Virus record (IMG/VR): IMGVR_UViG_3300038701_001470
Span: 1-64,000 of that record
Strand: one strand, 5' to 3'
Length of the DNA stretch: 64,000 nt
DNA from: a virus
Shown here: positions 1 to 64,000 of the stretch, in pieces
Position numbering within the stretch: position 1 is the first letter of the stretch
Layout: each line of letters starts with the position of its first letter
Position numbers and translations under genes: made by a program
Notes under the pieces: model-generated
Databases searched by the model: none
What the model saw: the letters and a program-made list of their open reading frames with translations, nothing else
Told to the model about the DNA's origin: nothing

Positions 1-87
1 GGAAAAAGAGAGGAGAAGATCTCTAATCCGTTTGTACGATGATTTTTTTTCGAGTGACACAGACACAACTTTCTCATCCTCTCAGCC

Positions 88-363
88 ATGACTGATCGAC
101 GTCGATTTCTTCTCCACTGGATTCCGGGTATAGCTTCGACCGCGACGTTCGCTGCGAGTGGAGTCACACCGGTTCGATCCGGCATGGTGAAGTTGCCGTT
201 GTCCGAGCATCCGGATTTTCAAAAGAAGCTGGACTGCTTCGATGGATTCAGCATGGCTGAGATTTGGGATGGAGAGAAACTTTCCGGCGAAAACTGTCCT
301 GAGAATTTCCGGGGGATGACTTCGTTCTTTGCGAATCAGGATTTCATTTTTCGTGAGGTATGA
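88..363 (+). CDS. Hypothetical 91-aa protein with twin-arginine-like N terminus
   Basis: I do not recognise this family. The N terminus has three consecutive arginines followed by FLLHW and an Ala/Ser/Thr-rich stretch to about residue 28, which resembles a twin-arginine export signal. The remainder is acidic and soluble-looking. It ends in an ATGA overlap with the next gene, so the two are probably co-translated. The leader is pyrimidine-rich with no Shine-Dalgarno sequence. The Tat reading is an inference: a cytoplasmic protein with a fortuitous arginine cluster is just as possible. Confidence 0.6.
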   Translation: MTDRRRFLLHWIPGIASTATFAASGVTPVRSGMVKLPLSEHPDFQKKLDCFDGFSMAEIWDGEKLSGENCPENFRGMTSFFANQDFIFREV

Positions 364-665
364 GTCGGCTTCTCGAAATTTTCGAATACTGGCGAGACGC
401 TTCCGAGTGCGAGTGCGATTCTGAAACTCCGATTGGTGCCTGCCTTCGATGCGACATGGAATCGGCGATAGCTATGATCGGGAAGAAAAGATCGATGTCC
501 GGACGATGCCCGAAATGTCGAGGCGCGATGCACCGCGGGAAAGCATTCATTCCGACAGCCGCTTGTTCGGTCGAAGACTTTGGTGAGTCGGTGACAATGT
601 GCGAAGGCCCAGGTGAACTTGTTTCTTGCTTCAAGTGCGAAGATTGCGGACACTCCGTTCGATGA
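360..665 (+). CDS. Cysteine-rich zinc-ribbon-like protein
   Basis: This 101-residue protein has several CxxC or CxC pairs: CECD near residue 17, CLRC near 28, CPKC near 50 and CFKCEDC near 90. The last four pairs could form one or two zinc ribbons of the kind common in small phage regulatory or nucleic-acid-binding proteins. It overlaps both neighbours by ATGA, placing it in a tight operon with the export-signal-like protein before it and another ribbon protein after it. No specific function can be assigned. Confidence 0.65.
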   Translation: MSRLLEIFEYWRDASECECDSETPIGACLRCDMESAIAMIGKKRSMSGRCPKCRGAMHRGKAFIPTAACSVEDFGESVTMCEGPGELVSCFKCEDCGHSVR

Positions 666-823
666 GTTGCGGGAAGAATTCGTATCCGAGAAAACGAGAC
701 GCGATCAATGCTGCAGCCCGGGCCATGCGTCGTCGGAAGAATCGCCCGAAGATGCTTCGAGCCTACTACTGTTCTCGATGCAACGCTTGGCATCTGACGA
801 AGCAGGAAAAAAATCATGACTGA
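662..823 (+). CDS. Small zinc-ribbon protein (YYCSRCNAWHLT type)
   Basis: A 53-residue basic protein. It starts at the ATG that overlaps the preceding stop (ATGA), not at an upstream in-frame ATG at 626. It carries CGKxxY near the start, an Arg/Lys-rich helix with repeated Ala, and then a YYCSRCNAWHLTK segment. The pattern CGK...A..A...YYC..C..WHLT recurs in short phage and bacterial proteins of unknown function. The single-knuckle arrangement and basic helix suggest nucleic acid binding. The stop overlaps the start of the next gene. Confidence 0.7.
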   Translation: MSCGKNSYPRKRDAINAAARAMRRRKNRPKMLRAYYCSRCNAWHLTKQEKNHD

Positions 824-1316
824 GCGATCCATTCAAAAATCACTGTTCTGGCACTTTCGCTCTGGAAGCCAAATTCTTGTTCCGAACTACACTCCTCTCG
901 ATTGGTGGGAATGTGATTTCTTTCGAGTCCTCAAAAGCGGATACACTGCTGAGTATGAAATCAAACTTTCGATTTCCGATTTCAAAGCAGACTTCAAAAA
1001 ATCCGATCAGCTATGGCACCGAGACTACACGAAACGCGGCGAGGTGAAAAAGCATGATGAGTTGTCCGGGGAGACAAGTCACAAGTCTCGACCTAATTAT
1101 TTCTCATTCGTCGTTAGCGAAGAAGTTGCGGATAAAGTTCGTCCACTGATCCCGGAATACGCGGGACTGATGATCGCAAGGCAAGCGGGAAAATCAGTCT
1201 ACGTCTGGGTCGAAAAGAAACCTCCCAGGCTTCACAAAGAGAAGAAAGAGACTGATTGGTTTTCCGATCTAGGCCAGATGTTCTATCACCGGTTCTGGAA
1301 TCAGAGGGCCGGATGA
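816..1316 (+). CDS. PD-(D/E)XK nuclease-like protein (MmcB-like)
   Basis: This 166-residue protein has an acidic-strand motif YEIKLSISDFKADFKK (near residues 47-62), resembling the ExK core of PD-(D/E)XK nuclease folds, with an upstream aspartate in WWECDFF. The middle stretch, with KRGEVKKHDELSG followed by PNYFSFVV and VPxYAGL-like text, is the layout I associate with phage and bacterial MmcB-like or VRR-type endonuclease relatives. It probably acts on DNA. The ATG lies 8 bases inside the preceding gene. Nuclease activity is inferred from the motif only. Confidence 0.6.
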   Translation: MTERSIQKSLFWHFRSGSQILVPNYTPLDWWECDFFRVLKSGYTAEYEIKLSISDFKADFKKSDQLWHRDYTKRGEVKKHDELSGETSHKSRPNYFSFVVSEEVADKVRPLIPEYAGLMIARQAGKSVYVWVEKKPPRLHKEKKETDWFSDLGQMFYHRFWNQRAG

Positions 1317-1361
1317 AAAAAACTCTTGATCGTTTTCCGTTTTCCAGTCATCGTGTCGCCG

Positions 1362-1781
1362 ATGAGATTACTTCACCTACTCTGTATCGGCGCGGCACTT
1401 CTGTTTGCCGCATCTCCACTGGAAGCATCAGACACCAAGCTCGATCCTATCGACCTCGCTATCGAGGCCCCCGATATTCCCATTGAGTATTCGGGCACTC
1501 TCTCAGGAGTGATCGCCGATGTTCGCATGGGGAAAAACATCGAAGAAAGTGGGGTTCTCATCGTGAATGGCCCTTCTGCCAGATGGCTGCATGTGACGGA
1601 TCAAGCCATGCTTCATGAGTTCAGTGAACGATGTATCGCCGGAGAGAGGGCCGTTGTCAGGTATAGCGTGATCGAATATGAAGAAGTTGAAGCAGGCGGA
1701 ATTCTTTTCGGTTCTTTCATTACTCAGCTGATCGACGTGAAGCCTTGCGGAAGCGACGTTTCCATCGTCCAACTGGAATAG
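1362..1781 (+). CDS. Secreted or periplasmic protein of unknown function
   Basis: Starting at the ATG at 1362 gives a classic Sec signal peptide: MRLL, a hydrophobic core (HLLCIGAALLFAAS), and a plausible cleavage after LEAS. An upstream in-frame TTG at 1326 would only lengthen the N terminus. The mature part of about 115 residues is rich in beta-type sequence with Val/Ile alternation and two cysteines that could form a disulfide. It precedes a strong terminator, so it closes the first transcription unit. A role at the cell envelope, such as superinfection exclusion, is possible but unproven. Confidence 0.55.
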   Translation: MRLLHLLCIGAALLFAASPLEASDTKLDPIDLAIEAPDIPIEYSGTLSGVIADVRMGKNIEESGVLIVNGPSARWLHVTDQAMLHEFSERCIAGERAVVRYSVIEYEEVEAGGILFGSFITQLIDVKPCGSDVSIVQLE

Positions 1782-1808
1782 CGAAACGCTCATACCATTG
1801 TTTTTCAG

Positions 1809-1841
1809 AAGCGCGGGGTTGATTGACTCCGCGCTTTTTTT
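1809..1841 (+). terminator. Rho-independent terminator
   Basis: Eight-base stem AAGCGCGG/CCGCGCTT closed by a 12-base loop and followed by a run of T residues. It separates the small early genes from the glycosyltransferase-to-terminase unit. Confidence 0.85.
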
Positions 1842-1857
1842 GTGCCATGACATTTCA

Positions 1858-2685
1858 ATGCCTCGTTATCGCCATGAAGATTTCATCTTTGCATTCGTAG
1901 TTCAGCCCGGGGATTTGTCATGGCAGGCTGAGTTGCTTCTGGAGAGTGCGATTCTCCAGACCAGATCCCACGGGATAAAGATTCGTCTCGTCGCAATGAT
2001 CCCGCGACACGACATGATCACTCATGCTTTTCGACGGAAGCTGGTTGAGGCCGGTGTCGAAATCCTCGAGTTCGAGGCTCGAATGACTCGGGGAAAATCC
2101 CGGTTCGGAATCAAATACTACGGGCTTCGAGAACTGATGGCGCGTAAAGAAGCGGTTCGCTACACGATCATCGACACCGATGTTCTCTTTCTCGATTACC
2201 CGACGTTCGTAGGCCCTCAGATCGAAGCCCCGGTAATCACGATCCGATCAAATGGGAAGAAGGTTCGAGGTCACCACAACCAGTTTTGGGATCATGCCTA
2301 CGAGTGCGCTGAACTTCCCAGGCCGGAAAATGTCTGGACTCGATGCGCTCAGGTTCATCCTTTCATCCACGGTTGCTACCTTTCGGTTCACTCCAGTCAG
2401 AAAGAGCTCGTCGACGAGTGGGCCCGAATCTTCCCGAAGCTTCACAAGCGTCTCACTGGCCGGATGAGAAATCATCTCGACGAGGTTGCAATGTCGATCT
2501 CGATTATGAAGGTCGTAGGAACCCGTTTTCTATTCAGCGATGAAGGCCGATACTGGCCGATGATCGAGAAAGACATGAGAGGGAAGAAAGTCACAAAAAC
2601 CCTTTCCGCGATCGCCCATTACAGTCACCGTCGACACGAGAAGATGAGAACCGATTTGAGGATCATCCGGAATCAGACCAAATGA
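1858..2685 (+). CDS. GT-A-fold glycosyltransferase-like protein
   Basis: A 275-residue protein starting at the ATG at 1858, just past a terminator tail. Its central motif TIIDTDVLFLDYP is a DxD-type metal and nucleotide-sugar site preceded by a hydrophobic strand, as in GT8-like and related GT-A transferases. Around it are a basic segment and a conserved-looking HPFIHGCY stretch. It resembles the larger GT at 28412 in general style. It sits upstream of a methyltransferase and the terminase genes, so it may modify a virion or host glycan. The donor sugar and acceptor cannot be read from the sequence. Confidence 0.6.
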   Translation: MPRYRHEDFIFAFVVQPGDLSWQAELLLESAILQTRSHGIKIRLVAMIPRHDMITHAFRRKLVEAGVEILEFEARMTRGKSRFGIKYYGLRELMARKEAVRYTIIDTDVLFLDYPTFVGPQIEAPVITIRSNGKKVRGHHNQFWDHAYECAELPRPENVWTRCAQVHPFIHGCYLSVHSSQKELVDEWARIFPKLHKRLTGRMRNHLDEVAMSISIMKVVGTRFLFSDEGRYWPMIEKDMRGKKVTKTLSAIAHYSHRRHEKMRTDLRIIRNQTK

Positions 2686-3200
2686 AAGAGCGATTACTAC
2701 TGCAGGAGGAACGGGAATGGAATGCCTTTCTCGAGTACCTCAAGGGCCAGGACATTCACAGCATTTTGGAAATCGGCGCCGGGAAAGGTGGTTCGATCTC
2801 ATCGCTCTGCAAAACGCTTCCGGTCGATCGAGCTTTGACCATCGACAAGGAAGTGAAGAATGGATGGTTTCGGAAAGTCACGGATCACATTGTCGAGCTT
2901 CGCCGTCTCGGGGTTGACGCCCAGGTTCATTACGGAGACAGCCGGCATCCTGCTACAATAGCCCGTGCGGTGAACTCTGGCCCCTACGATCTCGTGTTCA
3001 TCGACGCTGATCACAGCTACGAAGCAGTTCGTTCAGATTGGTGGAATTACGGCAAGTTGGGTCGGATCATTGCTTTTCACGACGTTATCGGGCATCATAC
3101 CGGAGTTCCGAAACTTTGGAGACGGGTATCGAAGACTCGAACGAGTCGCACCTTCGAGACACCGGGATCCAGAAAAGGCATCGGAGTGATTGAACAGTGA
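2682..3200 (+). CDS. Class I SAM-dependent methyltransferase
   Basis: A 172-residue protein with the glycine-rich SAM-binding loop ILEIGAGKGGS (residues about 26-36), an acidic residue at the end of strand 2 (TIDKE), and a DLVFIDADHSYE motif (about 102-113) followed by an HD pair (IAFHDVIGHH). This arrangement matches the small Methyltransf_24 and cephalosporin-hydroxylase-like group, which often acts on sugars or small molecules. The ATGA overlap with the preceding glycosyltransferase suggests the pair works on one glycan. Substrate unknown. Confidence 0.75.
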   Translation: MKERLLLQEEREWNAFLEYLKGQDIHSILEIGAGKGGSISSLCKTLPVDRALTIDKEVKNGWFRKVTDHIVELRRLGVDAQVHYGDSRHPATIARAVNSGPYDLVFIDADHSYEAVRSDWWNYGKLGRIIAFHDVIGHHTGVPKLWRRVSKTRTSRTFETPGSRKGIGVIEQ

Positions 3201-3925
3201 GCGCAAAAAAGACAGCAGCGAAGAGGAAGGCCCCGGCGAAGAAAGCCGCGGCGACTCGGAAGCGTGCAGTCAAAAAGAAGGCCGCGAAGAAGCAGGCTAC
3301 CGCGAAGAAGGTGACCACGAAAAAGGTTGCCCGGGCGGTGAAGAAAGTCGCGACGAAGAAAGCAGCGGAGGCCGGATTCGCGACGAGTCAGGAAACGCTT
3401 TCTCAGGCAATGGGGATCTCGCGATCAACCCTGAACCGATTGAAGCGAATCAAAGGTTGTCCCACTGCGACGGCAGACGGCCGATACAAGATTTCCGACT
3501 TCGCCGACTTCTACCAGAAGCACAAAAAAGCGGATCCGGCAGACGAAGCGGAAGCCGCGGCGCGGAAAGAACTGCGTGAACTCGATCTCGAGAAGAAGAG
3601 ACTCGAAGTTGCTGAGCGCCGGATGGAGTATGATCTCAAGCGAGGTTTGCTCATGGACGCTGAGGAAGTGAAGCAGGTTCTCGGCGAGGCTTTCGGAGGC
3701 ATCACTCAGACGATGCGCGATTCCGAAACGGCGATCGCTCCACAGGTAGCCGGCTGCGAATACATCGAAGCTCTTGAGATTGTCCGGAACTCAAATCGTG
3801 AGGCGCTGAGTCGTTTCTCCCTCGGCGATTGGGCAAAAAAAAAAGCATTCTGGCGGAACATTTTTGCCGAATTGCAAGACCTCCAGACGACATTCAACCC
3901 TGGGAGTGGGCAGAACGTCACGTAA
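3197..3925 (+). CDS. terS: Terminase small subunit with histone-H1-like tail
   Basis: Starts at GTG (GTGA overlap with the previous stop). Residues 1-58 are almost entirely Lys, Ala, Arg and Thr in AKK/KKA repeats, like a histone H1 C-terminal tail. Residues about 60-110 form a helix-turn-helix (SQETLSQAMGISRSTLNRLK) followed by a wing-like segment. A long charged coiled-coil helix follows (about 115-160), as in phage small terminases that oligomerise. Position directly before the large terminase supports the assignment. It would recognise the packaging site. The basic tail is unusual and could add non-specific DNA binding. Confidence 0.75.
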   Translation: MSAKKTAAKRKAPAKKAAATRKRAVKKKAAKKQATAKKVTTKKVARAVKKVATKKAAEAGFATSQETLSQAMGISRSTLNRLKRIKGCPTATADGRYKISDFADFYQKHKKADPADEAEAAARKELRELDLEKKRLEVAERRMEYDLKRGLLMDAEEVKQVLGEAFGGITQTMRDSETAIAPQVAGCEYIEALEIVRNSNREALSRFSLGDWAKKKAFWRNIFAELQDLQTTFNPGSGQNVT

Positions 3926-5664
3926 TTGTTCCCCGGCGAAACACTGGCGAGAATTGGGACTCGAAGCAGGCCCCGTTCGTTCGTCAGATCATGGAGGATT
4001 TCAAGAATCCGAACATCAACGAGATTACGTGCATGTGTTCGGCTCAGTCTGCGAAGACGGAAACGATCATGGCGCTGGTTGCCTGGGTCATCGATCAAGA
4101 TCCCGGCCCGATCCTTTGGGTGACGACGAACATGCAGGAAGCGAGAAAGTTCGCTCGAGCTCGTCTCATGCCTCTTCTCGAAAAATGCGGCCCGATCATC
4201 GACAAGATGCCAGCCGGCCGATACGACAAAACGACGACGGCCATTTATTTCCCGGGCGCTCCGCTTTTCATCGTCGGTGCCGACTCCCCGGCCGCATTGC
4301 AGTCGACTCCGTTCCGATACATCTTTCTCGATGAGGTCAGATCGTGGAAGGAAGGCGCTCTGGAAATGGTTTCCAAGCGTGTTCGATCGTTCCCTCACAG
4401 CTACAAGAAGGTCGTAGTCTCAACGCCGGCGAAACAGGGCGATCATTTGCACCGTGCGTTCATGGCCGGGACTCAGAACGAGTGGCACGTGAAGTGCCCG
4501 GAGTGCGGGAACGAACACGCTCTCGAATGGGGAGACGAAAAGACACCTGGGGGCGTGAAATGGGACAGAACGGAAGTCACAAAAGTGAACGGCGAGTATG
4601 ATTACGAGGAATTGCTGAAAACGATTCGATACGAGTGCTGGAATTGCGATTACTCGTGGAGAGACACGCCGCGGGAGAGGAAGCAGCTCGCGAAACTCGG
4701 GCGATGGGTGCCTCAGAACGACAGGGCCCCGAAGAATGTGACGAGTTACACTTGGAATGCCGTCCTTCCATGGTGGGCAAGTCTGAAAATGCAGGTTCGA
4801 GAAGGTCTGGACGCATTCAGAGCACTCAGTTTCGGCGCTTGGCAACCTCTCCGCGATCATCTGACGGAAACGCGGGGGCAAATTTGGTCTGATGAGTACC
4901 GGTACCGCCAGAACAACGCGATCCTCGAGGACAGAACCACTGATTACTCTCCGACCGATCACGAGGCCATGTCGAAAGCCCTGGGACGATGGGGAACGAT
5001 TCAGATCCCGCTGAAAGTCGGTGATTTCAACGAAGTGAAGCGGATCATGAGCATCGACGTCCAAGGAAAGGGCGGTCGCCACTACTACACCGTGATTCGA
5101 GCGCACGAAATGGGCGGTCGGAGTCGATTACTCCACAATGAGAAGATTTGGAACGCCGATGAGATTCGCGGCCTGCAGCGAGACTGGAATGTGAACCCTG
5201 ACGACGTAATTTTCGACGCCGCGCACTACTCGGATGAGATTTACCAGCTCATTCTCGCCTCGGGCGGGAAGTGGAAGGCTTTCAGGGGAGACAAGCGAGA
5301 GCATTTCAAGGTCGTGGGCTCGGACGGTAAGACGTACGAGCAGATGTGGACGAAAACCTACGCGGATCCAGCAATCGGAACTCACATGGAGGGACGGGTC
5401 GGAAAAATCCCGCTTTGGCTCTTCTCGAAGCCGACGACGATCGAGCGTCTTCAAAATCTCATCAGTGGAGTCATGCCTGGGTGGGAGATGCACGAAGACG
5501 CCGACGATGACTACCGAACTCAGGTGAATTCCTACTATCTCCACGAGTTTTTCGATACGAAGGGAAATCGATGCCTCGAATGGCGGTTCCGCGGGGATAA
5601 CCACTACGCCGACTGCGAAAGGATGCAGATCGCGGCCCAAGACATCACGGGGCTGATTAACTGA
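3829..5664 (+). CDS. terL: Terminase large subunit (GpA family)
   Basis: A 611-residue packaging ATPase-nuclease. It has the N-terminal ARPPDDIQPWEWAE signature of lambda GpA-like terminases, a degenerate Walker A (SAQSAKTE, about residue 68), a Walker B (YIFLDEVRSW), and a zinc-binding pair (CPECGN and CWNCDY). The C-terminal nuclease has SIDVQGKGG and a final DNHYADCE. No ATG lies near the expected start, so TTG at 3829 is chosen. That start is 97 bases inside terS, next to a run of ten A (3835-3844) that could permit slippage between the two frames. Confidence 0.95.
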   Translation: MGKKKSILAEHFCRIARPPDDIQPWEWAERHVIVPRRNTGENWDSKQAPFVRQIMEDFKNPNINEITCMCSAQSAKTETIMALVAWVIDQDPGPILWVTTNMQEARKFARARLMPLLEKCGPIIDKMPAGRYDKTTTAIYFPGAPLFIVGADSPAALQSTPFRYIFLDEVRSWKEGALEMVSKRVRSFPHSYKKVVVSTPAKQGDHLHRAFMAGTQNEWHVKCPECGNEHALEWGDEKTPGGVKWDRTEVTKVNGEYDYEELLKTIRYECWNCDYSWRDTPRERKQLAKLGRWVPQNDRAPKNVTSYTWNAVLPWWASLKMQVREGLDAFRALSFGAWQPLRDHLTETRGQIWSDEYRYRQNNAILEDRTTDYSPTDHEAMSKALGRWGTIQIPLKVGDFNEVKRIMSIDVQGKGGRHYYTVIRAHEMGGRSRLLHNEKIWNADEIRGLQRDWNVNPDDVIFDAAHYSDEIYQLILASGGKWKAFRGDKREHFKVVGSDGKTYEQMWTKTYADPAIGTHMEGRVGKIPLWLFSKPTTIERLQNLISGVMPGWEMHEDADDDYRTQVNSYYLHEFFDTKGNRCLEWRFRGDNHYADCERMQIAAQDITGLIN

Positions 5665-5665
5665 T

Positions 5666-5678
5666 CCTTATCGTAAGG
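5666..5678. repeat. Variant of the dispersed palindrome
   Basis: CCTTATCGTAAGG lies directly after the terL stop codon. It equals the 12-base palindrome found elsewhere with one extra base at the centre. It marks the left edge of the reverse-strand island. It could be a degenerate operator or coincidence. Confidence 0.4.
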
Positions 5679-5688
5679 AGAAGAGCAC

Positions 5689-5719
5689 AAAAAAAGGCCA
5701 CCCCCTTTCGGGAGTGGCC
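5689..5719 (-). terminator. Terminator for the reverse-strand island
   Basis: On the minus strand a GGCCACTCCC-type stem with a GAAA loop pairs to GGGGGTGGCC and is followed by seven T residues. It ends the leftward transcript of the 5.7-8.4 kb genes and lies tail to tail with terL. Reading rightward there is no T run. Confidence 0.8.
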
Positions 5720-5746
5720 AATTACGCAATCTTTGCTCTCACAAGC

Positions 5747-6502
5747 TTAGACGTCCTGATCATAGGGCTTTCTGTCCGGAGAATCAAGCCCGCCTTGAAT
5801 GATTTTCATCAATTCTTCGTCACTGGTTTCGTCGATGCAGTCGCAAAGCAGATAGTAGCTCTCAGTCGGACACGCTTTCTTCGCAGCGGTCTCGAGAGCA
5901 TGTCGATTCAGGATTCCGACGCTCTTTCCCTCGATGGCGACGGCCAGATCGAAGGCCGCGTAGAGATTCGATGCGGTTTCGGGCTCAGCCATCATGTTTT
6001 CATCCTCACGGGACAGGAAGCTGACATCGCATTGAGTGTTGGGTGTGTCCGGGATCGAAGGGTCTCCAGACTCGGTTATCATGACCTTTCCCCACACGTA
6101 TTCCTTCTCGAAGGCGTCGCATCCCCCGCCAGTTTCGATTTTCGAGAATCCGTAACGCTGAGCGATCCGGGTAGTCGTTTCTTCGTGTCCGGATCGGTAT
6201 AGAGCGATCTTTTTGAGAACCAGAGAGACGATATTGTCTCTTTCGAGCTCTTGAGGGTAAAACCAAGCGATCGGGGCGATTTCGAGGTCTGCCAGTCCGG
6301 TTTGGGGCGTCCAGTCTTTGCTGGCAATCTCTTCGACGAAAGATTTCTCGTGAAGAACTCCCAACGGGTCTTGTTTCTTGTCTCCCAAGCAAATCGCGTA
6401 GTCTCCGACGCAAAAGCTCAACGGATCGGTTTTCATGCACTGAAATCCGGCCGCGATGAGGCGATCGCCACATTCTTTGATCAGATCTATCCGATTGCTC
6501 AT
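5747..6502 (-). CDS. Hypothetical 251-aa protein
   Basis: I do not recognise this protein. It is acidic and soluble, with scattered cysteines but no CxxC pairs. It contains a segment about residues 100-140 rich in Glu/Thr and glycine (IETGGGCDAF) and an Ala-rich helix about residues 180-215. It is the last gene of the leftward unit that also carries the VWA protein and the MoxR-type ATPase, and its start overlaps the previous gene by ATGA, so co-expression with them is likely. Confidence 0.6.
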   Translation of the reverse strand: MSNRIDLIKECGDRLIAAGFQCMKTDPLSFCVGDYAICLGDKKQDPLGVLHEKSFVEEIASKDWTPQTGLADLEIAPIAWFYPQELERDNIVSLVLKKIALYRSGHEETTTRIAQRYGFSKIETGGGCDAFEKEYVWGKVMITESGDPSIPDTPNTQCDVSFLSREDENMMAEPETASNLYAAFDLAVAIEGKSVGILNRHALETAAKKACPTESYYLLCDCIDETSDEELMKIIQGGLDSPDRKPYDQDV

Positions 6503-6882
6503 GAGGTCGATTCAGGGGTTTCAGTGACGAGCTTTTCGGCGAGTTCATCGCTGATTTTCAGATATTCGCCACATTCCATGCAGTAGACTCGAACTGATTC
6601 ATTTTCCGGGTCGAGATTGCCGTCGAACTCGATATTTCGCTCGATATGCTGATCGTCGTAGATGGTGACGTCGACGGCGCTCGTCATCGTCTCTTTGCCT
6701 TCGCAATGAGGGCATTCTTCTGGAATTTCGGTAATTGGAGTCATGGATTTGTTGGTATGGGTGGAAATGATGGATTTGATTTGGTGGATGGCTGAATCGG
6801 CCTCTGCGACTTTCTCGGGGTTTTCCGGATCGTCGCAGAGGCAAGTGAAGAGGTCGGTTAGCAGAGTTTCGAGCTGATCCAT
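6499..6882 (-). CDS. Small zinc-ribbon protein
   Basis: A 127-residue acidic protein starting at the ATG that overlaps the stop of the upstream VWA gene. An in-frame ATG at 6942 would extend it into that gene and is less likely. The N-terminal half looks helical. The C-terminal half carries CPHCEGKE and CMECGEYL, forming a single four-cysteine zinc site about 45 residues apart. Function unknown. It is co-transcribed with the MoxR/VWA pair. Confidence 0.65.
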   Translation of the reverse strand: MDQLETLLTDLFTCLCDDPENPEKVAEADSAIHQIKSIISTHTNKSMTPITEIPEECPHCEGKETMTSAVDVTIYDDQHIERNIEFDGNLDPENESVRVYCMECGEYLKISDELAEKLVTETPESTS

Positions 6883-8051
6883 TATTCGACGGGTAGAACC
6901 TCGCCGAAAGGGGCGGTGTGAACGGATGAGTAGGAGGCCCACAGCGTAGGGTATGACGGCGGCTCATCCGGGAACGAACCGTACATGTCGGTGAGATAGA
7001 TTAGGCAGGCCGGTGTGATCGCGTTCTTCTCGACGTAGTTGAACACCGGCTCGAAAGCGGTTCCGCCTCCCCCGGTGAAAGTCATCTGAACTTCATCGCC
7101 TCGCTCGAACGTCACGCATTGATGCACACGGGCGTCACAATCGATCAGATGGAGCGCGGAGGGCTGGCAGTCGTCAAAGATGCTGCGAACCTCAGCCATG
7201 AAGCGAGCGAGCATGTCAGCGCCGATAGATCCGGAGGTGTCGATGGCAACGACGACTTCTCCGAGAGCATCGCCGTCGAGAGCCGGCAGAATGATCCGGC
7301 CTTGAGTCGCGGCCATGATTGACTTGTTCGGACGCACCCAGGAGTAGTCGTTCTGAACACGATCTTCCACGAACTGTCGGAGAAGAACTTTCCACGGGAG
7401 TTCGGGCTCGAAGATCTCTTCGACGAGTCGCTTGAGGGTGGACGGCATATCGCCGCGCATCTTTTGGGCGATCGCGGCCTGTTGGACGTTGGCTTGCCAC
7501 TTCGCCTCGAGCTCAGCCTGTTCCGCGTCGTCGGTAGCGGGAGTCGGAAGAATCTCGCCCGGGCCACACGGGGCATCGTCATCGCCGTCTCCCCCGCTAC
7601 CTTTCGGAGATTCGGGCGGATCCGGAATGCGGTTGTAGATGGCTTCCATGGCGAGGTCATCCCACTCGTGATTGATCAACGGCGGGAACTTCTGAGGCCA
7701 GGGGAATGTCCCGGCGCCAACTTCGGTATTCATGCTGTCGAGGCGATTGTTGATCGCGTAGTCAGCGGCCATGTTCGCCTTCTTGTGATTGAGCGAACGG
7801 TTTTGCATTCGGAAGCAGTGACCAAGGGCGCAATGAAGAACCTCATGGGCGATGATCGTTTTCAGTTCGCCGTCACTGAGTGAATCGACGAATGACGGAT
7901 TGAAAAGCAGGTGAACTGCATCGGTCGCCATCGTCGGGATTTCGCGTGATTCGACGAGCTTGAGCTGGCACGAAAGCACTCCGAAGAAAGGATGGTCGAG
8001 AACCAGCTGACATCGCTGATTGATGATTCGGGATTTAGAGTCGCTGTCCAT
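6882..8051 (-). CDS. VWA-like metallopeptidase-domain protein (DUF2201 type)
   Basis: A 389-residue two-domain protein. The N-terminal half has HEVLHCALGH (about residues 69-78), a perfect HExxHxxxxxH-type zinc-binding helix, followed by the WPQKFPPLINHEW segment typical of the putative metallopeptidase domain. A Gly/Asp-rich linker follows. The C-terminal half is a VWA fold with an intact MIDAS start DTSGSIG (about 267-273), a GGGGTAFEPVF motif, and a LTDMYG motif. Such proteins are classically paired with MoxR AAA+ ATPases, and one lies two genes upstream here. Likely role: metal-dependent adaptor for a client protein. Confidence 0.85.
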   Translation of the reverse strand: MDSDSKSRIINQRCQLVLDHPFFGVLSCQLKLVESREIPTMATDAVHLLFNPSFVDSLSDGELKTIIAHEVLHCALGHCFRMQNRSLNHKKANMAADYAINNRLDSMNTEVGAGTFPWPQKFPPLINHEWDDLAMEAIYNRIPDPPESPKGSGGDGDDDAPCGPGEILPTPATDDAEQAELEAKWQANVQQAAIAQKMRGDMPSTLKRLVEEIFEPELPWKVLLRQFVEDRVQNDYSWVRPNKSIMAATQGRIILPALDGDALGEVVVAIDTSGSIGADMLARFMAEVRSIFDDCQPSALHLIDCDARVHQCVTFERGDEVQMTFTGGGGTAFEPVFNYVEKNAITPACLIYLTDMYGSFPDEPPSYPTLWASYSSVHTAPFGEVLPVE

Positions 8052-8412
8052 TTGGAAGAATTGGTTTGGAATTGCCTGTGGCCCGTTGAAGGCCGATGGT
8101 CTTGAGGATGAAATCGGTGGTTTCGTCGAACGTCATTTTGGTGACGTCGGCGGTTTGCTTGGTCTTGAGAACGACGTGGAAATACACGTTCTCAGTTTCC
8201 CAATAGAAGAGTTCGGTGCCAGTGGTGGAACCGATTTGCCAGTGAGTCAGCTTTTGAAACTGGTCGGGGAGAAGTTCGTTATCTACTCGCAGATCGAGAA
8301 AGAACTGCTGAACGAGACTTGTGATGGTGGGAATGACGAGACCCTCCTGAAAGCCAGGAAGGTCTCGCGCCAATGTCACCTTGGGGTAGGTGTCTTTGGA
8401 CTTACCACTCAT
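8035..8412 (-). CDS. Hypothetical protein between MoxR and VWA genes
   Basis: A 125-residue protein, not recognised. It is a mixed alpha/beta, mostly neutral sequence with a Thr/Phe-rich strand segment (TELFYWETENVYFHVV). It overlaps the ATPase gene upstream by 4 bases and the VWA gene downstream by 17 bases, so it is translated as part of the same cassette. A dedicated subunit or substrate of the ATPase/VWA machine is a reasonable guess but nothing more. Confidence 0.6.
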   Translation of the reverse strand: MSGKSKDTYPKVTLARDLPGFQEGLVIPTITSLVQQFFLDLRVDNELLPDQFQKLTHWQIGSTTGTELFYWETENVYFHVVLKTKQTADVTKMTFDETTDFILKTIGLQRATGNSKPILPNGQRL

Positions 8413-9536
8413 CCACCTGTATAAATCTCTTGGTTCGCTGAAACGTGGTTCAGGAATGCGCGAGTCTCGCAGATCTCGTCATTTGCCAGTTGGAAGGCAT
8501 TTGAAGCGCCGATCTCGAACTCCTTTGGAAAGCGGGCGATGTAGGTGTAGGCCGCGGGAGCTGTGTCGGGAGTGACACGACGGGCCAGCGCCATGCTGAG
8601 AGCGTAGATCTTGTCCAGCTCATCGGGGCGAGGGCACTCCGTTCCGTTCGGATCTTTGAAGATGTCGTCGATGTCCGGAAGCTTCTCGAAGAGAGAGAGG
8701 TAGGCGTAGATCTCGGAGCCAACGGCCTCGCCGACAGCTGCCTGAACGATGTCGAGTTCGATCTTGCTGGTTTCGGTCTCATACCAGGCGTCCATGAGGT
8801 CGGAGAGGATATGAGCCGTGCGAGGGCAACAATACGGTGTGTCTTGCTCCCACTTTGCAGGATCGAAGCTCATGAGCGTTTCCGGCCGGAACTTGAAGAA
8901 CGCGATCAGGCGCTCGTCGATTCCGAAAGGCATAGCCCACTCGACCCACTGATCGACGGACACTTCGAGTTGAAGGTGCCAGTAGCGGGACACGAGAGGC
9001 GATGGCATCCGAGAGACGACGCCTTTGTCGCCGAGGCGGTTACCGGTAGCGACCATGAACCAGCCATCGGCGATTGGCTCGCCGTTGATCTCGCGATCGA
9101 GCATGACCTGATACGTCGCTGCCTGAACTGCAGGAGGGGCGCTCGGAAGCTCTTCAAAGTTCCACTCGCCTTGAGCGGGAACGTGGCCGGCATCGACATT
9201 GCGCTGCAACGGGAATTGCCCGGGAGGGAGCCAGTAGCTCATCTGCTTTTCGAGGTCGACCGCGGGAAAGCCCTTGAGGTCGGTAGGGTCGAAGTAGAGA
9301 ACACGGGAGTCGATGTAGCCGTAGGCGTTCTCGAGTTCGTCACCTGATACGTTGCCGATCATGTGAGGGCGCCACAGGATTCCGCCGAGTTGCTTCGCTC
9401 GCATTTCAGCGTGTGCCTTGAAAATATCGGACTTGCCGATACCGGGCCCGCCTCGAATGATCATCGGGCGTTTCGCCTTCTCTGCGAGGATGAGACGGCG
9501 CTTGAGTTTGGTTGGAGATACAGTTGGAAGTGCCAT
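8409..9536 (-). CDS. MoxR-type AAA+ ATPase
   Basis: A 375-residue ATPase with Walker A GGPGIGKSD (about residues 29-37), a conserved MSYWLPPGQFP segment after the Walker B region, a large insertion with ELPSAPPAVQAATYQVMLDR (the MoxR-like arginine/sensor area), and the sensor-1 motif MVATGNRLGD. The C-terminal lid domain is helical. MoxR ATPases work with VWA proteins as metal-insertion or complex-maturation chaperones, and the VWA partner is encoded just downstream. A palindrome site (9569-9580) lies about 35 bases upstream of the start, in an A/C-rich leader without Shine-Dalgarno. Confidence 0.85.
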   Translation of the reverse strand: MALPTVSPTKLKRRLILAEKAKRPMIIRGGPGIGKSDIFKAHAEMRAKQLGGILWRPHMIGNVSGDELENAYGYIDSRVLYFDPTDLKGFPAVDLEKQMSYWLPPGQFPLQRNVDAGHVPAQGEWNFEELPSAPPAVQAATYQVMLDREINGEPIADGWFMVATGNRLGDKGVVSRMPSPLVSRYWHLQLEVSVDQWVEWAMPFGIDERLIAFFKFRPETLMSFDPAKWEQDTPYCCPRTAHILSDLMDAWYETETSKIELDIVQAAVGEAVGSEIYAYLSLFEKLPDIDDIFKDPNGTECPRPDELDKIYALSMALARRVTPDTAPAAYTYIARFPKEFEIGASNAFQLANDEICETRAFLNHVSANQEIYTGG

Positions 9537-9568
9537 TGTAGTATTGGATTTGTGGGTTTCTGAGAATT

Positions 9569-9580
9569 CCTTACGTAAGG
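9569..9580. promoter_or_regulatory. Dispersed palindrome, copy 1
   Basis: CCTTACGTAAGG flanked by TT and AA gives the full 16-base TTCCTTACGTAAGGAA. It lies upstream of the MoxR-type gene and contains the stop codon of the 47-residue gene at 9571-9714. Confidence 0.8.
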
Positions 9581-9714
9581 AAATTGAGAAGTTTGAGTAG
9601 TTGAATCAGCTGGCGACGAGTGGCTACCGGCTGGTTGTCTGAGTCGTAGAGATTTTCGTTGTCGTCGTTGCTCAGGTGATTTTCTATGAGTGCTTTGAGA
9701 ACTTTGGGATCCAT
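9571..9714 (-). CDS. Short hypothetical protein (47 aa)
   Basis: A short reading frame that I read directly: it begins MDPKVLKALIENH, continues through an Asn/Asp-rich middle, and ends in a Leu-rich helix (QLIQLLKLLNFLT). Its ATG overlaps the stop of the gene upstream as TAATG, a coupling arrangement used throughout this genome. Its stop codon is formed inside the palindrome. It looks like an amphipathic helical microprotein. Function unknown. Confidence 0.5.
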   Translation of the reverse strand: MDPKVLKALIENHLSNDDNENLYDSDNQPVATRRQLIQLLKLLNFLT

Positions 9715-10565
9715 TATGCCGCGGGGAAAAGTGACTGGAGGTTCTCAAGATGCTGATCGACACGTTTCGCAACGGTGCCTCGAAGCTGCTTGTCAGATCG
9801 AAGCTGATCGGCATCGAAGAGGGTGACGTTCTTCTGGAGCGCATCTGCGATCTCGAGAAGCTTCTTGTTCCCCGTGATGTTCAGATCGGGAAGAACCTTG
9901 ATGATACCGCGAAGATTCTCGACGAGAGAGTCGCGAAAGACGGCATCCGGATCCCCCAGGCGATCGGCCATGTCGGAGAGCGGTTTCGAGAGACGTTCGA
10001 GAAGATCGTTGACCGCGGCTTGCTCAGCGGCTTGCAACTTACCATTCAGGCTCTCTTCCATCTCTTCGAGCTCACGCTGAGAGACATCGATCCGGAAGTC
10101 ACCGGAAGCAGGAACAGGAGCGTTGTCCCACCGGAATTGAAACTTGTCGGCGATCGTTGTGTCGCTCGGATAATTCGAGTCGTCGAACAGATCTCCGAGG
10201 GTGCGACGGGCCTCAGCAACGTGAGAGTTGTAGGAGGAAACGAAGGCACAAACTTCCGTCTCGCGGCGAGCTTTGAACTTCCGCATCTCAGTCGAATAGT
10301 CGAGGAACTTCTTGCTCGGAAGCAATCGGGCTCCGCTATCAGACCAGGCGAGAGTGTGTTCGTAATGAAACCGGCGAATCTCGCCGTCGAGTTTGGAGAT
10401 TTTCTCCATCGCGCCGGCTGGAAGCAGATTGGTTTGCCAGCGTCCAGCATCGCCGGATGCTTTCTTGTTCTGGATGACTTCGGCAGTCGCTTTCTTGTCG
10501 AGGCGTTTGGCCGTGAATTTTGTCAGATGAACTGACACGAGTAATGCTCTATCTTGGAGTGACAT
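9714..10565 (-). CDS. Hypothetical helical protein, DUF3150-like, next to MoxR/VWA genes
   Basis: A 283-residue mostly helical protein. The start MSLQDRALLVSVHLTKFTAKRLDK, a following LLPAGAMEKI and a GARLLPSKKFLDY segment resemble the DUF3150 group, often found beside MoxR/VWA pairs in phages. The match is from memory and moderate. Residues about 170-270 form long amphipathic helices with heptad-like Leu spacing. It is preceded by a palindrome (10591-10602) and a terminator for the sliding clamp gene, so it probably starts a new transcript that runs through the ATPase cassette. Confidence 0.65.
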   Translation of the reverse strand: MSLQDRALLVSVHLTKFTAKRLDKKATAEVIQNKKASGDAGRWQTNLLPAGAMEKISKLDGEIRRFHYEHTLAWSDSGARLLPSKKFLDYSTEMRKFKARRETEVCAFVSSYNSHVAEARRTLGDLFDDSNYPSDTTIADKFQFRWDNAPVPASGDFRIDVSQRELEEMEESLNGKLQAAEQAAVNDLLERLSKPLSDMADRLGDPDAVFRDSLVENLRGIIKVLPDLNITGNKKLLEIADALQKNVTLFDADQLRSDKQLRGTVAKRVDQHLENLQSLFPAA

Positions 10566-10590
10566 GGTGTTATACAGTTGGGTTTGAGTT

Positions 10591-10602
10591 CCTTACGTAA
10601 GG
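10591..10602. promoter_or_regulatory. Dispersed palindrome, copy 2
   Basis: TTCCTTACGTAAGGAA centred about 31 bases upstream of the gene starting at 10565, just beyond the terminator of the sliding clamp gene. That is a sensible place for an operator or promoter element. Confidence 0.8.
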
Positions 10603-10613
10603 AAAAGAGGGCA

Positions 10614-10646
10614 TGAAAAAGCCGGGGAGGAAAACCAACCCCGGCT
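10614..10646 (-). terminator. Terminator after the sliding clamp gene
   Basis: On the minus strand AGCCGGGG pairs with CCCCGGCT around an 11-base loop, followed by a short T run. Confidence 0.85.
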
Positions 10647-10651
10647 CATCT

Positions 10652-10678
10652 ATTACCGATTTGAGGTTCAATTATTCG
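10652..10678. promoter_or_regulatory. Conserved GGTTCAATTATTCG element, copy 1
   Basis: It contains the exact 14-base core and an upstream ATTACCGA as in the copy at 13027. It overlaps the stop codon of the sliding clamp gene, so here the protein end is built into the element. Confidence 0.65.
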
Positions 10679-11937
10679 TTTGGCGCTCGCATCGGCATGA
10701 TGATGTATTCAGCATCATCGTTCTGAAATCGCGCTGGACGATCGTGATTGGCATAGCAGAAGGTATCCAAGCCCCATTTGAGAGGCGTCTCGACAAACTT
10801 CGCCGACAGTCGAACCGTTCCAATCTCCTCTTTGCTTCGGGAGCGGAAGAACGGGATCTCGAAGTGCGCTTCGTCACGCGATACGTGAATGGATTCCGGG
10901 CGCAATTCCATGACGAGAGTATCAAGGGCGTTGCCTTCGATTTTCGGAAGGGCTCTGATTCCTTCGAGAAGGGCTTTGGGGTCGAATTTCCCGATGATCT
11001 TGAACTCGTGATCCTCGAGCATAATCTGACGGAAGTTCGGATAGTTCCCTTCCAGAAGTTTCGTCACGAACATGAAGTCACCGGAGGTCACAGCGACGAG
11101 CTCTTTCTGAATCGGCTCAGCGTTTTTGCCTTTTCCTTCGACGGGAGGCGCGTAGCCAATCCGCCAGGGCTTCGACTGAAACGTGCGGTTCGTGATCGCT
11201 TTCGTGAGAGGAAAGATGATGCTTTCTTCGAGCACGGGAACGTCAGAGTAGGAATAGGCCAATCGACGGCCATCAGTCGCGACAATGACTGGATCATGGC
11301 CCGAGTGGGTTTCCTTGCTATCCCCCCAACCGCTCGTGTAGGTGCCGTTCTCGATGTAGACACCGTTCAGGACGTAGCGGGTTTCATCCGTGGAAGCAGC
11401 TTCGCAGAATTGAACGAATCGCTTCTTAGATGCTTCGGTGAACGGTTGCCATCTCATGTCGCAGCTGAGTGTCATGAGGGTTTCAACGTAGTCGTTGTGA
11501 TCGAGAGTGGAGACTTCTCGATCGACGACGACGCCACCCTTGCACTCGTAGTGCATCGCGACGGTGTGATGCTGAACGTATTCGGTTTCATCGTCGTCGC
11601 TTTCCTTCTCATGCTGAGTGACGGTGTGAACGAACTCGATTTCGCCGATCGCCTTTTTCGCGGCTTCTTCGATGGTATCCATCGGAACGAGAAAGGTGTC
11701 GTTCTCGCGCTCCCAGGCTGAGGTTTGGATGCGACGGCCAAGCTCTGACGTAGCAGGTGCGACGGAACCGGGAACGGTGTAGGTAAGCTGTCGATCCAGA
11801 TCGTTCGCAGTGATGCGAGTGACGCCATTGTGACGCCGGATCAGAAGGGATTCGAGAGCCCTGAATGTAGACTTTCGCGGGGCAATCGTCTTGAGAACAG
11901 GGATTGCTTTCTTGAGTTGTGAAGATTCGATTTTCAT
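10672..11937 (-). CDS. dnaN: DNA polymerase III beta subunit (sliding clamp)
   Basis: A 421-residue clamp, longer than the usual 366-380 because of acidic inserts. Diagnostic text includes the start MKIESSQLKKAIPVLK, an RITANDLDRQLTYTV strand, VATDGRRLAYS (about residues 221-231, the strand that follows the inter-domain linker), LLEGNYPNFRQIM (about 295) and the C-terminal EYIIMPMR. It would tether a polymerase to DNA for phage replication. No polymerase is visible in the window, so it may serve a phage enzyme encoded elsewhere or recruit the host one. A palindrome sits 20 bases before the ATG. Confidence 0.9.
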   Translation of the reverse strand: MKIESSQLKKAIPVLKTIAPRKSTFRALESLLIRRHNGVTRITANDLDRQLTYTVPGSVAPATSELGRRIQTSAWERENDTFLVPMDTIEEAAKKAIGEIEFVHTVTQHEKESDDDETEYVQHHTVAMHYECKGGVVVDREVSTLDHNDYVETLMTLSCDMRWQPFTEASKKRFVQFCEAASTDETRYVLNGVYIENGTYTSGWGDSKETHSGHDPVIVATDGRRLAYSYSDVPVLEESIIFPLTKAITNRTFQSKPWRIGYAPPVEGKGKNAEPIQKELVAVTSGDFMFVTKLLEGNYPNFRQIMLEDHEFKIIGKFDPKALLEGIRALPKIEGNALDTLVMELRPESIHVSRDEAHFEIPFFRSRSKEEIGTVRLSAKFVETPLKWGLDTFCYANHDRPARFQNDDAEYIIMPMRAPNE

Positions 11938-11956
11938 GAGTTTGTGAGAGTGATTT

Positions 11957-11968
11957 CCTTACGTAAGG
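11957..11968. promoter_or_regulatory. Dispersed palindrome, copy 3
   Basis: TTCCTTACGTAAGGAA ends about 20 bases upstream of the sliding clamp start codon. It is the closest spacing to a start in the set. Confidence 0.8.
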
Positions 11969-11994
11969 AAAATCGACGGACGGGCCTTGAAATG

Positions 11995-12035
11995 AAAAAA
12001 AAAGAGAGAAGCGAGCGCCGGAATTGCCGGCGCTC
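11995..12035 (-). terminator. Terminator after the acidic repeat protein gene
   Basis: On the minus strand a nine-base stem GAGCGCCGG/CCGGCGCTC with a five-base loop, followed after a short pyrimidine stretch by nine T residues. Confidence 0.8.
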
Positions 12036-12059
12036 ACTCCGCTATGATTACGCTGCGAA

Positions 12060-12983
12060 TTATGCAGCCTTGAGTTTGGTGATTGCGGGCGAACCAGCTT
12101 CCCCGAGAGAGTCGCCAACCATCATCGTCAGATCGGTCAAACGCTTGTAAACGTCGGTGATGTCGGCATCTTCCGGAAGCGAAGCGATCGCCATTTCAAG
12201 ATCGGTGATTTTGCTCAGGATCTCGCCAGTATCGGCAACGTCGGAAGTCGGCGCCGTTTCGGTTTCCTCAGTGACTTCGGGAGTCGTCTCAGGATCGGTT
12301 TCCTGCTCAGGCTCAGGATCGGTCTCAGTCTCAGTGACTTCGGGAGTCGGCTCAGGAGTCGGATCGGGAGTCGGCTCAGTATCGCCATCGCCGGAGTCGT
12401 CAGAACTGACTACCGGATCGGTTTCGGTTTCCTCGGAGCCCTTGTTCGCAGCGAGAGCGGCGGCATCGGCCTCAGTTTGCTTGCGGTTTTCCTCAGCGAT
12501 CCGGGTCTGCTCAGTGGCATAATCCTCGGCGAGCATATCGTGATTTGCCATCGATTCGATGTCATCGGCAATCGACTTCGATTCCTTGATGATCATGGCG
12601 ATAGTCTCAGCGGACTGGACATGCTCAGGCTTTTTGTTCTGCTTTCCGAGAGCGAACTTGATAGCGACGCACGCTTTGAACGTGAGTTTGTTGTAGTACT
12701 GGCTTTCCGTGATCAGGCCAGGGATGAGAAGCGACTCAACCGCATGAGCGGCATACTCGCCGTTTGAAATCTGGCCTTCATTCAGGCCAGCGGCTCGAAG
12801 AATTTGCCCGATGGACTTTTCCCCGCGTTTCGCGATCTCGACGAAGTGACGGATCAGGCCCATTTCGAGAAAGATTTTCTTCTCGGCTTTTGCCTTTTCT
12901 CCGATCAGCTTAATCCGATCAGCTTGTTTCATGGACTCGACTTCTTTGAGAGAGACGAGAGATTGCGTATTTGTCTTTTTCAT
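12060..12983 (-). CDS. Acidic TP-rich repeat protein
   Basis: A 307-residue protein starting at the ATG at 12983 (MKKTNTQS). An upstream in-frame ATG at 13046 would run through the conserved regulatory element. Residues 1-165 are helical with a QILRAAGLNEGQISNGEYA segment and a Lys-rich KFALGKQNKKPEH. Residues about 185-260 are a disordered Glu/Thr/Pro/Asp repeat region (PTPDPTPEPTPEVTETETDP type). A final helix follows. Such proteins often act in binding or as DNA mimics, but no family is recognised. The upstream region has both repeat elements. Confidence 0.65.
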   Translation of the reverse strand: MKKTNTQSLVSLKEVESMKQADRIKLIGEKAKAEKKIFLEMGLIRHFVEIAKRGEKSIGQILRAAGLNEGQISNGEYAAHAVESLLIPGLITESQYYNKLTFKACVAIKFALGKQNKKPEHVQSAETIAMIIKESKSIADDIESMANHDMLAEDYATEQTRIAEENRKQTEADAAALAANKGSEETETDPVVSSDDSGDGDTEPTPDPTPEPTPEVTETETDPEPEQETDPETTPEVTEETETAPTSDVADTGEILSKITDLEMAIASLPEDADITDVYKRLTDLTMMVGDSLGEAGSPAITKLKAA

Positions 12984-13026
12984 AGGTTTGTTTTCAGTTA
13001 GAAGATTGAGCGTTACCTGCTCACTT

Positions 13027-13053
13027 ATTACCGAACGGCGGTTCAATTATTCG
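13027..13053. promoter_or_regulatory. Conserved GGTTCAATTATTCG element, copy 2
   Basis: It has ATTACCGA, then CGGCGGTTCAATTATTCG. The centre contains a dyad ACCG-N5-CGGT. It lies between palindrome copy 4 and the start of the acidic repeat gene. Confidence 0.7.
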
Positions 13054-13074
13054 ATACCGTTCAGAAGTTTTTTT

Positions 13075-13086
13075 CCTTACGTAAGG
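13075..13086. promoter_or_regulatory. Dispersed palindrome, copy 4
   Basis: TTCCTTACGTAAGGAA between the terminator of the low-GC gene and the 14-base element, upstream of the gene at 12060-12983. Confidence 0.8.
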
Positions 13087-13112
13087 AATCGGACGGGATT
13101 CCGTCAGGACAC

Positions 13113-13139
13113 AAAAAAACCGCGACTTTCGCCGCGGTT
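13113..13139 (-). terminator. Terminator after the low-GC gene
   Basis: On the minus strand AACCGCG pairs with CGCGGTT around an eight-base loop (GCGAAAGT) and is followed by seven T residues. Confidence 0.85.
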
Positions 13140-13159
13140 GATTCGATGAAATTTTAGAT

Positions 13160-14002
13160 TCACTTGCCAGCGTAGCGAGCCAGCAATTTTTCCCCTTTCG
13201 CGATGTACTCGAGAAAGGCGGTTTTCTTCATTGATCTTGTGGACTTGTTCAGAATCCACTTAGGCGGATTTCCTTTTTCGTCGCATAGCTCATTCCATCC
13301 GGAATATTCGCCAGTTTCAAGGGCTAGAGCAAGATCAAGATAGGCGGAATGATTCGCCTTTACGGATTTCCATTTTCGTTTTCCAGCGTCTTTTTCGACA
13401 TTGGAAACCGCTTCAATGCACCGTTGAAAATGGCGGTATCGTCTCGCGATGTACCGCTTGCGACCGTGGGAAATTTCTTCATTCTCGCGAGTCGCGAAAA
13501 TGTTAAAATCAATGTCCCTTGGAACGTCTCGCCCTTTTTCAATGCGGTTCAAATTCAATCCGCGAATTGATCGCGTTTCATTGAAAACCGTATTTTCTCC
13601 AGTCGTGACGTAATCGCCATTTTCACCGATAGCGATGGAAAATTTTTCCTCGCTACCTTGCCAGAAAATTTCTGGCGCTTTCAATTTTTCAAAGGGTACC
13701 GCTTGCGATTCGATGAACTCAAAAGCATTGCACGAAACAAGCTTTTCAGTCACTAGGCCGATAATTTCCTCGCAATCCACTTGCGACAAGTCGCGATAGG
13801 TGGCGTGATTCGATTTCGGATATTGAATCGATTTGATAACCTTTCCCGCCGTCACTGCGATAAAAGCAATTTCGAGCGGTACGGAATTGAATCCGTCATT
13901 GTTTGGTTGAGCGTACGAATTGAGATAATTCAAAATCGCACGATTCGAGTTTTTCAGCTTGGAAAGCTGAACTGTCTTGGCTTGGAATGATTGCGTAATC
14001 AT
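13160..14002 (-). CDS. Low-GC hypothetical protein
   Basis: A 280-residue basic protein beginning MITQSFQAK at 14002. It is not recognised. Its DNA is visibly richer in AT than its neighbours (many TTTTTC, AATTTT and GAAAAT runs), suggesting separate acquisition. The middle has a GENGDYVTTGEN turn-rich segment. About residues 175-210 carry a basic patch (GRKRYIARRYRHFQRC) that could bind nucleic acid. It has its own promoter-like sequence, repeat elements and terminator, so it is a self-contained cassette. Confidence 0.65.
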   Translation of the reverse strand: MITQSFQAKTVQLSKLKNSNRAILNYLNSYAQPNNDGFNSVPLEIAFIAVTAGKVIKSIQYPKSNHATYRDLSQVDCEEIIGLVTEKLVSCNAFEFIESQAVPFEKLKAPEIFWQGSEEKFSIAIGENGDYVTTGENTVFNETRSIRGLNLNRIEKGRDVPRDIDFNIFATRENEEISHGRKRYIARRYRHFQRCIEAVSNVEKDAGKRKWKSVKANHSAYLDLALALETGEYSGWNELCDEKGNPPKWILNKSTRSMKKTAFLEYIAKGEKLLARYAGK

Positions 14003-14008
14003 AGGACT

Positions 14009-14039
14009 AGAATAAACCACAAAACCGTTTTTAATTCAA
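14009..14039 (-). promoter_or_regulatory. Sigma70-like promoter for the low-GC gene
   Basis: On the minus strand TTGAAT (14034-14039) and TTTATT (14011-14016) are 17 bases apart. An alternative -10 is TATTCT (14009-14014) at 19 bases. The predicted start of transcription falls within a few bases of the ATG at 14002, implying a leaderless or nearly leaderless message. Confidence 0.5.
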
Positions 14040-14088
14040 GTATTGTTTACAGGGAATTGCGTTTTTCCAGTCGTTTCCTTGCCACTTT

Positions 14089-14114
14089 CTACCGATTAGC
14101 GGTTCAATTATTCG
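14089..14114. promoter_or_regulatory. Conserved GGTTCAATTATTCG element, copy 3
   Basis: ACCGATTAGCGGTTCAATTATTCG with the same ACCG-N5-CGGT dyad. It lies about 90 bases upstream of the low-GC gene and about 30 bases from palindrome copy 5. Confidence 0.7.
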
Positions 14115-14142
14115 CCACTTTCGAGAAAGTTTTTTCGCTTTT

Positions 14143-14154
14143 CCTTACGTAAGG
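14143..14154. promoter_or_regulatory. Dispersed palindrome, copy 5
   Basis: TTCCTTACGTAAGGAA in the 269-base gap (14003-14271) that also holds the promoter, the 14-base element and an AT-rich dyad. No gene is seen in that gap. Confidence 0.8.
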
Positions 14155-14186
14155 AAATCACGCGACACCTTTAAACATCGGGAAAT

Positions 14187-14225
14187 CTCACAATACATAA
14201 TTATCAATAATTACGTATATGTGAG
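14187..14225. repeat. AT-rich imperfect inverted repeat
   Basis: CTCACA and TGTGAG flank a 26-base near-palindrome of ATAC-A/G-TAATTAT type in which 22 of 26 positions are symmetric. It lies just downstream of the gene ending at 14272 and upstream of palindrome copy 5. It could be an operator, a weak terminator or a melting region. The sequence alone does not decide. Confidence 0.5.
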
Positions 14226-14271
14226 TCTGCCGACGTTTAATTTGTGAGTGGTGAAAAGGGGGATTCCCGTC

Positions 14272-14580
14272 TCACTGATCTCGCATCAGAACGGCCCACC
14301 ATCCCCGGCCTGGGCGCTCCTGAACCGTCAGAAAAAAATCTGATCGGGCCTCGATTTGGAACCGTTGCTCAAGTTCGAGCTCAGCGGCCGTCGCGTCCTC
14401 TTCCGTCTGAATGAAAATGTCGAGTGGGATCCGGACATAGCAGCCCTCGAAGTCAGGTAGATCCTCGATCGGGACTTCTTCAATGTTGATTGGCTGGTAG
14501 TCACCGTCTGAGGCGGCCGCGAGAACGCTCACTGGAGCGTCGTCGAATATGGAGGTGATTTCTTGCTGTTTAATCTTCAT
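14272..14580 (-). CDS. Hypothetical 102-aa acidic protein
   Basis: Starts at the ATG at 14580 (MKIKQQEIT), overlapping the previous gene by 11 bases. It is strongly acidic up to about residue 70 (VPIEDLPDFEG, QTEEDATAAELELEQ), then has a basic/aromatic C terminus (GRGWWAVLMRD). No family is recognised. It is the last gene of the leftward unit that begins with the DNA methyltransferase at 16844. Confidence 0.6.
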   Translation of the reverse strand: MKIKQQEITSIFDDAPVSVLAAASDGDYQPINIEEVPIEDLPDFEGCYVRIPLDIFIQTEEDATAAELELEQRFQIEARSDFFLTVQERPGRGWWAVLMRDQ

Positions 14581-15028
14581 ATTTGCATTCCTTCCATTCT
14601 CCATCAGCTCCCATCCGGTGCTTCCACCGGTAGGTGTTGGGATCCATGACAAGAGTTCCGTTGTCAAAGATCGGGGAGATGTCCTCGAAGCCGATGATGT
14701 ATTTCTGACCGTTCGATGAAGGGCCATTCTCCCACTCTTCTCGCGTCCAGTTCCGGGGCCAGTGGTCAATCACTGCGATGACCTCTCTTTTCTCTTCGTC
14801 GATCGATTCGATGTAGGCTTCCTCAGAGTAGCAGTAGCTTTGATTCTCTTCACCGACGCGGCGGGCGCATGTCGTCGATATGTTGAAGTAGCGACCAACG
14901 GCCGGCCCGGGCCATCCCCACGATTCCCAAAGCCGTTTCTGCAATTCGATTGCCTCGTCTCTCCACTTCTCATGCTCGTCTTTCTCGATCTCTTCGATGA
15001 AGCCAGGGAAGAATTCAGTTTCGCTCAT
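14570..15028 (-). CDS. Hypothetical 152-aa protein
   Basis: Starts MSETEFFPGF at 15028 with an ATGA overlap to the upstream gene. An acidic N-terminal helix is followed by a Trp-rich segment (LQKRLWESWGWPG) and another (WPRNWTREEWENG). Two cysteines are present in the middle. Not recognised. Its place between a zinc ribbon and an acidic protein in the methyltransferase operon suggests a small accessory role only. Confidence 0.6.
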   Translation of the reverse strand: MSETEFFPGFIEEIEKDEHEKWRDEAIELQKRLWESWGWPGPAVGRYFNISTTCARRVGEENQSYCYSEEAYIESIDEEKREVIAVIDHWPRNWTREEWENGPSSNGQKYIIGFEDISPIFDNGTLVMDPNTYRWKHRMGADGEWKECKYED

Positions 15029-15255
15029 AGGAATGGATCGGTTTGAGGTTCGATTTTTCGGTCGGGTGGAATGACGAATCCGGAATCCGTGACAGTCGCA
15101 GTTCCGACGTTCACCACTTTGAAGTGGTATCCGCAATTCGGGCATTGGAACTCATCTCGAGCCAGTTCTATTCCAAGTCGGGATTCGCAGAAGTCGAAAA
15201 GATTTGCCGTCTGTTCGCACTCGCCGCATGTGATTGAGCATTCTCCGTCGATCAT
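15025..15255 (-). CDS. Zinc-ribbon protein (76 aa)
   Basis: It has CGECEQ near residue 10 and CPNCGYHF near residue 38, a compact four-cysteine zinc ribbon, followed by a beta-type tail. The last codons overlap a degenerate copy of the conserved 14-base element (15035-15060). Overlaps both neighbours by ATGA. Probably binds nucleic acid or protein; function unknown. Confidence 0.65.
   Translation of the reverse strand: MIDGECSITCGECEQTANLFDFCESRLGIELARDEFQCPNCGYHFKVVNVGTATVTDSGFVIPPDRKIEPQTDPFL
15035..15060. repeat. Degenerate copy of the GGTTCAATTATTCG element
   Basis: GGTTTGAGGTTCGATTTTTCG resembles copy 1 (TTTGAGGTTCAATTATTCG) with two changes in the 14-base core. It is inside coding sequence, so it may be a decayed site or coincidence. 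Confidence 0.4.
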
Positions 15256-16844
15256 GATAGGAGTCGTGAGGGGTCAAGGTTGATGTGGGTTTTCGCTCGG
15301 AAAGCTCTCATTGCTTCGACCGGTTTCGCCTTCATCTCGCGAGCGACTTCCTGATGGGAATGAACCCATCCTTTGAGTTTTCCGAATTGAGCGTTGAGAG
15401 CCAGCGTGAAGCTTCCGTTCAGTTTCAGATGGAGGTTTCCATTCCGGTAGGCTTTCATGGTAGCCCAAAGGATCCGCTCGCCCCGGTAATCGGCATAGAA
15501 CTCGACGGCTTGCCCGGGCTTGTCGGTATCTTGGAAAACATGATTGTACTGATCTCCAACGAGTGTCACGATCTCGAATCCTAGAGTCCTCGCCACAACG
15601 GATAGATCTTCAATCAGAGCGATTCCGGAAGTGTTGAGCCAAAGTTTCGAGTGGTGATCTCGAGCGTTCCACCGATCCGTGTTGAATCCGCACCATCCCA
15701 TGACGATTCGATGCTGGAGCTTCACGTGGGTTGCTTCCTCACGGAAATTGTGTCGGTTCCAGTGATCGTCTTTGAAGACTTTGGAGTTCGAGACGTAGTT
15801 CTCGCAGTTCGAGACATACATCATTCGCTCGTAGACCTCGATGAGCTGCTGATCGATGAAGTCATTGGCGTTTTTGATGGCCCATATCACGACGGCATAG
15901 ACGTTCTCTTTCGAGAAATCGATTTGCGTGTTCGACGATGCCTTGCGAAGCAGTTCGTCACGAGTCTTGGAAGTGAGTCGTGATGTGATCGGCGTCATGT
16001 TGTCGAAGATGCTCTTCCAGTATGCGTTCTTGAGTTCCTTGATTCTTCGTTTCAGCATTTCACGAACGTCCTTCACTGAAATCTCGAACTCTTTCAGAAC
16101 TCGCGGGTGGAGACGTCCGACCTCCTGATAATTCTGTTGAAGCTGTTCCATCTCTGCGAGGTAGAGTCCGACGAGGGTTTCAACGTAGTCCTTCCCCACT
16201 GCCAGTTCGCGGAGTTTGGGGATTTTGGGAGCGTCTGGAACGGTGTCGGTGAGCTCAGGATACAGATCGGCGAAGAAGGAATCGAATCCGTCTTCTGACT
16301 CAGGGCCATCGAAGTCTATCCGGATGGCGTTCACACGGCCACGGGCTTTGCGATCTTCCGAGTCGCAGAACCGGAACTCTCCAAGGTTGAGAGCCTGAAC
16401 TCGTCTCACTTGCATCGCATCGCCGATGATTTTCGATCGAGACCAACGAACGGGAATTACAAGGTAGAGAGTTTTGCAGGATGCTTCCCTGACGAGCTTC
16501 GCAACCCAGGACTCGAACTCGCTGTATGGAGGATTGCAAAACATGACATCGACGTGTTTGTCGAAAAAGGACTGATCGTGAAAATCGGTTCCTAGAATCA
16601 CGATCTCCTTACGTAAGGATTTGATCAGTCGTTGAGACTTCTCGATGGCAAAAAGATTCTCGATCTCGAACCGATCATCGAAAGCGTCGATGACTTTGCC
16701 ATTGCCGGCGCCGACATCGAGAAAGGACTCGACATTCAGGCTGATGCAGTCATTGAGAATCGCCTCGATGATTTCCTCAGTGGTGGGATACCACTCGAAA
16801 TCTTCGCCAGCTTCTTGAACTTGGGTGAGTAGTGCAGTAGTCAT
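15252..16844 (-). CDS. DNA methyltransferase-like protein with DUF4942 C terminus
   Basis: A 530-residue protein. Residues about 35-60 carry a SAM-binding motif (FLDVGAGNGKVIDAF) and about 107-113 the catalytic FCNPPYSEF motif of N6-adenine methyltransferases. The long C-terminal part (about 210-530), with YVSNSKVFKDDHWNRHNF and WNARDHHSKLWLNTSG, matches my recollection of the DUF4942 domain, often fused to or beside such methyltransferases on mobile elements. It may protect phage DNA from restriction. Palindrome copy 6 lies inside this gene, translated as LRKE. Upstream are both repeat elements. Confidence 0.8.
   Translation of the reverse strand: MTTALLTQVQEAGEDFEWYPTTEEIIEAILNDCISLNVESFLDVGAGNGKVIDAFDDRFEIENLFAIEKSQRLIKSLRKEIVILGTDFHDQSFFDKHVDVMFCNPPYSEFESWVAKLVREASCKTLYLVIPVRWSRSKIIGDAMQVRRVQALNLGEFRFCDSEDRKARGRVNAIRIDFDGPESEDGFDSFFADLYPELTDTVPDAPKIPKLRELAVGKDYVETLVGLYLAEMEQLQQNYQEVGRLHPRVLKEFEISVKDVREMLKRRIKELKNAYWKSIFDNMTPITSRLTSKTRDELLRKASSNTQIDFSKENVYAVVIWAIKNANDFIDQQLIEVYERMMYVSNCENYVSNSKVFKDDHWNRHNFREEATHVKLQHRIVMGWCGFNTDRWNARDHHSKLWLNTSGIALIEDLSVVARTLGFEIVTLVGDQYNHVFQDTDKPGQAVEFYADYRGERILWATMKAYRNGNLHLKLNGSFTLALNAQFGKLKGWVHSHQEVAREMKAKPVEAMRAFRAKTHINLDPSRLLS
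16607..16618. repeat. Dispersed palindrome, copy 6 (intragenic)
   Basis: TCCTTACGTAAGGA inside the methyltransferase gene, encoding Leu-Arg-Lys-Glu. It is the only copy within coding sequence and lies about 235 bases downstream of the start, where it could act as a roadblock or auxiliary operator. Confidence 0.75.
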
Positions 16845-16872
16845 ATTTTGGGTGCGTTGATTGTCATTACCC

Positions 16873-16898
16873 TTTCCGATCGAGGGTTCAATTATTCG
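16873..16898. promoter_or_regulatory. Conserved GGTTCAATTATTCG element, copy 4
   Basis: Exact 14-base core preceded by CCGATCGAG, in the divergent intergenic region between the methyltransferase (-) and the first capsid cement-like gene (+). Confidence 0.7.
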
Positions 16899-16905
16899 GA
16901 ATTCT

Positions 16906-16917
16906 CCTTACGTAAGG
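16906..16917. promoter_or_regulatory. Dispersed palindrome, copy 7
   Basis: TCCTTACGTAAGGA in the divergent promoter region, 8 bases from the 14-base element and 33 bases before the rightward start codon. One bound protein here could affect both directions. Confidence 0.8.
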
Positions 16918-16929
16918 AAATCCTCAGAG

Positions 16930-16935
16930 TTGACA
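16930..16935 (+). promoter_or_regulatory. TTGACA start-associated signal
   Basis: TTGACA begins 21 bases before the ATG of the gene at 16951. First of eight similarly spaced copies upstream of late genes. Confidence 0.55.
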
Positions 16936-16950
16936 GATCTCGTTTTTCAA

Positions 16951-17394
16951 ATGGCAAATCTCGTAATCGACCCAACTCTCGTCATCGCTTCTTCGGGTGC
17001 GTCCACTCTCAAAAGCACGGCTGGCGAAACAATCCTCGCCGGACAACCCGTTTACAAAGCTGACGGGAGCATGTTCCTCGGAGACGCCAACGATCCCGAG
17101 AAGATCGACATCGCCGGTATCGCTCTTCACAATGCTTCTCTTGGACAACCGCTTTCGTACGTGGTTTCCGACGAAGCTCTTGAAATTGGTGCCGATGTTG
17201 GGGTGGGATTCCCTTACGTTCTCGGAGATGAGCCAGGAGACATTTCCGGAGTTGCGGATCTCGCTCCCGGTCATTTCACTGTCATGATCGGCGTGGGGCG
17301 TCCGGATAATAAGCTCCACATCAACTTTGCCAGCCCTTCCCCTCTCCGTTCTGACGAGGCAATCGGCTCAGGTGAAGATCCCGTAGCCCCCTGA
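16951..17394 (+). CDS. Capsid cement-like (DUF2190-type) protein
   Basis: A 147-residue, beta-rich, acidic protein beginning MANLVIDPTLV. It has the pattern of DUF2190-like head decoration proteins: LKSTAGETILAGQPVYKAD, an IDIAGIALHNASLGQPLSYV strand pair, then GVGFPYVL. These trimers cap and stabilise capsids. Two shorter proteins at 25510 and 28017 look like a related pair. The start follows TTGACA by 15 bases and lacks Shine-Dalgarno. It is the first gene after the reverse-strand island. Confidence 0.65.
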   Translation: MANLVIDPTLVIASSGASTLKSTAGETILAGQPVYKADGSMFLGDANDPEKIDIAGIALHNASLGQPLSYVVSDEALEIGADVGVGFPYVLGDEPGDISGVADLAPGHFTVMIGVGRPDNKLHINFASPSPLRSDEAIGSGEDPVAP

Positions 17395-17397
17395 TTT

Positions 17398-17409
17398 CCT
17401 TACGTAAGG
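17398..17409. promoter_or_regulatory. Dispersed palindrome, copy 8
   Basis: TTCCTTACGTAAGGAA four bases after the cement-like gene stop and 56 bases before the next start. Last copy of the island cluster. Confidence 0.8.
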
Positions 17410-17465
17410 AAAAGTGGCTTCGGTTGACTGTGACACGCAGAGCATAGCGCACTGCGAAAGTCACC

Positions 17466-17723
17466 ATGGCAACTGATTGGGAAACCACATATCGGCACTT
17501 CACCGACACAGAACTCGCTGAGGAGATTGAAGATCTCCAGAAAAAGCGAAAGCAGTATAATTCTGCTCAGAATGTCGGGAATCACGGTTTCACCCGTGAC
17601 ATTCGACTGATCAACGATCAGTTCAAAGCTGCGATCAAGGTTCGTGGCGAGCGTCGTCAAAACTCAGGCCCAGGCACGGGCAAGCATGGTGTCGTGGATT
17701 ACAGCGGACTCGACATCTCATGA
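17466..17723 (+). CDS. Small charged protein upstream of portal, gpW-like position
   Basis: An 85-residue helical, charged protein (FTDTELAEEIEDLQKKRKQY), ending in Gly-rich text then GVVDYSGLDIS. In lambda-like phages a short head-tail joining protein (gpW) lies between terminase and portal, and this length and place fit. Sequence similarity to gpW is not obvious, so the call rests on position. It is separated from the portal by the fucosyltransferase-like gene. Confidence 0.5.
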   Translation: MATDWETTYRHFTDTELAEEIEDLQKKRKQYNSAQNVGNHGFTRDIRLINDQFKAAIKVRGERRQNSGPGTGKHGVVDYSGLDIS

Positions 17724-18562
17724 AGGGAATCACGTATCAGCAGAATGGGGCCGGTCTCTCAGGGCACGGATTGAAGGATCTCTTCTCTTCGGTAGCCATG
17801 GCCGAAATCTTCGGGGCGGAAGCCGTCTACGATGAGAGCTGGAATAACCAGAGCATCATCCCGGCCGAACACGCTGAAATGCTTCTGGCTTCTCAGGATG
17901 ACTTCAAGCGAGCTGCGATCATTCGACGAAGAAAGAAGTTCTGGACTGGAATCCCGTTCAAAGAGCTCGCGGCCGCCCGGGAAATCTTCGACGGGATGGA
18001 GGATGGAGGATTGCTCACTCTCACCAACGTATTCCGGATCCAGCCATACCAGGTCGATAATTGGGAGAGAAAGGGCCTGATCCCGGAGGGAAGTTACTCC
18101 CGTGTCATCTCGAAGCTGTCTCAGCTCTATTGGGGAGAAGAGGAGCCCTACCGTGTCGACGGCATCGCGATTCATGTTCGCCGCGGTGAAGTCGGAACTC
18201 CCCGGCATCGTCATCACGAGTGGATGGGAGGCGGCATCTGGAACGTCGACTTCTACAATGGCATGGTGAAAGATCTCAGGGCTGAATTTCCCGAAAAGGA
18301 AATCCGAGTTTTTTCACAGAAGAGAAATTCTCGCGATCTTTTGAGACTCGGAGAAGGGGCCGAATTGAGATTGGGAGATGACACGCAGCTTCAACTACAC
18401 TTTCGTGAGCTCGTTACGGCTGAGATTCTGATTCCGGCAAATTCAGGATTCTCGACGTGGGCGGCATACCTGAACACAGGAACCGTTCGACTGTATCAGG
18501 CTCGTGAAGTGAAGCACATCGAACATACTGAATATCCCCCACACTTCACCGTGATTTCATGA
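17720..18562 (+). CDS. Fucosyltransferase-like glycosyltransferase (GT-B)
   Basis: A 280-residue protein. The motif IAIHVRRGEVG (about residues 153-163) matches the HxRRGD-type GDP-fucose-binding loop of GT11/GT23-like transferases. The later text PANSGFSTWAAYL (about 239-251) matches the SxxSxFSxWAA motif in the same fold. It probably transfers fucose or a related sugar. It overlaps both neighbours by ATGA and lies between a small head gene and the portal, an odd place for an enzyme, suggesting virion glycosylation or a recently inserted cargo gene. Confidence 0.7.
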   Translation: MKGITYQQNGAGLSGHGLKDLFSSVAMAEIFGAEAVYDESWNNQSIIPAEHAEMLLASQDDFKRAAIIRRRKKFWTGIPFKELAAAREIFDGMEDGGLLTLTNVFRIQPYQVDNWERKGLIPEGSYSRVISKLSQLYWGEEEPYRVDGIAIHVRRGEVGTPRHRHHEWMGGGIWNVDFYNGMVKDLRAEFPEKEIRVFSQKRNSRDLLRLGEGAELRLGDDTQLQLHFRELVTAEILIPANSGFSTWAAYLNTGTVRLYQAREVKHIEHTEYPPHFTVIS

Positions 18563-20259
18563 GTCAGAAACCCGATACCAGCCTAAATTTCCTCGAACGT
18601 GTCGTCGGCACGGTAGCTCCCGGATGGGCGCTCAGTCACGCTATCGGAAGGGCTCAGCTGAATCACTTCGAGTCCCGCGGTGCGAACGACGGTAGGCTGC
18701 GAGGCGATTCGGGCGGGATGAACAAGAACGGATCCCCGGAGAGTCATCGCGCCAACAAGGATCGAATCAAGACGATGTGGGATGCCCGGGACATGGAGGA
18801 TAACTCTCCTCTCATCGCCGGCATTCTCGAGCGAACCACGATGTACACCGTGGGAAACCTATCCTACAAATCGAAGACGGGAGACGGCGCGGTGGATGAC
18901 CACTACGAGAGGTTTTTCGGCGAGTGGGCAAAGAACTGCGATGTCACTGGCCGGTTCTCTCTTCGGGAAATGATCTCGATCGCCTTTCGTTCGATGCTTC
19001 GCGATGGTGACTACGGAATCGCTTTCGTCGATGTCGGGAAAGGCATCAAGCTGCAGGGCATCGAAGCAGACCGGATCGGTTCGCCGCTCGATAGCCGTCA
19101 GGATGAAAAGCATGTCGGCGGTCTCGATCTCGACGACTTCGGACAGGTCATCAACTATCAGATCTTCAAGCGTTCACGGACGAACCAGTACACGAAGGAT
19201 CGGGATTGCTCTCCGAATCACTTCATCCACTTGAACAAAGTTACTCGCTCCGACCGGTATCGTTGCAAGTCATGGCTCGCCGCGGGACTCCCTCATGCTC
19301 GTGATTTGCATGAGATTTTCGGCTTCGAGAAGCAGGGCGCGAAGTTCGCTTCGATGTGGGCTGCGTTCATCCGGGCGAAAGATCACACTGGCCGTGGAGG
19401 ATGGGACACTGAGGACAAGAAGGGCCTCAAGATCAAGGAAGCCGTTCCCGGCCTGATCACTGAACTCGAGACAGACCAGAGCATCGAGTTTGCTCCCGGT
19501 GTTCAGCGTCCGTCAGGTGCCTTCATGAATCTCGTCGAATCCGTGATTCGCAATATCGCTATCGGCCTGAACCTCCCGTATGGCTTCGTCTACAACATGG
19601 CGGCATTCGGCGGTGTTACCGCTCGCCTTGAGACTCAGCAGGCACAGCGAGTGTTCGAGACTTGGCAGCGCCTCCTGATCGACAAGGTTCTCGATCGAAT
19701 CCGCGATCAGGTCATCGGATGGGGAATCGCTACCCGTCAGATCCCTGCTCATCCAAACTGGAGAAAAGGCGACTGGAGATTCGGCGCGGCCATCACAGCC
19801 GACGTTCAGCATCAGACGTCTTCTGACATCATGCTCATCGACAAAGGACTCAAGACCCGCTCTCAGTGGTGTCAGGAGCATGGCCTCGACTTCGAGGAAG
19901 TTCAGGAAGAGTGCGCTCGCGAGATGAACATCATGCGTGACGTTTCCGCTCGGAACGAGATGCCGGTTGAATTGCTTCACGAGGGTAAGCCGAATGCGAC
20001 TGAGATGCTGGCTGCTATGAGTGCTCGTGATGATCCCCCTCCAGAGCCAAAAGGGATGATTGAGGAGTATGGGGCTCAAGGAATGAAACCACTTCTCGAC
20101 GTTCTCGAACAGGTCGGAGATGGCTCCATGGACAGGGAAAGCGCAATCGCTACCCTCATGGATCTCTACGGTATCGAGTATCACAAAGCGTCGATGATGG
20201 TTCCTCAAGAACCTCGTCTCACGCAGGGTTCAGTCGTGGGGCCTCCACTGATCGGGTAA
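18559..20259 (+). CDS. Portal protein (lambda family)
   Basis: A 566-residue portal. The N terminus (ALSHAIGRAQLNHFESRGAND) and the region RANKDRIKTMWDARDMEDNSPLI match lambda gpB-type portals. A conserved GGVTARLETQQAQR segment lies about residues 353-366, and GLNLPYGFVYNM about 338-349 is the usual core. Twelve copies would form the DNA channel at one vertex. The C-terminal 80 residues are Met/Glu/Pro-rich and likely flexible. The stop is followed at once by TTGACA of the next gene. Confidence 0.9.
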   Translation: MSQKPDTSLNFLERVVGTVAPGWALSHAIGRAQLNHFESRGANDGRLRGDSGGMNKNGSPESHRANKDRIKTMWDARDMEDNSPLIAGILERTTMYTVGNLSYKSKTGDGAVDDHYERFFGEWAKNCDVTGRFSLREMISIAFRSMLRDGDYGIAFVDVGKGIKLQGIEADRIGSPLDSRQDEKHVGGLDLDDFGQVINYQIFKRSRTNQYTKDRDCSPNHFIHLNKVTRSDRYRCKSWLAAGLPHARDLHEIFGFEKQGAKFASMWAAFIRAKDHTGRGGWDTEDKKGLKIKEAVPGLITELETDQSIEFAPGVQRPSGAFMNLVESVIRNIAIGLNLPYGFVYNMAAFGGVTARLETQQAQRVFETWQRLLIDKVLDRIRDQVIGWGIATRQIPAHPNWRKGDWRFGAAITADVQHQTSSDIMLIDKGLKTRSQWCQEHGLDFEEVQEECAREMNIMRDVSARNEMPVELLHEGKPNATEMLAAMSARDDPPPEPKGMIEEYGAQGMKPLLDVLEQVGDGSMDRESAIATLMDLYGIEYHKASMMVPQEPRLTQGSVVGPPLIG

Positions 20260-20265
20260 TTGACA
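20260..20265 (+). promoter_or_regulatory. TTGACA start-associated signal
   Basis: It follows the portal stop codon by two bases or fewer and begins 21 bases before the ATG at 20281. A TTG start at 20260 is formally possible but would use the signal itself as coding. Confidence 0.55.
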
Positions 20266-20280
20266 GAGGAAACATCACTG

Positions 20281-22743
20281 ATGAAGCCCGAGAAAAAACG
20301 TCTCAAGAAAATCCGCCGTGAAGCCAATGCAGGGGAATCGACCTCTCAGAAGGTGAAGAATTACAGCGTTGCCGGTGCTTCCGGTGCAGCTGGACTTGGC
20401 GCTGCCGTCGCGGGAGTTGCCGCGGCCCGGGCTGCAAAGAAGGTCGGAAAGACTGCCGAGTCAGTTGGTGAAGAGGCGAAGAAAACGCTCAAGAAGGTGA
20501 ACAGTGTAGCCGGCGCACCGGGGCGAGCTGCGAACAAGGCGAAGAGTGTGGGTAAGGGGCTCATGAAAAAGATCGCCAAGACCGGTAAGCGAATCGTTCG
20601 TGCCGAGTCTCAGCTTCCACTGAACCACTTCAAGGCGTCCGAAGTTCGGAAGGGCGTGATGGTTGTCGACGGCAATGCGATCAGCGTTCCAAAGCTGGAA
20701 CTGCTTCTCAAGAAAAAGAAGGTCGAAAAGGTTCCCCTTAAAAAAGTGAAGGGTATCGGCCGTCAGAAGGGGTATTCCGCAGACCGGTTCGAGGGCGCTT
20801 CCAACGCTCTCGACAAGCCAGGCATCATCGGAACGGATGGAACTCTCATCGATGGAAGGCATCGCTCTCGCGGTCGGAAAGCCCGTGGAGACAAGGATGG
20901 CCTCTATCGCCGTGCCTCGAAGAAGGATCTCAAAGCTGCGATGATCACGCTCGCGAGAAAGTATCGTGATGTGAACGAGTTCAATCTCGCGCCCGGGGTT
21001 TACCATGGCGATCGCGCCGTGAAGAAAGCCCCTATGTTTCGCCACGAATACGTCGCGGTTGTTCCAGAGGATGAAAAAGCCCTCCCGAAGAATGTTCGTC
21101 GCCAGCTCGTGAAAGTGGGGCCAAACGGTGAGAAGGCTCTCGTGTCCGGTGGATACAATCGCCGTGGTCGACTTCGCGCCAAGATCGGCGATCGAACCGA
21201 TGTGAAGGCAATTCGCAAATCGATCGCCAAGGGGAAGGGCCCTGATCATGTTGCTACCGAGGGCGGAAATGCCGCGGCCATCAAGACTGCCGAGGTGTCG
21301 AAGCGGTTCGGATCACGGAAGTATCCCGGCCTGATCGACAATGCTCGAGGAAAAGGGAAGAACTCGAACTCCTATGCTCGAACCGTTCTGAAAGAGAATG
21401 GAGTCGTCAGGGATCCCAAGAAATCAAATCCCGGATCGAATCTCTACTTCGCCAAGAAGGATGAACCCAACCGTCAGGAGAAAATCGCCACGGCCATCAG
21501 AAAGGTTGCACCCACAGTTCGCGGGGCGGCTTCCGGAGCTCTCGTCGGAGCGGCGGTAGGAAACGTGCCAGGTGCTATCGCCGGTGGAACGGCCGGGGCG
21601 CTCGCTCAGAACAAAATGGCGAAAGTTGCACGCAAACAAGAGCGTGAAAGAAAGCCTCTCAGTGCCATGGCTACCGTGGCAGCGGTTCCCGCGGGAGCGG
21701 CTGCAATCGCAGCTGGCATCAAAAACCGAAAGAAAATCATGAAGAAAGCGAAACCATTTCTCAAGAAATTGAAGCACTTTGAATCGAAACTCGATGACTG
21801 TCTCGAGTTCTCGAAAAAGGATCAGTTCAAGCGAGGGCCTGACACTGATCGTCCGGGCGAATTCCTCAATACTGTGAAGGTCATCGCCGGCGCTGAAAAG
21901 CCTTTCGTCTCCAATCCGAATCACGTGAAAGGCTCCGTTGATCCTTCAACGGCTTCCGCTCTGATTCCCTACGACGGGCCAATCGGTGCCAGTTCCCAGG
22001 CATGGAAGGGTGCGTATCGTACCGCCAAGAAAGGGAACCAGATCGCTCAAAGGACTGGCCGCGTAGCTCGTGATGTCGGCGATGTGGTGACCGGCAAGGG
22101 TCGGAGAAAGGATTCCGCGGGACGTCCGAAAAAGCGTGAGTGGGAGAAGCCATACTTCCGGAACACCGTCGCGGCGGGAGCGGGAGCGGCGGGACTCATG
22201 CTTGGCGGAAAGGCCCTTCGTGAGAATCCTGCCATCCTCTCGAAAGTTTCCGATACCACCGGCCCGCTGGCTGAGAGTCTTCTCAAGAAGACAAAGAACA
22301 TCGGCGCCTCATACTTCGAGGAAGATTTGGATCTTCGCCCGGGCATGATCGAGTTCACCGAAAGCGTTTCCGTTCGAGACAACAAGGGTCGCCAGGTGTT
22401 TCGCGTGGAAGATGCTCGAGGAAACTCCGCTCGCATCCATCAGGGCGATAAGCCCAAGCGAGTTCGCCGTAAGAAGAAGTGGCATGAGAAGGCTCAGAAC
22501 GAGCGGAAACTCTGGAAGGGCGCGGCTCTCGGAGCTGCCGTTGCTGGTGTCGCAGCCGGGGCAAAGGGCAAAACCATTGCCAAAGGAGCGAAGAAAGTCG
22601 TGAAGCGTGTCGCAGCGAAAGCCGGATCAACCAAGGTGGGTTCAGCTCTCGGTAAGGAAGTGGCAAAGCGCGGGGCCGCGAAGAAGATCAATCGGCAGGC
22701 GAAGAAGATCATGAAATCTCGCGCTGGCATCGGAGCCAACTAA
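20281..22743 (+). CDS. Basic glycine-zipper protein, candidate internal/ejected virion protein
   Basis: An 820-residue, very Lys/Ala/Gly-rich protein. At least five Ala/Gly segments that could span or insert in membranes (near residues 30-50, 415-440, 460-482, 630-650 and 745-765) alternate with Lys-rich stretches. Residues about 115-220 hold a ParB-like piece (FKASEVRKG, then GTLIDGRHRSRGRKARG). It carries SKLDDCLEF near residue 502 and LRPGMIEF near residue 685, motifs shared with the next two proteins. In position it replaces the usual minor capsid gene. A DNA-bound, ejected pore-forming protein is my inference. Confidence 0.6.
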   Translation: MKPEKKRLKKIRREANAGESTSQKVKNYSVAGASGAAGLGAAVAGVAAARAAKKVGKTAESVGEEAKKTLKKVNSVAGAPGRAANKAKSVGKGLMKKIAKTGKRIVRAESQLPLNHFKASEVRKGVMVVDGNAISVPKLELLLKKKKVEKVPLKKVKGIGRQKGYSADRFEGASNALDKPGIIGTDGTLIDGRHRSRGRKARGDKDGLYRRASKKDLKAAMITLARKYRDVNEFNLAPGVYHGDRAVKKAPMFRHEYVAVVPEDEKALPKNVRRQLVKVGPNGEKALVSGGYNRRGRLRAKIGDRTDVKAIRKSIAKGKGPDHVATEGGNAAAIKTAEVSKRFGSRKYPGLIDNARGKGKNSNSYARTVLKENGVVRDPKKSNPGSNLYFAKKDEPNRQEKIATAIRKVAPTVRGAASGALVGAAVGNVPGAIAGGTAGALAQNKMAKVARKQERERKPLSAMATVAAVPAGAAAIAAGIKNRKKIMKKAKPFLKKLKHFESKLDDCLEFSKKDQFKRGPDTDRPGEFLNTVKVIAGAEKPFVSNPNHVKGSVDPSTASALIPYDGPIGASSQAWKGAYRTAKKGNQIAQRTGRVARDVGDVVTGKGRRKDSAGRPKKREWEKPYFRNTVAAGAGAAGLMLGGKALRENPAILSKVSDTTGPLAESLLKKTKNIGASYFEEDLDLRPGMIEFTESVSVRDNKGRQVFRVEDARGNSARIHQGDKPKRVRRKKKWHEKAQNERKLWKGAALGAAVAGVAAGAKGKTIAKGAKKVVKRVAAKAGSTKVGSALGKEVAKRGAAKKINRQAKKIMKSRAGIGAN

Positions 22744-22744
22744 G

Positions 22745-22750
22745 TTGACA
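22745..22750 (+). promoter_or_regulatory. TTGACA start-associated signal
   Basis: Starts one base after the previous TAA and 20 bases before the ATG at 22765. Confidence 0.55.
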
Positions 22751-22764
22751 GATCCTTTTTGATT

Positions 22765-23148
22765 ATGGAAAACGAACTTATCGCACTCGAAGCCAAGCTT
22801 GATTCGCACCTCTTCGAGTCAACTCCCGAAGACAAGAAGAAGCGGCTCAAAAAAGCCGGTGCGATCGCAGCTGGCGCGGGTAGCGTTGCTCTCGCCGGGG
22901 CTGCACTCGCGGGTGGACGTCGGATCAAGCGTGCTGGCGGCTTCAAGAAGGTTGTCAAAAAGGGTGCCGAGGCGGTTGCAGATCGCGTCAAAAAGCAGCC
23001 TGACAACACTTGGAAGGCAGCGGGAGAGCAAAAGCTCAAGAAGAAAATCGCCAAGAAATATGGCGTTGAGATGAGCGCCGTCCCAGGCCAGCTCATTGAG
23101 CTTTCTTCAAAGCTTGATTCCGTTCTCGAAACTGCAGACTCCGAGTAA
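22765..23148 (+). CDS. Small basic glycine-zipper protein with KLD motifs
   Basis: A 127-residue protein starting at ATG 22765 (an in-frame TTG at 22759 is less likely given the TTGACA spacing). Residues about 8-19 read EAKLDSHLFES and the C terminus reads SSKLDSVLETAD, so the KLD motif occurs twice. Between them lies a hydrophobic Ala/Gly segment (AIAAGAGSVALAGAALAGG) flanked by Lys clusters. It shares composition and motif with the proteins on both sides, indicating a family built from the same modules. Likely a virion-internal or membrane-active component. Confidence 0.55.
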   Translation: MENELIALEAKLDSHLFESTPEDKKKRLKKAGAIAAGAGSVALAGAALAGGRRIKRAGGFKKVVKKGAEAVADRVKKQPDNTWKAAGEQKLKKKIAKKYGVEMSAVPGQLIELSSKLDSVLETADSE

Positions 23149-23156
23149 TCGAGCGC

Positions 23157-23990
23157 ATGATCGAACCTGAAATCACCGAACTGAGCGCGAAGCTTGATGG
23201 GGCTCTCCATGAGTTCGACAAGCTCGATCTCGGATACACCTACGCCGACGAGGATAATGATTTCCCCGTGTGCGGTAGCAATGACAACTACCGGACGAAG
23301 AAGCGGTATCCGACTGCCTACATCAGTCGTGTTTCAGATGATCCGAAGGACTTCCCGGAGACGGGCAAGGCGATCATCGAATACAAGGTGACTGAGAAGA
23401 GAACTCGTTCCTCTTCCAAATCAGGAAAGACAAAGGCACGTCACTCCATGGACATCGAGATTCACTCGATCGAGCCCGTGAAGAAGAACGACAAGACCAA
23501 GACTTCCGATCCGGTTTCCAAGCTGAAAGGATCCGCTGAACCAGTTTCGGAGCTTTCCGACATTCGCCCAGGGATGATTGAGTTCATTTCTCTTCCGGAC
23601 AAAGTAGCCAAGGCTGCAGTGAAGAAAGTTCGGAAAGTCCCGTTGAAGAAGATCGCAGCTATTTCAGGTGCTACCGCGGCGGGAACGATCGCTGGAGGCG
23701 CTATCATCCGGAGACGGAAGAAAAAGAAGGATCAGGCCGTTGAACTCGAGTCCCTTCGTCCGGGCATGATTGAGTTCTCGGATCCCCGTCCTCGAAACCC
23801 TCAAGGTCAGTTCGCCGATGTTTCCACTGGCGGTGCAAACCCCCAGGCAATGAAGGCCGCGTATGGTCAGAAGCCGGGAGTCGCCATGGTCGGAGGGCAG
23901 GCCGGAATGGGACAACCTCTCATTCCTCGCAAGAAAGTCGTTCGTTCCGGGATTCAGCCCGTGACAAAAGCGCATCAGTCGGTAGTATAA
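23157..23990 (+). CDS. Basic virion-associated candidate with two RPGMIEF motifs
   Basis: A 277-residue protein. The N terminus reads ELSAKLDGALHEFDKL, the same module as its two upstream neighbours. Residues about 30-110 form a soluble domain with YTADEDND-like acidic text and a Lys-rich strand. RPGMIEF appears near residues 137 and 201, before and after an Ala/Gly/Ile segment (ISGATAAGTIAGGAII) that could be a membrane helix flanked by Arg/Lys. The C terminus is Gly/Gln-rich. Function not known from homology; see the finding on the shared motifs. Confidence 0.55.
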   Translation: MIEPEITELSAKLDGALHEFDKLDLGYTYADEDNDFPVCGSNDNYRTKKRYPTAYISRVSDDPKDFPETGKAIIEYKVTEKRTRSSSKSGKTKARHSMDIEIHSIEPVKKNDKTKTSDPVSKLKGSAEPVSELSDIRPGMIEFISLPDKVAKAAVKKVRKVPLKKIAAISGATAAGTIAGGAIIRRRKKKKDQAVELESLRPGMIEFSDPRPRNPQGQFADVSTGGANPQAMKAAYGQKPGVAMVGGQAGMGQPLIPRKKVVRSGIQPVTKAHQSVV

Positions 23991-23994
23991 ATCG

Positions 23995-24148
23995 GCTCTC
24001 GTAGTGTAACGGCTACCAGGAAGTCGGTGAATGGTTTAGCGGCCCACACTGACGACACGCGGAAAGAGGCGACTGAATCGCGATAGGAAACCTCTTTGCA
24101 CGCTCTTTGAATAAAAGGGAAGTCCCGGTTCGAGTCCGGGCGGGGGCA
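23995..24148 (+). tRNA. tRNA-like element with abnormal core
   Basis: The ends fit a tRNA: GCTCTCG (23995-24001) pairs with CGGGGGC (24141-24147, two G-U pairs), and CCCGG-TTCGAGT-CCGGG (24124-24140) is a perfect T arm, then discriminator A. TAGTGTAACGGCTACC resembles a D arm. The total length of 154 bases is about twice normal. The extra part contains AAAGAGG/CCTCTTT and GCGA/TCGC hairpins. An anticodon-loop-like CTTTGAA (Gln, TTG) precedes the T arm but lacks a proper stem. It may be a disrupted tRNA, a tRNA with an insertion, or a structured RNA that mimics tRNA. Confidence 0.4.
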
Positions 24149-24167
24149 CTATTCATCCCTTCGATGA

Positions 24168-24173
24168 TTGACA
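24168..24173 (+). promoter_or_regulatory. TTGACA start-associated signal
   Basis: Begins 20 bases before the ATG of the prohead protease gene at 24188, downstream of the tRNA-like element. Confidence 0.55.
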
Positions 24174-24187
24174 TGCTCTGATCGGGC

Positions 24188-25444
24188 ATGAAAAGAGCCA
24201 AGAAGCCTCCCGTATATCACTTTGAAGTTGTAGCCCCTCTCAGCGATGCCGCTGTCGATTCCGAGAACGGAGTCATCAAAGGAGTTTCCATTATCACCTG
24301 TGGCGTTGAAGCCAGAGGGCACGATCTCGAAGTCGACGACACAACCGTTTCTCAGATGTTCCTTTGCGCGAATGGCATGGGGCAAGTTCCGGTGAAGTGG
24401 AACCACAAGAGCGGTGCCGACGCCATCAACGGTTACCTCTCCAACTTCTCTGTCGAGGGGAACAAGCTCAAGGGAGACTGGCATCTCCTCAAGACTCACG
24501 CTCAATACGATCAGGCGATCGAGCTTGCTGAGCGTATGCCGAAAAACTTCGGACTGTCCGCAGCATTCGCCGGACAGGGTGAGAAGAAGGGTGGAAAAAC
24601 CAAAGCGAGGTGCACCGAACTTATTTCGGTCGATCTCGTCGCTAACCCTGCAGCGAATCCCGATGGACTGTTTGAAGCAGTTGACACTTCCGGAGATGGC
24701 ATGGATCAAGAACCCACACTCGCCGATGTCCTCGCAGCTGTTCAGCAGGTGCAGAGCGATCAAGCTGCCATCACTGAGCGTCTCGACGCCGCTGAGCAGT
24801 TCCAGAATGATCTCATTGATCAGTTCGCCGACGAAGGCGAGGGCAATGAGGAAATCGAAGACGGAGTCGAATATGAGTATATCGACGAAGCTGGAAATCC
24901 TGTTCAGGTGGGAACCGCAGTCAATGGCGGTGCACCGAACGACATCGCAAGTGCCCCAGGCACCCTTACCGGAACTCCCGGCGCTCCCGCTGGCGCTCCT
25001 GCCATGGCCGGTGCAGCCGCTACTTCCGAGCTCGCCGCTCTTCGCCAAACGGTGACTTACCTCGCCGAGAAGGACATCGCCGAGACTGAGGCAGCTGAAA
25101 AGGCTGAGCGTGAACACGCTTTCGCAGTCGTTGATCAGAAGATCGACAAACTCGTTGAGTTCAATACGAAGCTCAAAGCCGAGAACGAGGCTCTGGTCAC
25201 TGCCCTGCAGACTGCCGGTGCTTCCGCAGCTCATCTTTCCGCACCGGCTCGCGGGCCGGTTACTCATCTTTCAGCCCACGACGGCGAGCCAGCCGACGAG
25301 TGGGAAGAGCTCGTTCACGAGTTCCAGTCTCAGGACAAGGATATGCCTCCAACCAAGGCGATTCAGCTTGCGATTCAGCAGCGTCCGGATCTCTACCAGA
25401 CGCACCTTGGCCGAATCGGTGTCGTGAACCAAATGGGCTCGTAA
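24188..25444 (+). CDS. Prohead protease with scaffold-like C terminus
   Basis: A 418-residue protein. The N-terminal domain (about 1-175) has DSENGVIKGVSIITCGVEARG, a VKWNHK pair, and the C-terminal marker FGLSAAFAG then LISVDLVANPAANPDGLFE, as in phage head maturation proteases that cut scaffold and capsid precursors. From about 180 the sequence is acidic, then Ala/Gly/Pro-rich, then a long coiled coil (EKDIAETEAAEKAEREHAF, KLVEFNTKLKAENEALV), typical of scaffolds fused to the protease. The order protease-scaffold, cement, major capsid fits assembly. The Ser-His catalytic pair is plausible but not individually certain. Confidence 0.8.
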   Translation: MKRAKKPPVYHFEVVAPLSDAAVDSENGVIKGVSIITCGVEARGHDLEVDDTTVSQMFLCANGMGQVPVKWNHKSGADAINGYLSNFSVEGNKLKGDWHLLKTHAQYDQAIELAERMPKNFGLSAAFAGQGEKKGGKTKARCTELISVDLVANPAANPDGLFEAVDTSGDGMDQEPTLADVLAAVQQVQSDQAAITERLDAAEQFQNDLIDQFADEGEGNEEIEDGVEYEYIDEAGNPVQVGTAVNGGAPNDIASAPGTLTGTPGAPAGAPAMAGAAATSELAALRQTVTYLAEKDIAETEAAEKAEREHAFAVVDQKIDKLVEFNTKLKAENEALVTALQTAGASAAHLSAPARGPVTHLSAHDGEPADEWEELVHEFQSQDKDMPPTKAIQLAIQQRPDLYQTHLGRIGVVNQMGS

Positions 25445-25509
25445 GCCTTCAACCCCCTCAATTCTCAATCGTTTTTTCTCTCTCATTTTGAACTGAACTT
25501 CTTTCCACC

Positions 25510-25857
25510 ATGAATAAAAATTGCGTCATTTCCCTTCCTATCGCCGAGGATACCAAGATCGCCGCGTTCACTCGGGTCAAGCTCGATGAGAACGGCCAGG
25601 TAGTCGTGGCAGACGCCGGCGACAAGGCCATCGGCCACACCGAACTCGATGTGGATGGGTCAAATGGCAGACCGGTTTGCGATGTGTATCGCACCAATGG
25701 GGGAGGATCGCACTACGCGATTGCTTCCGAAGCATTCACTCCCGGACAGGAGTTCGAGGGTGCCGATGACGGTGAGATTGCCGTTCTGGATGCCGGAACA
25801 GCTGAGGGCCAAGCTCTCGAAGCTGGAGACGGAACCATCCGAGTTCTCTACTACTAA
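25510..25857 (+). CDS. Head decoration (cement) protein, paralog A
   Basis: A 115-residue acidic beta protein starting MNKNCVISLPIAEDT. It contains AFTRVKLDENGQVVVADAGDKAIGHTE, the DUF2190-like barrel pattern, then RPVCDVYRTNGGGSHYAIASEAF. The gene at 28017 encodes a clear paralog (MNKSFVISLPLAPG, RPVIDVYRSNSGGLHFATASEPL). It lies directly upstream of the major capsid gene, where cement proteins usually are. The leader is pyrimidine-rich, with TTGAAC at 22 bases before the ATG. Confidence 0.75.
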   Translation: MNKNCVISLPIAEDTKIAAFTRVKLDENGQVVVADAGDKAIGHTELDVDGSNGRPVCDVYRTNGGGSHYAIASEAFTPGQEFEGADDGEIAVLDAGTAEGQALEAGDGTIRVLYY

Positions 25858-25921
25858 GAAATCGCCTTCTCTCACGAACCATTTCCCTAACCCAATTTTT
25901 TTCATCCAACTGTAATCAGCC

Positions 25922-26881
25922 ATGTATGCTAACTCCGCAGCCGTAAGCCGGCCCGAAATCTCCACCTTTCTTGAGGAGGCGACCAAGGCAGAAGACTTCT
26001 ACATCGCGCAGAAGATCATGCCCGTCTTCACCTCGAAATCGAGGGCTGGACGATACCCGCGTCTCAAAATCGAGAACGGTGAACTCATGAAAGCCCAGTC
26101 GACCCTTCGTGGCCCTTCTGGTACCTACAATGAGGTCGCACGTAAGTTCGATTGGGAGACCTACGACTGTGAAGATCGCGGTCTCGAAGAGCGCATCGAC
26201 GATGTGAATGCTCGTGAGATGCAGAACTTCTTCGACACCGAAGTTGTGACTGCCAAGCTGGTTCGCCGGTCGGTTGTTCTCGACTACGAGAAGCGTGTCG
26301 CCGATCAGATCATGAATCCTGATTCGTTCAATGCAGTCGCATCCCACGTTGGATACACTGAGGCGAATCTCGCTACGATCGACTTTGCCCGGGATCTTCT
26401 CGATGCAGTTGAGCGTCTTGAGCAGCGTGCTCAAATGGCGAACACCATGATTCTCACCCGTGCGGTGTTCAACCTGCTTCGTCGCTCCAAGCTTCTGCAG
26501 ACCTACCTCTTCGGTAATCTCGGAGCTGGAACCGAGCATCGTCTGATCAACCCAACGGACATCGGAAATGCTTTCGGCATCAAAGACGTCCGGATCGCGG
26601 CTGCGACCTACGACCGCGCTCAAAAGGGCAAGCCGAAAGAACTCGTTCCGGTTTGGAAGAACGATTACATCTTCCTTGGCAATGTTCAGGGCGGTGACTT
26701 CGAGAACGGCGGTATCGGTCGGACGATCGTTTGGGACTCCGATTCTCCCGGTGGACTCTTTGCGACCGAAACCTATCGCGACGAGAAGCGCCGCGGTAAC
26801 ATGGTTCGAGTCCGCATGAACACCGACGAGAAGATCGTCGACGAGACTGCCGGTGAGCTGATCACCACTCAGTTCGAGTAG
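25922..26881 (+). CDS. Major capsid protein
   Basis: A 319-residue protein of a size and place expected for the lambda gpE-like capsid protein. It starts MYANSAAVSRPEISTFLEEA and has FDWETYDCEDRGLEERID, an arginine/acid-rich N-terminal arm, then ANTMILTRAVFNLLRRS in the A domain, and ends with VRVRMNTDEKIVDETAGELI. There is no obvious prohead cleavage site at the N terminus, fitting a separate scaffold in the preceding protease fusion. A strong terminator follows, which would let it be expressed at a high level. Confidence 0.85.
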   Translation: MYANSAAVSRPEISTFLEEATKAEDFYIAQKIMPVFTSKSRAGRYPRLKIENGELMKAQSTLRGPSGTYNEVARKFDWETYDCEDRGLEERIDDVNAREMQNFFDTEVVTAKLVRRSVVLDYEKRVADQIMNPDSFNAVASHVGYTEANLATIDFARDLLDAVERLEQRAQMANTMILTRAVFNLLRRSKLLQTYLFGNLGAGTEHRLINPTDIGNAFGIKDVRIAAATYDRAQKGKPKELVPVWKNDYIFLGNVQGGDFENGGIGRTIVWDSDSPGGLFATETYRDEKRRGNMVRVRMNTDEKIVDETAGELITTQFE

Positions 26882-26926
26882 AACTTTCTCGGAGACCTTT
26901 TTACGGGGGTTTTTGGGTTTCTGATA

Positions 26927-26960
26927 AAGGGGCGGGTCGAAAGACTCGCCCCTTTTGTTT
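26927..26960 (+). terminator. Terminator after the major capsid gene
   Basis: A 12-base stem (AAGGGGCGGGTC with one G-T pair) capped by a GAAA tetraloop and followed by TTGTTT. The T tail overlaps the TTGACA signal of the next gene. Confidence 0.9.
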
Positions 26961-26964
26961 GACA
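26959..26964 (+). promoter_or_regulatory. TTGACA start-associated signal
   Basis: Begins 20 bases before the ATG at 26979, immediately after a terminator, where a fresh initiation signal would be useful. Confidence 0.55.
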
Positions 26965-26978
26965 CTGATCGTCTCTGC

Positions 26979-27305
26979 ATGAGCAGTTTCCACGACGCGA
27001 TGGTCGAAGCCTATTCCGAGATGGAAGATCAGGCCGGTGAAGAGGTTTTCATCGACGGCCAGCCAGCAACCGGCATTGTCGACGAAAGCACGTTCTCGAT
27101 CGGTAACCATCCTGGGGGCGCAAGGCAGAGTGCCATTCAGATGCAGGTTCATATCTCCATCGCGGAATTCCAGCGAGTAGGGGGAAGAGATGGGTCGAAG
27201 GTCGAAGTCCCAAGCCGAAAGCTCAAAGGCCGGGTATCCAGCATTGAAGGATACACAGCCGGCCACTACACTCTTCTGATTGGAAGCCCCAACGCGAGAA
27301 CATGA
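26979..27305 (+). CDS. Head-tail joining protein candidate
   Basis: A 108-residue acidic protein starting MSSFHDAMVEAYSEMEDQ at the ATG 20 bases after TTGACA, not the in-frame TTG at 26955. A beta-rich middle (ESTFSIGNHPGG, QMQVHISIAEFQ) and GSKVEVPSRKLKGRVSSIEG fit head-completion proteins of the lambda FII/HK97 gp7-like kind found just after the capsid gene. Position and size carry the call; no strong signature. Confidence 0.55.
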   Translation: MSSFHDAMVEAYSEMEDQAGEEVFIDGQPATGIVDESTFSIGNHPGGARQSAIQMQVHISIAEFQRVGGRDGSKVEVPSRKLKGRVSSIEGYTAGHYTLLIGSPNART

Positions 27306-27583
27306 TCAAGATCAAATCCTCCAATAACCTCAAGGCCACATTCAGCCGGATCGTTTCAAAGTTCGATTCGGTTGTCTCCGAGTCATCCAAGGCCGGAGGG
27401 CGGGAGTATCGTCGTCATGGGATGGGGCTGGCAGATATTGAGGAACTTCCGGAGCCAGATCAGATCCTTCTCAAAGCCATGGGAGCGGTGGACGAAACCG
27501 GTTTTCAGGATGAGAAGAAAATCGCCGACAAGAAGGTTCTCAATGCCGTGATGAAAGGACTCAACAAACTCTTTGGGAAATGA
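27302..27583 (+). CDS. Small basic head-tail region protein
   Basis: A 93-residue, Lys-rich helical protein (MIKIKSSNNLKATFSRIVSKF), with GMGLADIEELPEPDQILLKAMGA and a C-terminal KVLNAVMKGLNKLFGK helix. Not recognised. It sits between two candidate connector proteins, with ATGA overlaps, and so probably belongs to head-tail assembly. Confidence 0.55.
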   Translation: MIKIKSSNNLKATFSRIVSKFDSVVSESSKAGGREYRRHGMGLADIEELPEPDQILLKAMGAVDETGFQDEKKIADKKVLNAVMKGLNKLFGK

Positions 27584-27996
27584 TCGATCTACCTATCCGT
27601 GACAGAGTTGAGCGCATGTTCGTCGATGGCCTGAAAGAGTGCATCGAAGAGCTTCCGGTGTTCCCTCGCCGTATCGATGAGTCAGTGGATGATGAGGACT
27701 ACTGGATCGTTTGCCGGTGCGAAGAAGCTGAGGAAACGACTACCGGTTCAGGAGTCTACTACGGCGATTGCTCGATCGTTTTCGCGTCTCATGTCAGCGA
27801 CGTTGGTTCTGATCAACATGGGAAATGGCTCAAGAAGATCGAGGATCGTCTCGTCGAAATGAACCTTGAGAAAATCACCGATGAGAAGAACGGTGTCGTC
27901 GGTTTCGGATGGGGCCCGATGGTTCTTCGGGAGGCGTCTCAGTTCAAGACTCACGGTGATGTGGTGACATTCAGGGGCGGTTTCGGCTACCTCTAA
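27580..27996 (+). CDS. Tail terminator-like (gpU-like) protein
   Basis: A 138-residue alpha/beta protein that starts with a helix (IDLPIRDRVERMFVDGLKECIEE) and continues with strands such as GVYYGDCSIVFASHV and VVTFRGGFGYL. This layout, a leading helix and alternating strands with a DxxH-like region at the C terminus, is that of tail-terminator and minor tail U proteins, which cap the tail tube at the head. Order after the joining genes supports it. Moderate confidence. Confidence 0.55.
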   Translation: MIDLPIRDRVERMFVDGLKECIEELPVFPRRIDESVDDEDYWIVCRCEEAEETTTGSGVYYGDCSIVFASHVSDVGSDQHGKWLKKIEDRLVEMNLEKITDEKNGVVGFGWGPMVLREASQFKTHGDVVTFRGGFGYL

Positions 27997-28002
27997 TTGA
28001 CA
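27997..28002 (+). promoter_or_regulatory. TTGACA start-associated signal
   Basis: Directly after the TAA of the preceding gene and 20 bases before the ATG at 28017. Confidence 0.55.
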
Positions 28003-28016
28003 CTCTCTTTTCAGCA

Positions 28017-28415
28017 ATGAACAAAAGCTTCGTCATCTCATTGCCCCTCGCTCCCGGTGCCGTCATTCCGGCATACGCTCGAGTGAAATTCAGCCAGGAG
28101 GGTATCGAGATTGCCGACGAGAACGACCGTTCGATCGGACACTGCGAACAGGATTGCAATTACTCAGTGCGTCCCGTCATTGACGTCTACCGCTCGAACT
28201 CAGGAGGATTGCATTTCGCTACGGCTTCCGAACCTCTCGTTGCCGGGGAAGGTTTTGTGGGTGCCGACGACGGCATGATTCAGGCAGCTGATGAGCATCC
28301 CGAGGGGATCGTGATTCAAGATGCGGAAGAAGGTGCCACGATAATGGTTGCCTATTACTCTGCTTCCGGTTTGACTGTAACTGATGATTCAGGCAGTGAA
28401 CCAGAAGCCCCATGA
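28017..28415 (+). CDS. Head decoration (cement) protein, paralog B
   Basis: A 132-residue paralog of the protein at 25510: shared FVISLPLAPG, ARVKFSQEGIEIADENDRSIGH, IDVYRSNSGGLHFATASEPL and GADDGMI segments, with an extra acidic C terminus. Duplicate decoration genes flanking the capsid and joining genes suggest two distinct surface positions or an exchanged epitope. It overlaps the following glycosyltransferase gene by ATGA. Confidence 0.7.
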   Translation: MNKSFVISLPLAPGAVIPAYARVKFSQEGIEIADENDRSIGHCEQDCNYSVRPVIDVYRSNSGGLHFATASEPLVAGEGFVGADDGMIQAADEHPEGIVIQDAEEGATIMVAYYSASGLTVTDDSGSEPEAP

Positions 28416-29803
28416 GTAAATTAGGAATTTTTGTCACAGGCCGCGATGCAGTAACCAGGCATAGTGCGGAACATTTCAATCCCGAGGCGACTGTCGTTGT
28501 CGGGGTGCAGACGGTAGCTGAGATAGCTGAGGCCGTCAGAACAGAGCGCCTTTCCCATATCGTCATTGTGCGGCCGGGAATCGTTTTCAGCCGTGGGATC
28601 TCGACGAACATTCCCCTCAACGGAGACAGGCATTGCGGCATCATTGGCGACGGGTTGAAGCTGGCTCTCGTCTCTCCGAAATACATCGCTCATCTCGAGG
28701 ACGGTCAGATTTGGGAATCGATCGCCGGTCAAGACGAAGTTCTCGTTCGCACGGGATGGCAGGGTAATTTCCTCGCAGCGTTCCCCACGACGTTCCCTGA
28801 CAACTACGACTTCAACCGGTATCGGGTGAACTGCGTAGCGGTTTCGATCGAGGGCCGGCAGCGTGACGAGTTCAATCGGGTGAAAGAGGAGGTATGGCAT
28901 TTCCTCAAGAATAACAAACCGATTCAGGTTGAGAACGTCTCGTATCCGATGATTCACGAGCTGTCATCGATGCGCCGGGATGGGGTTCGATGCGAACTCA
29001 AGAAGCGGGGCGGATCCAAGTTGAATCACATGGTCACCATCGCGACGAAAGAGGTTGCCGAGGATTTGACCCGTCTCATTCCGACTGCCCTCTTCTACAC
29101 CGACGCTCATCTCCACATCATTTGCGATCCGGAGACGGCAGCAATGCTTCCGAGAACACTCGACAAGCGAATCCATGTCTACCCGATGCTCACTGAGAAA
29201 GCTCTCAACGATGCGATCGGGAAGCTCAAGAACCTCACGGTGCAGAGCGATTACTGGAAGCCCGGGCCTATTTGGTGGAAACTCAAGGGGCTCGAATGGC
29301 TCGCTGAGACTCTGAACGATTCTCTGATGCTGGTTGATTCCGACATCGTTTTCACAGGCCGGTTCGACGAGCGCCTTCGTGGAGACGCCAAGCTGTCACC
29401 GTTCTTCTGGCCTGATCCTCTTCTATCGGTTCGCCGTGCCCCTGACTCCGACGACTTCGTTCCCATCTCAGAGCGGGACGGATGGATCAATGCTGGCTAT
29501 GCTTGGATCCGGAGTGAAGAGGTGGCGACCTACTGGAAGGAACTCTACGAATCCGGTATCGGCGGCTTCTACGAGCAATGGTGCATGGGCTTCCTTCCCT
29601 CGAAGTTCAAGTGCTCTTACTTCGATGAGCGTCACAATCACGGGAACTGGAGAAATCAGGCTCCCGACGACGAAACGATCTCAGTTCACATTCATGCTGA
29701 GACGAGGCCGAAAAAGAAGTCTCTGATTTCCGTTCAAAATGCCGCTAATTCGGCTGTTGACCGTGCAATTTCGGAAGTCCCTGCTATCATCCTGAAAAGA
29801 TGA
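28412..29803 (+). CDS. Glycosyltransferase-like protein, two regions
   Basis: A 463-residue protein. The first 130 residues (MSKLGIFVTGRDAVTRH, VVVGVQTVAEIAEAVRTE) look like a separate Rossmann-like region. The rest has a GT-A core with the DxD motif SLMLVDSDIVFTGRF (near residue 307) and WINAGYAWI, typical of nucleotide-sugar transferases. It resembles the smaller GT at 1858 in the acceptor half. It is overlapped by head genes upstream and by a sulfotransferase downstream, so the two probably modify the same sugar. Donor and acceptor unknown. Confidence 0.65.
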   Translation: MSKLGIFVTGRDAVTRHSAEHFNPEATVVVGVQTVAEIAEAVRTERLSHIVIVRPGIVFSRGISTNIPLNGDRHCGIIGDGLKLALVSPKYIAHLEDGQIWESIAGQDEVLVRTGWQGNFLAAFPTTFPDNYDFNRYRVNCVAVSIEGRQRDEFNRVKEEVWHFLKNNKPIQVENVSYPMIHELSSMRRDGVRCELKKRGGSKLNHMVTIATKEVAEDLTRLIPTALFYTDAHLHIICDPETAAMLPRTLDKRIHVYPMLTEKALNDAIGKLKNLTVQSDYWKPGPIWWKLKGLEWLAETLNDSLMLVDSDIVFTGRFDERLRGDAKLSPFFWPDPLLSVRRAPDSDDFVPISERDGWINAGYAWIRSEEVATYWKELYESGIGGFYEQWCMGFLPSKFKCSYFDERHNHGNWRNQAPDDETISVHIHAETRPKKKSLISVQNAANSAVDRAISEVPAIILKR

Positions 29804-30474
29804 TATTTTGGGATCGAAAAGAAATCTTCCTCCACTTTCCCAGGACGGGCGGAACCTCCTACGAGTCAGCGATCCTTGAGCCGATGGGGTTCAAGGGCTC
29901 CCGCGGGGCCGAAACCTACGAGCTGCGTTCAGCGCCGGTAGCATCGAAGCATCTCGACGCAATGAGAGCCGAGGCTCTTTGGCCCGATCAATTCCACGAT
30001 CCTGAATGGAAGGTCACCACGATCATGAGGCGTCCGGACAAGGTGATGATCTCTCAGTTCATCCAGTCTCACAACACGGCAGATCCCAACCGGGGCACTT
30101 TCAAAATCCCGGAGTTCAGGGGATGGGCCAAGAGGCGTGGATTCCGTTACATAACGGCTGCAGAAGTGGACGATCACGCGAGACACCTGATTGCCGATCA
30201 GGAGAATCTGATCAGCGCCGGCGCTTCGATCGCTCGTTTCTATCAAACCCGGGAACCGGTTCGGATTGAGGTTTTGGATTTCGAGAATCTTCCCAAAGAA
30301 ATTCATGAAAGGCTTGGCACAAGACCTCCCCACAGAGGGAAGCGTTCAGCGAAGCGGAAGAATCCCCGCAAGGTTTATGGCGATCTACACCAGCCATTCA
30401 TTCAGGAGTTCAGCCTCGATTTCCTGCTTTGGGAGACGGGAATTAGAAACGGGTTCATAGTTTCTCCAACGTGA
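29800..30474 (+). CDS. Sulfotransferase family protein
   Basis: A 224-residue protein. The N-terminal motif IFLHFPRTGGTSYES is the P-loop-like 5'-phosphosulfate loop of PAPS-dependent sulfotransferases. TIMRRPDKVMISQF (about residues 72-85) matches the 3'-phosphate-binding RxPxxxxxSxF motif. The family moves sulfate from PAPS to sugars or proteins. The ATGA overlap with the glycosyltransferase upstream implies a sulfated glycan. A second, more divergent member lies at 38570. PAPS would have to come from the host. Confidence 0.75.
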   Translation: MIFWDRKEIFLHFPRTGGTSYESAILEPMGFKGSRGAETYELRSAPVASKHLDAMRAEALWPDQFHDPEWKVTTIMRRPDKVMISQFIQSHNTADPNRGTFKIPEFRGWAKRRGFRYITAAEVDDHARHLIADQENLISAGASIARFYQTREPVRIEVLDFENLPKEIHERLGTRPPHRGKRSAKRKNPRKVYGDLHQPFIQEFSLDFLLWETGIRNGFIVSPT

Positions 30475-30478
30475 TAAG

Positions 30479-30484
30479 TTGACA
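30479..30484 (+). promoter_or_regulatory. TTGACA start-associated signal
   Basis: Directly after TGATAAG. It is 7 bases before an ATG at 30486 and 19 bases before the ATG at 30498. The usual spacing favours 30498 as the true start. Confidence 0.55.
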
Positions 30485-30497
30485 CATGCCGAAAGGC

Positions 30498-30866
30498 ATG
30501 AGCGGATTCACCCAACATGGTAACCAGGACTATCGATTCGGATTCAAAGATCCGGCAGCGGAAAACATCGCTGATGCGGTAGGTCTCAAGCCTCAAACTC
30601 TTTCGATTTCCGGAGAGCCGGAATTTACCGCCGAGGGCAAGAACCTTGAGGGACTGACTGAGGCGTTCGTTGTCGCCAAGGAAAAGTTCTCGTTCACCAT
30701 GAGCGGTTTCATTGTCGATCTCGAGAACTTCGGCGCTCCCGGAGCTACCTTCGACTACGACGGGAATCACTTCATCGTGACAGGTCGGAAGCGGGACGTT
30801 TCCAGTCAGGACTTCCAGAAGGGAGAAATCACTGGAATGAGTTACCCTCTCATCGACGGAAACTGA
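30498..30866 (+). CDS. Major tail tube protein candidate
   Basis: A 122-residue protein. The start at 30498 is preferred over 30486 by the TTGACA spacing. It is beta-rich with strands such as FSFTMSGFIVDLENF and ATFDYDGNHFIVTGRKRDV. Position between connector genes and the tail assembly/tape-measure genes is that of the tail tube. It is shorter than lambda gpV. An alternative is another connector. A palindrome and a terminator follow. Confidence 0.55.
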   Translation: MSGFTQHGNQDYRFGFKDPAAENIADAVGLKPQTLSISGEPEFTAEGKNLEGLTEAFVVAKEKFSFTMSGFIVDLENFGAPGATFDYDGNHFIVTGRKRDVSSQDFQKGEITGMSYPLIDGN

Positions 30867-30869
30867 TCT

Positions 30870-30881
30870 CCTTACGTAAGG
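30870..30881. promoter_or_regulatory. Dispersed palindrome, copy 9
   Basis: TCCTTACGTAAGGA isolated from the cluster, 46 bases before the tail assembly gene and just before a terminator. It ties tail expression to the same regulator. Confidence 0.75.
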
Positions 30882-30894
30882 AAACTTTTCGAGG

Positions 30895-30922
30895 GGCCGC
30901 CATTGAGCGGCCTTTCGTGTTT
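30895..30922 (+). terminator. Terminator before the tail assembly gene
   Basis: Six-base stem GGCCGC/GCGGCC with a six-base loop, followed by TTTCGTGTTT. The next ATG is six bases beyond. Confidence 0.7.
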
Positions 30923-30927
30923 ATAGA

Positions 30928-31560
30928 ATGAGCTGGCAAGCATTTGAAGAGTCGTTCATCAACACTGATGATCATGTGGTCTTGGGACGTCGGCTCAAGC
31001 CGTTCTGCCTTTGGTATCAGTTCGTCCTCGAGGCGATTGATTCTCCCATCTTCTCTCCGAATGCTCCGCTCAGTCTCGTGGACTTGGAGATTGCCGCTCG
31101 AATCTGTCAGTCCGATTATCAGGACTTCACCCAGGCTCAGCAGAAGCCGGGGTTCATGGGGAAGGTGAAGTTCGGAGTGAAGGCCATGCGAACGTCGATC
31201 GCCGACGAGGTATCGAAATTCGACCGATACATTCTCGACTACGCGAGACTTCCCGAGACGTTCGAGAACATCGATCCTCCTACGGAACGAGTTCATCACG
31301 ACTTTCCCCCGGCGCTTTCTATCGTTTCCGTCCTGATGAGGAACGGGTTCGAGGGAGGCCAGAGGAAAGCAACGTGGATGACCGGAGTGGGGGAAGCTCA
31401 CTGGTACGCCACATCATTCACTCGTCTCGAAGGGCACGATCCGAAGCTGATCACTGATCACGATCGGGAGTTCATGGAAGGACTCAGGGCAGAGAGAGAA
31501 GAGAAGGCTCGTCGTGAAGCTGAGGAGTCTGAGATTGACACCCCGAACTCAGATGAATGA
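30928..31560 (+). CDS. Tail assembly chaperone candidate
   Basis: A 210-residue protein directly before the tape measure. It is helical, with a Trp/Phe-rich N terminus (MSWQAFEESFINTDD), a membrane-unlike middle, and a very acidic/Arg-rich C-terminal helix (ERFMEGLRAEREEKARREAEESE type). Position matches the lambda gpG family, but I see no clear slippery heptamer that would give a G-T fusion. The ATGA overlap with the tape measure supports coupling. Confidence 0.55.
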   Translation: MSWQAFEESFINTDDHVVLGRRLKPFCLWYQFVLEAIDSPIFSPNAPLSLVDLEIAARICQSDYQDFTQAQQKPGFMGKVKFGVKAMRTSIADEVSKFDRYILDYARLPETFENIDPPTERVHHDFPPALSIVSVLMRNGFEGGQRKATWMTGVGEAHWYATSFTRLEGHDPKLITDHDREFMEGLRAEREEKARREAEESEIDTPNSDE

Positions 31561-34500
31561 GCGAAGGCAATCCAAAGATCGGCGTTGAAGTCGAAGCGAT
31601 CGGAATCAAGGCGGTAAAGTCGGGATTCTTCGACCTCGCTACTGATCTCGCTGAACCCCTCCTGATGATTGCAGGGGGCGCATCCAAAGCCGAGGCCGCT
31701 TGGGTCGGTTTCGCCGGTGCTATCGAAGGCAGGATCATGGGGCCCTTGGCCGGTATCTCAGGCGGTGCGCTTGGCGCGTTGATCGGGATCCAAAAGCTAG
31801 GAGAAGGACTGGCTGAACTTGGAAAGGAAGGGGCGGGGAATCTCGAAACCCTTGAGACACAGTTCAAACCGCTTCTCAAGTCAGCAGCCCTCACGACAGA
31901 GCGTGTCGAGGAACTGATCGACGTTACCAAAGAGACTCCGTTCAATCAGGACGGGGTTATCAAGGCGAACAAAACTCTCCAGACTCTCACCCAGGGCGCT
32001 CTCGCAACGAAGGATGGAATGCTTCTCGTCGGCGATGCCGCGGCGGTGGCAGGAGAGGACATGCAGGGTGTCGCGAAGTGGGTAGGTCGAATGTATGACC
32101 AACTCAGATCAGGGCAACCCATCGGAGAAGCTGCGAACCGGCTGCAGGAGATGGGTATCATGAGCGGACAGACTCGCCGTGCGCTTGAGGCCATGAATGA
32201 CTCAGGGGCCGGTTTCGCTGATATGTGGGGTCTGGTTGAGGCTGAACTCAAGAAGAGCGAGGGGGCCATGAAAGATCTCTCTCAGACTCTTGAGGGATTG
32301 CAGTCCACCTACGAAGACACAGCGGACATTCTCAGCGCCGAGTTCGCGAAAGGCTTCCTCGAAGGGGAGAAGGCCGCGGTGGACTCCACGACGAAAGCAC
32401 TGGAACGACTCACGCCAGCGGCATCGTTCTTCGGTGACATTCTCGGAACGGTGTCGAACTCAGGGAAGAAGTTCAAAGGATTCCTTCTCGAAACCGCTAC
32501 CGGTGTTACCGGATTCACTGAGGTTCTGAAAGTCGGTGGACTCGGAATCATTGCCTTCCTTGGCGCTCTCGCGATCGGGGGCGGTGCAGCGGTTGGAAAG
32601 TTTGCCGTCTCTATTCTCAGTGCGACCGGCAGCATGACGAGGCTCACAGCGGCTACTGGATCGGCCACAGTCGCTCAGGGGATTCAGACTTCCGTTGCCG
32701 GAAAGCTCTCCGCGGCAAACACTCAGCTGGCTCTCACAGCGAACGCAGTGGCTACCGGCAACATCAAGGCGGCTCTCTCGTCTCTCAAGGCTGCAGCGGC
32801 CCACACGATCGCAGCGGTGAAAACCAATGCCTTTGCCGCGTCGTCGATCATGCTTCGCGGTGCGCTCACTGTTCTCGGAACCAGCATCAAGTTCGTGACG
32901 ACACTGATGAAAGCGTTTCTCGTGTCGCTCGTCACGAATCCGTTCTTCCTCGTCGCAGCGGCATTGCTCGCAGTAGGGGCCGTGATGATCAAGTTTGCGA
33001 ATGAGGCAAAGAGAGCTCGAAAGGCTCTCGCCGACTATGCCGACGCATCAAAGGACTTGGTATCGAATCTCCAAGCTCAGCAGCGGGCGATCGAAACGTC
33101 CACCGATCTCATGAAGGCTCACACCGACGTTGTGAATGCCCTCACGAAAGCGAAGGCCGATCTTGCCGAGGCTGAACGGAACGGAACAAAGGCCATGCAG
33201 CAAGAGGCTCAGAAGAGAATCGCTTTGCTGGAAGATGAGCTTGAAAGCGTCTCGAAATACGACCGTGACAAACTGGCTCTCACTGAGGATGAGAAGCAGC
33301 GCATGGTTGATAAGGCCGCTTCCGACAAAGAGGTGAAGAAGGAAGCCCGTTCTGCAGCCCGTAGCCTGATGAATCCGGAAGAGCGGGTTGCCGACATTCA
33401 GCGTGAAGCAGAAGAGATTGCCAGGGCAAAGGCGAAAGCAGAGGATGAGATTCTGGCTCAGGAACTCACTCAGCGTGCTCAACAGGATGCCGGGGCCGAT
33501 ACGTCAGTAGCCCTTTCGGAAATCTCTACGCTCGAAGCGAAGCTGGAAGGTCTCAAAAAGGATCGTGATGCGATCGATCGGAACCTGAACAAGAATCGCG
33601 GTTTCTTCGGGGATGAGGAAGTCGAAAAGATGCAGAGCGATCTCCGTTCCGGAGAGAACACGGCAAAGTATTCGGTGTCTGATCAGGCGTCCGGAGACAT
33701 CTTTCTCGCTCGCGAAATCGGTGCGAAGTCACTCACTGCCGGGGCGAGGAAAGCCGAGGTGGATGCCAAGCTGCAGGAGATTCAGCAGATCGGGAAGCTC
33801 GAAGAAGAACTGGCCGCTCTGTACAGCTCAGCGTTCGACAATCAGCAGGGTATCGAAATTGGACTGACTTCCGATTCGGAAATCAAACGTCTCGAAACTC
33901 AGATCGCACTGCGGAAACAGATCCGTGCCCTCAATGAGCAAATCCGTTCTGAGAGTGGGAAAGACAACTCCGAGAAGTCGGCGGAAGAAATCGACGCGGA
34001 GGCCCGGGCACTGGACAAGAAGAAGAGACAGCTTCAATCGCTCGAAGCGTTGGCTGATGGTGCCAGCGTGGACTTGAGTTCTCGAGCTGAGTCTCTGGAT
34101 CAAACGAATCTCCAGATCAAAAAGGCTGAACTCCAAGAGGACAACGATCCTCTCAAAGCTGAGCAATTGAAGAACGAAGCTCGCATGGCTGGCATTCTGA
34201 TCGAACGTCGCGGTGTCGATGCTCGTCTCGAAATGGAGCGGGCGATCGCCGGCATCAAGAACGAGGGTCTTGAGGCGACCATGAAGGAACTCGACTTTGA
34301 GCAAAAGAAACTCGATGTCGCACGGGAGCGCGGGAAACTCACCGATGAAGAGTTCGGTTCTCGATCGGCCGTCGTGGAGGCGAAGCGCGAGAAGTCTCGG
34401 ATCGAAGCAGCCAAAGCCACAGTGAAGGCCCTGAATGAAACTCGCCTTCGTCAGTTCAAGCTGGAAGAAGAAGCGGCTCGTCGTGTCGGAAACCTCGAAG

Positions 34501-35117
34501 CGGCTGCGAACGCTCAAAGCAAAGCCGATGCAGTCACGGACATCGAACTGAAAAAGGATCTCGTGAAGCAGGCCAAAGAGCTATTCGATTCTGAGGTTGC
34601 TCGTTCCGGTTGGGTTCAGGCTCGTCTCGCAGGTGAGAGGGCTGAAAGGGAAACCCGTCGCCAGTTTGAAGAGCGGGACAAAGCTCGAAACCGTGAAGGC
34701 ACTCGCACCGGTGAAGCGATCTCCATTGCTGAACTCAGGGAACAGGTTCTCAAGTCGGCGGGACGAACTCAGGAAGCGAAAGCGGAAAGGGACAAGGCCG
34801 ATGCTCTGAAAGACAGCGAGCTTCGGAAGAAGACTGAACAGGATCTCATCAGTCAGGGATTCAGCGCGGAAGAAGCAGCGAAGAGAGCGGACACTCAGGT
34901 AGGCATTTCTCAGGCTCAGCGTGAACTCGATCGAATTGCGGAGATGGGAGACGGAAAGATCATCGCATCCTCTCTCGCTCGAATCGGAGGCGGCGGCGCC
35001 GTTGCCGGTACTGATCCGGTTGCTTCTCGAATCGACCGGTCGAATGAACTCCTCAAGGAAATCAGGGATTTGACAGGGAACTCTGAGGGTAACGTCATCA
35101 CCATCGCAACCCAATGA
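31557..35117 (+). CDS. Tail tape measure protein
   Basis: A 1186-residue protein, the largest in the window. The N-terminal 250 residues contain the usual tape-measure start: repeated Ala/Gly segments (GALGALIGI, AGEDMQG) and LETQFKPLLKSAALTTERVEELID then GVIKANKTLQTL. Hydrophobic segments around residues 320-345 and 455-475 (VTNPFFLVAAALLAVGAVMI) could insert in the host membrane at ejection. The second half is a long, charged coiled coil. At about 1.5 angstrom per residue its length would set a tail of roughly 180 nm, an inference from the family. Confidence 0.9.
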   Translation: MSEGNPKIGVEVEAIGIKAVKSGFFDLATDLAEPLLMIAGGASKAEAAWVGFAGAIEGRIMGPLAGISGGALGALIGIQKLGEGLAELGKEGAGNLETLETQFKPLLKSAALTTERVEELIDVTKETPFNQDGVIKANKTLQTLTQGALATKDGMLLVGDAAAVAGEDMQGVAKWVGRMYDQLRSGQPIGEAANRLQEMGIMSGQTRRALEAMNDSGAGFADMWGLVEAELKKSEGAMKDLSQTLEGLQSTYEDTADILSAEFAKGFLEGEKAAVDSTTKALERLTPAASFFGDILGTVSNSGKKFKGFLLETATGVTGFTEVLKVGGLGIIAFLGALAIGGGAAVGKFAVSILSATGSMTRLTAATGSATVAQGIQTSVAGKLSAANTQLALTANAVATGNIKAALSSLKAAAAHTIAAVKTNAFAASSIMLRGALTVLGTSIKFVTTLMKAFLVSLVTNPFFLVAAALLAVGAVMIKFANEAKRARKALADYADASKDLVSNLQAQQRAIETSTDLMKAHTDVVNALTKAKADLAEAERNGTKAMQQEAQKRIALLEDELESVSKYDRDKLALTEDEKQRMVDKAASDKEVKKEARSAARSLMNPEERVADIQREAEEIARAKAKAEDEILAQELTQRAQQDAGADTSVALSEISTLEAKLEGLKKDRDAIDRNLNKNRGFFGDEEVEKMQSDLRSGENTAKYSVSDQASGDIFLAREIGAKSLTAGARKAEVDAKLQEIQQIGKLEEELAALYSSAFDNQQGIEIGLTSDSEIKRLETQIALRKQIRALNEQIRSESGKDNSEKSAEEIDAEARALDKKKRQLQSLEALADGASVDLSSRAESLDQTNLQIKKAELQEDNDPLKAEQLKNEARMAGILIERRGVDARLEMERAIAGIKNEGLEATMKELDFEQKKLDVARERGKLTDEEFGSRSAVVEAKREKSRIEAAKATVKALNETRLRQFKLEEEAARRVGNLEAAANAQSKADAVTDIELKKDLVKQAKELFDSEVARSGWVQARLAGERAERETRRQFEERDKARNREGTRTGEAISIAELREQVLKSAGRTQEAKAERDKADALKDSELRKKTEQDLISQGFSAEEAAKRADTQVGISQAQRELDRIAEMGDGKIIASSLARIGGGGAVAGTDPVASRIDRSNELLKEIRDLTGNSEGNVITIATQ

Positions 35118-35836
35118 GCGCATTCCCTTCCATTACCGGCATCAGGACTCATGGCAACACGGGCCTGATTTTGAAACAAGCCACTACGCAGACTCAGAAA
35201 GATGGTCTGACTACCGGGACTGCGGTATTCACCCATCCTATGAGGGGAGCTGATACCGCGGGGCCAATGATTGATTCTTCGCACCCGATGGTGAGTTGGC
35301 TTCGATGCGAGAAGAGAAACGTTACCTGGGGGCCGGGAATCGCGGTCATCAAATGCGACTTCGCCGGTCTGGATCCCAACGGGCCGGATGATACTCCACC
35401 GGTCTACGAGTTGCAGTTCGGAACCGGACAGGAACCGATCGAGATTCATCCCAAGTTCGCTTCGGAGCTTGGCGGGAAACCTTCGAGTCCACAGAACGGG
35501 GCGATCTACGTTGATCCTCAAGGCAATTTCACAACCGATGACCAGGTTGGAATGTTCGAGCGTTTCGCTATCGACTCTGATCTCGCTGGCATCACACACT
35601 TCCTCGATACCGTCAATATCACTTGGCGAATGAAGTACACAGCGCGGTCGAAGCCGAGTGGTATGGGGAACGTCGGAAAGATCGACTCTCCAGAAGGGGG
35701 GCCTCCAAACATCGGGGGGGCAAGGAATTGGCTTTACACTGGCCTCTCCTACACAGAACGTGGTGACGTGTTCTCAGTCGTGAAAGAGTGGAAAGGCTCT
35801 GGACGAAAAGGCTGGAACGGTCAAGTCTACGGCTGA
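35114..35836 (+). CDS. Minor tail protein
   Basis: A 240-residue beta-rich protein right after the tape measure. It has Gly/Pro-rich loops (GGKPSSPQNGAIYVDP, GMGNVGKIDSPEGGPPN), Trp residues and a DLAGITHFLDTVNITWRMKY segment. Genes in this position usually encode tail-tip or distal tail proteins, and its beta character fits. No direct family match. The ATGA start overlaps the tape-measure stop and the stop overlaps the next ATG (TGATG). Confidence 0.6.
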   Translation: MSAFPSITGIRTHGNTGLILKQATTQTQKDGLTTGTAVFTHPMRGADTAGPMIDSSHPMVSWLRCEKRNVTWGPGIAVIKCDFAGLDPNGPDDTPPVYELQFGTGQEPIEIHPKFASELGGKPSSPQNGAIYVDPQGNFTTDDQVGMFERFAIDSDLAGITHFLDTVNITWRMKYTARSKPSGMGNVGKIDSPEGGPPNIGGARNWLYTGLSYTERGDVFSVVKEWKGSGRKGWNGQVYG

Positions 35837-37173
35837 TGCAGGAGCTACTGTCAAAGCTAACACCGGTCAAAGCAGGCGATGATGTATCGGTTGTGGCGAG
35901 CGAGATGCGCATCAATGCGATGCAGGAGGCTATTCATGCCCTTGCCGCAGGACGGAACATCAACGCTGGATACGGTGTCTACAAAGGGGGAAGCCCCGGC
36001 GATGTGAACCTGTTCAGTGAACGGCAGCGATTCGTTCCACCGGGGAGACAGCCTCTTGAAATCTACGTGGTAGCCAAAGGCTCTGAGGAAGAGTACACCT
36101 ACGAGGCCATGGTCACTCCCGGCGTGGTCTTTTCCTACACCGGAGAAGAGCTTGGTCACAAGAAGGTTCAGTTTCAGGGAGCTGAACTCGAAGTGGATGA
36201 TCCGGAGCCTCCAAAGAAAACAGTCACCGGTGGAGAGACTGCCTACCTCGTGACTCGATGGATGTATCGTGATGACGCTCAGATGGAGCTTGTCACTGCC
36301 CTGATCGAAATCACTAACAGGGAGCCAAGACAGAACGAGTGTCGTCTCGCGAGAAAGATCGCTACTTTCGAGGCCGATGAAGCTACGGGCCGTGTGATCG
36401 TGAAGCAGGATTGGACGGGTAACCGAGACTGGTTTCGCTTCGATCCGATCGAGTGTTCCGGTTCGAGCTCGTCATCGAGTAGCAGTTCGAGTTCGTCCTC
36501 GAGTTCGCCGTCAAGCTCTTCTCCGAGTTCGAGTTCATCGTCTTCAAGTTCCGACAGTTCTGACGATAGTTCTTCGCCTCCCGACAGTTCATCTTCATCC
36601 GACTCATCGGACTCTTCTGATTCAGACGATCCGCCTCCAGATAGCTCGTCGTCTCCATCGCCTTCGGACTCAGACGATTCGGATGATCCTCCCGGCTCTG
36701 ATTCTCCAAGCCCTCCCGGTTCAGATGATTCAGGAGACCCGCCCGGAGGAAGCGGCAGTGGTTCTGACAAGAGCACGGCTATCGTTCCTGCCTCGTTCCA
36801 TGATACCGGTTACACGGCTCTGTTCATTGCAGAGATGCCGGAAGTCAGGTTCGATGATGTCGTGACTGTTACCGTTCCGATTCGAGGCCGGTTCACTCGC
36901 ACGAAGATCGATCCTCGATACGTAGAGGTTTGCCACAAGGGAACCATTCAAGCTTGCGGTTGGAGTGCTGATCGTCCAGGTGGCGTCGGTATCAAGATTG
37001 ACGGCGACATGATTTCGATCGAGACTGGATGGTGGAAGCGCCCTACGGAAGTAGTGATTCGACTGACAGCTATTCGCCGGGGATTCAAAGACATGAGATT
37101 CCCATCGCGAACAAGGAAGCAGTTTGAAGAGAACGAGGCGTTCATCAATTCGGCATACTCAGCGAGTGAATAA
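35836..37173 (+). CDS. Tail-tip protein with serine-rich acidic linker
   Basis: A 445-residue protein in three parts. Residues 1-205 look folded (VKAGDDVSVVASEMRINAM, REPRQNECRLARKIATFE). Residues about 210-315 are nearly only Ser, Asp, Pro and Gly, first pure Ser runs and then DSSDSD and DSPSPPGSDD text, a long, flexible, negatively charged linker. Residues about 320-445 form a beta-rich domain (TVTVPIRGRFTR, GIKIDGDMISIETGW). It starts with a TGATG overlap. It may place a receptor-binding or glycan-modified domain away from the tail tip. Ser runs are also classic O-glycosylation targets. Confidence 0.6.
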   Translation: MQELLSKLTPVKAGDDVSVVASEMRINAMQEAIHALAAGRNINAGYGVYKGGSPGDVNLFSERQRFVPPGRQPLEIYVVAKGSEEEYTYEAMVTPGVVFSYTGEELGHKKVQFQGAELEVDDPEPPKKTVTGGETAYLVTRWMYRDDAQMELVTALIEITNREPRQNECRLARKIATFEADEATGRVIVKQDWTGNRDWFRFDPIECSGSSSSSSSSSSSSSSSPSSSSPSSSSSSSSSDSSDDSSSPPDSSSSSDSSDSSDSDDPPPDSSSSPSPSDSDDSDDPPGSDSPSPPGSDDSGDPPGGSGSGSDKSTAIVPASFHDTGYTALFIAEMPEVRFDDVVTVTVPIRGRFTRTKIDPRYVEVCHKGTIQACGWSADRPGGVGIKIDGDMISIETGWWKRPTEVVIRLTAIRRGFKDMRFPSRTRKQFEENEAFINSAYSASE

Positions 37174-37706
37174 TGGATAGCGGAAGTGGAGACGAACCAA
37201 GCGCACCAAGCGGAAGCGGTGACTTTAGCGATCCGTCGTTCCCATCCTATCCGAGTGAGCCATCGTTCCCGTCTTACCCATCGGAGCCTCCAAGCGATCC
37301 TCCAAGCGATCCGCCGAGTGATCCGCCGAGTGACCCGCCTTCCGATCCAAGCGGAAGCGGGGGTTCTGGCGGTTCCGATTCAGGGGGGAGCGGAGGTTCT
37401 GATTCCGGTGGAAGTGGCGGCTCAGACTCGGGCGGTTCAGGAGGATCGGACTCAGGAGGTTCATCCGGGGGTGGGAGTTCTGGCGGTTCATCAGGAGGCG
37501 GTTCGTCAGATGGAAGTTCGGGCGGATCCGGATCATCGGCCAATGACTCCAGTGCAGATTCGAGCGGTGGTTCCAGTTCAGGATCATCGGCAAACAGTTC
37601 TGATTCAAGCCCGTCCGGTTCATCGTCATCAGGTTCATCGAACAACAGTTCGAGTAGCGGAAGTTCTAAATCGTACTCGACCGTAGGTGAATCGATGGCA
37701 ACATGA
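37173..37706 (+). CDS. Low-complexity Ser/Gly/Pro/Asp protein
   Basis: A 177-residue protein made of three repeat types in order: SFPSYPSEP repeats, PPSD repeats, and GGSGGSDS repeats, then Ser/Asn-rich text ending in SKSYSTVGESMAT. At the DNA level the PPSD and GGSDS parts are 12-18 base tandem repeats with synonymous changes, so the frame is selected even though composition is simple. Alternative frames are also open (repeat artefact). Overlaps its neighbour by TAATGG. Likely a surface-exposed, disordered tail component and a possible glycosylation substrate. Confidence 0.5.
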   Translation: MDSGSGDEPSAPSGSGDFSDPSFPSYPSEPSFPSYPSEPPSDPPSDPPSDPPSDPPSDPSGSGGSGGSDSGGSGGSDSGGSGGSDSGGSGGSDSGGSSGGGSSGGSSGGGSSDGSSGGSGSSANDSSADSSGGSSSGSSANSSDSSPSGSSSSGSSNNSSSSGSSKSYSTVGESMAT

Positions 37707-37710
37707 GTCG

Positions 37711-38577
37711 ATGGCTGATAAAATCGACTGCGTTTGGATGCTCGGAAAGGATTCCGACTTTGATAATTGGGAGGTCAGATATTCCCTTCGATCTTGTCTC
37801 AAGAACTTCCGCGACATGGGGACTCCATGGATCATCGGAGTGATACCGGACTGGATTGATCGTAACGAGGTGCGGTGCATCGACTTCCCTGATCCCTACA
37901 CTTCCTGCAAAGATGCGAACCTGATCGGGAAGCTCTTGCGGCTCACGTTCGAGGAAGATCTATCAGAGCGGTTCATCTACTTCTCCGACGATCAATTCGT
38001 TCTCAGGGATTGCGGCCGGGATGACTTCAAGCCCTACCATTGCGGGGATCTATCGAAGGACAAATTTCAGGACGCTACCGGTTGGAGAATGCGTCTCTAC
38101 CAGACCTATCTCTACCTTGAGAAGCACGGGAAAACTACATGGTCAATGGACGGCCACGTTCCCTATCCGGTGAACAAGTCAGTGGCTCGAAAGCTTCTCG
38201 AAACGAACTTCGGAGCGGGGAAAGGCTACACAATCTTCACTCTCTACTACAACTGGTGTCACTTCCCGGAACTCGGAGTCGAACCAGTCGCGATCAACTC
38301 AGATCGAATCCGCGGGACACTTCACGGCGAGGACGTTCCCCGCGAAACCGTTCTCGACAAGATGGGGAAGAACCTGTTTTGCAACTTCAACAATGCCTCG
38401 CTTCGGAACTTCCACATTACCTCCTACATGGAGAGCACGTTCTCTGAGGTGTCTCCCTACGAAAAGGATGGGGGCGGTGAAATCCTCACTGACATGAGCA
38501 AAGTGGATTCGAGAATCGAACAGCTCAGAAGAGAACTGACGATCATGGAGCAAGCGAAGAAGATTGGCAATGATTGA
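37711..38577 (+). CDS. Stealth-like sugar-phosphate transferase, paralog A
   Basis: A 288-residue protein starting MADKIDCVWMLGKDSDF at the ATG 37711. The opening strand IDCVW-W-like, followed by NWEVRYSLRSCLKNF and then FIYFSDDQFVL (about residues 87-98), corresponds to regions CR1 and CR2 of Stealth (capsule polysaccharide phosphotransferase) proteins, with the conserved DD pair. A CR3-like HVPYPVNKSVARKLLE follows. The gene at 42817 on the other strand is a relative. The enzymes link hexose-1-phosphates in capsule chains. Activity is inferred. Confidence 0.6.
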   Translation: MADKIDCVWMLGKDSDFDNWEVRYSLRSCLKNFRDMGTPWIIGVIPDWIDRNEVRCIDFPDPYTSCKDANLIGKLLRLTFEEDLSERFIYFSDDQFVLRDCGRDDFKPYHCGDLSKDKFQDATGWRMRLYQTYLYLEKHGKTTWSMDGHVPYPVNKSVARKLLETNFGAGKGYTIFTLYYNWCHFPELGVEPVAINSDRIRGTLHGEDVPRETVLDKMGKNLFCNFNNASLRNFHITSYMESTFSEVSPYEKDGGGEILTDMSKVDSRIEQLRRELTIMEQAKKIGND

Positions 38578-39304
38578 ACTCGGGTATCAAGTCCACGCGG
38601 TAGCTCGCTCAGCTCACCACAGCTTCATTGCATGGCTGGCCTCGGGCTGCAGGATGAGGCCGGTTTACTACCGGAACAATGTCGACCCATCGAAGAACCC
38701 TGACGAGTGGGATACTCGCTCGAGGATCGAAGGGCTGCAGCGAATGGCTGAGTTCAAGGATGCGAAAACCGTGATCGAAAGCGGGGAGGTTTGGAGACTC
38801 GACGCCCCCAGGTTCATCGAAGTGAAGCGTAGCAGGGTTGTCATCTTCATGCGCGATCCGTTCAACAATCTCGCGAGCTACGTGAAAGGCTTTCGGAAAG
38901 AAGGATCTCCAAGACTCAGGCCGGAGCCGACGTTCGCACGGGAGCGATGGATCTACCTCGCGAAAGAGTCTCTTCGTCATACTGAGCAGCTGGACAACGT
39001 GACTCTCGTTCTCTTCCACAAGTGGCGATACGATCCGGTCTACCGTCACTACGTCGCGACTCAGCTTGGCATCACTCCGAACGAAAGGCTGGTTGAGCAT
39101 GTCGTCTCAGCGATCGGGGGAGGCTCTTCGTTCGACGGCCTGCAGTATCGCGGGAAGTCAGGAGAGATGGCGGTGCAGGAGCGATACAAGATCATGAGTG
39201 ACGACGATGAGTTCCGGAGCCTGATCGACGACGAGGTGATAGATCTTTCCCGCGAACTGTTCCCTGACATAACAGAAGAAGCAGTATCCTTCCTTGGCCT
39301 ATGA
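38570..39304 (+). CDS. Divergent sulfotransferase-like protein
   Basis: A 244-residue protein starting at ATG 38570 (ATGATTGA overlap), not the in-frame TTG at 38564. The N terminus YQVHAVARSAHHSFIAWL has the shape of the 5'-PSB loop but without a canonical Lys. VVIFMRDPFNNLASYVKGF (about residues 87-105) matches the 3'-PB motif RDPxNNxxS. The C-terminal helices are typical. Its neighbours are a Stealth-like protein and a GT8-like enzyme. The missing Lys may mean altered or lost activity. Confidence 0.6.
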   Translation: MIELGYQVHAVARSAHHSFIAWLASGCRMRPVYYRNNVDPSKNPDEWDTRSRIEGLQRMAEFKDAKTVIESGEVWRLDAPRFIEVKRSRVVIFMRDPFNNLASYVKGFRKEGSPRLRPEPTFARERWIYLAKESLRHTEQLDNVTLVLFHKWRYDPVYRHYVATQLGITPNERLVEHVVSAIGGGSSFDGLQYRGKSGEMAVQERYKIMSDDDEFRSLIDDEVIDLSRELFPDITEEAVSFLGL

Positions 39305-40083
39305 GCAAAAACGCAATCATCGCCTTCGCTATCGGGAACCATTGCCGCGTGAACATGAAACGCGCTCAGCTTTGGTTCGAGTCCCTTCGCACGCTCGGAG
39401 AGTTCGATGGAGATTTGATCTTCCTTCACGGGAAGATGCTTCAAGGAACCACGTTCCCGGATGAACTCAACGTGACGACACATCAGATCGGAGGATGGCG
39501 ACCGTTCAAGAAAGCCCGGGCGAATATTTTCAAACTGGTCATCAACAAGCATATCGATCTCTCTGGATATGATCTTGTTCTCGGGATGGACTGCGACCTT
39601 TGCGCGATGGGGCCCGTCTCTGTCCTCTTCGATGAGTTCACCGGTGGAGTTCAGGCGATGCAGGTCGAAAGGCCCTTCTCGAAATGGTTCGATGAGTCCG
39701 ACCACTCCAGCTTCAAAGGAAGGGCCGGTTTCAATTCGGGTGTGATCCTCACGGAAGGCTCTCAGTTCGCCTCTCTCTGCGAGCAATGGCTCTCGGTTCA
39801 CATGGAGAGGGAGAAGACGCTGCGACGGTTCAGCAGCTACGCAGATCAACACAGCTTCAATCTCATGGCCCTTCGTGGAGTCGTAGAGGTGAATCCCTTT
39901 GAGGAATACCGCGTGATGACTGCGAACCCCGTGGCCGGCTACGACCTAAAGGACAATTCAGTCTACCCGAAGACTCGAATCATCCACTACACAGGGAAGA
40001 AGCCGGGAGAGAAAGTCGCACCGATCTACTGGCACTATTATTCTCGTCTTGGGATCCCGTTGGGAGCGCCGGAGATTCCTTAG
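39301..40083 (+). CDS. GT8-like glycosyltransferase
   Basis: A 260-residue protein. LVLGMDCDLCAMGP (about residues 95-108) is a DxD motif in the strand context of GT8 enzymes such as glycogenin and LgtC. FNSGVIL (about 144-150) and DQHSFNLMA (about 182-190) match the NSGvm and DQ motifs, and IIHYTGKKPG near the C terminus matches HYtG-K. The reaction would be sugar transfer from a nucleotide sugar with retention of configuration. Part of the 37.7-44.3 kb glycan cassette. Confidence 0.8.
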   Translation: MSKNAIIAFAIGNHCRVNMKRAQLWFESLRTLGEFDGDLIFLHGKMLQGTTFPDELNVTTHQIGGWRPFKKARANIFKLVINKHIDLSGYDLVLGMDCDLCAMGPVSVLFDEFTGGVQAMQVERPFSKWFDESDHSSFKGRAGFNSGVILTEGSQFASLCEQWLSVHMEREKTLRRFSSYADQHSFNLMALRGVVEVNPFEEYRVMTANPVAGYDLKDNSVYPKTRIIHYTGKKPGEKVAPIYWHYYSRLGIPLGAPEIP

Positions 40084-40646
40084 CCCTTGAGAGTGGCCTC
40101 GATCATTTCCCAATTCTCTTTCTCGACTCCCTTGTTCTTGAGAACGCACTGGTAGGGAATCGATTTTTCACGAAAGACGAGGCAGGTCTTGTCCTGATGC
40201 CTCTGATCGAATCCGATCTTTGTGACAACGTGATCAGCGGCGAGGTCGAAAGTGTGAACGTCTCCCCTTTGGTGGGTGTGATCATCGCCTACCCCTTGGA
40301 TCTCTTCACCGGTGAAAGTCATCTCGACATTCGGGTGGATGATGCGCGGAGGTTTACCGGCGAGGCAGTCAGTCTCCAGTGCCTCATGGCTGGCCTCGTG
40401 TTCTACTACCTCGTAATCATAGAACAAGTTCCGGATCGCTCCCTTCAACGTCACGCTATCGAATTCGCTGCGATGATTGTGAAGTGATCTCGCGACGGCC
40501 GGAATGTCCTTCGAGTAGAAGTGGTACTTGTGTTTGATACCGCGTCGATCTTTCCCCATGATCAAGATGATCATTCCGAAGCCGTGATAGTACGGTGCCT
40601 TTTTGCATTTCCTTCGCAGTTCATCTATCGTCGGGAGTTCGATCAT
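40080..40646 (-). CDS. Cupin-like protein
   Basis: A 188-residue protein on the opposite strand to its neighbours. ARSLHNHRSEFDSVTLKGAI (about residues 51-70) resembles cupin motif 1 (HxH, E) and DDHTHQRGDVHTF (about 121-133) a metal-binding His cluster like motif 2. The rest is beta-rich. Cupins here could be sugar epimerase- or dioxygenase-like. It overlaps the preceding gene tail to tail by 4 bases. The single reversed gene suggests insertion or its own regulation. Confidence 0.5.
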   Translation of the reverse strand: MIELPTIDELRRKCKKAPYYHGFGMIILIMGKDRRGIKHKYHFYSKDIPAVARSLHNHRSEFDSVTLKGAIRNLFYDYEVVEHEASHEALETDCLAGKPPRIIHPNVEMTFTGEEIQGVGDDHTHQRGDVHTFDLAADHVVTKIGFDQRHQDKTCLVFREKSIPYQCVLKNKGVEKENWEMIEATLKG

Positions 40647-40670
40647 GGTTTCGGATTTTACCCCCTCAGA

Positions 40671-41588
40671 ATGAAGAAAGCAACGGTCATAGGCGCTGGA
40701 ATATTTGGAAGCGTTCTTTCAATGCGCCTATCGGACAACGGTTATCGGGTAGACCTTCTTGAGAAAGGTAGCGAGGCCATGCTCGGAGCGAGTGAGAAGA
40801 ATCATTGCCGGTACCACTACGGATTCCACTATCCTCGATGCCCGGAGACCGTAGCTCAAATCAAGTGGGCCGGGAATCATCTCACGCAATACCTGGGGCT
40901 GTTCCTCGACTATTTGCCCCACTACTACGGAATTGCCGATTCAGGATCGAAAATATCCTACCAAGATTTTTCTAAATTCGCTGAAACAGTCGGTCATTTC
41001 ATGCCTTGCTCGAATGAAGCGATCAAAAGCGTAGAGGGGGGAGGTCTCGCAGACGAACCAGTCTGGAATCTCTCGGAGCTTAGGCAGGCGGTGACAAGGC
41101 GGCTTCAATCCGATCCAAACATCAACGTGTTCCTAGATCATGAAGTGAAAGACGAAATTCCGAAGGGGATTGTCTTCGACTGCACCTACCGCGGGGATGG
41201 CGTTCCCGATGTAAAAAAACAGGAGTGCTTCATGCTTGAGTACGAGGGGTTGCCTCTCAATGGCAGTGCGACAATCATGGATGGCCCTTTTTGCTCGCTG
41301 ATGTCGTCAGGGAAGAACCGTCATCGTCTCTGGCATGTCACGGAATCAGTTCAGGGAACGCCGGGGTCTATGGTGGATGAGTCCCTTCGATTCTTTCCGT
41401 TCCTCAAAAGAAGCAGTCGTTCAAAGTTCAAACTGGTTCGCACGATACCAGTCCAGAAGGTTTTCGTTCCGACCGGGGGCGATGGGAAGCCGACGAGAAT
41501 TGTTGAGCTCGAGGATCGTATTGCCATCATCGGAGGAAAGATGCAGACTGCACTGATGTTCGCCGACAAAGCGATCGCCATGCTATGA
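40671..41588 (+). CDS. FAD-dependent oxidoreductase-like protein
   Basis: A 305-residue protein starting MKKATVIGAGIFGSVLSMRL at 40671 (an upstream in-frame ATG at 40521 would run antisense through the cupin gene). GAGIFGS is the Rossmann dinucleotide loop, followed by the acidic strand end DLLEKGS. HCRYHYGFHYPRC (about residues 45-57) is reminiscent of UDP-galactopyranose mutase or glycine-oxidase-like sugar enzymes. It probably alters a nucleotide sugar or sugar acid for the cassette. Exact substrate unknown. Confidence 0.6.
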   Translation: MKKATVIGAGIFGSVLSMRLSDNGYRVDLLEKGSEAMLGASEKNHCRYHYGFHYPRCPETVAQIKWAGNHLTQYLGLFLDYLPHYYGIADSGSKISYQDFSKFAETVGHFMPCSNEAIKSVEGGGLADEPVWNLSELRQAVTRRLQSDPNINVFLDHEVKDEIPKGIVFDCTYRGDGVPDVKKQECFMLEYEGLPLNGSATIMDGPFCSLMSSGKNRHRLWHVTESVQGTPGSMVDESLRFFPFLKRSSRSKFKLVRTIPVQKVFVPTGGDGKPTRIVELEDRIAIIGGKMQTALMFADKAIAML

Positions 41589-42217
41589 CCCAGCTGGAAT
41601 TCTACGCTGAAAAATACTCCCCGGAATCAGGACTCCACATCTCGGGGTCTACACTTCTCAAACTGAGAGGGCTTCCCCGAAAAGTCTCCGACATTGATTT
41701 GTCAGTGAAGCACTGCCACTTCGATGAAGCGGTGGACTTCCTGACTGAGAACTTCTATCCCGATTCAGTAGAGCAACACGTTCGAGCGAAGCGGTTCATC
41801 ATCCGGAGCCATGCGCCGAAAGGGAAACAGTTCAAGTTCGATGTCGTCGCTGACATTGGAAGGATGAAGGATCGATACCCGGAGGGCGGGCTGACAACGA
41901 TCGATGTCCACGGAAAGGAAGTGAGTGCGTTCTCAATCGAGTACGCCATTGCCTACAAGTTTCACTGGCTCGTGACTCAGGTGAACGGCATCCGTCCGAA
42001 GCATATCTTCGACATTCAGTGGTCAATCACTCATCTTGAGTTTGATCGTGATCTTTTCCGGGCAATGATGAAGGATCAGTACGGTGACTTTGACCAGGAC
42101 AAAGCGAGACGTAGGATCGAACCTCTCTGGAAGAACTACAAGCAGTGCGTCAATCACTTCAACGTAAAATCCCCACCCTACCCAAAGGCTCTCGAAATTT
42201 GCTTCTCTCTGCTATGA
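41585..42217 (+). CDS. Nucleotidyltransferase-fold protein, paralog A
   Basis: A 210-residue protein with HISGSTLLKLRGLPRKVSDIDLSVK (about residues 18-42): a GS dipeptide and DIDL pair as in the minimal nucleotidyltransferase fold (AbiEii/MNT-like). A second acidic residue in FKFDVVADIG supports a metal site. A paralog on the opposite strand (43647) has GSAVLHYAYGLPRKPHDLDVMV. These enzymes transfer NMP to a sugar, protein or RNA. In a glycan cassette nucleotide-sugar formation is one option and toxin-like activity another. Confidence 0.65.
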   Translation: MTQLEFYAEKYSPESGLHISGSTLLKLRGLPRKVSDIDLSVKHCHFDEAVDFLTENFYPDSVEQHVRAKRFIIRSHAPKGKQFKFDVVADIGRMKDRYPEGGLTTIDVHGKEVSAFSIEYAIAYKFHWLVTQVNGIRPKHIFDIQWSITHLEFDRDLFRAMMKDQYGDFDQDKARRRIEPLWKNYKQCVNHFNVKSPPYPKALEICFSLL

Positions 42218-42822
42218 CAATCGTTTTCGGCTCAACCGGCTCAATCGGATCTCACTTCTGCGAACACACGATTCACAAGCCCATCATCTTCCGTCCGACC
42301 AAGGAAGAATTCGACATGGCGAATCCGAACTACGCAGTTCCCAATGAGGGAGTGAAGAACGTCGTCTTTGCTCAGGGATTGAACCCTGAAATCATAGCGA
42401 ATCAGAATGCCAGTAGAGCACGTGAGATGATGGCCCTGAATGTCCTCGGGCCACTCGAAGTGATCGAGGCGCTTCACAACTACGGGAACACTGAGATGTC
42501 TTTCGTCTTCATCGGATCAATCTCCGCTCGTAAGGGAAGCGTTGATCCTTCCTACGCTGCAGCCAAGTCCGCTCTCGACGGGATGATGGCCTCGTTGGTG
42601 AAGTCCTATCCGGACAGTCGATTCAACACGCTCTCTCTCGGACTCGTTTCCGGATCCCGGATAGCCAAAGCAATGGGAGGGAAGGGAAGGCGGCGACACG
42701 CTCTCAATATGGGAGGCCGTCTCGTTCAGAAGGCCGATGTGACGTCGGCGATCGATTTCATTCTCTCGAATGGCTCCATGAACAACTCGAATCTGTCCCT
42801 CGATCGGGGATTCAGATTATAG
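42214..42822 (+). CDS. Short-chain dehydrogenase/reductase
   Basis: A 202-residue protein starting at ATG 42214 (ATGA overlap). FGSTGSIGSHF is the glycine-rich cofactor loop near the N terminus. VFIGSISARKG with SYAAAKSALDGMM (about residues 110-122) gives the catalytic Ser, Tyr-x-x-x-Lys arrangement of SDR enzymes. LSLGLVSGSRI follows in the usual place. It is shorter than typical (about 240), lacking part of the substrate loop. It likely reduces or oxidises a sugar or its nucleotide form. Confidence 0.8.
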   Translation: MTIVFGSTGSIGSHFCEHTIHKPIIFRPTKEEFDMANPNYAVPNEGVKNVVFAQGLNPEIIANQNASRAREMMALNVLGPLEVIEALHNYGNTEMSFVFIGSISARKGSVDPSYAAAKSALDGMMASLVKSYPDSRFNTLSLGLVSGSRIAKAMGGKGRRRHALNMGGRLVQKADVTSAIDFILSNGSMNNSNLSLDRGFRL

Positions 42823-43650
42823 GTTGTCGATATTGTGAGCGCCCTTGTGCCCTCGCTTCCGGGAACGTCCGTTCGCTCTTCGACGCTTCACTTCGGGTGG
42901 AGTGAAGCCGTGGGGAACCTCGTAGATTGAGGGATTGGGAAAGCGTTCTCGCAGGGCCTCGATGACGTTCGGATCGGTTGAGGATACCGGATCGATGGCA
43001 GTGAACATGCAGTGATCAAAAACCTTCTTGATGTCAGATCGACGATAATCCTCCAGCCAAATCGGTTTGAAAACGTGATTTCGGATTTTTTTCACAGGGG
43101 TTTCCGCGACGTTGTGATACAGCTCCACGTTGATAAAATTCCTGTCCCATGCCGCGGCGAGAAGTTCAGCGGCTTTCCCGTAGTTGATCAGGTGCGGAAT
43201 ATGGCCCTCGATTCGATGATGGGTGTGCCCGTTCTCTCGGAGCCAAGTCATCGTCCGGTTGAGATTGTTTCTCCACTTGCTTCGAGCGCGTACCATTCTC
43301 CCAGGCAATGTGTAGGGGCCGAAATCATCGACGGACTCGATGGACGAAAGAGCGAATTGATCATCGTTCCACCACACGAAATGCTTGTCAGTGGGGGTTC
43401 CTCTTCCGACTTCGATTGCGGCGGCCGCGGCGAGCTTCAAAGTGATGTTGCTCTCTCGCTTCCTCTTGAACGGATCCGGAAAGGGAATGTGATGAACCTT
43501 GTCACTGACGCATCCCGGTTTCCTTCCGATGATGATGATTCGATCGAGTAGGGCTGGATCTACGTTCTCTGCGATGGATCGAAGGGCGATTCTCAGCTCC
43601 CAATCGTTCAATTCAGAACTCGGGCCGATGGGAAAGATGATGTCTATCAT
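42817..43650 (-). CDS. Stealth-like sugar-phosphate transferase, paralog B
   Basis: A 277-residue protein related to the one at 37711: opening MIDIIFPIGPSSELNDWELRIALRSIAEN, WNDDQFAL (about residues 94-101) in place of FSDDQFVL, and GHIPHLINYGKAAELLAAAW in place of HVPYPVNKSVARKLLE. The C terminus is strongly basic (VKRRRANGRSRKRGHKG), unlike paralog A. It converges with the SDR gene, overlapping by 6 bases. A swapped orientation between paralogs suggests rearrangement of the cassette. Confidence 0.6.
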   Translation of the reverse strand: MIDIIFPIGPSSELNDWELRIALRSIAENVDPALLDRIIIIGRKPGCVSDKVHHIPFPDPFKRKRESNITLKLAAAAAIEVGRGTPTDKHFVWWNDDQFALSSIESVDDFGPYTLPGRMVRARSKWRNNLNRTMTWLRENGHTHHRIEGHIPHLINYGKAAELLAAAWDRNFINVELYHNVAETPVKKIRNHVFKPIWLEDYRRSDIKKVFDHCMFTAIDPVSSTDPNVIEALRERFPNPSIYEVPHGFTPPEVKRRRANGRSRKRGHKGAHNIDNL

Positions 43651-44321
43651 GGGAGGTATCGGTAAATCGTTTCGATGCAGTCTGCGTAATCAGGGGATTC
43701 AGGAAAGCTGCCTCGCTGATCGTCGAAACCGAGAAGGAACTCTTTCCGGTCGATTCTCGGGTCATTCGGCTTCAACGGGGGAACGGCGAAATCGTCGCAA
43801 TACTTCTCGATCGCTTCGATGAACCGTCGCTTCGATGGGATCTCTCTTTCGATGAACCACCAAAGATCGTAGATGTCTTTCCCGCGAAAGATCTCCCGGC
43901 CTTGGCTGAACCAAAGGAGCCAGATTATTTTGATCGCGAGTATTTCCTCGAGGCGAACACCCATCATCGAACACCCATTGAAAAACATCGGTTCCACGAT
44001 CTCTTCTCGCCGGCGATCGAATGATTCGGTAGTCAGACAATCGAAGTGATAGCCATAGACCTCCAGCTTCCGGCAATGAACGATGTCACGCTCATTGGCT
44101 ACCATCATCTTCTCTTTCGTGATTTCCGGCTCGTATCCGAATCGATTCTCCAGATAGAGCTCGAACTCTGAGAAGTCCTCAGTGGCGACCATGACGTCCA
44201 GATCGTGAGGCTTTCGTGGAAGGCCGTAGGCGTAGTGAAGGACTGCAGAACCAGCGGGGAAAACAAGTTGGGGCTTTACCGCTACGATCCGAATCCTCTC
44301 TGGAACTGAATCAAAGGTCAT
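43647..44321 (-). CDS. Nucleotidyltransferase-fold protein, paralog B
   Basis: A 224-residue protein starting MTFDSVPERIR at 44321, overlapping the upstream small gene by 11 bases. LVFPAGSAVLHYAYGLPRK then DLDVMVATEDFSEFE gives the GS and DxD-type NTase signature. The second half includes a helical IWLLWFSQGREIFRGKDIYD segment. Similar in plan to the gene at 41585 on the other strand. It is followed by the Stealth-like paralog B in an ATGA overlap, so the two form a mirrored pair. Confidence 0.65.
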   Translation of the reverse strand: MTFDSVPERIRIVAVKPQLVFPAGSAVLHYAYGLPRKPHDLDVMVATEDFSEFELYLENRFGYEPEITKEKMMVANERDIVHCRKLEVYGYHFDCLTTESFDRRREEIVEPMFFNGCSMMGVRLEEILAIKIIWLLWFSQGREIFRGKDIYDLWWFIEREIPSKRRFIEAIEKYCDDFAVPPLKPNDPRIDRKEFLLGFDDQRGSFPESPDYADCIETIYRYLP

Positions 44322-44499
44322 CGGGTAAGAACCTTTCATACTTGAGTAGAAGACGCCAGGCAAGAGCTTTGCATCTCCCCCGGAGAGGCTTCTTTCTCCC
44401 GATCATGTTTCGGATCATTGCTTTCTCCATGTCGGTGAACTCTTCTCTCGGAGCATTCTCCCACAAGTATCTCAGTTGCAGTTTAGGCCGTCCCTTCAT
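44311..44499 (-). CDS. Small basic protein (62 aa)
   Basis: A highly charged helical protein (MKGRPKLQLRYLWENAPREE, then MIGRKKPLRGRCKALAWR). It starts divergently from the lysis gene at 44523 and its end overlaps the start of the NTase paralog B by 11 bases, supporting real coding. No family recognised; possibly an RNA- or DNA-binding microprotein or an antitoxin-like partner of the NTase, which is speculation. Confidence 0.5.
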   Translation of the reverse strand: MKGRPKLQLRYLWENAPREEFTDMEKAMIRNMIGRKKPLRGRCKALAWRLLLKYERFLPDDL

Positions 44500-44500
44500 G

Positions 44501-44506
44501 TTGACA
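44501..44506 (+). promoter_or_regulatory. TTGACA start-associated signal
   Basis: Begins 22 bases before the ATG at 44523, within the short divergent region between the reversed NTase unit and the lysis genes. Confidence 0.5.
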
Positions 44507-44522
44507 CTTTTCCACGAAGTGT

Positions 44523-44999
44523 ATGCCGCGTCCTAATCATCTGAAACGAAAGCGGCGAAAGAAATCCAAATTGAAACCCATGAAAAATCCATTCGCCAGT
44601 AAAACTGTTTGGGGTCTTGTGATCCTCGTAATCAGCAACATTCTCGTTCGCTTCGGTGTCGAGTCTCCATCTGAACAACTCCATGAGAGCGTGAACTTTC
44701 TCAGTGCAAATTGGGAACTGATCTCGACGTTTCTCACCGCCGTAGGTGCATTCCTCGGTATCTGGGGCCGGAAAGACGCCAAGAAGCCTATCAGCCTCAA
44801 CCCGTTCAAAGGGGCCGGAAAAGTGGTCGGAGTGTTCATCGCGACTCTCTGTTTCTTCTGCCTCTTCCTGTTCACGAGCTGTGCAACCTCGCCTTCCATC
44901 GGATTCAATGATGCCGGGGAACCTCAAGGCTGCGTTCAGCTGATCGGACTCGGGCCGGTAGACCTCACCGTTTGCGCCGACAGATCGAATCGCGATTAA
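44523..44999 (+). CDS. Holin-like membrane protein with C-terminal lipobox-like segment
   Basis: A 158-residue protein. After a basic N terminus (residues 1-20) come hydrophobic segments TVWGLVILVISNILVRFGV (about 29-47), ELISTFLTAVGAFLGIW (about 65-81) and VVGVFIATLCFFCLFLFTSC (about 99-118). The last one ends in FLFTSCAT, resembling a lipobox cysteine. Directly upstream of the amidase, this fits a holin, perhaps with a spanin-like lipoprotein tail fused. An ATG at 44580 is an alternative start, but TTGACA spacing favours 44523. Confidence 0.6.
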   Translation: MPRPNHLKRKRRKKSKLKPMKNPFASKTVWGLVILVISNILVRFGVESPSEQLHESVNFLSANWELISTFLTAVGAFLGIWGRKDAKKPISLNPFKGAGKVVGVFIATLCFFCLFLFTSCATSPSIGFNDAGEPQGCVQLIGLGPVDLTVCADRSNRD

Positions 45000-45024
45000 G
45001 CCGATTCCAATTCAATTCCCGTTG

Positions 45025-45060
45025 ACGGCCCGCCTCTTTGTTGAGACGGGCCGTTTCCGT
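45025..45060 (+). terminator. Terminator between holin and amidase genes
   Basis: Stem ACGGCCCG/CGGGCCGT with a 14-base loop, followed by TTTCCGTTTC. It could lower expression of the downstream amidase relative to the holin. Confidence 0.75.
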
Positions 45061-45071
45061 TTCTGCACAAA

Positions 45072-45878
45072 ATGAAAACGCTTCTCTGGACAATTCGCTG
45101 GTACCTCAATAACTGGACTGATGATTCACGACAGGCGCTTTTGCGTTTGGTGAATCGGGCTCTCGGAATCGTTGAGCCGGTCGAAGTGGAAGGCATCACT
45201 GAGAAGGTCATGGATGCCGAAACCGGCGAAGTGACTCTTCGGGTAAGGCCGAATGCCCGGGAACTCTACTATCCGGACGCTCGCACCGACTTCCCCAAGT
45301 CTCGAACTCGAGGCAGCTATCCAAAGGGCGGGCCAGAAGGTGCTCTTGTTCACTGGACTGCCGGCCGTCCGGAACAAACTCTCGATGCGGCCATGGCATA
45401 CCAGGCCAAGCGTGGATTCACGTATTTCTGCATCGATGCTGATGGAAACGTGGGTCAGAACTTCCCCCTCAACCGCCATGGCTATCACGGCGGAAAGTCA
45501 TATTGGCCGAAGTTCGGGAACTATGTCAGCAATCGAATTGTCGGCATCGAAGTTCTCAATCCCGGAGTCGTCGACAAGAGCAATGCGCCTTGGTTCGATG
45601 ATGACCTTCACTATGACGAAAGCCTGATTCGTGTCGTCACGAAGAAGGTGGACAACATGGCTGCAGGCCGATACTACAAATACACTGAGGCTCAGGAGAA
45701 GTCTCTGGTTCGCCTTCTTCTTTGGCTCGATCGCAACTTCGCTGAGTTCGATCTCGATTATGTTCTCGGACACGATGAGGTGTCTCCAGGTCGAAAGGTT
45801 GATCCGGGCGGATCGCTTTCAATGTCCATGCCTCGATTCCGTGAATTCCTCAAGAAGAAGAAGGCTCAGCTGAAATGA
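45072..45878 (+). CDS. N-acetylmuramoyl-L-alanine amidase endolysin
   Basis: A 268-residue endolysin. The Amidase_2-type catalytic domain covers about residues 90-260: the first zinc ligand in LVHWTAG, a HGYHGGKSYW turn, a conserved NRIVGIEVLNPG strand with the Glu, and VLGHDEVSPGRKVDPGG with the second His and the Asp. It would cleave the bond between N-acetylmuramate and L-Ala in peptidoglycan. The N-terminal 85 residues form an extra helical region without an obvious signal peptide, so export depends on the upstream holin-like protein. Confidence 0.85.
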   Translation: MKTLLWTIRWYLNNWTDDSRQALLRLVNRALGIVEPVEVEGITEKVMDAETGEVTLRVRPNARELYYPDARTDFPKSRTRGSYPKGGPEGALVHWTAGRPEQTLDAAMAYQAKRGFTYFCIDADGNVGQNFPLNRHGYHGGKSYWPKFGNYVSNRIVGIEVLNPGVVDKSNAPWFDDDLHYDESLIRVVTKKVDNMAAGRYYKYTEAQEKSLVRLLLWLDRNFAEFDLDYVLGHDEVSPGRKVDPGGSLSMSMPRFREFLKKKKAQLK

Positions 45879-46441
45879 CACCAGAAGAAGTAACAGAGGC
45901 GGTAATCGCCGGAGTGAAGGCATCCAAAGAGGGAACTCACCCCGGGTGGAAAATGCTAGGTGGAATCCTCAGTATTTGCAGTTTGATCTTCCTAGCAGGA
46001 GGGGGTTGGCACCAACTCAAGCAGCTTGGCACCCAAACCGAGGAAAACAAAACGGAGCTGAAAACAGAGTTCAACTCAAAGCTCACTCAGGCAGTCTCCG
46101 ACCTCAAGGATGATATGAGTGAAGATCAGCAAGGTCTAAAGGATCTCGTTCAGGAGGTGAAGAACATGAAAGAGGTTCAGATCCAGCGAGGTTCAGCCAT
46201 TGATAAGATCGCGACTCTGGACAAGCGAGTCTCAGATGTATCTGCATCGAACGCAGAGAGAGCGAACAATGCTCAGGAGCGAATGAATACTCTTTTTGAT
46301 CTCCTAAAAGAGAATGCCGCCCGCCTCTACGAAATCGAAAAGCAGAGCGGCGATCGCATCAAGCGAACTCCTCTTGAACGATGGATCATTCAATTCGAGA
46401 AGCAGAATCAAGAATTGGATGTCCCTGAACTCGGGCACTAG
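45875..46441 (+). CDS. Membrane-anchored coiled-coil protein (spanin-like)
   Basis: A 188-residue protein with one hydrophobic segment (MLGGILSICSLIFLAGGGW, about 26-45) after a short cytoplasmic N terminus, followed by a long heptad-rich helix to about residue 160 and a basic tail. This is the layout of inner-membrane spanin subunits in lysis cassettes, and it overlaps the amidase by ATGA. A tail-related role is less likely. Converges with dnaB. Confidence 0.55.
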   Translation: MTPEEVTEAVIAGVKASKEGTHPGWKMLGGILSICSLIFLAGGGWHQLKQLGTQTEENKTELKTEFNSKLTQAVSDLKDDMSEDQQGLKDLVQEVKNMKEVQIQRGSAIDKIATLDKRVSDVSASNAERANNAQERMNTLFDLLKENAARLYEIEKQSGDRIKRTPLERWIIQFEKQNQELDVPELGH

Positions 46442-47808
46442 AGCAAGTCAGGCTGAGTAGCGTTCAGCATTTCGGCCCGTTGAAGCTCGCCGTCGAACTG
46501 CATTTCGACAGGATCGAATAGGCCGGTGTTCCTGCCCTTCAATGAGAACAAGTCCATGTGAGGATTGTCGTTGCCCCATGGTCGGTTGATCGCCCAAATC
46601 TGATCGGCATCGGCCTCGATCTTTCCTGATTCTCGCAAGTCGGACATTCGAGGGGCCTTCTGTTCCTTCTCTCGCTTGTCCTGATCTCGGTTGAACTGAG
46701 CGAGAATCAACCCAGGCACTTCGAGTTCCCGGAGCATGTTCTTCGTTCCGGTGGAGATTGCCGCGGCCTTCTCTTCGCCGAACAGGTTGGGATCCTTCTT
46801 CACCATCTGCATGTAGTCCATGGCGATGAGTTTGACGCCGTGCTTCACAACCATCTGACGGCCACGAGAACGGATCTCTTCGATCGGCATGTCGGGAGTG
46901 TCGTCGATCACGAGCATTCCCTTTGCGATCAGATCCTTTGCAGAATAGAAGCGAGCCCTCTGTTCTGCAGTGACCATGGCATTCTCGACTTTGAGCCAGG
47001 AGACACCGGAGAGGTGAGAAGCGGCGCGTTGCATCAGATCCTCGGCAGGCATCTCGAGCGAGAAGATTCCAACCGGAGCGCCTTCGACTCTGGCAGCGTG
47101 GAGAGCGATTTGCAGCATGAGAGCCGTCTTTCCTGCTGAGGGGCGAGCGGCGAGAACAGTCATCATGCCGGGACGTAGCCCTCGCACGATGTTGTCGATG
47201 TCCGGAATGCCCGTCATGATTCCGCGGGGAACCGGTGTCGGATTTGCGAGGTATTCCTGCAACCCGATCAGCTCTTGCGCGAGAACTTCCGCACCGTCTT
47301 TGAAGCTCAGTTGGCTTTCCCGGGCCTTCCTGATCTTGAGAGCGGAAGTCTCCAGCCAATCGAGAAACGTGTCCATCGAGTCGCCTACACCGAAACCCAT
47401 CGCCTTCTCAGAGAGCTTCCCGCAATAGCTCATGGCAGTCCGGAGGATCCGCTTGTCTCGAATGAGCTTGAAATAATCGACATGGAGGCCCATCGGAACA
47501 CTGTCTTCGCAGATGTCGGCGATGTAGTTTTCCGTCAGATCCTTCGGACGCTTCTCCAGTTTGGCTACCTTCTCGGCAATGTGAACCTTGTCGATCGGGA
47601 GTCCCGCTTGCCACAGATCTTGAACCGCGACGAAGAACTGCTGATGAGCGGAGATTCCAAAGTCCAGCGGTACGAGCGCCGGCAAATCATTCCCTACGAT
47701 GGTAGGGTTCTGCACGATCAGGGTGAGAAGGCTTCTCTCAGCTTCGGGGTTTTGAAGTCCCGATGGGCCGGAACTTGATTGTGGATTTTGTTGGGACGGA
47801 TGGTTCAT
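46438..47808 (-). CDS. dnaB: Replicative DNA helicase (DnaB family)
   Basis: A 456-residue helicase. The N-terminal domain (about 1-130) has PEAERSLLTLIVQNP, typical of DnaB. The ATPase domain has GIPDIDNIVRGLRPGMMTVLAARPSAGKTALM (Walker A at about 217), PVGIFSLEMPAEDL, LIAMDYMQMVK (Walker B) and ILAQFNRDQDKREK, followed by RESGKIEADADQIW and the arginine finger area. It unwinds DNA at the fork with the primase encoded nearby. Starts at ATG 47808; the TTG at 47811 is an alternative. It is the last gene of the leftward replication unit. Confidence 0.95.
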   Translation of the reverse strand: MNHPSQQNPQSSSGPSGLQNPEAERSLLTLIVQNPTIVGNDLPALVPLDFGISAHQQFFVAVQDLWQAGLPIDKVHIAEKVAKLEKRPKDLTENYIADICEDSVPMGLHVDYFKLIRDKRILRTAMSYCGKLSEKAMGFGVGDSMDTFLDWLETSALKIRKARESQLSFKDGAEVLAQELIGLQEYLANPTPVPRGIMTGIPDIDNIVRGLRPGMMTVLAARPSAGKTALMLQIALHAARVEGAPVGIFSLEMPAEDLMQRAASHLSGVSWLKVENAMVTAEQRARFYSAKDLIAKGMLVIDDTPDMPIEEIRSRGRQMVVKHGVKLIAMDYMQMVKKDPNLFGEEKAAAISTGTKNMLRELEVPGLILAQFNRDQDKREKEQKAPRMSDLRESGKIEADADQIWAINRPWGNDNPHMDLFSLKGRNTGLFDPVEMQFDGELQRAEMLNATQPDLL

Positions 47809-48247
47809 CAAAGATTGCGGTTACATGGGTGAAAGATTTCTGAACGTCGGCGGCTACATGGGAAAGCCGTGCGCTTGCTCTCATGAGAGTGGAGAAGTCA
47901 AAAGGAGTTTTTTGCGTCTCAAACCTCATCGAGACTGATGTAAAGCTGGCAGGCTTCTTCAAGTTCCGGCCTCTGGCGATCGCAAGATGACCGAGTATCA
48001 CAGATTTCATGTCCTCACGAGAGAGAAATTGATCGTCTCGGATCGGTTCGAGTATTAGGCCGTTCACCCATCCTTTGCCTGGGTGGTAATCCCACATCTT
48101 GCTCGCGGGAGTCATGAACTTCGAGATGTTGGTAGGGCCGTTGAATCCCATGAAGGTCAATCCCGGAAGCCAGCCGATTTCTCGAAGTCGCTTTCGCCGG
48201 CATTTCGAGCTGCCTCCAACTCTAGGTCTTGTGTCGAGTCGATTCAT
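47738..48247 (-). CDS. Hypothetical 169-aa protein overlapping dnaB
   Basis: A basic, Pro/Thr-rich protein (RVGGSSKCRRKRLREIGWLP) not recognised. It overlaps the dnaB start by 71 bases, unusually long here, while its own start overlaps the previous gene by ATGA. The C-terminal 25 residues lie in that overlap and are Ser/Thr/Pro-rich and low in information, so a frameshift or a shorter true protein is possible. Position suggests a replication accessory role. Confidence 0.5.
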   Translation of the reverse strand: MNRLDTRPRVGGSSKCRRKRLREIGWLPGLTFMGFNGPTNISKFMTPASKMWDYHPGKGWVNGLILEPIRDDQFLSREDMKSVILGHLAIARGRNLKKPASFTSVSMRFETQKTPFDFSTLMRASARLSHVAADVQKSFTHVTAIFDEPSVPTKSTIKFRPIGTSKPRS

Positions 48248-48630
48248 AACTGGTTCCAGCGGTCTTTTTCGTAGATGCCGTCTTCGAGCTCAATGTAATG
48301 CTCATGACTGAATGTTCGCGGATTCATCGCCGGCTTCTTTCCTTTCGATCTGAGGATGGCAGCGGACTTGGAAGCGATCTCTTTGAAGCAGATAACGGCA
48401 GCGACGATCGAATCAAACTCATCGATCATCTTCCCGTTGCGATCACGCACCCTGTAAATCGTTCCCCCCTGCATGTCATGGCAGGTCAGTTCACAGTCCC
48501 AATAAACAACCGATTTGGACTTTGAAACCAGTTCGTCTTCTCGGATTGATCGACCGCTCTGAGTGCGTTCGACGCAAAGGAACTCTCTCACCTTCTCCAA
48601 ATCGGTTTGTAACAGGTAGGCTAGGCTCAT
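48244..48630 (-). CDS. Hypothetical 128-aa protein
   Basis: A mixed-charge protein with a FDSIVAAVICFKEIA helix and a MSLAYLLQTDLEKVREFL start. Two cysteines are not paired as CxxC. Not recognised. It overlaps primase upstream and the next gene downstream by ATGA, so it belongs to the replication operon. Confidence 0.6.
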   Translation of the reverse strand: MSLAYLLQTDLEKVREFLCVERTQSGRSIREDELVSKSKSVVYWDCELTCHDMQGGTIYRVRDRNGKMIDEFDSIVAAVICFKEIASKSAAILRSKGKKPAMNPRTFSHEHYIELEDGIYEKDRWNQL

Positions 48631-49598
48631 TCAAAGTAGGGGGTTAGGTAGGCTCCAGCATCGGCGGCTGAGAACTCTTCGATGAAATCATTCAGATCCG
48701 TCTTCGGGCGGCCGCCAAAGTTGCAGACCCGAAAACCGGCGATGGGCGCGAGTTGTCCACCCCATCTTTCTGAGGCGTCTTTTCCCGCCTCGTCGTTGTG
48801 TTGGACTTGAACCACTCTCTTGCCCCGGAAGAACGGAAGGCTCTTTTCGTGGAAGGGAGAGACGCCAAACATGCCGACAGGCTTCCACGGGTAGCCATAG
48901 ATGCAGCAAATCTCCATCGCGCATAGAAAGTCAGGGCCTCCCTCGGCGAGAAGAATGTCGGGATGATCCCCCACGTAGGAGATTCCAATCGGCCATGAAG
49001 CCCATGAACCAGTGATCGTGAGGCTCTTCACCTCTCCCCAATAAGGCTTCCCGTCGAGTCTTCGTGCCTGGGCGTTCACTTTCACCTTGTCGGTAATGAC
49101 GAACGACCGGTGATTTTCCACTTGGCAAAAACCGACGAAATTATTCCTGACTGCGTATTCGATCGTCTCAGGTTGGAGAAAGCGAAGTCTCGCCAGTGCC
49201 TCTCGTTCCTCTTTGGATCCCGGATCAAGTTCCGGAATCGAAGGAAGATCGCGAGGTTTCATTGTCCGGCGCCGGCGAGTGGGGCGGTTCGTCGGATTGT
49301 AGTCCTTCCCCTCGTCGACATGGATTCCCAATCGACCGGCCAAACGCTTCACCGCATCGGGGAACTCAACCCCGTCATACATCTGCACCCACTTGATAGC
49401 GTCGCCACCGGCCTGACACCCGAAGCAGTGAAATATCTGCCGTTCCGGGTTCACGTTGAAGCTACCGCTCTTCTCGTTGTGGAAAGGGCAGAGAGCTCGC
49501 CAGCTCGTTCCGGCCCTCTTGAGTTCTAAGTGTTCCCCGATCAGAGCAACGATGTCCGTGTCGGCGAGGACACGCTGAATCGTTTCCTCGGGGATCAT
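48627..49598 (-). CDS. dnaG: DNA primase (CHC2 zinc finger, Toprim core)
   Basis: A 323-residue primase, much shorter than bacterial DnaG (about 580). Residues about 36-72 carry the CHC2-type finger: CPFHNEKSGSFNVN, then FHCFGCQAGGDAIKW. In the second half DILLAEGGPDFLCAM resembles the Toprim glutamate motif and VVQVQHNDEAGKDA gives the DxD-like acidic cluster. It lacks the C-terminal helicase-binding domain. It would make RNA primers at the phage fork with DnaB encoded two genes downstream. Confidence 0.85.
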   Translation of the reverse strand: MIPEETIQRVLADTDIVALIGEHLELKRAGTSWRALCPFHNEKSGSFNVNPERQIFHCFGCQAGGDAIKWVQMYDGVEFPDAVKRLAGRLGIHVDEGKDYNPTNRPTRRRRTMKPRDLPSIPELDPGSKEEREALARLRFLQPETIEYAVRNNFVGFCQVENHRSFVITDKVKVNAQARRLDGKPYWGEVKSLTITGSWASWPIGISYVGDHPDILLAEGGPDFLCAMEICCIYGYPWKPVGMFGVSPFHEKSLPFFRGKRVVQVQHNDEAGKDASERWGGQLAPIAGFRVCNFGGRPKTDLNDFIEEFSAADAGAYLTPYFE

Positions 49599-49945
49599 TC
49601 GATTTCAGGGTAGAGTTTCCCCTCGATGGTGAAGGTTGGGGTACCGTTAGAAATCGCTCGTGATACAACGATTCCGTTTTGATCTCGAACGTCGAAGCTA
49701 TCTTCGGGCTGATGCTTCACCGCCAGATCGCGAGCAACGGCGCTTACTGATTGACTCCCACTTTTCAAAAGCAGGGATTTTCCTACCTCAACGACCGGAG
49801 CCAGATCTTTCCCGGCGAGGAAATACTCGACCTGATTGAGAGTCCGCTCTTTCAATTTCTTGAGAGCTTTCTCGGCTTCGAGCTGGTTCTCTCGCTTGTC
49901 GACGCTGTGAATCTCACCGTCCTTTTCGTAGCAGATGAAGATCAT
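49595..49945 (-). CDS. Tandem paralog A of a small FICY-type protein
   Basis: A 116-residue protein beginning MIFICYEKDGEIHSVD, with EAEKALKKLKERTLNQVEYFLAGKD and a C-terminal GIVVSRAISNGTPTF strand. The next gene encodes a recognisable copy (FICYLEDEELKVF, EAEKALEKLNDR, YFIAGPG). A small alpha/beta fold of unknown function. Overlapping ATGA junctions link the pair and primase. Confidence 0.6.
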   Translation of the reverse strand: MIFICYEKDGEIHSVDKRENQLEAEKALKKLKERTLNQVEYFLAGKDLAPVVEVGKSLLLKSGSQSVSAVARDLAVKHQPEDSFDVRDQNGIVVSRAISNGTPTFTIEGKLYPEIE

Positions 49946-50262
49946 TTGTAGATGTTGTTTTCTCCCATTTCGATTCCATCGATTTGAACAGTCGCTCCAT
50001 CCTGGGACTCAGACCAGTTGATGTTGGTTACCAGAAAGTCTTTGTCACTGAACATATCGATCTTGAAAAAAGAAGCCATCGTGAGACGGGGCACTACCCC
50101 CGGGCCGGCAATAAAATAGGGCGATTTCACTATTCGATCATTCAGCTTCTCCAGTGCTTTCTCAGCTTCGTGCAGAGTGGGATAGCTTTGGAACACCTTC
50201 AATTCTTCATCTTCCAAGTAGCAGATGAATGTCGGTGGAACTGGCATTTCGTCGTCGATCAT
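49942..50262 (-). CDS. Tandem paralog B of a small FICY-type protein
   Basis: A 106-residue protein starting MIDDEMPVPPTFICYLEDEE. It shares FICY, the EAEKAL-KLN-R helix and the YFIAGPG turn with its downstream neighbour but differs elsewhere, indicating an old duplication. Function unknown. Confidence 0.6.
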   Translation of the reverse strand: MIDDEMPVPPTFICYLEDEELKVFQSYPTLHEAEKALEKLNDRIVKSPYFIAGPGVVPRLTMASFFKIDMFSDKDFLVTNINWSESQDGATVQIDGIEMGENNIYK

Positions 50263-50759
50263 TGTTTGCCTCTGTTTTTTGCGATCTCTACAAGAAACCG
50301 GTTTTTAGTTTCCTCGTAGGAGTCGAAAACTTCCCGTCTGATGTTCGGATCAGAATACTCGTACTTCTCTTTGATGAAGACGATCGCCATTTCAGTTCTG
50401 GCCTTGATGCTGATCGGGCGAGCGGCGATGAATCCTCGAAGGATGCTCCAACCCATGCTCTCCAGGTCGGACTTTACTTCATCCGGGAAAGATGGCATTC
50501 CGAATGATTCCTGTCCTATGACATCAATCAGGGCGGAAAACTCTTCAAATATTCGAGTCGTTCGATTGTAGTTTTTGCTGCCTCGCTGCCAGCCCCATTT
50601 AAAAACGAAGTCACTCCCGTTCTTCCGAGCCTCGATCTCTAAGTCGATAGTGAAAGGGCCCATTTCCCCTGATGCAGTTGCTTTCGGATTTTTCACCCGA
50701 AAGCCCTTCGACATCATCGTTTGGCATTGCTTGTGATTGAATTGCGGTATTTCTTTCAT
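50259..50759 (-). CDS. Hypothetical 166-aa protein
   Basis: Starts MKEIPQFNHKQCQTMMSKGF at ATG 50759 overlapping the Dam stop. Charged, with a beta stretch (GPFTIDLEIEARKNGSDFVFKWGW) and helices rich in Glu/Arg. Not recognised. Placed directly after a DNA methyltransferase gene, so it may be co-expressed with it. Confidence 0.6.
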   Translation of the reverse strand: MKEIPQFNHKQCQTMMSKGFRVKNPKATASGEMGPFTIDLEIEARKNGSDFVFKWGWQRGSKNYNRTTRIFEEFSALIDVIGQESFGMPSFPDEVKSDLESMGWSILRGFIAARPISIKARTEMAIVFIKEKYEYSDPNIRREVFDSYEETKNRFLVEIAKNRGKQ

Positions 50760-51562
50760 GATTCTTTGATGAGAAGGTATTCGTCGGCAGTCTCTTTCAG
50801 CATCCCGGATCTCATCGAATTCTTTGTCGCCGTGATTGTCTGGTAAACCCACTTCTCGGGGGGGTAGAACTCTTCGATTTGCTCGAACCTGTAGTAACTG
50901 ACGACGGCTTTCGCTTTGCAGGAGTTCAGCTGTTCAGCCAGGAACACGTGATCGGCCGTCTTGATCGTCCTCGAGTAATATCCCTCGGTTCCGAAGTAGG
51001 GAGGATCGCAGTAGAGAACGGCATTCGATCTCCTGCCGTAGTTCTCGATGATTTTTTGATAACTCTGATTCTCGATGCAGGTATCCATCCAGAAGTCGGC
51101 GAGCTTGGAGAAGTCGCGAAGTCTTGATCGAAAGGTCTTGGCTTCCTTGATGAACGTGCGGTCACTGGCGCTCACTGAGAAGCCCCCGTTGCTCATCTTC
51201 CCGCCGTAGCTGTAATTCGACCGGAAGAACGTCGCAGCGGCTCTCTCGACAGGGGGGAGCGAAGCGAAGGATCTTCCCCCGGCCATGTAGATTTGATGAT
51301 ACCGGTCGAACTCGGCGCGGGACATCGGAAAGGCTTTGAGGAATTGAAGAAGCTCGCGACGGCGCTCTCGAAGGACTCGGAAGAAGTTCACGAGGTCACC
51401 ATCGACGTCGTTGTAGACTCGCTTGTCGAAACCGGCATTCATGACGACGCTTCCGGATCCCCCGAAAACATCGACGAGAAGATCGGCGCCCGTGTCGTGG
51501 AGTGCTTTTCGGATATGGTTCATGATTCGGAATTTGGAACCGATGGATTTCAACGCTATCAT
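50756..51562 (-). CDS. D12-class adenine DNA methyltransferase (Dam-like)
   Basis: A 268-residue enzyme. IGSKFRIMNHIRKAL opens the fold, LLVDVFGGSGSVVMNAGF (about residues 28-45) is the SAM-binding FxGxG loop, and AVLYCDPPYFGTEGYYSR (about 168-185) is the catalytic DPPY motif with its usual YY tail. It methylates N6 of adenine in a short DNA target, probably GATC-like, to mark or protect phage DNA. Together with the enzyme at 15252 the phage has two DNA methyltransferase genes. Confidence 0.9.
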   Translation of the reverse strand: MIALKSIGSKFRIMNHIRKALHDTGADLLVDVFGGSGSVVMNAGFDKRVYNDVDGDLVNFFRVLRERRRELLQFLKAFPMSRAEFDRYHQIYMAGGRSFASLPPVERAAATFFRSNYSYGGKMSNGGFSVSASDRTFIKEAKTFRSRLRDFSKLADFWMDTCIENQSYQKIIENYGRRSNAVLYCDPPYFGTEGYYSRTIKTADHVFLAEQLNSCKAKAVVSYYRFEQIEEFYPPEKWVYQTITATKNSMRSGMLKETADEYLLIKES

Positions 51563-51876
51563 CCTCGGTAATTGATTGCTCTGATGCCGTCCGGAGAAGG
51601 GCAGGCGATTCGATTGAAAGCCGACAAGGTGAATTGAGCAGTGAACTCTTCCGTGCGAACAAAGATCATCGCGAAATCATCGGGGCGCATCCTGACTCGG
51701 TATCCTGTGTGATCAAATGGAACGACGATCTTCTGTTTGAGCGGTTCGCATCCAATGTGGAAGGGAACGACCTTCAACCTTTCGGCCCGGGCGATCGCAA
51801 ACCAGTATGCTTGCAGATCGGCATACCACTTCTGATCGCTCAGGACTTCAAACTCAGGGCCGGTCGGTAGCGCCAT
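51559..51876 (-). CDS. Hypothetical 105-aa protein
   Basis: Mixed alpha/beta with an aromatic N terminus (KWYADLQAYWFAIARAERLK) and RMRPDDFAMIFV. Overlaps its neighbours by ATGA and one base. Not recognised. Confidence 0.6.
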   Translation of the reverse strand: MALPTGPEFEVLSDQKWYADLQAYWFAIARAERLKVVPFHIGCEPLKQKIVVPFDHTGYRVRMRPDDFAMIFVRTEEFTAQFTLSAFNRIACPSPDGIRAINYRG

Positions 51877-52166
51877 TATGAATCGACGAATCCCTCAGTC
51901 TCGAGTTCGGTTGCAATATCCTCCCATCCCTCGGAGCGAGCCGTCGTGATCATCTGAGTCCCGCGGACAAGACGCTCGCCGGCCATGTCGAAAACGTGAC
52001 TGTTCCCGATCTCGACTCCGTTCTTCTCGCACCATTTCAGAAGCTCAGGGTGAGAGATGTCGATCCGCTCGCCTTTGTTATTCAGGCCAAGCCAGTATTC
52101 TTCGGTTCCGAATTTCATATCAATCGAAGTGATTATTCCCAAGGGTGTAGATTTTGAATTTCCCAT
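51876..52166 (-). CDS. Hypothetical 96-aa protein
   Basis: Acidic protein (LLKWCEKNGVEIGNSHVFD, WEDIATELETEG). Its first 15 codons overlap the end of the short reading frame at 52120-52281. Not recognised. Confidence 0.55.
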   Translation of the reverse strand: MGNSKSTPLGIITSIDMKFGTEEYWLGLNNKGERIDISHPELLKWCEKNGVEIGNSHVFDMAGERLVRGTQMITTARSEGWEDIATELETEGFVDS

Positions 52167-52281
52167 CCGGCCAGTCGTTGTCCGAGTGGTAGTTGTTATA
52201 TGTGATCCGCGCTCTCAGCGGAGATTTAGAAATAATGAAATGCCAAGCGAAAACCCTGACGTTGAATATGGAATCGCTCAT
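52120..52281 (-). CDS. Short hypothetical protein (53 aa)
   Basis: A short frame that I read by hand: MSDSIFNVRVFAWHFIISK, a basic middle, then SDNDWPDGKFKIYTLGNN. It starts in an ATGA overlap with the upstream gene and otherwise fills a 112-base gap, which supports coding in a genome with almost no gaps. It overlaps the next gene by 47 bases. Confidence 0.45.
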   Translation of the reverse strand: MSDSIFNVRVFAWHFIISKSPLRARITYNNYHSDNDWPDGKFKIYTLGNNHFD

Positions 52282-52628
52282 GATTTCTTGTTCCACTCAC
52301 TCTCCATGATGATGTGTTCGCACTCCCGGCATTCGTGAACATAGCTGTACCAAGGAATGGTGTGTTCTACCGTGGCGATTTGCTCAGTGTTGCACTCGGG
52401 ACACTCAATGACTTCTTCGTGACTCCCGACGCTTGGAAGTCCACCGATCTTGTCGAGTGCCGACTTCGCCTCAGCCTGCAGGAAGAGGCGCGTTCCGTAT
52501 TTCTTCGCTATCTCAGCATCACTCCAGTTGATCTTCCCATTCGCTTTATCGTCTTTGCCGGCGAGCGTTGGAAAGGATATTCGGGCCAGTGCTTTGGTGG
52601 CGATCTCTAGTTTTTCGGTGTCAGTCAT
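52278..52628 (-). CDS. Zinc-ribbon protein with C-terminal finger
   Basis: A 116-residue protein. The N-terminal helix region (EIATKALARISFPTLAG) is followed by CPECNTEQIATVEHTIPWYSYVHECREC (about residues 79-106), a CxxC...CxxC ribbon with internal His. Found in many phage accessory proteins; function unknown. Overlaps both neighbours by ATGA. Confidence 0.65.
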   Translation of the reverse strand: MTDTEKLEIATKALARISFPTLAGKDDKANGKINWSDAEIAKKYGTRLFLQAEAKSALDKIGGLPSVGSHEEVIECPECNTEQIATVEHTIPWYSYVHECRECEHIIMESEWNKKS

Positions 52629-53206
52629 GAGAGTAATTTAGCGATGTGTTCCTTGGATGCTCCAACGGGTTTGAAATCTCGCCATATCGTCATTTCAGCG
52701 AATTGAGTTCCGTTGTCGAGAGTGATTGCGTAGGTGAGAGTGTCTTTCCGGGCGAGCACGAAACCTGTCTTTGTTGTGAGGCTTGGGTGCCTGCCTGTTA
52801 GAATAATCTTCGCTCCGACTTCGAGATTTGGCCTAATGCGTTGGAGTGCCTTCTCTTTTGTATTTCGGAGTTCAACCGCGGCTTCCATGAGGGAGTGAAC
52901 CTCGGCATACAGGTCACAGATATTCCGGTTGAAGTCATTCAGCATGTCGAAGAACGCGACGGCCTTATCGTGCCAGCAATCACAACCGTTGCAGAAATCC
53001 CCCTGTCCGAAGTCTACGGTGCCAGGGCCATAGTCACATTTGATCGCGCTCGAGTTCTCAAGCTCTTCGTACTCGCCTTCCTCCCAATCGTAGTGTTCAG
53101 GCTGAGCGCCATCGTAGTAGACCTTGTTGCACTCGCACTGAAAGACAGGGCCTCCCCCCGTGGAGAAGAACTGTTCGATCAGTTCGATCTTTCGATCTCG
53201 TCTCAT
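52625..53206 (-). CDS. Cysteine-rich hypothetical protein
   Basis: A 193-residue protein. The N-terminal half has CECNKVYYDG, an acidic DWEEGEYEELE and FCNGCDCWHDKAVAFFDML, giving five to six cysteines and a His suitable for a metal site. The C-terminal part, GAKIILTGRHPSLTTKTG and TIWRDFKPVGA, is beta-rich. Not recognised. Overlaps the radical-SAM-like gene by ATGA. Confidence 0.6.
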   Translation of the reverse strand: MRRDRKIELIEQFFSTGGGPVFQCECNKVYYDGAQPEHYDWEEGEYEELENSSAIKCDYGPGTVDFGQGDFCNGCDCWHDKAVAFFDMLNDFNRNICDLYAEVHSLMEAAVELRNTKEKALQRIRPNLEVGAKIILTGRHPSLTTKTGFVLARKDTLTYAITLDNGTQFAEMTIWRDFKPVGASKEHIAKLLS

Positions 53207-54048
53207 GAAACTGCAGGGTGAAAGTCCTGAACTCTGAGCTCTCTCGGGAAGTCGCTCATGTCGGTGTAGTGGTTCCTCGGCTCTCGCTTGCTGAGTCCCG
53301 CGCCGGTCTTGCTATCGTGCCAGTACGAACCGAGCTGCTTCATGAAGATCGGAACGCCATACTTGCAGGCTATCTCAGCGATCTCTCTGGCCCACTCGAT
53401 GTCGAAGCGACGAGCTTCACTCCCGGACTCTCCACCGATCAGAAACCACATCTTCTTCCGCATGTCGGGAGTCAGATGCTCCATGTAGGCTTCGAGCGGA
53501 TCCGCGATGGATTCGAGAAGTGGCTCGATCGAAAGGAAAACACAGGACGATTCAACCTCGAAGAGATAGTTCGCCCGGGCCATCGACTTCGCCGTTCCGA
53601 CCGTCGTTCCGAAAGCTACGTTCTCGGGAGCGCGATCGGCAAGCCAGTCGATAGGAACTTCCTTCTTGATCCGGCGAGGCCGCTTCGTGAGAAGCAGGAA
53701 GCGAAGATGAGGGAATGCCTCAACGGAATCGAGGAACTGACGGCGAGGATCAATGAGGCGATCGTCATCCTCGAAGATGTCGCTCATGGAGTTGATGAAC
53801 ACTCGGCGGTTTCGCTTCTGACTGATCGCGTCCCTCTCGGACTTCGCGATCTCGAGCATCGCACGTTCAATGCGAATCCACCGGTGCTTCTCAGGCCCCC
53901 AATGAACCTTCCCATCGTCGAAGAGCGGCCCTCTCATCGAGTCGAGTTCCCGGGCGTAGCAGTGATCGCACTCAGGGCCGGCTTCGGTGCATCCCCACCA
54001 AAGATTCCGAGTGTCGTCTGTCCATCCAATTTTTGAATCAGTTGCCAT
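53203..54048 (-). CDS. Phage Gp37/Gp68 family (DUF5131), radical-SAM-like
   Basis: A 281-residue protein with the family opening KIGWTDDTRNLWWGCTEAGPECDHCYA (about residues 6-32): the cysteines CxxxxxxCxxC form a possible iron-sulfur site. Then VFINSMSDIFEDD, LRFLLLTKRP, VAFGTTVGT and WFLIGGESGSEARRFD follow in the expected order. Members are common in phages and thought to be radical SAM-type, with no proven reaction. The spacing of cysteines differs from canonical CxxxCxxC. It may modify a base or a protein. Confidence 0.8.
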   Translation of the reverse strand: MATDSKIGWTDDTRNLWWGCTEAGPECDHCYARELDSMRGPLFDDGKVHWGPEKHRWIRIERAMLEIAKSERDAISQKRNRRVFINSMSDIFEDDDRLIDPRRQFLDSVEAFPHLRFLLLTKRPRRIKKEVPIDWLADRAPENVAFGTTVGTAKSMARANYLFEVESSCVFLSIEPLLESIADPLEAYMEHLTPDMRKKMWFLIGGESGSEARRFDIEWAREIAEIACKYGVPIFMKQLGSYWHDSKTGAGLSKREPRNHYTDMSDFPRELRVQDFHPAVS

Positions 54049-54049
54049 G

Positions 54050-54550
54050 TTACTTCGTGAGTCGATCTTGCTGCCTCTTGAGGCGTTCGAGTTCTGCGAT
54101 CATGAGCGCCGTCGCTTTGATCAGGTTCTCGCCTGCCGTTTCAGCAGGCTTCCAGTCTTTCGCCTCCCAGGGCCATTCCTTCGGAGGCTTCTTCATCGTG
54201 TCATTGCCGACGTTGATCGCGGCGTAGGCATAGCTCAGGGCCGCATCGAGGATTTCACCTCGAACGTGCATGTCGTCGTGAACGGGGCCAAAGCCATGTT
54301 TGTGAACCTGTCTGAGTCGTTCGTGAATCACATCGAAGACGACAGGGCCGGAGAGGATCATAGCGAGAATACTCTCGACGCCATGGCTTTCGTAGATCCC
54401 GGTTTTGACTGCACCGTTCCTGCACTTGAGGACGTTCACGCCATTTCCAACCAGCGGCGCCAGTAGGATGACATCTCGCGTTGCTGCGTTCGGAATGCTT
54501 TTCAGATCGGCTTGTCGCCACTCGGGGTGTTTGAAGGATGATATAATCAT
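54050..54550 (-). CDS. DUF550/MazG-like dNTP pyrophosphohydrolase-type protein
   Basis: A 166-residue protein starting MIISSFKHPEWRQAD at 54550. The segment RLRQVHKHGFGPVHDDMHVRGEILDAALSYAYAA (about residues 85-118) carries the HDDxH and GExxxAA helices of this phage family, which resembles all-alpha NTP pyrophosphatases. It may clear unwanted dNTPs or signalling nucleotides during infection. It starts in an ATGA overlap. The assignment is from motif memory. Confidence 0.55.
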   Translation of the reverse strand: MIISSFKHPEWRQADLKSIPNAATRDVILLAPLVGNGVNVLKCRNGAVKTGIYESHGVESILAMILSGPVVFDVIHERLRQVHKHGFGPVHDDMHVRGEILDAALSYAYAAINVGNDTMKKPPKEWPWEAKDWKPAETAGENLIKATALMIAELERLKRQQDRLTK

Positions 54551-54885
54551 GATGGTTTTTTGGTTTGAAACGACTGGCACCATGCTCGCCACTTCATTGT
54601 GTCTCGCATGATCTCGTCGCTTGGTTGAGATTCGATGTAGTGATAATCAGCCATGATTCCCCAATAGCTTTTGCTTCGAGGGCTCATAGTAACGTGGTAT
54701 CGCGAGACGGAACTCTCGTCGATTTGATAGGCGTAGATGGCCTCGTTGTCGGAAGGCTTGTCGGTGAGTTGATCGAGCGCATCGACGACACCGGTAGGGC
54801 CATCGATCACGACACGAAGCAAGATGGGAGTCCGTTTCAGTTGCAGTTTTGATTCGGCTGCAGGGCCGTTGTGGAACTTGATCAT
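54547..54885 (-). CDS. Hypothetical 112-aa protein
   Basis: Begins MIKFHNGPAAESKLQLKRTP and ends DTMKWRAWCQSFQTKKPS. Beta-rich first half (LLRVVIDGPTGVVDALD). Not recognised. Coupled by ATGA to both neighbours. Confidence 0.6.
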   Translation of the reverse strand: MIKFHNGPAAESKLQLKRTPILLRVVIDGPTGVVDALDQLTDKPSDNEAIYAYQIDESSVSRYHVTMSPRSKSYWGIMADYHYIESQPSDEIMRDTMKWRAWCQSFQTKKPS

Positions 54886-55034
54886 GATTCAGTTTCTTCT
54901 TCTTCGAGTTCGTCGAAGTCCTCGATTACTTGGCAGTTCGTAGCGCCACAATCGGGACATTCGGTGTGAGTGAGATTGGTCAAAGGCCCTTGCCAAGTAA
55001 CCTCAGTGCTTCCGCAGATTGAACAGATCATCAT
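54882..55034 (-). CDS. Small zinc-ribbon protein (50 aa)
   Basis: Starts at ATG 55034 (MMICSICGSTEVTW), overlapping the ASCH stop by ATGA; an upstream ATG at 55091 would extend into it. CSICG and CPDCGATN form one four-cysteine ribbon, and the tail is acidic (DFDELEEEETES). Function unknown. Confidence 0.6.
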   Translation of the reverse strand: MMICSICGSTEVTWQGPLTNLTHTECPDCGATNCQVIEDFDELEEEETES

Positions 55035-55456
55035 AGCTGCCAGCATTCGGGATCCAGACAGGGGATTAAGCCGGCGTGATTGCCGTCGCACTTCTCAAGA
55101 GCGAAGTCGTAGAAGTTCAACCGGCCTTTCGAGGGAACGAAATCGAGCGGCTTCGAATTCTCGAGTACGAAACCTTTCGGCCCGAAGAACCAGGGCGATT
55201 CACTCTCTGTCACGCAGTCGGTGACAGTGGAGTAGCCGACGATTCCGCCAGTTTCGAGGTCTTGCCAGTCGGGAATGTCGATACCGAATTCATCGAGACA
55301 CTGTTTCCGGATTTGGAAGTAATCGCGTTCGATTGTCATGCTGGCGTGAACCAGAAAGACACCTCGGAAGTGAGTGTTCCAAGATCGGTTTTCGATGTCT
55401 TTATGTCCGTTGGTAATCAGCCAGGCCCACGGCTGGCGTATCGAGAGAGCTTTCAT
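55031..55456 (-). CDS. ASCH-domain protein
   Basis: A 141-residue protein. MKALSIRQPWAWLITNGHKDIENRSWNT and FRGVFLVHAS are the first two blocks of the ASCH (PUA-like) fold, which binds RNA or modified nucleic acid. GIVGYSTVTDCV and FVLENSKPL match the next strands. Phage members may process modified nucleosides or hydrolyse N4-acetylcytidine. It is followed by a 4-base overlap to a zinc-ribbon protein. Confidence 0.8.
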   Translation of the reverse strand: MKALSIRQPWAWLITNGHKDIENRSWNTHFRGVFLVHASMTIERDYFQIRKQCLDEFGIDIPDWQDLETGGIVGYSTVTDCVTESESPWFFGPKGFVLENSKPLDFVPSKGRLNFYDFALEKCDGNHAGLIPCLDPECWQL

Positions 55457-55859
55457 TTTTGAATTTTCGGATTGCGTAATCAGGGTTCGTTTCGTTGTGA
55501 AGCCCGTAGATCCCCATCATCCTCGCGCAAGCGAGAAGGTTCTGAGGACTCCCAGGCATAAATTCAGTGTTCCATTTGTCGAGTAATCGAGTGCGTTCTT
55601 CTTCGGGTAGGGCTCTGATAAAGGCTCTGGCTTTTCGCCAGCAATTCGCTCTGTTCGCCCTCATGGTCTTGGAGAAGAAATCACCTTGGCGATCGATGCG
55701 GGACTGTCTCTGTTCGAGCGTCTGCTCAGGAGCCAATTCAGGGAAGAGAGGCGTCTTGTCCTTCTCCCGCTGAATGGCTCGCTTTGCAGCTGAGATGCGG
55801 CGAGGCGTCCATTCTCGCCTTTCCATCGTGATCTCGTATCGCTCCCAATAGACCTTCAT
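55401..55859 (-). CDS. Hypothetical 152-aa basic protein
   Basis: Starts MKVYWERYEITMERREW at 55859 (ATGA overlap). Strongly basic and helical (TPRRISAAKRAIQREKDKTP, LEQRQSRIDRQGDF), a possible nucleic-acid-binding protein. Its last 56 bases overlap the ASCH gene, long for this genome. Not recognised. Confidence 0.55.
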   Translation of the reverse strand: MKVYWERYEITMERREWTPRRISAAKRAIQREKDKTPLFPELAPEQTLEQRQSRIDRQGDFFSKTMRANRANCWRKARAFIRALPEEERTRLLDKWNTEFMPGSPQNLLACARMMGIYGLHNETNPDYAIRKFKNESSLDTPAVGLADYQRT

Positions 55860-56047
55860 CCCAACATATCGAGTTCGTCGTCGGCGCACTGGCGAGAGCA
55901 ATGATCCATGTAGCAGGGCCAATAGATGAAAAGCTCTCTTCGAGATGGGTTCTTCTTCTCGACCAAGTAAGGCCAAGGGAGTCCGGCCCAAAAGGGCTTC
56001 CCACACATGCAGCATCGTTGGACTGGAAACCAAGACGGTATTCTCAT
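55856..56047 (-). CDS. Small zinc-binding protein (63 aa)
   Basis: CCMCGKPF near residue 12 and HCSRQC near residue 49 give a plausible zinc site. Trp/Pro-rich middle (WAGLPWPYLVEK). Overlaps neighbours by ATGA. Function unknown. Confidence 0.55.
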   Translation of the reverse strand: MRIPSWFPVQRCCMCGKPFWAGLPWPYLVEKKNPSRRELFIYWPCYMDHCSRQCADDELDMLG

Positions 56048-56967
56048 CCTTCGAGCTCCTTTCTGAGTTCAGAGCTTTCGGCTTTCAGCTCACGCTGAGT
56101 CGAAGGTGGGAGATTCCAGAATGAGTTCGGAATCTTCGCCTCGGGATACTTCGCCTTCATGATCGCCTTCCAGTCGGTAGCCGGCTCTTTCTTCGAGACG
56201 GTGTTCGCCGGGGGCGGGGTATCGGGCGTCTGATCGAGCCGGATCTTCTTCGCCATCGTGAAGTTCAGTCCTTTCATGCCGTTGGCGATCGAGTAATTTA
56301 TCGCGTTCACGATGTCGTCGGGATGATGCTGTTCGCACTCGGAATTGAGTTGCTGCCACATCGGAACCTCAAGCGGATCCCCGATCGTCATTCGATGATC
56401 CCACCATTTCATGAGCGCATCGAACACTTCTTGAACCGTCCGGAACTTGCATGTCGAGACACACTGCTCACGGATGGCCGTCCAATCTTTCGTCGCGTGT
56501 CTCAAGTCCTCGCGAGAAGCGGTTGGCAGTTCACCGGCCACTGAGGGAGTATCCATGTCAGGAATCTCTCGCAGCATTGCCATGAAAGCGTCCACACTCA
56601 TGAATCGTTCTTGCTGAGCTTTCATCAGCTTCACGATTTGAGTGTGAGCCCTGTTCTTCGGGTTGATCGGCCAGTTGCTCTGCACTCTCACGAAGTTCGG
56701 GAGCCAGATCCAAAGCCCGTTCACGAGAACGGAATAGGTTCCATCCCCTTTAACCTGGGAGAGTTCAGCGAGCGGTTCTTTCACCGAACTGAGGCCGGTA
56801 TGGAAACACCAGAGACGAAGATTCATTTCGATGAAGCCGGCATTGTCGACCGCATCGCAGAGATAATGGAAAAGCAACTTGGCTTCTACGGAGAGTTCGC
56901 AGAACCAAGGATCTTCCCATTTGCGCGTTTCGGTGTGACGGATCATTTCGTGGATAGTGCTTTGCAT
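56044..56967 (-). CDS. Replication initiator-like protein (phage O/DnaD-type)
   Basis: A 307-residue protein. The opening ETRKWEDPWFCELSVEAKLLFHYLCDAVDNAGFIEMN matches the winged-helix domain of phage replication proteins that recognise the origin. A Pro/Asp-rich linker near 170 follows and a C-terminal region (TVSKKEPATDWKAIMKAKYPE, FWNLPPSTQRELKAE) resembles the helicase-loader interacting tail. It would bring DnaB to the origin. Overlaps a short helical gene by 25 bases. Confidence 0.7.
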   Translation of the reverse strand: MQSTIHEMIRHTETRKWEDPWFCELSVEAKLLFHYLCDAVDNAGFIEMNLRLWCFHTGLSSVKEPLAELSQVKGDGTYSVLVNGLWIWLPNFVRVQSNWPINPKNRAHTQIVKLMKAQQERFMSVDAFMAMLREIPDMDTPSVAGELPTASREDLRHATKDWTAIREQCVSTCKFRTVQEVFDALMKWWDHRMTIGDPLEVPMWQQLNSECEQHHPDDIVNAINYSIANGMKGLNFTMAKKIRLDQTPDTPPPANTVSKKEPATDWKAIMKAKYPEAKIPNSFWNLPPSTQRELKAESSELRKELEG

Positions 56968-57125
56968 TCGCTGATTCTGTTGAAGTCAGATGAGACTTGC
57001 TCTCCCGTTTTCCCCCAAAGAAAACTCAGGAACTCGAGGCAGAAGAGAAGAGTTCTCGGATCTACCGTTTGATCGGCGAGCCACTGGAGGGCGGGCCGGT
57101 ATCCTACTGATTGCCCCTTTTTCAT
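56943..57125 (-). CDS. Short hypothetical protein (60 aa)
   Basis: MKKGQSVGYRPALQWLADQTV with a hydrophobic LLFCLEFLSFLWGK segment and a basic/polar end. It starts in an ATGA overlap with the membrane protein gene and ends 25 bases into the initiator gene. Not recognised; real coding is likely from its junctions. Confidence 0.45.
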   Translation of the reverse strand: MKKGQSVGYRPALQWLADQTVDPRTLLFCLEFLSFLWGKTGEQVSSDFNRISECKALSTK

Positions 57126-57325
57126 TTCAGAAACCAGCTGGCGATCATTCCTCCGACGAAGCCGGCAACGCCACCCACGACAAGGGCGCGTTGCTCAGCA
57201 TCTTCCAGAGTTGAGTAGAATTTAGAGAAGGTTTCGGTACCGGCATCGATCGATACGCTCAGCAACCAGAAGATCAGGCCAAGGCAGGCCACGATGAAGA
57301 TGACGAGGTAGGCAACTTTCATCAC
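57122..57325 (-). CDS. Small two-helix membrane protein
   Basis: A 67-residue protein with segments VAYLVIFIVACLGLIFWLLSV (about 4-24) and ALVVGGVAGFVGGMIASWFL (about 46-66). Likely inserts in the host inner membrane. It sits within the recombination/replication operon, coupled by ATGA. Could be a second holin-like or an exclusion protein; unknown. Confidence 0.6.
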   Translation of the reverse strand: MMKVAYLVIFIVACLGLIFWLLSVSIDAGTETFSKFYSTLEDAEQRALVVGGVAGFVGGMIASWFLK

Positions 57326-58191
57326 TTGTAGATCTCCAATGGTTCGAGGGTTTCAGTGTGAGAAGGCCAGTGATCGTCGGCGAGGCACCGGCAATACCGC
57401 TTGAGCATGTCGAGGTATCCCTCGATGACTCCCCACTTCTCACGACGGCCGTTTCGCCCTACCTCGATGTCGGATGGCTCGAGATAGTATGACGCCACCG
57501 AAAACGGAGAGCTGTTCGACTGCACGATGAACGCGAAGTTGTCACGGGCCTCGAAGCACTCGCGGTAGCCGTCCAAGTAGAAAGCGGCCTGAATGTCGTA
57601 GCGGAGATATTTCGCCGACATGCGGAATTTGTGTTTCCGGGGATCCCGGCTCGTCTTGAAGTCGGCGAGGTATGGATCGTCGATTCCAGCGCCGTCGATG
57701 AGGCACTTCAACGGGACGGTAATACCGGTGTCTTCGTCGAAGTATTCCCACTGGCAAAACACCTGCTTGTCAGCATTCCCGAAGATGGCTTGAGCCTCGT
57801 CGTTCTCGAGAAGAACAGCCAGTGCCTTCTTCGCCATGTTGAGTTGGAAATCGTTCACGACTTCCTTCCCTGATGCCTCGGCTTCCTTCATCCAGTTCTT
57901 ACACCAGTTGGAATTCCCGCTCCAAGGCTTCTTCAAATCTGGATTCGCCTTCGTTGGCGCCGGATAGGTTTTCGGGCGTAGAGTGTAGCGGTTGCTGAAC
58001 TCATCGGGAGTGAGGAACATCACATCGACGAGACTCCCCCACTCGGTTGAGGGGCTTCCGTCAAAGGACTTCCCCTGTCTCCATTCCCAAGGGCAGTCAC
58101 CAAAGGTAACGAGCTCTGTTCGGGACATGATGTATTCGGGGTTACCGCGGGGAATGTCAGCTCCCAATCCAAAGTATTCTTGATCTTTCAT
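57322..58191 (-). CDS. PD-(D/E)XK exonuclease (RecE/lambda-Exo-like)
   Basis: A 289-residue protein starting MKDQEYFGLG at 58191 (the in-frame ATG 58272 lies inside the tRNA-like element). FGDCPWEWRQGK (near 30) and ADFKTSRDPRKHKF (about 165-180, with D then K) and YDIQAAFYLDGYRE (about 191-204) are the three blocks of the PDDEXK_1-like exonucleases encoded beside RecT. It would chew 5' ends to make single strands for RecT. The D-x-K pattern fits catalysis. Confidence 0.8.
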   Translation of the reverse strand: MKDQEYFGLGADIPRGNPEYIMSRTELVTFGDCPWEWRQGKSFDGSPSTEWGSLVDVMFLTPDEFSNRYTLRPKTYPAPTKANPDLKKPWSGNSNWCKNWMKEAEASGKEVVNDFQLNMAKKALAVLLENDEAQAIFGNADKQVFCQWEYFDEDTGITVPLKCLIDGAGIDDPYLADFKTSRDPRKHKFRMSAKYLRYDIQAAFYLDGYRECFEARDNFAFIVQSNSSPFSVASYYLEPSDIEVGRNGRREKWGVIEGYLDMLKRYCRCLADDHWPSHTETLEPLEIYK

Positions 58192-58203
58192 AGTAAATAA
58201 GGA

Positions 58204-58302
58204 GAGGCGAGATGGAGTTGAACCATCCTGATCCGTTGGGTACCCCGGATCATTCTCCCGGTCGGGTTGCAATCCCCGCCATAGCCGCTACCGGCCCGCC
58301 TC
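58204..58302 (-). tRNA. tRNA-like element, Cys-like anticodon loop, long variable region
   Basis: On the minus strand GAGGCGG pairs with TCGCCTC, and GATGG-TTCAACT-CCATC is a perfect T arm. AGCGGCTATGGCGGGGATTGCAA resembles the D loop and anticodon loop of bacterial tRNA-Cys (GCA). The anticodon stem is irregular (CGGG/CCCG around eight bases) and a 34-base variable region carries a GATCCG/CGGATC hairpin. Length is 99 bases. It may be an unusual tRNA, a damaged one or a tRNA mimic. It lies between the exonuclease and RecT genes. Confidence 0.45.
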
Positions 58303-58315
58303 GTTTGGGTTGAAA

Positions 58316-59365
58316 TTACTCAGCGTCGTTCTCGCGAACTTGCTCAACGACTCCCATGAAGGTATCGAAGTCCTCAAGGATGACAGTCATCTTGTCCTCG
58401 GGGATAAGCTCGATCGACTCAGGACTTCCGAAACCGAGAAGCTTCGCAGCTTCGACCGCTTCGTACGGCTCAACCTTCTCATCCACGAGCTTCTTGCGAA
58501 GCGCGGCCAGTGTCGGCTCTTCCGGATCCGCGGATTCTTCCTTTGCCGGCGTAGCTTTGGCCTCTTCTTTGGGAGGGGCCTCTTCTTTCGCTTCGGGCTT
58601 TGGAGTCGCCTCGGGTTTGGCCTCGGGCTCAGAATCGGCGGGCTTGGCCTCATCCATGGGGATCTCGTCGGCATCGGGCTCAGTTGCCCGGGTTTTCTTT
58701 TCGAGAGATTTAGCCTGGGTGGTTTTACCCTTGCCTTTCGACGGGAATCCGGATGGACGGTTCGAGTCGTCTGTCACATCGGAGACATCGGCTTGGATCG
58801 CTGCGAACTTCTCGGCATCCTCTTCGTCGTAGATTCCGCTGATACCAAAAGCGACACGGCCACACTGCATGATCGTCTTGTGACGAAGCATTCGGTGTTT
58901 CATCTTCCACGGTTCGGTGGGACGATAACACTCTTCGAGGTACTCAGTGATGACAGTCGGATAGTCGCGATCCTTCACATGAATGGTGCAGGTGCAGGAA
59001 ACGAGTTCACCATCGGCATCGAAGTTGTCGACGGTTTCGAGGCCGTTGAACTTCTCCTGACGATTGATGATGTTGAGCCAGCCATCGACACCGACAACCG
59101 GAACGATGCCCCCGCCTTTTGCGGGGAAGGCATACATTTCGCGGAGAAGCGGGTTGAGTTGGTACTCGTTGGCGACGACGACGAGAGCGAGCATTTCCTC
59201 TTCGGAACGGCACTCTTTGAAAACGGTAGTTTGAAGCGTCTTGAGGAGCTTCTTCGGATCGACACTGAGGCGGCGAGCCATCACTGCGAGCGCACTCGGC
59301 TTTTGCCCTGGGGCTTGCTGAGTTGCTGGAGCTTGAGTCGGGGCCTCTTGGATTGCTGTGGTCAT
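58316..59365 (-). CDS. recT: RecT family single-strand annealing protein
   Basis: A 349-residue protein. VFKECRSEEEMLALVVVANEYQLNPLLREMYAFP (about residues 48-81), GGGIVPVVGVDGWLNIINR and a MKHRMLRHKTIMQCGRVAFGISG block match RecT/Bet annealing proteins. The C-terminal 130 residues are acidic Ala/Pro/Lys-rich, disordered, then helical, possibly binding a single-strand protein. With the exonuclease it forms an annealing recombination pair. The stop lies close to the tRNA-like element. Confidence 0.9.
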   Translation of the reverse strand: MTTAIQEAPTQAPATQQAPGQKPSALAVMARRLSVDPKKLLKTLQTTVFKECRSEEEMLALVVVANEYQLNPLLREMYAFPAKGGGIVPVVGVDGWLNIINRQEKFNGLETVDNFDADGELVSCTCTIHVKDRDYPTVITEYLEECYRPTEPWKMKHRMLRHKTIMQCGRVAFGISGIYDEEDAEKFAAIQADVSDVTDDSNRPSGFPSKGKGKTTQAKSLEKKTRATEPDADEIPMDEAKPADSEPEAKPEATPKPEAKEEAPPKEEAKATPAKEESADPEEPTLAALRKKLVDEKVEPYEAVEAAKLLGFGSPESIELIPEDKMTVILEDFDTFMGVVEQVRENDAE

Positions 59366-59440
59366 ATTTACGGTATGGGTATTTGGATTTCTGATTGTGC
59401 GGGCCTCTCACCCGCTCGCTGGATTGCCAGTTCTTTGAGA

Positions 59441-59953
59441 TTAGTCTTCGGAGTCTTCGCCTTGCTCTTCCTCCTGGGGTTCCTCGGCATCATCGCCGGC
59501 GTCAAGATCGAGCATCGACTGATTGCGCTCGCCTCGGACGTAGCGTTCAGCCTCGTCGATCAGATCGTCGATCGCTTCGAGAGCCTTGTCGGTGAGAACA
59601 TCATCGCCCTCGGCATCTTCCGAAATGACGCCATCGGGCTTCTTCGGTGTGGAGATGTTGAAGGGAGAGTTCGAGTCGACGAGCTCTTTCTTTGCCTTGA
59701 GGATGATCTTCCGGATCCCGCTGGACTCAGTGATCGACAGGCCAGTGACCGTCATTGCATCGCCGTAGTCGGATGGGAGCTGCAGGATCTCAAGAATGTG
59801 AGGTTCGAGGCCCTGCAAGGCAGTGTTGAATTCAGGCCGCGGAGCTTCTTTCGACTCCAGCTTGAACTTGTCTTGGTCATCAGGGCGAGAAGGGTTCGCC
59901 TTCTTGTATTCGATGGTGATTTTCTCACCTGATTTCTGGATCTTTGTGATCAT
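59441..59953 (-). CDS. Hypothetical acidic-tail protein next to recT
   Basis: A 170-residue protein. Beta-type N-terminal half (KITIEYKKANPSRPDDQDKF, MTVTGLSITESSGIRKIILKAK) and a very acidic C-terminal tail (DAGDDAEEPQEEEQGEDSED). This shape recalls phage SSB-like or DNA-mimic proteins and the gene is beside recT, so single-strand binding is possible but not shown. The start overlaps the nuclease gene by ATGA. Confidence 0.55.
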   Translation of the reverse strand: MITKIQKSGEKITIEYKKANPSRPDDQDKFKLESKEAPRPEFNTALQGLEPHILEILQLPSDYGDAMTVTGLSITESSGIRKIILKAKKELVDSNSPFNISTPKKPDGVISEDAEGDDVLTDKALEAIDDLIDEAERYVRGERNQSMLDLDAGDDAEEPQEEEQGEDSED

Positions 59954-60570
59954 AGTATCTCTTCAGCAGTGTGTTGTACTTGGGTTTGGTTCATGAACTC
60001 ACTGACTGAGCGAGTTCGGAATTTGATCGTCCGCGGTGTCTGTTTCACATCTGTCTTGAGAAACCGATTCGGAGTGAAAGTGTGATCGAAAAGGCTGGCA
60101 GGATTGGGGCCTACCTTCACGATGTTTGTGAAGATACCGTATCGCTGGTAAGCCCACATGATATTGATTCTGGCCTCTCCCATCTTGGTTCCGAAGCCTC
60201 CCCGCGGATTATACATCGCCGGTTTGACTTCCACCCATGACTTCACAGTCCATGTCCCATCCTCATTCGGGAAGCGGTGTGCGATGAGACGGCCCTTTGG
60301 CATTCGCCCGGAATATCGGACTCCCCCCTCCTGCATGAAGAGGCCATCGGCGAGCGGTTCATTCCACTCAAGAACGAAGTCCGGAGTGTAAATGTGCTTC
60401 TGGAAGATCGTCTGATTCTTCCGCCTCCCGTTGTCCTCGGCGAAAGGCTGAATGATGCTGTCAGAAAGGTCGAAGGGTTCAGCCCTCTCGTATCCAAGTA
60501 ACACCTGGCACGCTACCAATTCCTCAGCCCACCACTGGAAATAATTCTCTTCCTTGGAATCGGTTTTCAT
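59950..60570 (-). CDS. PD-(D/E)XK endonuclease-like protein
   Basis: A 206-residue protein starting MKTDSKEENYFQWW at 60570. KHIYTPDFVLEWNEP (about residues 58-72) and WTVKSWVEVKPAMYNPRGG (about 105-125) supply the PD and ExK residues of a PD-(D/E)XK nuclease. GEARINIMWAYQ fits the following helix. It may be a resolvase or a restriction-type enzyme in the recombination cluster. The start overlaps the previous gene by ATGA. Confidence 0.65.
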   Translation of the reverse strand: MKTDSKEENYFQWWAEELVACQVLLGYERAEPFDLSDSIIQPFAEDNGRRKNQTIFQKHIYTPDFVLEWNEPLADGLFMQEGGVRYSGRMPKGRLIAHRFPNEDGTWTVKSWVEVKPAMYNPRGGFGTKMGEARINIMWAYQRYGIFTNIVKVGPNPASLFDHTFTPNRFLKTDVKQTPRTIKFRTRSVSEFMNQTQVQHTAEEIL

Positions 60571-61211
60571 GAGGCCATTGATTCCATGATCTTCTTCCGG
60601 ATGCGATCGATCTCGGCTGTCTTCTTCATGAACTCGAGCTTTCGCTGTTCGTCCCATTTCAGAATCTCATCCTCCCCGCCGACTTGCTTCTCCCATCGCT
60701 GGAAGTTGATCGAGATGTTCTCGATAGTCATCAGTCCACCGGACTGGCGACCGGACTGCTTCTCGGAGATGTTACTCTTGATGACCTTCCCTGCATCCAT
60801 CGACGCTTTGAGTTCTACGGAAGAAAGCCCCTGTTCCGTGGCCGTCTTGAGCCAGTGCCGTTGCTGAACGGTGTCATTCGGGAACTTCTTCGAGGCAACA
60901 TAGTAATGCTCCGAAGTGAGCTCGCAGAACTCGTCTCGCAGACAAAAGGGAACGGCGCTGATTTGCTTCGCCCTTGAAACGTCGGCAAACTCGAACTCTT
61001 CCTGCTCAAGAGCGGAGTCGACCGAAGCCTCTCCAAACTTGTTCTTTCCGAAACCGATCACATCGGCGAGAGCCGCGTGGTAGGTCGTTTTGATCCTGCG
61101 AAGTCCGACGAGAAGGCTTCGCCATTCGTCAAAAGTCAGGTCGGTTGATATTTCAATCCCTCCCCGGGTCAGATTGATCCCGGGTATCATCTGTATCGTC
61201 TGATTCTTCAT
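60567..61211 (-). CDS. Helical replication- or partition-like protein
   Basis: About 214 residues from the ATG at 61211 (alternatives 61247 and 61280 overlap the next gene more). Contains LTFDEWRSLLVGLRRIKTTY, then FGKNKFG and SEHYYVASKKFPND with QRHWLKTATEQGLSSVELKASMDAGK. The last block is a common layout in phage replication-related proteins of unknown function. A Ser/Gly-rich linker and a C-terminal basic coiled coil follow. Function inferred only weakly. Confidence 0.55.
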   Translation of the reverse strand: MKNQTIQMIPGINLTRGGIEISTDLTFDEWRSLLVGLRRIKTTYHAALADVIGFGKNKFGEASVDSALEQEEFEFADVSRAKQISAVPFCLRDEFCELTSEHYYVASKKFPNDTVQQRHWLKTATEQGLSSVELKASMDAGKVIKSNISEKQSGRQSGGLMTIENISINFQRWEKQVGGEDEILKWDEQRKLEFMKKTAEIDRIRKKIMESMAS

Positions 61212-61968
61212 CAGACTTCCATTTTCTGTTTCTCCAGTGGTCTTCATTGGCGCTTTGTCGGTAGTTTTCACATGCGTCATCTGACTTCATGTGAGAATTG
61301 GTTGGTAGATCAAGAACTTCTTTCCAGTGTCGGACTGACTTGGAAATCGCAGCCCTTGTCACACCGATCTTTCGACCGTACGCAGCTTGTGATTTCAGAC
61401 CATTGAGCGCGGCGAGGTTTGCGGCGAATGCTAATCCCCCCGCTGCGATCTTGGCGTTCGGAGCTTCGAGAAAGGTAGCGACCACAGCCTGCAGCTGATT
61501 CGACACCCTTCTCTCGACCAGTTTCGAGACCTTCTCTTCGATCATTTCCTCGAGGATCTCGGCATCGGATTCCGTGAGGCCGAATTGCTCTTCCAGCTTC
61601 TTCGTTTCCGATTCGATGATGCTCGCTGCTTCGCAACGTGACAGGTTTGATTCCGCCATGTCGCTCTCTGAGCGGTTCGACTCTACGTGGTCGTTGTCGC
61701 CGGCATTGAATCTCCGATTCGGAAGATCGACAATTCCGGCCTCCCTGAGAGTCTGTTGAGTTGACTCGTCGGAAGTGTGATAGAAGGCCCGATACAGGAT
61801 AGAGATTTTCTCTTCCTTGATCTTGTCTTCGCTCCATCCCTTCTCTCGAAGCGCTGCTACACGTTGTTCGATTGAGGGCCAGTCCAGGTCGTTGTCGGCG
61901 AGTCGTTCCTGCGACTCTGCCGGCAACGTACGGAACCATTCTGGGTACGTGGCGTACGTGAAATCCAT
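61153..61968 (-). CDS. Helix-turn-helix DNA-binding protein
   Basis: A 271-residue protein. N-terminal helical region (WFRTLPAESQERLADNDLDWP), an acidic Ser/Glu middle, a helical dimerisation-like stretch (EEMIEEKVSKLVERRVSNQLQA), and a helix-turn-helix SQAAYGRKIGVTRAAISKSVRHWK (about residues 199-222). The acidic Ser/Asp tail overlaps the next gene. It could be a replication initiator or the regulator that reads the dispersed palindrome. No direct evidence for either. Confidence 0.6.
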   Translation of the reverse strand: MDFTYATYPEWFRTLPAESQERLADNDLDWPSIEQRVAALREKGWSEDKIKEEKISILYRAFYHTSDESTQQTLREAGIVDLPNRRFNAGDNDHVESNRSESDMAESNLSRCEAASIIESETKKLEEQFGLTESDAEILEEMIEEKVSKLVERRVSNQLQAVVATFLEAPNAKIAAGGLAFAANLAALNGLKSQAAYGRKIGVTRAAISKSVRHWKEVLDLPTNSHMKSDDACENYRQSANEDHWRNRKWKSDEESDDTDDTRDQSDPGRD

Positions 61969-61977
61969 TTATGGCCG

Positions 61978-62319
61978 TCATACTACCCCCTTTCCTGTCG
62001 AAATATCTAACTTTTTTTGAATCTCCAGATCCATTGAAGAAGTCTCAGTGCCTTCCGGAATCTTTGCGAACACCTCAGCGTAGTCCGATCGTAGGACAGA
62101 AATCTGGAAAACGACGGCGCCATGAGCTTCCATGATCGAGGCCAGTTCGAGATGATCGCCCTCGTTGCAGTAGCGCGAAATCACTGTCTTTGATCGTGAG
62201 AACTGGCGGAAAACAGCCTCTTTCGCGAGAGTCGCGAGAGGAACCGTGCCTCGCTCATTGCTGATGCGCTCAAGAGTTTTGCGGACATCTTCGCCGCGCA
62301 GCATGATGGGAGTACTCAT
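61978..62319 (-). CDS. Hypothetical 113-aa protein
   Basis: Starts MSTPIMLRGEDVRKTLER at 62319, overlapping the upstream stop. A helical protein with LATLAKEAVFRQFSRSKTVISRY, perhaps a DNA-binding fold. Ends close to the HTH gene. Not recognised. Confidence 0.55.
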   Translation of the reverse strand: MSTPIMLRGEDVRKTLERISNERGTVPLATLAKEAVFRQFSRSKTVISRYCNEGDHLELASIMEAHGAVVFQISVLRSDYAEVFAKIPEGTETSSMDLEIQKKLDISTGKGVV

Positions 62320-62714
62320 TCTTCGTCGACTCGGGTTGCACAGTAGATCCCGTTGAACCAAGCGATCTCAGTGATTCGATGCGCGAACTCTTCCATGTCC
62401 TCATTCTCTTTCGGGGCCATCGCTGAACCCTCGTTGTCCCACCAAGTTTGATAGTCCTGTTTGGCCTGATAGACGGCGGAATTATCCCGACGCTTCTTCG
62501 ACCATTTGAACGTCTGCTTGATGAACTGGTAGATTGCGATCCCCCAAATGAACGGGCCAGCGATGATCATGACGATCAGGTGAACCCAAACCCAACGGCG
62601 AATGTGCTTCGCGATCAGGAAGTAGATCAGGAATCCGGCGAATGACCAGATGGTGAAGAGGGGGTAGTCCCGGGCGTGTTCGATGTGAAAGCGGATGGTT
62701 TCTTCCAAGTGCAT
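62316..62714 (-). CDS. Membrane protein with two helices
   Basis: A 132-residue protein starting MHLEETIRFHIEHARDYPLF at 62714 (an ATG at 62786 would extend through another gene). Hydrophobic segments FTIWSFAGFLIYFLIAK (about 20-36) and VWVHLIVMIIAGPFIWGIAIY (about 41-61) are followed by a charged, soluble tail. Role unknown; inner membrane location likely. Confidence 0.6.
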   Translation of the reverse strand: MHLEETIRFHIEHARDYPLFTIWSFAGFLIYFLIAKHIRRWVWVHLIVMIIAGPFIWGIAIYQFIKQTFKWSKKRRDNSAVYQAKQDYQTWWDNEGSAMAPKENEDMEEFAHRITEIAWFNGIYCATRVDEE

Positions 62715-62839
62715 AGTGGTTTTCCGTTGATGTAGGCGTGGTAGTTTTGGCACACTCCCATTTCTTTGAGAACGTGGCCGTTGCATTCAGGGCAACGCTC
62801 GGTTTCGCCGGCGCGTTGGCTTTTCCAGTTCCCGCTCAT
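62627..62839 (-). CDS. Small zinc-ribbon protein (70 aa)
   Basis: MSGNWKSQRAGETERCPECNGH with two further cysteines (MGVCQNYHAYINGKPLCTWK) gives a possible zinc knuckle. Starts in an ATGA overlap. Its Ser/Pro/Thr-rich end overlaps the membrane protein gene by 88 bases, so the real stop or start of one gene may differ. Confidence 0.5.
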   Translation of the reverse strand: MSGNWKSQRAGETERCPECNGHVLKEMGVCQNYHAYINGKPLCTWKKPSAFTSNTPGTTPSSPSGHSPDS

Positions 62840-63282
62840 TCGAGCATGAGCGGTGCACTCCCTTTTGCTTCGAGCATGGGAATGATTTGGGATCCAACGG
62901 TCTGGCCGTTGGCAGAGATGATGTGAGCAAGGAACTCCTGTTCAAAGGTGACGATCCCGCACTCAACGGCTTCGAGCTTGGCCTTGATCACGAGATAGAG
63001 GGCTCTCCATCGCTGGCGTCCAGCCTGTTCCCATGCCTGATGTTGAGCATCGGCCGTTCTTCGGTTCCCGCGGGAGGGAGTGTGAGTGAACTCGCGATCG
63101 TTCTTGTCCGGCATCGGAAGAACGAACTTCACGGACTTGTTTCTGACCTCGAACGCGATCATCGCATTCTCGTCATCCCATCCGGACATGAACTTTGAGG
63201 CACCGTATTTGAGTAGGCAGTCCTCGATTTCTGCTTTCGATTTTGCGATCGAAACCGACGTGTCTTTTGCGTATTGGCCCAT
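62836..63282 (-). CDS. Conserved phage protein (YAKDTSVSI type)
   Basis: A 148-residue protein. The opening MGQYAKDTSVSIAKSKAEIEDCLLKYGASKFM resembles a common phage protein of unknown function, with FTHTPSRGNRR, WRALYLVIKAKLEAVECGIVTFEQEFLAHI later in the order I recall. It is soluble and mixed alpha/beta. Overlaps the next gene by ATGA. Confidence 0.65.
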   Translation of the reverse strand: MGQYAKDTSVSIAKSKAEIEDCLLKYGASKFMSGWDDENAMIAFEVRNKSVKFVLPMPDKNDREFTHTPSRGNRRTADAQHQAWEQAGRQRWRALYLVIKAKLEAVECGIVTFEQEFLAHIISANGQTVGSQIIPMLEAKGSAPLMLE

Positions 63283-63285
63283 AAC

Positions 63286-63519
63286 TTAGATTGAGAATAT
63301 TTCACCCAGGAGCGTAGCGGAGTTGAATCCCTCACGGATTCCCTGCTTCTCCATCTGCTTCCACATTCCTCGATCGACAGCCCACCAAGCCGTGCGCTGG
63401 TGTTCGTGTTCTGCTTTCGGATCTCGGGCGTAGATGATGGGAGCGCCCTCACGGGTCTTGCCCCACTTCGCCTCGAGTCCGCTCTCTCTGAGTGTTCCCA
63501 CTCGGTATTGGAGCGCCAT
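63286..63519 (-). CDS. Hypothetical 77-aa protein
   Basis: Basic and Trp-rich (AKWGKTREGAPIIYARDP, AWWAVDRGMWKQMEKQG). Ends with SATLLGEIFSI. Separate from neighbours by only 3 to 4 bases. Not recognised. Confidence 0.55.
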   Translation of the reverse strand: MALQYRVGTLRESGLEAKWGKTREGAPIIYARDPKAEHEHQRTAWWAVDRGMWKQMEKQGIREGFNSATLLGEIFSI

Positions 63520-63523
63520 CGAA

Positions 63524-63685
63524 TCAGTCGGATGAGCCGGCGAGAGCTACGCCAGCGACGATGAAACAGGCGATGGCGAGTCCGATGAGAGCTACGCCTT
63601 CTGGAAGGTTGAACCGGTTCTGAACGACAAGTTCGTCCGGTGTGGATGGATCGTCGTTCTCGACGAGAAAGATGTCAGTCTTCAT
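63524..63685 (-). CDS. Short single-pass membrane protein (53 aa)
   Basis: Read by hand: MKTDIFLVENDDPSTPDELV then EGVALIGLAIACFIVAGVALAG near the C terminus. An acidic N terminus and one hydrophobic helix. The A/C-rich leader lacks Shine-Dalgarno. Function unknown, but the frame is clean and fills an otherwise empty gap. Confidence 0.5.
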   Translation of the reverse strand: MKTDIFLVENDDPSTPDELVVQNRFNLPEGVALIGLAIACFIVAGVALAGSSD

Positions 63686-63741
63686 TGCTTTGTGAGTTTG
63701 ATTTGAGAAAAAGGGAGATTGCGTATCCCTGAGATGACTAA

Positions 63742-63758
63742 GCTATCACAGAGATAGC
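63742..63758. promoter_or_regulatory. Short dyad between reverse-strand genes
   Basis: GCTATC and GATAGC separated by five bases form a 17-base inverted repeat upstream of the 53-residue membrane gene. No T run follows in either direction, so an operator is more likely than a terminator. Confidence 0.35.
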
Positions 63759-63770
63759 AATATTCAACAT

Positions 63771-64000
63771 CTATTTCACATTTTTTTTCATGAGTGATTC
63801 TACATCAGAACCGATTTCCCTGTCACTGAGTCGATTGAACCGGCCCCAAAGGGTTTTCGGGATCCGGCAGTAGAGCGAGAGTCGCTGTTCGATCGCCAGC
63901 TTCCAGAATCCATCGAGAACACCGGAGGCCCGATCGAGCCAGTTGAGATGAGCGTCGGCAGAGTGCTTCGCGGAGATGCGAAATCCCTTCCCCTTCCCTC
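63771..64000 (-). CDS. Partial protein continuing beyond the window
   Basis: The C-terminal 76 residues of a gene that enters from the right. Visible text includes GFRISAKHSADAHLNWLDRA and GVLDGFWKLAIEQRLSLYCR, then WGRFNRLSDREIGS, ending MKKNVK. Helical and basic. The start and therefore the family are outside the window. Confidence 0.5.
   Translation of the reverse strand, partial: GKGKGFRISAKHSADAHLNWLDRASGVLDGFWKLAIEQRLSLYCRIPKTLWGRFNRLSDREIGSDVESLMKKNVK

Follow-up and report, generated by a model that had tools for sequence, protein, structure and literature searches.

Phage-specific palindromes dispersed through the genomes of uncultured relatives: putative operators of a phage-encoded regulator

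The window analysed here, a 64,000-nucleotide stretch of the virus record IMGVR_UViG_3300038701_001470, carries one perfect palindrome at many places, which raises the question of what these sites do and, if they bind a protein, which protein that might be. The exact 14-mer TCCTTACGTAAGGA occurs nine times and a scan allowing up to two mismatches revealed no copies with one or two mismatches, while the 8-mer TTACGTAA is restricted to the same nine places within the window. A preliminary description had reported nine identical copies, eight of them intergenic, and both counts hold; the exception, at 16606, falls within the methyltransferase/DUF4942 gene 15252-16844(-). The coordinates given there mark the right sites, although they refer to the inner 12-mer, which begins one base after the 14-mer. 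When the search was extended beyond the window to the full record (67,577 b), a tenth exact copy was found at 64327, 4 nt before an ATG, where the palindrome itself supplies the Shine-Dalgarno AAGGA.

The nine palindromes (exact matches, listed without strand) and the neighbouring genes are as follows.

9568..9581, palindrome, 31 nt before the ATG of 8409-9536(-)
10590..10603, palindrome, 24 nt before the ATG of 9714-10565(-), directly after a terminator-like hairpin
11956..11969, palindrome, 18 nt before the sliding-clamp ATG, 10672-11937(-), after a terminator-like hairpin
13074..13087, palindrome, proposed to be autoregulatory, 90 nt before the ATG (12983) of the candidate regulator
14142..14155, palindrome, ~121-139 nt before the start of 13160-14020(-)
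16606..16619, palindrome, the sole intragenic copy in the window, within the coding sequence of 15252-16844(-)
16905..16918, palindrome in a divergent gap, 60 nt to 15252-16844(-) and 32 nt to the plus-strand gene at 16951
17397..17410, palindrome heading the portal/capsid gene run, 2 nt past the stop of the previous plus-strand gene and 55 nt before 17466(+)
30869..30882, palindrome, 2 nt past a stop codon and 45 nt before 30928(+)
8409..9536, minus strand, putative target, AAA+ ATPase (phrog_1297)
9714..10565, minus strand, putative target, weakly DUF3150-like protein
10672..11937, minus strand, putative target, DNA polymerase sliding clamp
12060..12983, minus strand, candidate cognate regulator of 307 aa, proposed from an AF2 model, family distribution and co-variation with the operators
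13160..14020, minus strand, putative target, protein of no assigned function and without a homologue among the relatives
15252..16844, minus strand, putative target, methyltransferase with DUF4942
17466..17723, plus strand, putative target, small protein conserved directly upstream of the portal gene
30928..31560, plus strand, putative target, conserved late gene upstream of 31557-35117

Most of the ten sites thus stand shortly ahead of a gene. In the left part of the window, the palindromes sit between minus-strand genes, several of them following a hairpin that resembles an intrinsic terminator, with the next ATG 18-90 nt further on.

Other features share this neighbourhood. A second dispersed repeat, GAATAATTGAACCNCNNNTCGGTA, occurs on the minus strand at 10677, 13052, 14113 and 16897; three palindromes have a copy 7-28 nt downstream, and another copy stands ~60 nt before a palindrome. 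The relative G050 has a different repeat (TTCAAGGTGTCCT..GTTACTAAG) at a similar place. Late plus-strand genes (16951, 20281, 22765, 24188, 26979, 28017, 30498, 31557 and 44523) share a start signal, TTGAC(A)-N14 to N17-ATG, with no obvious Shine-Dalgarno; the gene at 16951, which faces the divergent palindrome, has the form TTGAC-N16-ATG. The region 6882-10565(-), a cluster common to several relatives, encodes a DUF2201 metallopeptidase/VWA protein beside the AAA+ ATPase and the DUF3150-like protein. Further along are an AbiEii-like nucleotidyltransferase toxin gene at 43647-44363(-) and, at 53203-55456(-), a DUF5131 protein and an ASCH-domain protein that are unusually similar to their counterparts in the relative G001 (56% identity for the ASCH protein).

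Searches with the portal and the prohead protease recovered ~60 loci of uncultured relatives together with two contigs from metagenome-assembled genomes (MAGs). Since MAG contigs carrying relatives were named Akkermansiaceae and Verrucomicrobiaceae, the hosts are probably Verrucomicrobiota. No close cultured phage was found among phage and plasmid records, where portal matches were remote (~21-25% amino acid identity) and the prohead protease had no match. A tyrosine-recombinase integrase was detected in 13 of the 20 relatives tested; none was found in the window's own record or in G001.

G001 carries TCCTTACGTAAGGA at five exact and six one-mismatch sites, some of them before orthologous genes (orthologues are 25-56% identical in amino acid sequence); its orthologue of 9714-10565, for instance, has a palindrome 9 nt before its start. 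At least 12 distinct relatives have a network of the same kind, each with its own exact palindrome, among them ACCGTTACGTAACGGT, ACTTACGTAAGY, CTCTTACGTAAGAG, TTCTTACGTAAGAA, CCCTTACGTAAGGG, CCCTTGCGCAAGGG, ATCCTTAC-S-GTAAGGAT, ATCCTTA-NNN-TAAGGAT and AGTCTTA-NNN-TAAGACT. Copy numbers range from ~5 to 24 per genome or fragment, the upper end being G043 (~24 palindrome copies; 25 matches of the CCCTTGCGCAAGGG core). With crude gene calls, 75 sites lie near start codons against 28 expected, and many sites in G028, G042, G043 and G044 are intragenic. An exact-pattern scan of viral contigs returned 49 stretches, mostly apparent single chance matches, the informative ones being G001, G005 and the G002 group. 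The latter (G002, G003, G004 and G006; L071 and L073-L075) represents a second phage group, with 42% GC and a terminase ~22% identical, in which TCCTTACGTAAGGA appears two to three times per 8-23 kb and in part overlaps the Shine-Dalgarno; its short contigs yielded no candidate regulator, and a search for longer contigs found none. In G057, CGCTTACATAAGCG lies within short tandem repeats at both genome ends (1-150 and 66000-66249).

In the MAGs that hold G033 and G032, exact palindromes occur on phage contigs only, taking several short palindrome-bearing contigs in the G032 MAG as pieces of one phage. This restriction argues that the regulator is phage-encoded; with the remainder of both MAGs free of palindromes, LexA-type and other host-regulator readings were set aside.

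Behind the phage-specific sequences lies a shared code. Except in one divergent pair, every network uses CTTRY as the half-site of an inverted repeat whose spacer is 0 or 1 bp and whose centre is Y-R; a phage-specific flank precedes each half-site (TC in the window phage), the G011 group uses GTTRY, and the motif of G018 and G019 is another one, CTTTT-N4-AAAAG. All 82 even sites have a Y-R centre (45/45 and 37/37), and 39 of the 40 odd sites have Y-N-R; CA and TG can stand in for one another at the centre, and pairing runs through it. Three site classes were counted, with one class per network genome; four of the odd-spacer phages (G036, G040, G042 and G044) form one clade on the tree and G050 falls elsewhere. 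Dyad symmetry of this kind, with symmetric half-sites around the Y-R centre, is as in dimeric helix-turn-helix (HTH) operator-repressor systems such as lambda cI. The suggestion already made for the window, that the palindromes are operators of a phage regulator, is thus well supported by phage-specific versions in distant relatives, the strand-symmetric centre and the confinement to phage contigs in two MAGs. We consider it somewhat better than an even bet that they are operators of a phage-encoded homodimeric regulator, most likely the 12060-12983(-) protein, acting as a repressor or roadblock.

The best candidate, and the most likely regulator, is the 12060 protein. It has an HTH-like segment (LRAAGLNEGQISNGEYAA) and an acidic, low-complexity C-terminus, and AF2 models its N-terminal domain as all-helical (pLDDT 92.6), residues 58-64 and 69-86 forming an HTH-like pair, an assignment that draws on a local sequence pattern and on weak HTH_23 matches in two family members. 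The model had no match in the PDB; in a viral structure library, its best match was an uncharacterised phage protein (E 4e-7), followed by a few DUF3102 proteins at E >1 only. Nor was there a convincing Pfam or PHROG family, a tblastn match among 50,697 phage records or a match in plasmid records, and the family is too divergent across its members for a single peptide pattern. Among 26 well-covered genomes, the family occurs in 10 of 10 network phages, in 6 of 6 with few or atypical sites and in 2 of 10 without a network; G053 and G054 carry distant members and no palindrome network. Core counts are ~0 in phages that lack the protein, and nearly all members have a palindrome upstream of the gene. 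An XRE-like match in the window, considered as a repressor, was set aside, appearing by sequence to be the small-terminase protein 3197-3925.

We propose that a homodimer of the 12060 protein would bind inverted CTTRY half-sites around the Y-R centre, both upstream of its own gene, giving autoregulation, and at sites scattered in front of early and late genes, where the bound protein would block the initiation or elongation of transcription. In temperate members, such a regulator would hold the lytic genes silent, and immunity types would be set by the operator particular to each phage. The computation itself shows the network, its phage specificity, its dyad symmetry and its co-variation with the 12060 protein, whereas binding by this protein, its dimeric state and the repressive effect are inferred. 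A repressor or roadblock is preferred because the sites stand before early and late genes at variable distance, lie between terminators and starts, are sometimes intragenic and, in several relatives (G011, G049, G020, G021 and G043), occupy the space from the TTGAC start signal to the ATG.

The opposite sign of control, with a phage protein on the palindrome recruiting RNA polymerase to early or late genes in the manner of Ogr/delta or Mu C, seems unlikely, although many sites do follow a terminator and precede a start codon, the place to look for a promoter, and several palindromes in G001 are 4-12 nt upstream of TTGACA. Against activation, the spacing between palindrome and start ranges from 0 to >100 nt, some sites fall in coding sequence or within gene runs, and no promoter consensus at fixed spacing emerges (4 promoter-like matches versus 5.5 expected). 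The TTGACA beside some palindromes was abandoned as a -35 box, being part of a general gene-start signal that is enriched in relatives with and without palindromes.

Across 12 phages, operator distance correlates with distance between 12060 N-terminal domains (Mantel r=0.53, p=5e-5; r=0.66 with four flank bases), this and other Mantel p-values being indicative only, since the analysts chose the operator coding and the phage set, tried several codings and families, and drew on phages that are not independent samples. Other proteins gave 0.21 (portal), 0.08 (major capsid protein), -0.13 (protease), 0.31 (terminase), 0.27 (clamp) and 0.29 (the HTH protein 61153-61968), compared with 0.39-0.61 for the 12060 protein on the same phage sets. 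The neighbouring 9714 family, on eight phages, reached 0.43 versus 0.27 for the 12060 protein, or 0.41 versus 0.47 with four flank bases. We looked for co-variation confined to the HTH segment and did not find it, so linkage with a neighbouring gene is possible as the source of the signal. Even so qualified, palindrome versions that change in step with the 12060 protein suggest a genome-wide on/off switch of a new type.

The 61153-61968(-) protein had been named earlier as a possible palindrome binder. It contains a plausible HTH in its sequence and is conserved, but its gene belongs to the core and is also present in relatives lacking a network (G013, G024, G035, G037, G041, G053-G055 and G058), and operator distance follows it less closely than it does the 12060 protein on the same eight phages (0.29 versus 0.61). 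It is therefore not the best candidate, and we regard it as an improbable regulator of these sites.

Dispersed 13-16 bp palindromes bound by a dimeric protein of plasmid, chromosomal or phage origin are also known as KorB operators of plasmid RK2, Noc sites and SopB sites of phage N15, and KorB and SopB regulate genes as well. The palindromes described here are of similar length, scattered through the genome and partly intragenic, with ~24 copies in G043, and might on that account form a distributed centromere or nucleoprotein-organising array. We think this improbable too: unlike those systems, all 20 phages searched with the AAA_31 model lacked ParA (controls positive), 18 members of the 12060 family gave no ParB/KorB-type Pfam match, no structural match was found in the PDB, and most relatives possess an integrase.

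RNA hairpins beside start codons, bound by a translational repressor, are a still less probable explanation. The palindrome ends 0-1 nt before the ATG in G011 and G049, and it supplies the Shine-Dalgarno at 64327 and in the G002 group; yet the constant Y-R centre, with CA and TG interchangeable, is what a strand-symmetric DNA site predicts, pairing that reaches the centre leaves no room for a loop, and palindromes also occur between divergent genes and inside genes. The strand-symmetric centre and the pairing through it thus favour a DNA dyad. Chance or a mobile repeat can practically be dismissed, as had been asserted of chance, for nothing beyond the shortness of the motif speaks for chance, shuffled windows are expected to hold 0.04 copies (≤2 mismatches) and reached nine or more in 0 of 100 shuffles, the sequences outside the 14 bp are unrelated to one another and so speak against a mobile repeat, and analogous networks are kept in relatives.

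How, then, does a network of putative repressor operators compare with those already known? Dispersed operator networks have been described in few phages, namely Cluster A mycobacteriophages, SPbeta and P1. P1 has a dozen or more dispersed C1 operators, asymmetric 17-mers that control many units; the likeness is in dispersal within one phage genome, whereas the sites here are palindromic, and no C1-like protein was recognised.

A comparison with the stoperators of mycobacteriophage L5 had been drawn for the window, and it stands for function but not for symmetry. In Cluster A, motifs differ from phage to phage, divergence between motifs follows divergence between repressors, and a stoperator ahead of the repressor gene is proposed to be autoregulatory (PMC6550527). 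L5-type sites lack symmetry, mostly share one orientation and bind a monomer (PMC9283540). Shared with Cluster A are the many short, similar sites dispersed in one genome, near gene boundaries and with one before the (candidate) regulator gene; in contrast to the asymmetric 13-bp sites of L5, those described here are perfect inverted repeats, which as palindromes have no orientation, and in place of a homologue of the L5 gp71-type repressor stands a candidate without a known family. In the Bacillus phage SPbeta, the master repressor MrpR (YopR) acts through SPBRE, a 15-bp motif with ~10 intergenic sites in prophage promoter regions; these were recognised in the sequence before binding by the phage repressor was demonstrated, and that repressor proved to have an unexpected fold, that of tyrosine recombinases (PMC10516654). 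About ten dispersed and mostly intergenic sites are common to both; by contrast, the N-terminal domain of the candidate is all-helical in the AF2 model, without a PDB match, and the site is a CTTRY dyad. The arrangement would work much as the Cluster A and SPbeta systems do, but with palindromic sites and a protein unrelated by sequence and, according to the model, by fold, the network is a member of neither.

Somewhat more tentatively, and with slightly less than even confidence, we suggest that the 12060 protein may represent a new phage DNA-binding family, without a detectable relative in structures or in phage or plasmid records, which would run genome-wide palindromic networks in phages of Verrucomicrobiota, many of them temperate, and whose specificity may evolve through changes in the flanks and a 1-bp insertion between half-sites, giving many immunity types. 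If true, this would add a group of networks in a phylum with almost unstudied phages, with a palindromic code and a regulator candidate of no known family, and the dozen natural pairs of operator and protein, including one-base changes in spacer, would make the evolution of operator specificity and immunity type open to experiment.

Follow-up and report, generated by a model that had tools for sequence, protein, structure and literature searches.

The locus described here lies in a 64,000-nucleotide stretch (the window; positions 1 to 64,000 of IMG/VR record IMGVR_UViG_3300038701_001470, 67,577 bases in all) from a virus that apparently infects bacteria, and all features discussed are on the forward strand. 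A lambda-family portal gene (18559..20259; PF05136, E=7.5e-38) is followed by genes for three proteins, P1 (20281..22743; 820 aa from ATG, 827 aa from a TTG at 20260), P2 (22765..23148; 127 aa) and P3 (23157..23990; 277 aa), then by a gene for a head maturation protease with a fused, scaffold-like coiled C-terminal half (24188..25444; fold match and alignment) and by the major capsid protein gene (25922..26881; phrog_1005, E=2.4e-36). The preliminary description, which used the ATG starts at 20281, 22765 and 23157, had put the three genes between portal and prohead protease, and the Pfam match of the one and the fold match of the other bear this out. Searches of PHROGs and Pfam with P1-P3 returned nothing solid and no informative PHROG match, and P3 as a query against viral contigs found no match.

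Two short motifs recur in these proteins, in the copy numbers first reported. RPGMIEF occurs three times in two proteins: at 22336..22356 in P1, where it precedes a conserved C-terminal module, and at 23565..23585 and 23757..23777 in P3, the last copy immediately ahead of SDP-RPRNPQGQF. The pattern xKLDxxLx occurs four times in three proteins: at 21787..21810 in P1 (ESKLDDCLEFS); at 22795..22818 and about 23110..23130 (ELSSKLDSVLE) at the N and C termini of P2, where the two tags flank a basic Ala/Gly segment; and at 23190..23216 at the N terminus of P3 (KLDGALHEF, modeled as a helix at residues 5-19), directly followed by a fifth KLD (FDKLDLG). P3 continues with a beta domain, its two RPGMIEF copies and an RPRN..GQF module. 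An unsupervised motif finder run on P1-P3 returned the three RPGMIEF copies as its top motif (objective 20.1; three shuffles gave at most -0.6); among the 10 loci given to it, of 39, six (L015, L016, L022, L031, L101 and L024) had no motif clearly above shuffles. Across the whole 67,577-base record, a degenerate DNA pattern for RPGMIEF matches three times on the forward and never on the reverse strand, and the three copies differ at synonymous positions only; therefore it is the peptide, not the DNA, that has been kept. These synonymous differences argue against the idea that the repeats are functionless products of recent duplication or of a biased composition, which we consider very unlikely.

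As a family marker, exact RPGMIEF was rejected: its DNA pattern is found in 12 viral contigs, with homologous context only in L005, which reads RPGMIEF before DPRPRN, and most other contigs with the pattern carry it in short or unrelated frames. The exact words RPGMIEF and KLD, first taken to be the conserved unit, are local, whereas related loci share a looser core, [L]-x-[E/Q/D/H]-F-[S/A], common to 38 non-redundant loci. Two upstream forms lead into this core, "RPG/TPA..." and a helix, "LSAKLDxxL", and they swap at one aligned P1 junction, where the window has KLD and L014, L018 and L020 have TPA/TAA...F. On 31 loci that were not used in framing the core, it was observed 41 times against 12.2 expected from 200 composition-matched shuffles, the highest of which reached 22; K/R, Tyr, Leu, Trp and reversed versions showed no enrichment on the same loci. 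Seven further P1 proteins, a second hold-out, gave 6 against 1.8, a count reached by 8 of 500 shuffles. With S/A after the Phe, the core is enriched in the P1-P3-type cassettes (53 vs. 11.6) and likewise in the protease's scaffold half (15 vs. 3.1, a half that is also enriched for the [KR]F control); it is not enriched in the protease domain (1 vs. 1.8), the portal after residue 60 (7 vs. 6.1) or the capsid protein (2 vs. 2.0). L-x-[EQDH]-F stands at 70 against 13.2 on the loci from which its Leu was chosen; L-x-E lacking the Phe remains near expectation in cassettes (at most 1.2-fold), [FLM]S[AST] upstream of the sites is enriched only threefold, and several cassettes (e.g., L129, L031, L094 and L024) lack the core.

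Both the excess over composition-matched shuffles on held-out loci and the sharing of one core by different upstream forms further disfavor duplication or composition as the source of the repeats. That explanation draws its support from near orthologs, between which the motifs had been expected to be conserved: in 36 pairs, 10 of 16 site Phe residues are retained, a rate that does not exceed that of other Phe residues (148 of 235). Over longer distances, an alignment of the window's P3 domain with others of 17-39% identity to it, 12 sequences in all, shows the tag Phe of KLDGALHEF in at least 90%. The portal N terminus (...QLNHFESRG) also resembles the core; we set it aside as independent evidence because the match is a single homologous position. 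Lambda-family portals often read AYDAA there.

The core sits in front of conserved modules. The RPRN module is fused in 24 distinct proteins, and in 18 of these a Phe lies at most 4 residues upstream (about 9% expected by chance for each); 11 other proteins start at the module or within about 4 residues before it, and the exceptions are L026, L099, L057, L016, L017 and L126. Around the DUF6321 domain, an internal site is found in none of five loci, with a site within 25 aa to the left in three and to the right in four. In L057, three near-identical tags stand between modules of one protein. It is unlikely, in our estimation, that the motifs are docking tags only, which bind scaffold, capsid or each other and stay uncut. 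Docking would suit the KLD form, modeled as a helix that ends at EF (pLDDT about 52 there), the N-terminal tags, which a fixed expression detects at 19 of the 39 loci (mean in shuffles, 2.2), and DarB of bacteriophage P1, whose N-terminal targeting signal suffices for packaging according to an excerpt of the published work; yet it leaves unexplained why modules start, and homologs begin, just past the Phe, and why the constant part is a few residues around the Phe and not the helix.

P1 is rich in Lys. Its mobile domain (20986..21381; alignment and profile search of fetched loci) is common to P1 of L015 and P3 of L018 (39-41% identity), with HEY and NSNSYAR invariant, and matched no Pfam family and, by sequence, no solved structure. 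Its C-terminal module (22369..22578), DxRGxSAR...RRxxxWHEK plus an Ala/Gly segment, was aligned in 18 sequences and is present at 57 loci in viral contigs. The window's P1 has no Pfam match above the cut-off; relatives match InPase, LRAT-like and DUF6321 families. The Lys-rich Ala/Gly hydrophobic segments noted at the outset are confirmed (five in P1, one in P2 and one, perhaps two, in P3), and the net charges are +113, +9 and +15, respectively. These Lys-flanked segments, together with weak Gly-zipper matches in P1 and one relative, are what an ejection conduit with the motifs as its structural joints, serving neither targeting nor cleavage, would call for; we find this very unlikely, as the core is seen in scaffold halves of the protease and beside soluble-looking modules as well.

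The neighboring protease gave only weak head-protease matches in profile searches (E about 1e-3 to 1e-2), and fold comparison was therefore used. Its AF2 model (pLDDT 82) superimposes on T4 gp21 (5jbl) with Z 13.1 and 3.3 A over 144 residues, herpesvirus proteases being the next structural matches (Z 5-6), and H73 and S124 are invariant among 21 aligned sequences; the model thus has the gp21 fold. Among 71 distinct proteases, 35 carry the core in their scaffold half; that of the window lacks it and reads HL-SA. Given this fold and the enrichment of the core in both cassettes and scaffold half, the original proposal, in which the motifs serve as tags for packaging or capsid binding or else as sites for a protease, survives as a reading.

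We posit that P1-P3 are internal head proteins with scaffold-binding targeting helices and gp21-like protease sites, probably ejected with the DNA, and we put the probability of this reading at roughly 0.55. Weighing against it are the near-ortholog comparison, in which the site Phe does not stand out, the cassettes and scaffold halves that lack the core (the window's own scaffold half among them), the [KR]F enrichment of the scaffold half and the RPRN exceptions. P1, P2 and P3 would reside inside the head, having entered the procapsid through binding of the KLD-type helix (L..LxAkLDxxL), at protein ends and junctions, to the scaffold or core. The [L]-x-[E/Q/D/H]-F-[S/A] element that ends both tag types would be where the phage's own gp21-like protease acts; before DNA packaging, this enzyme could trim the targeting helices and divide proteins of several modules into pieces that are basic, membrane-active or enzymatic. 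We infer that the cut falls either after the Phe or, as in T4, before it.

That no described family shows this pattern is true of the words RPGMIEF and KLD, but the kind is known, from the gp21-cut capsid-targeting sequences of T4 and from polyvalent proteins. A literature text search found no paper with the string RPGMIEF and none joining "prohead protease" with "cleaves after phenylalanine". P1-P3 are best placed with both T4-type internal proteins and polyvalent proteins, as a variant in which one protein can carry several tags. Excerpts of the T4 literature describe gp21 cutting internal proteins at L/I-X-E and internal proteins whose N-terminal targeting peptides are cleaved; shared with our locus are basic proteins, internal in T4 and predicted to be so here, a short N-terminal tag (common here to P2 and P3), a short hydrophobic-x-Glu motif and a same-fold protease adjoining head genes. 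The system described here differs in having several tags per protein, internal and C-terminal ones included, in its constant Phe and in the fusion of the protease to a scaffold-like half. In SPN3US, the head-protein motif has three residues, with Ser preferred next; it is named AXE. Accounts of SPN3US/phiKZ-type phages, with a gp245-like protease, likewise have many head substrates sharing one short motif, a self-cut C-terminal propeptide and cleaved ejection proteins; there the residue is different and mostly one N-terminal propeptide is present per protein, as opposed to inter-module tags, and those phages are giants, compared with about 67 kb here. Polyvalent proteins (Iyer et al. 2017, PMC5512222), as excerpted, have several domains, come from portal-terminase phages and are believed to be packaged and then injected, with processing into units proposed and assigned to an in-protein domain (MPTase or assemblin-like); P1-P3 are likewise encoded beside portal/terminase head genes, but with a separate protease and repeated candidate sites. 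DarB and DdrB of bacteriophage P1 are also large head-packaged proteins with an N-terminal targeting signal, one of them processed before packaging, and the excerpted account reports no repeated tag.

A more ambitious version of our reading, tentative and on balance doubtful, is a polyprotein system. Repeated tags, themselves excisable, would bring strings of effector and membrane modules into the procapsid, where the head maturation protease, acting in trans at a Phe-based site, would separate them. Inserting a tagged module would then be enough for evolution to gain a new effector, and L057 would be the clearest case. If the proposed reading is true, one short tag would predict the packed and injected proteins of these uncultured phages and their cut points, exposing a set of delivered effectors; the gp21 protease family would also gain a Phe-directed member, and the phage would illustrate how, in nature, a movable tag sends proteins into phage heads. 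Some modules look ART-, ParB- or zincin-like by their motifs, identities of which Pfam supports none, and the HNH of L057 has a Pfam match only at E=0.037. In P1, two minor candidate sites are suggested by the sequence, ...PLNHF-KAS at 20623..20631 and ...DVNEF-NLAPGVYHG at 20974..20982, the second lying just before the mobile domain.

The window covers most of a virus record of 67,577 bases, in which clear family matches identify the terminase large subunit (3829-5661), a lambda-family portal (18559-20259) and the major capsid protein (25922-26881). Three genes between the portal and the head protease encode basic proteins, P1 (20281-22743, net charge +113), P2 (22765-23148, +9) and P3 (23157-23990, +15). 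As the preliminary description had it, they occupy this interval, contain Lys-flanked Ala/Gly segments and together hold three copies of RPGMIEF and four of xKLDxxLx, two tags that it suggested may be packaging or capsid-binding signals or protease sites. RPGMIEF was also the top motif from a motif finder blind to that finding, and the DNA of its three copies differs only synonymously.

A portal query returned seven related viral contigs; from alignment searches, the best 80 of 393 confirmed portal matches and the best 80 of 457 confirmed protease matches were taken. Among 112 loci having both genes, portal and protease stand 1.2-10 kb apart in 73, which reduce to 39 non-redundant loci including the window, and less than 1.2 kb apart in the remaining 39, from which we infer that the cassette, as we call the genes of this interval, belongs to part of the family only. 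The best portal identity to named phages is only ~25%, and in one such relative, Lily, the portal adjoins the protease. Two matches lie in metagenome-assembled genomes labelled Phycisphaerae and Akkermansia, a weak hint as to hosts.

Exact RPGMIEF proved rare when the relatives were searched for the motifs; what they commonly share is a looser core. Nearly all their versions (TPAxxVIDF, SSVEF, LTPGMVAF, LSAILDSYDF, LSARIDAHLHQF and the like) end in hydrophobic-[E/D/H/Q]-F, followed mostly by S, A or D. The pattern [LIVMFYT][EDHQ]F[SAD], framed on eight loci from which the residue set after Phe was picked, occurs 41 times in the other 31, where 12.2 are expected and none of 200 within-protein shuffles exceeds 22, a count made after the hydrophobic-[EDHQ]-F contexts of all loci had been listed. 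Controls in these 31 loci gave 15 against 14.2 with K/R before F, 8 against 11.5, 40 against 35.8 and 3 against 5.8 with Tyr, Leu or Trp replacing Phe, and 12 against 12.2 for the reversed pattern. A later scan of seven additional P1-type proteins found six cores against 1.8 expected (8/500 shuffles); core counts are partly dependent, the sequences being homologous.

With S or A after Phe, the 39 loci hold the pattern 53 times in cassette proteins (11.6 expected), 15 in the scaffold-like C-terminal half of the protease (3.1), 6 in portal residues 1-60 (0.8), 1 in the protease domain (1.8), 7 in the portal past residue 60 (6.1), 2 in the capsid protein (2.0), 23 in other reverse genes (19.8) and 40 in other forward genes (21.6). 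The scaffold half is weaker evidence than its count implies because the [KR]F control is enriched there too (11 against 2.4). The forward-gene excess stems in part from L056 (5246-7021), L057 and L142 (324-5550), where more Lys-rich proteins with tags are encoded upstream of the portal, so the tagged set exceeds the portal-protease interval in some phages. Across 329 non-redundant [EQDH]F contexts the top preference is Leu three residues before Phe (3.1-fold), then H, I or T two before, S directly after, and E or D at the position beyond that. In the 31 loci, which also served to select Leu, L-x-[EQDH]-F shows 5.3-fold enrichment, and L-x-E without F reaches 1.05- to 1.21-fold in cassettes; the 2.8-fold enrichment of L-x-[EQDH]-F in the protease domain reflects homologous positions, since the [KRNG]F control there attains an even larger 4.9-fold.

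KLD and RPG/TPA forms are interchangeable, because different forms stand at the same P1 junctions: the DxxGRxxKREWEK module is preceded by ESKLDDCLEFS in the window and by a TPA or TAA form in L014, L018 and L020, and the C-terminal WDVRDPRGRSARV module by RPGMIEF in the window and TPA...F in four relatives. In an alignment of 12 P3 domains (the window's and relatives that match it at 17-39% identity), the tag Phe is kept in at least 90%, with little else conserved at the N terminus; in a model of this domain (mean pLDDT 68; a low ~52 in the helix), residues 5-19 form a helix that stops at EF and leads through a loop into a beta hairpin. The RPR[ND]xxG[QR][FY] module, found in 35 distinct contexts, lies within five residues of the protein start in eight and has a Met two or three residues ahead in three more (L101, L103, L104). 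Where it is fused, Phe lies within four residues upstream in 18 of 24 cases (chance ~9% each), the other six being L026, L099, L057, L016, L017 and L126. Proteins starting where others have EF would be expected if EF marks a cut. One 689-residue protein (L057, 4141-6210) carries three near-identical tags, LAARIENLIEFA, LAARIENLIEFS and LSARIENLNELS, between modules that look HNH-like (one) and HExxH-like (two); Pfam returns HNH only (E=0.037). None of the DUF6321 domains in five loci contains a site; one lies within 25 residues to the left of three of them and to the right of four. Four other domain types either could not be located or seldom had a site within 25 residues (1 of 14 domains).

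Sequence-profile matches of the protease (24188-25444) are weak; a model built from 21 sequences (pLDDT 82) has T4 gp21 as its top Foldseek match (E 5.5e-5); in VIA-align, gp21 scores Z 13.1 across 144 residues and herpesvirus proteases come second (Z 5-6). H73 and S124 are invariant. Its C-terminal half looks like a coiled-coil scaffold, an arrangement resembling the protease-scaffold fusions of herpesviruses; in related phages without the cassette (L072, L083, L163 and others), this half carries a conserved TDFSELRKN close to its end. The cleavage motif of SPN3US gp245 is named AXE. That enzyme is described as cleaving behind a three-residue motif, preferably with Ser as the following residue, and T4 gp21 as cleaving after L/I-X-E; the core spacing is compatible with both, as hydrophobic-[E/Q]-F then S/A or as L-x-[E/Q] then F. 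A candidate cut after Phe rather than before it is favoured because Phe is the constant residue, the data being compatible with either bond.

We posit that P2 and P3 consist of tag helix, site and body, which would fit the logic of T4 IPIII, whose N-terminal peptide is described as bringing the protein to the core and then being removed, and that processing would divide P1 and its long relatives into several pieces. Relatives of P1 contain InPase, LRAT-like and DUF6321 domains. InPase is listed as phage-type in a survey of polyvalent proteins, which also describes the proposal that these proteins are packaged and injected and that a domain of their own splits them into units (Iyer et al. 2017, PMC5512222); splitting of P1-type proteins, in contrast, would be done in trans.

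Targeting and cleavage of P1-P3 are proposed, and several observations weigh against this reading. The preliminary description expected the motifs to be conserved in orthologs; in 36 pairs of near orthologs the site Phe is kept in 10/16 cases, the same as other Phe (148/235), which may mean that sites are gained and lost or that they count for less than supposed. The core occurs in the C-terminal part of only 35 of 71 distinct proteases, the window's own having HL-SA instead, and several cassettes have no core. N-terminal KLD-type tags matched a fixed expression in 19 of 39 loci (shuffled mean 2.2) and were not found by it in 20.

Between P3 and the protease, a tRNA-like stretch (23995-24149) combines plausible-looking acceptor ends with a canonical GGTTCGAGTCC T-arm and holds ~80 additional bases mid-stretch; ARAGORN reports no tRNA there by default and needs a 30% threshold and permitted introns to report one, and Rfam gives no match. 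It is perhaps an interrupted or decayed tRNA. Two short proteins (25510-25857, with a weak PHROG match to head-scaffold, and 28017-28415), one on each side of the capsid gene, begin alike (MNKxxVISLP) and are likely paralogous head proteins.
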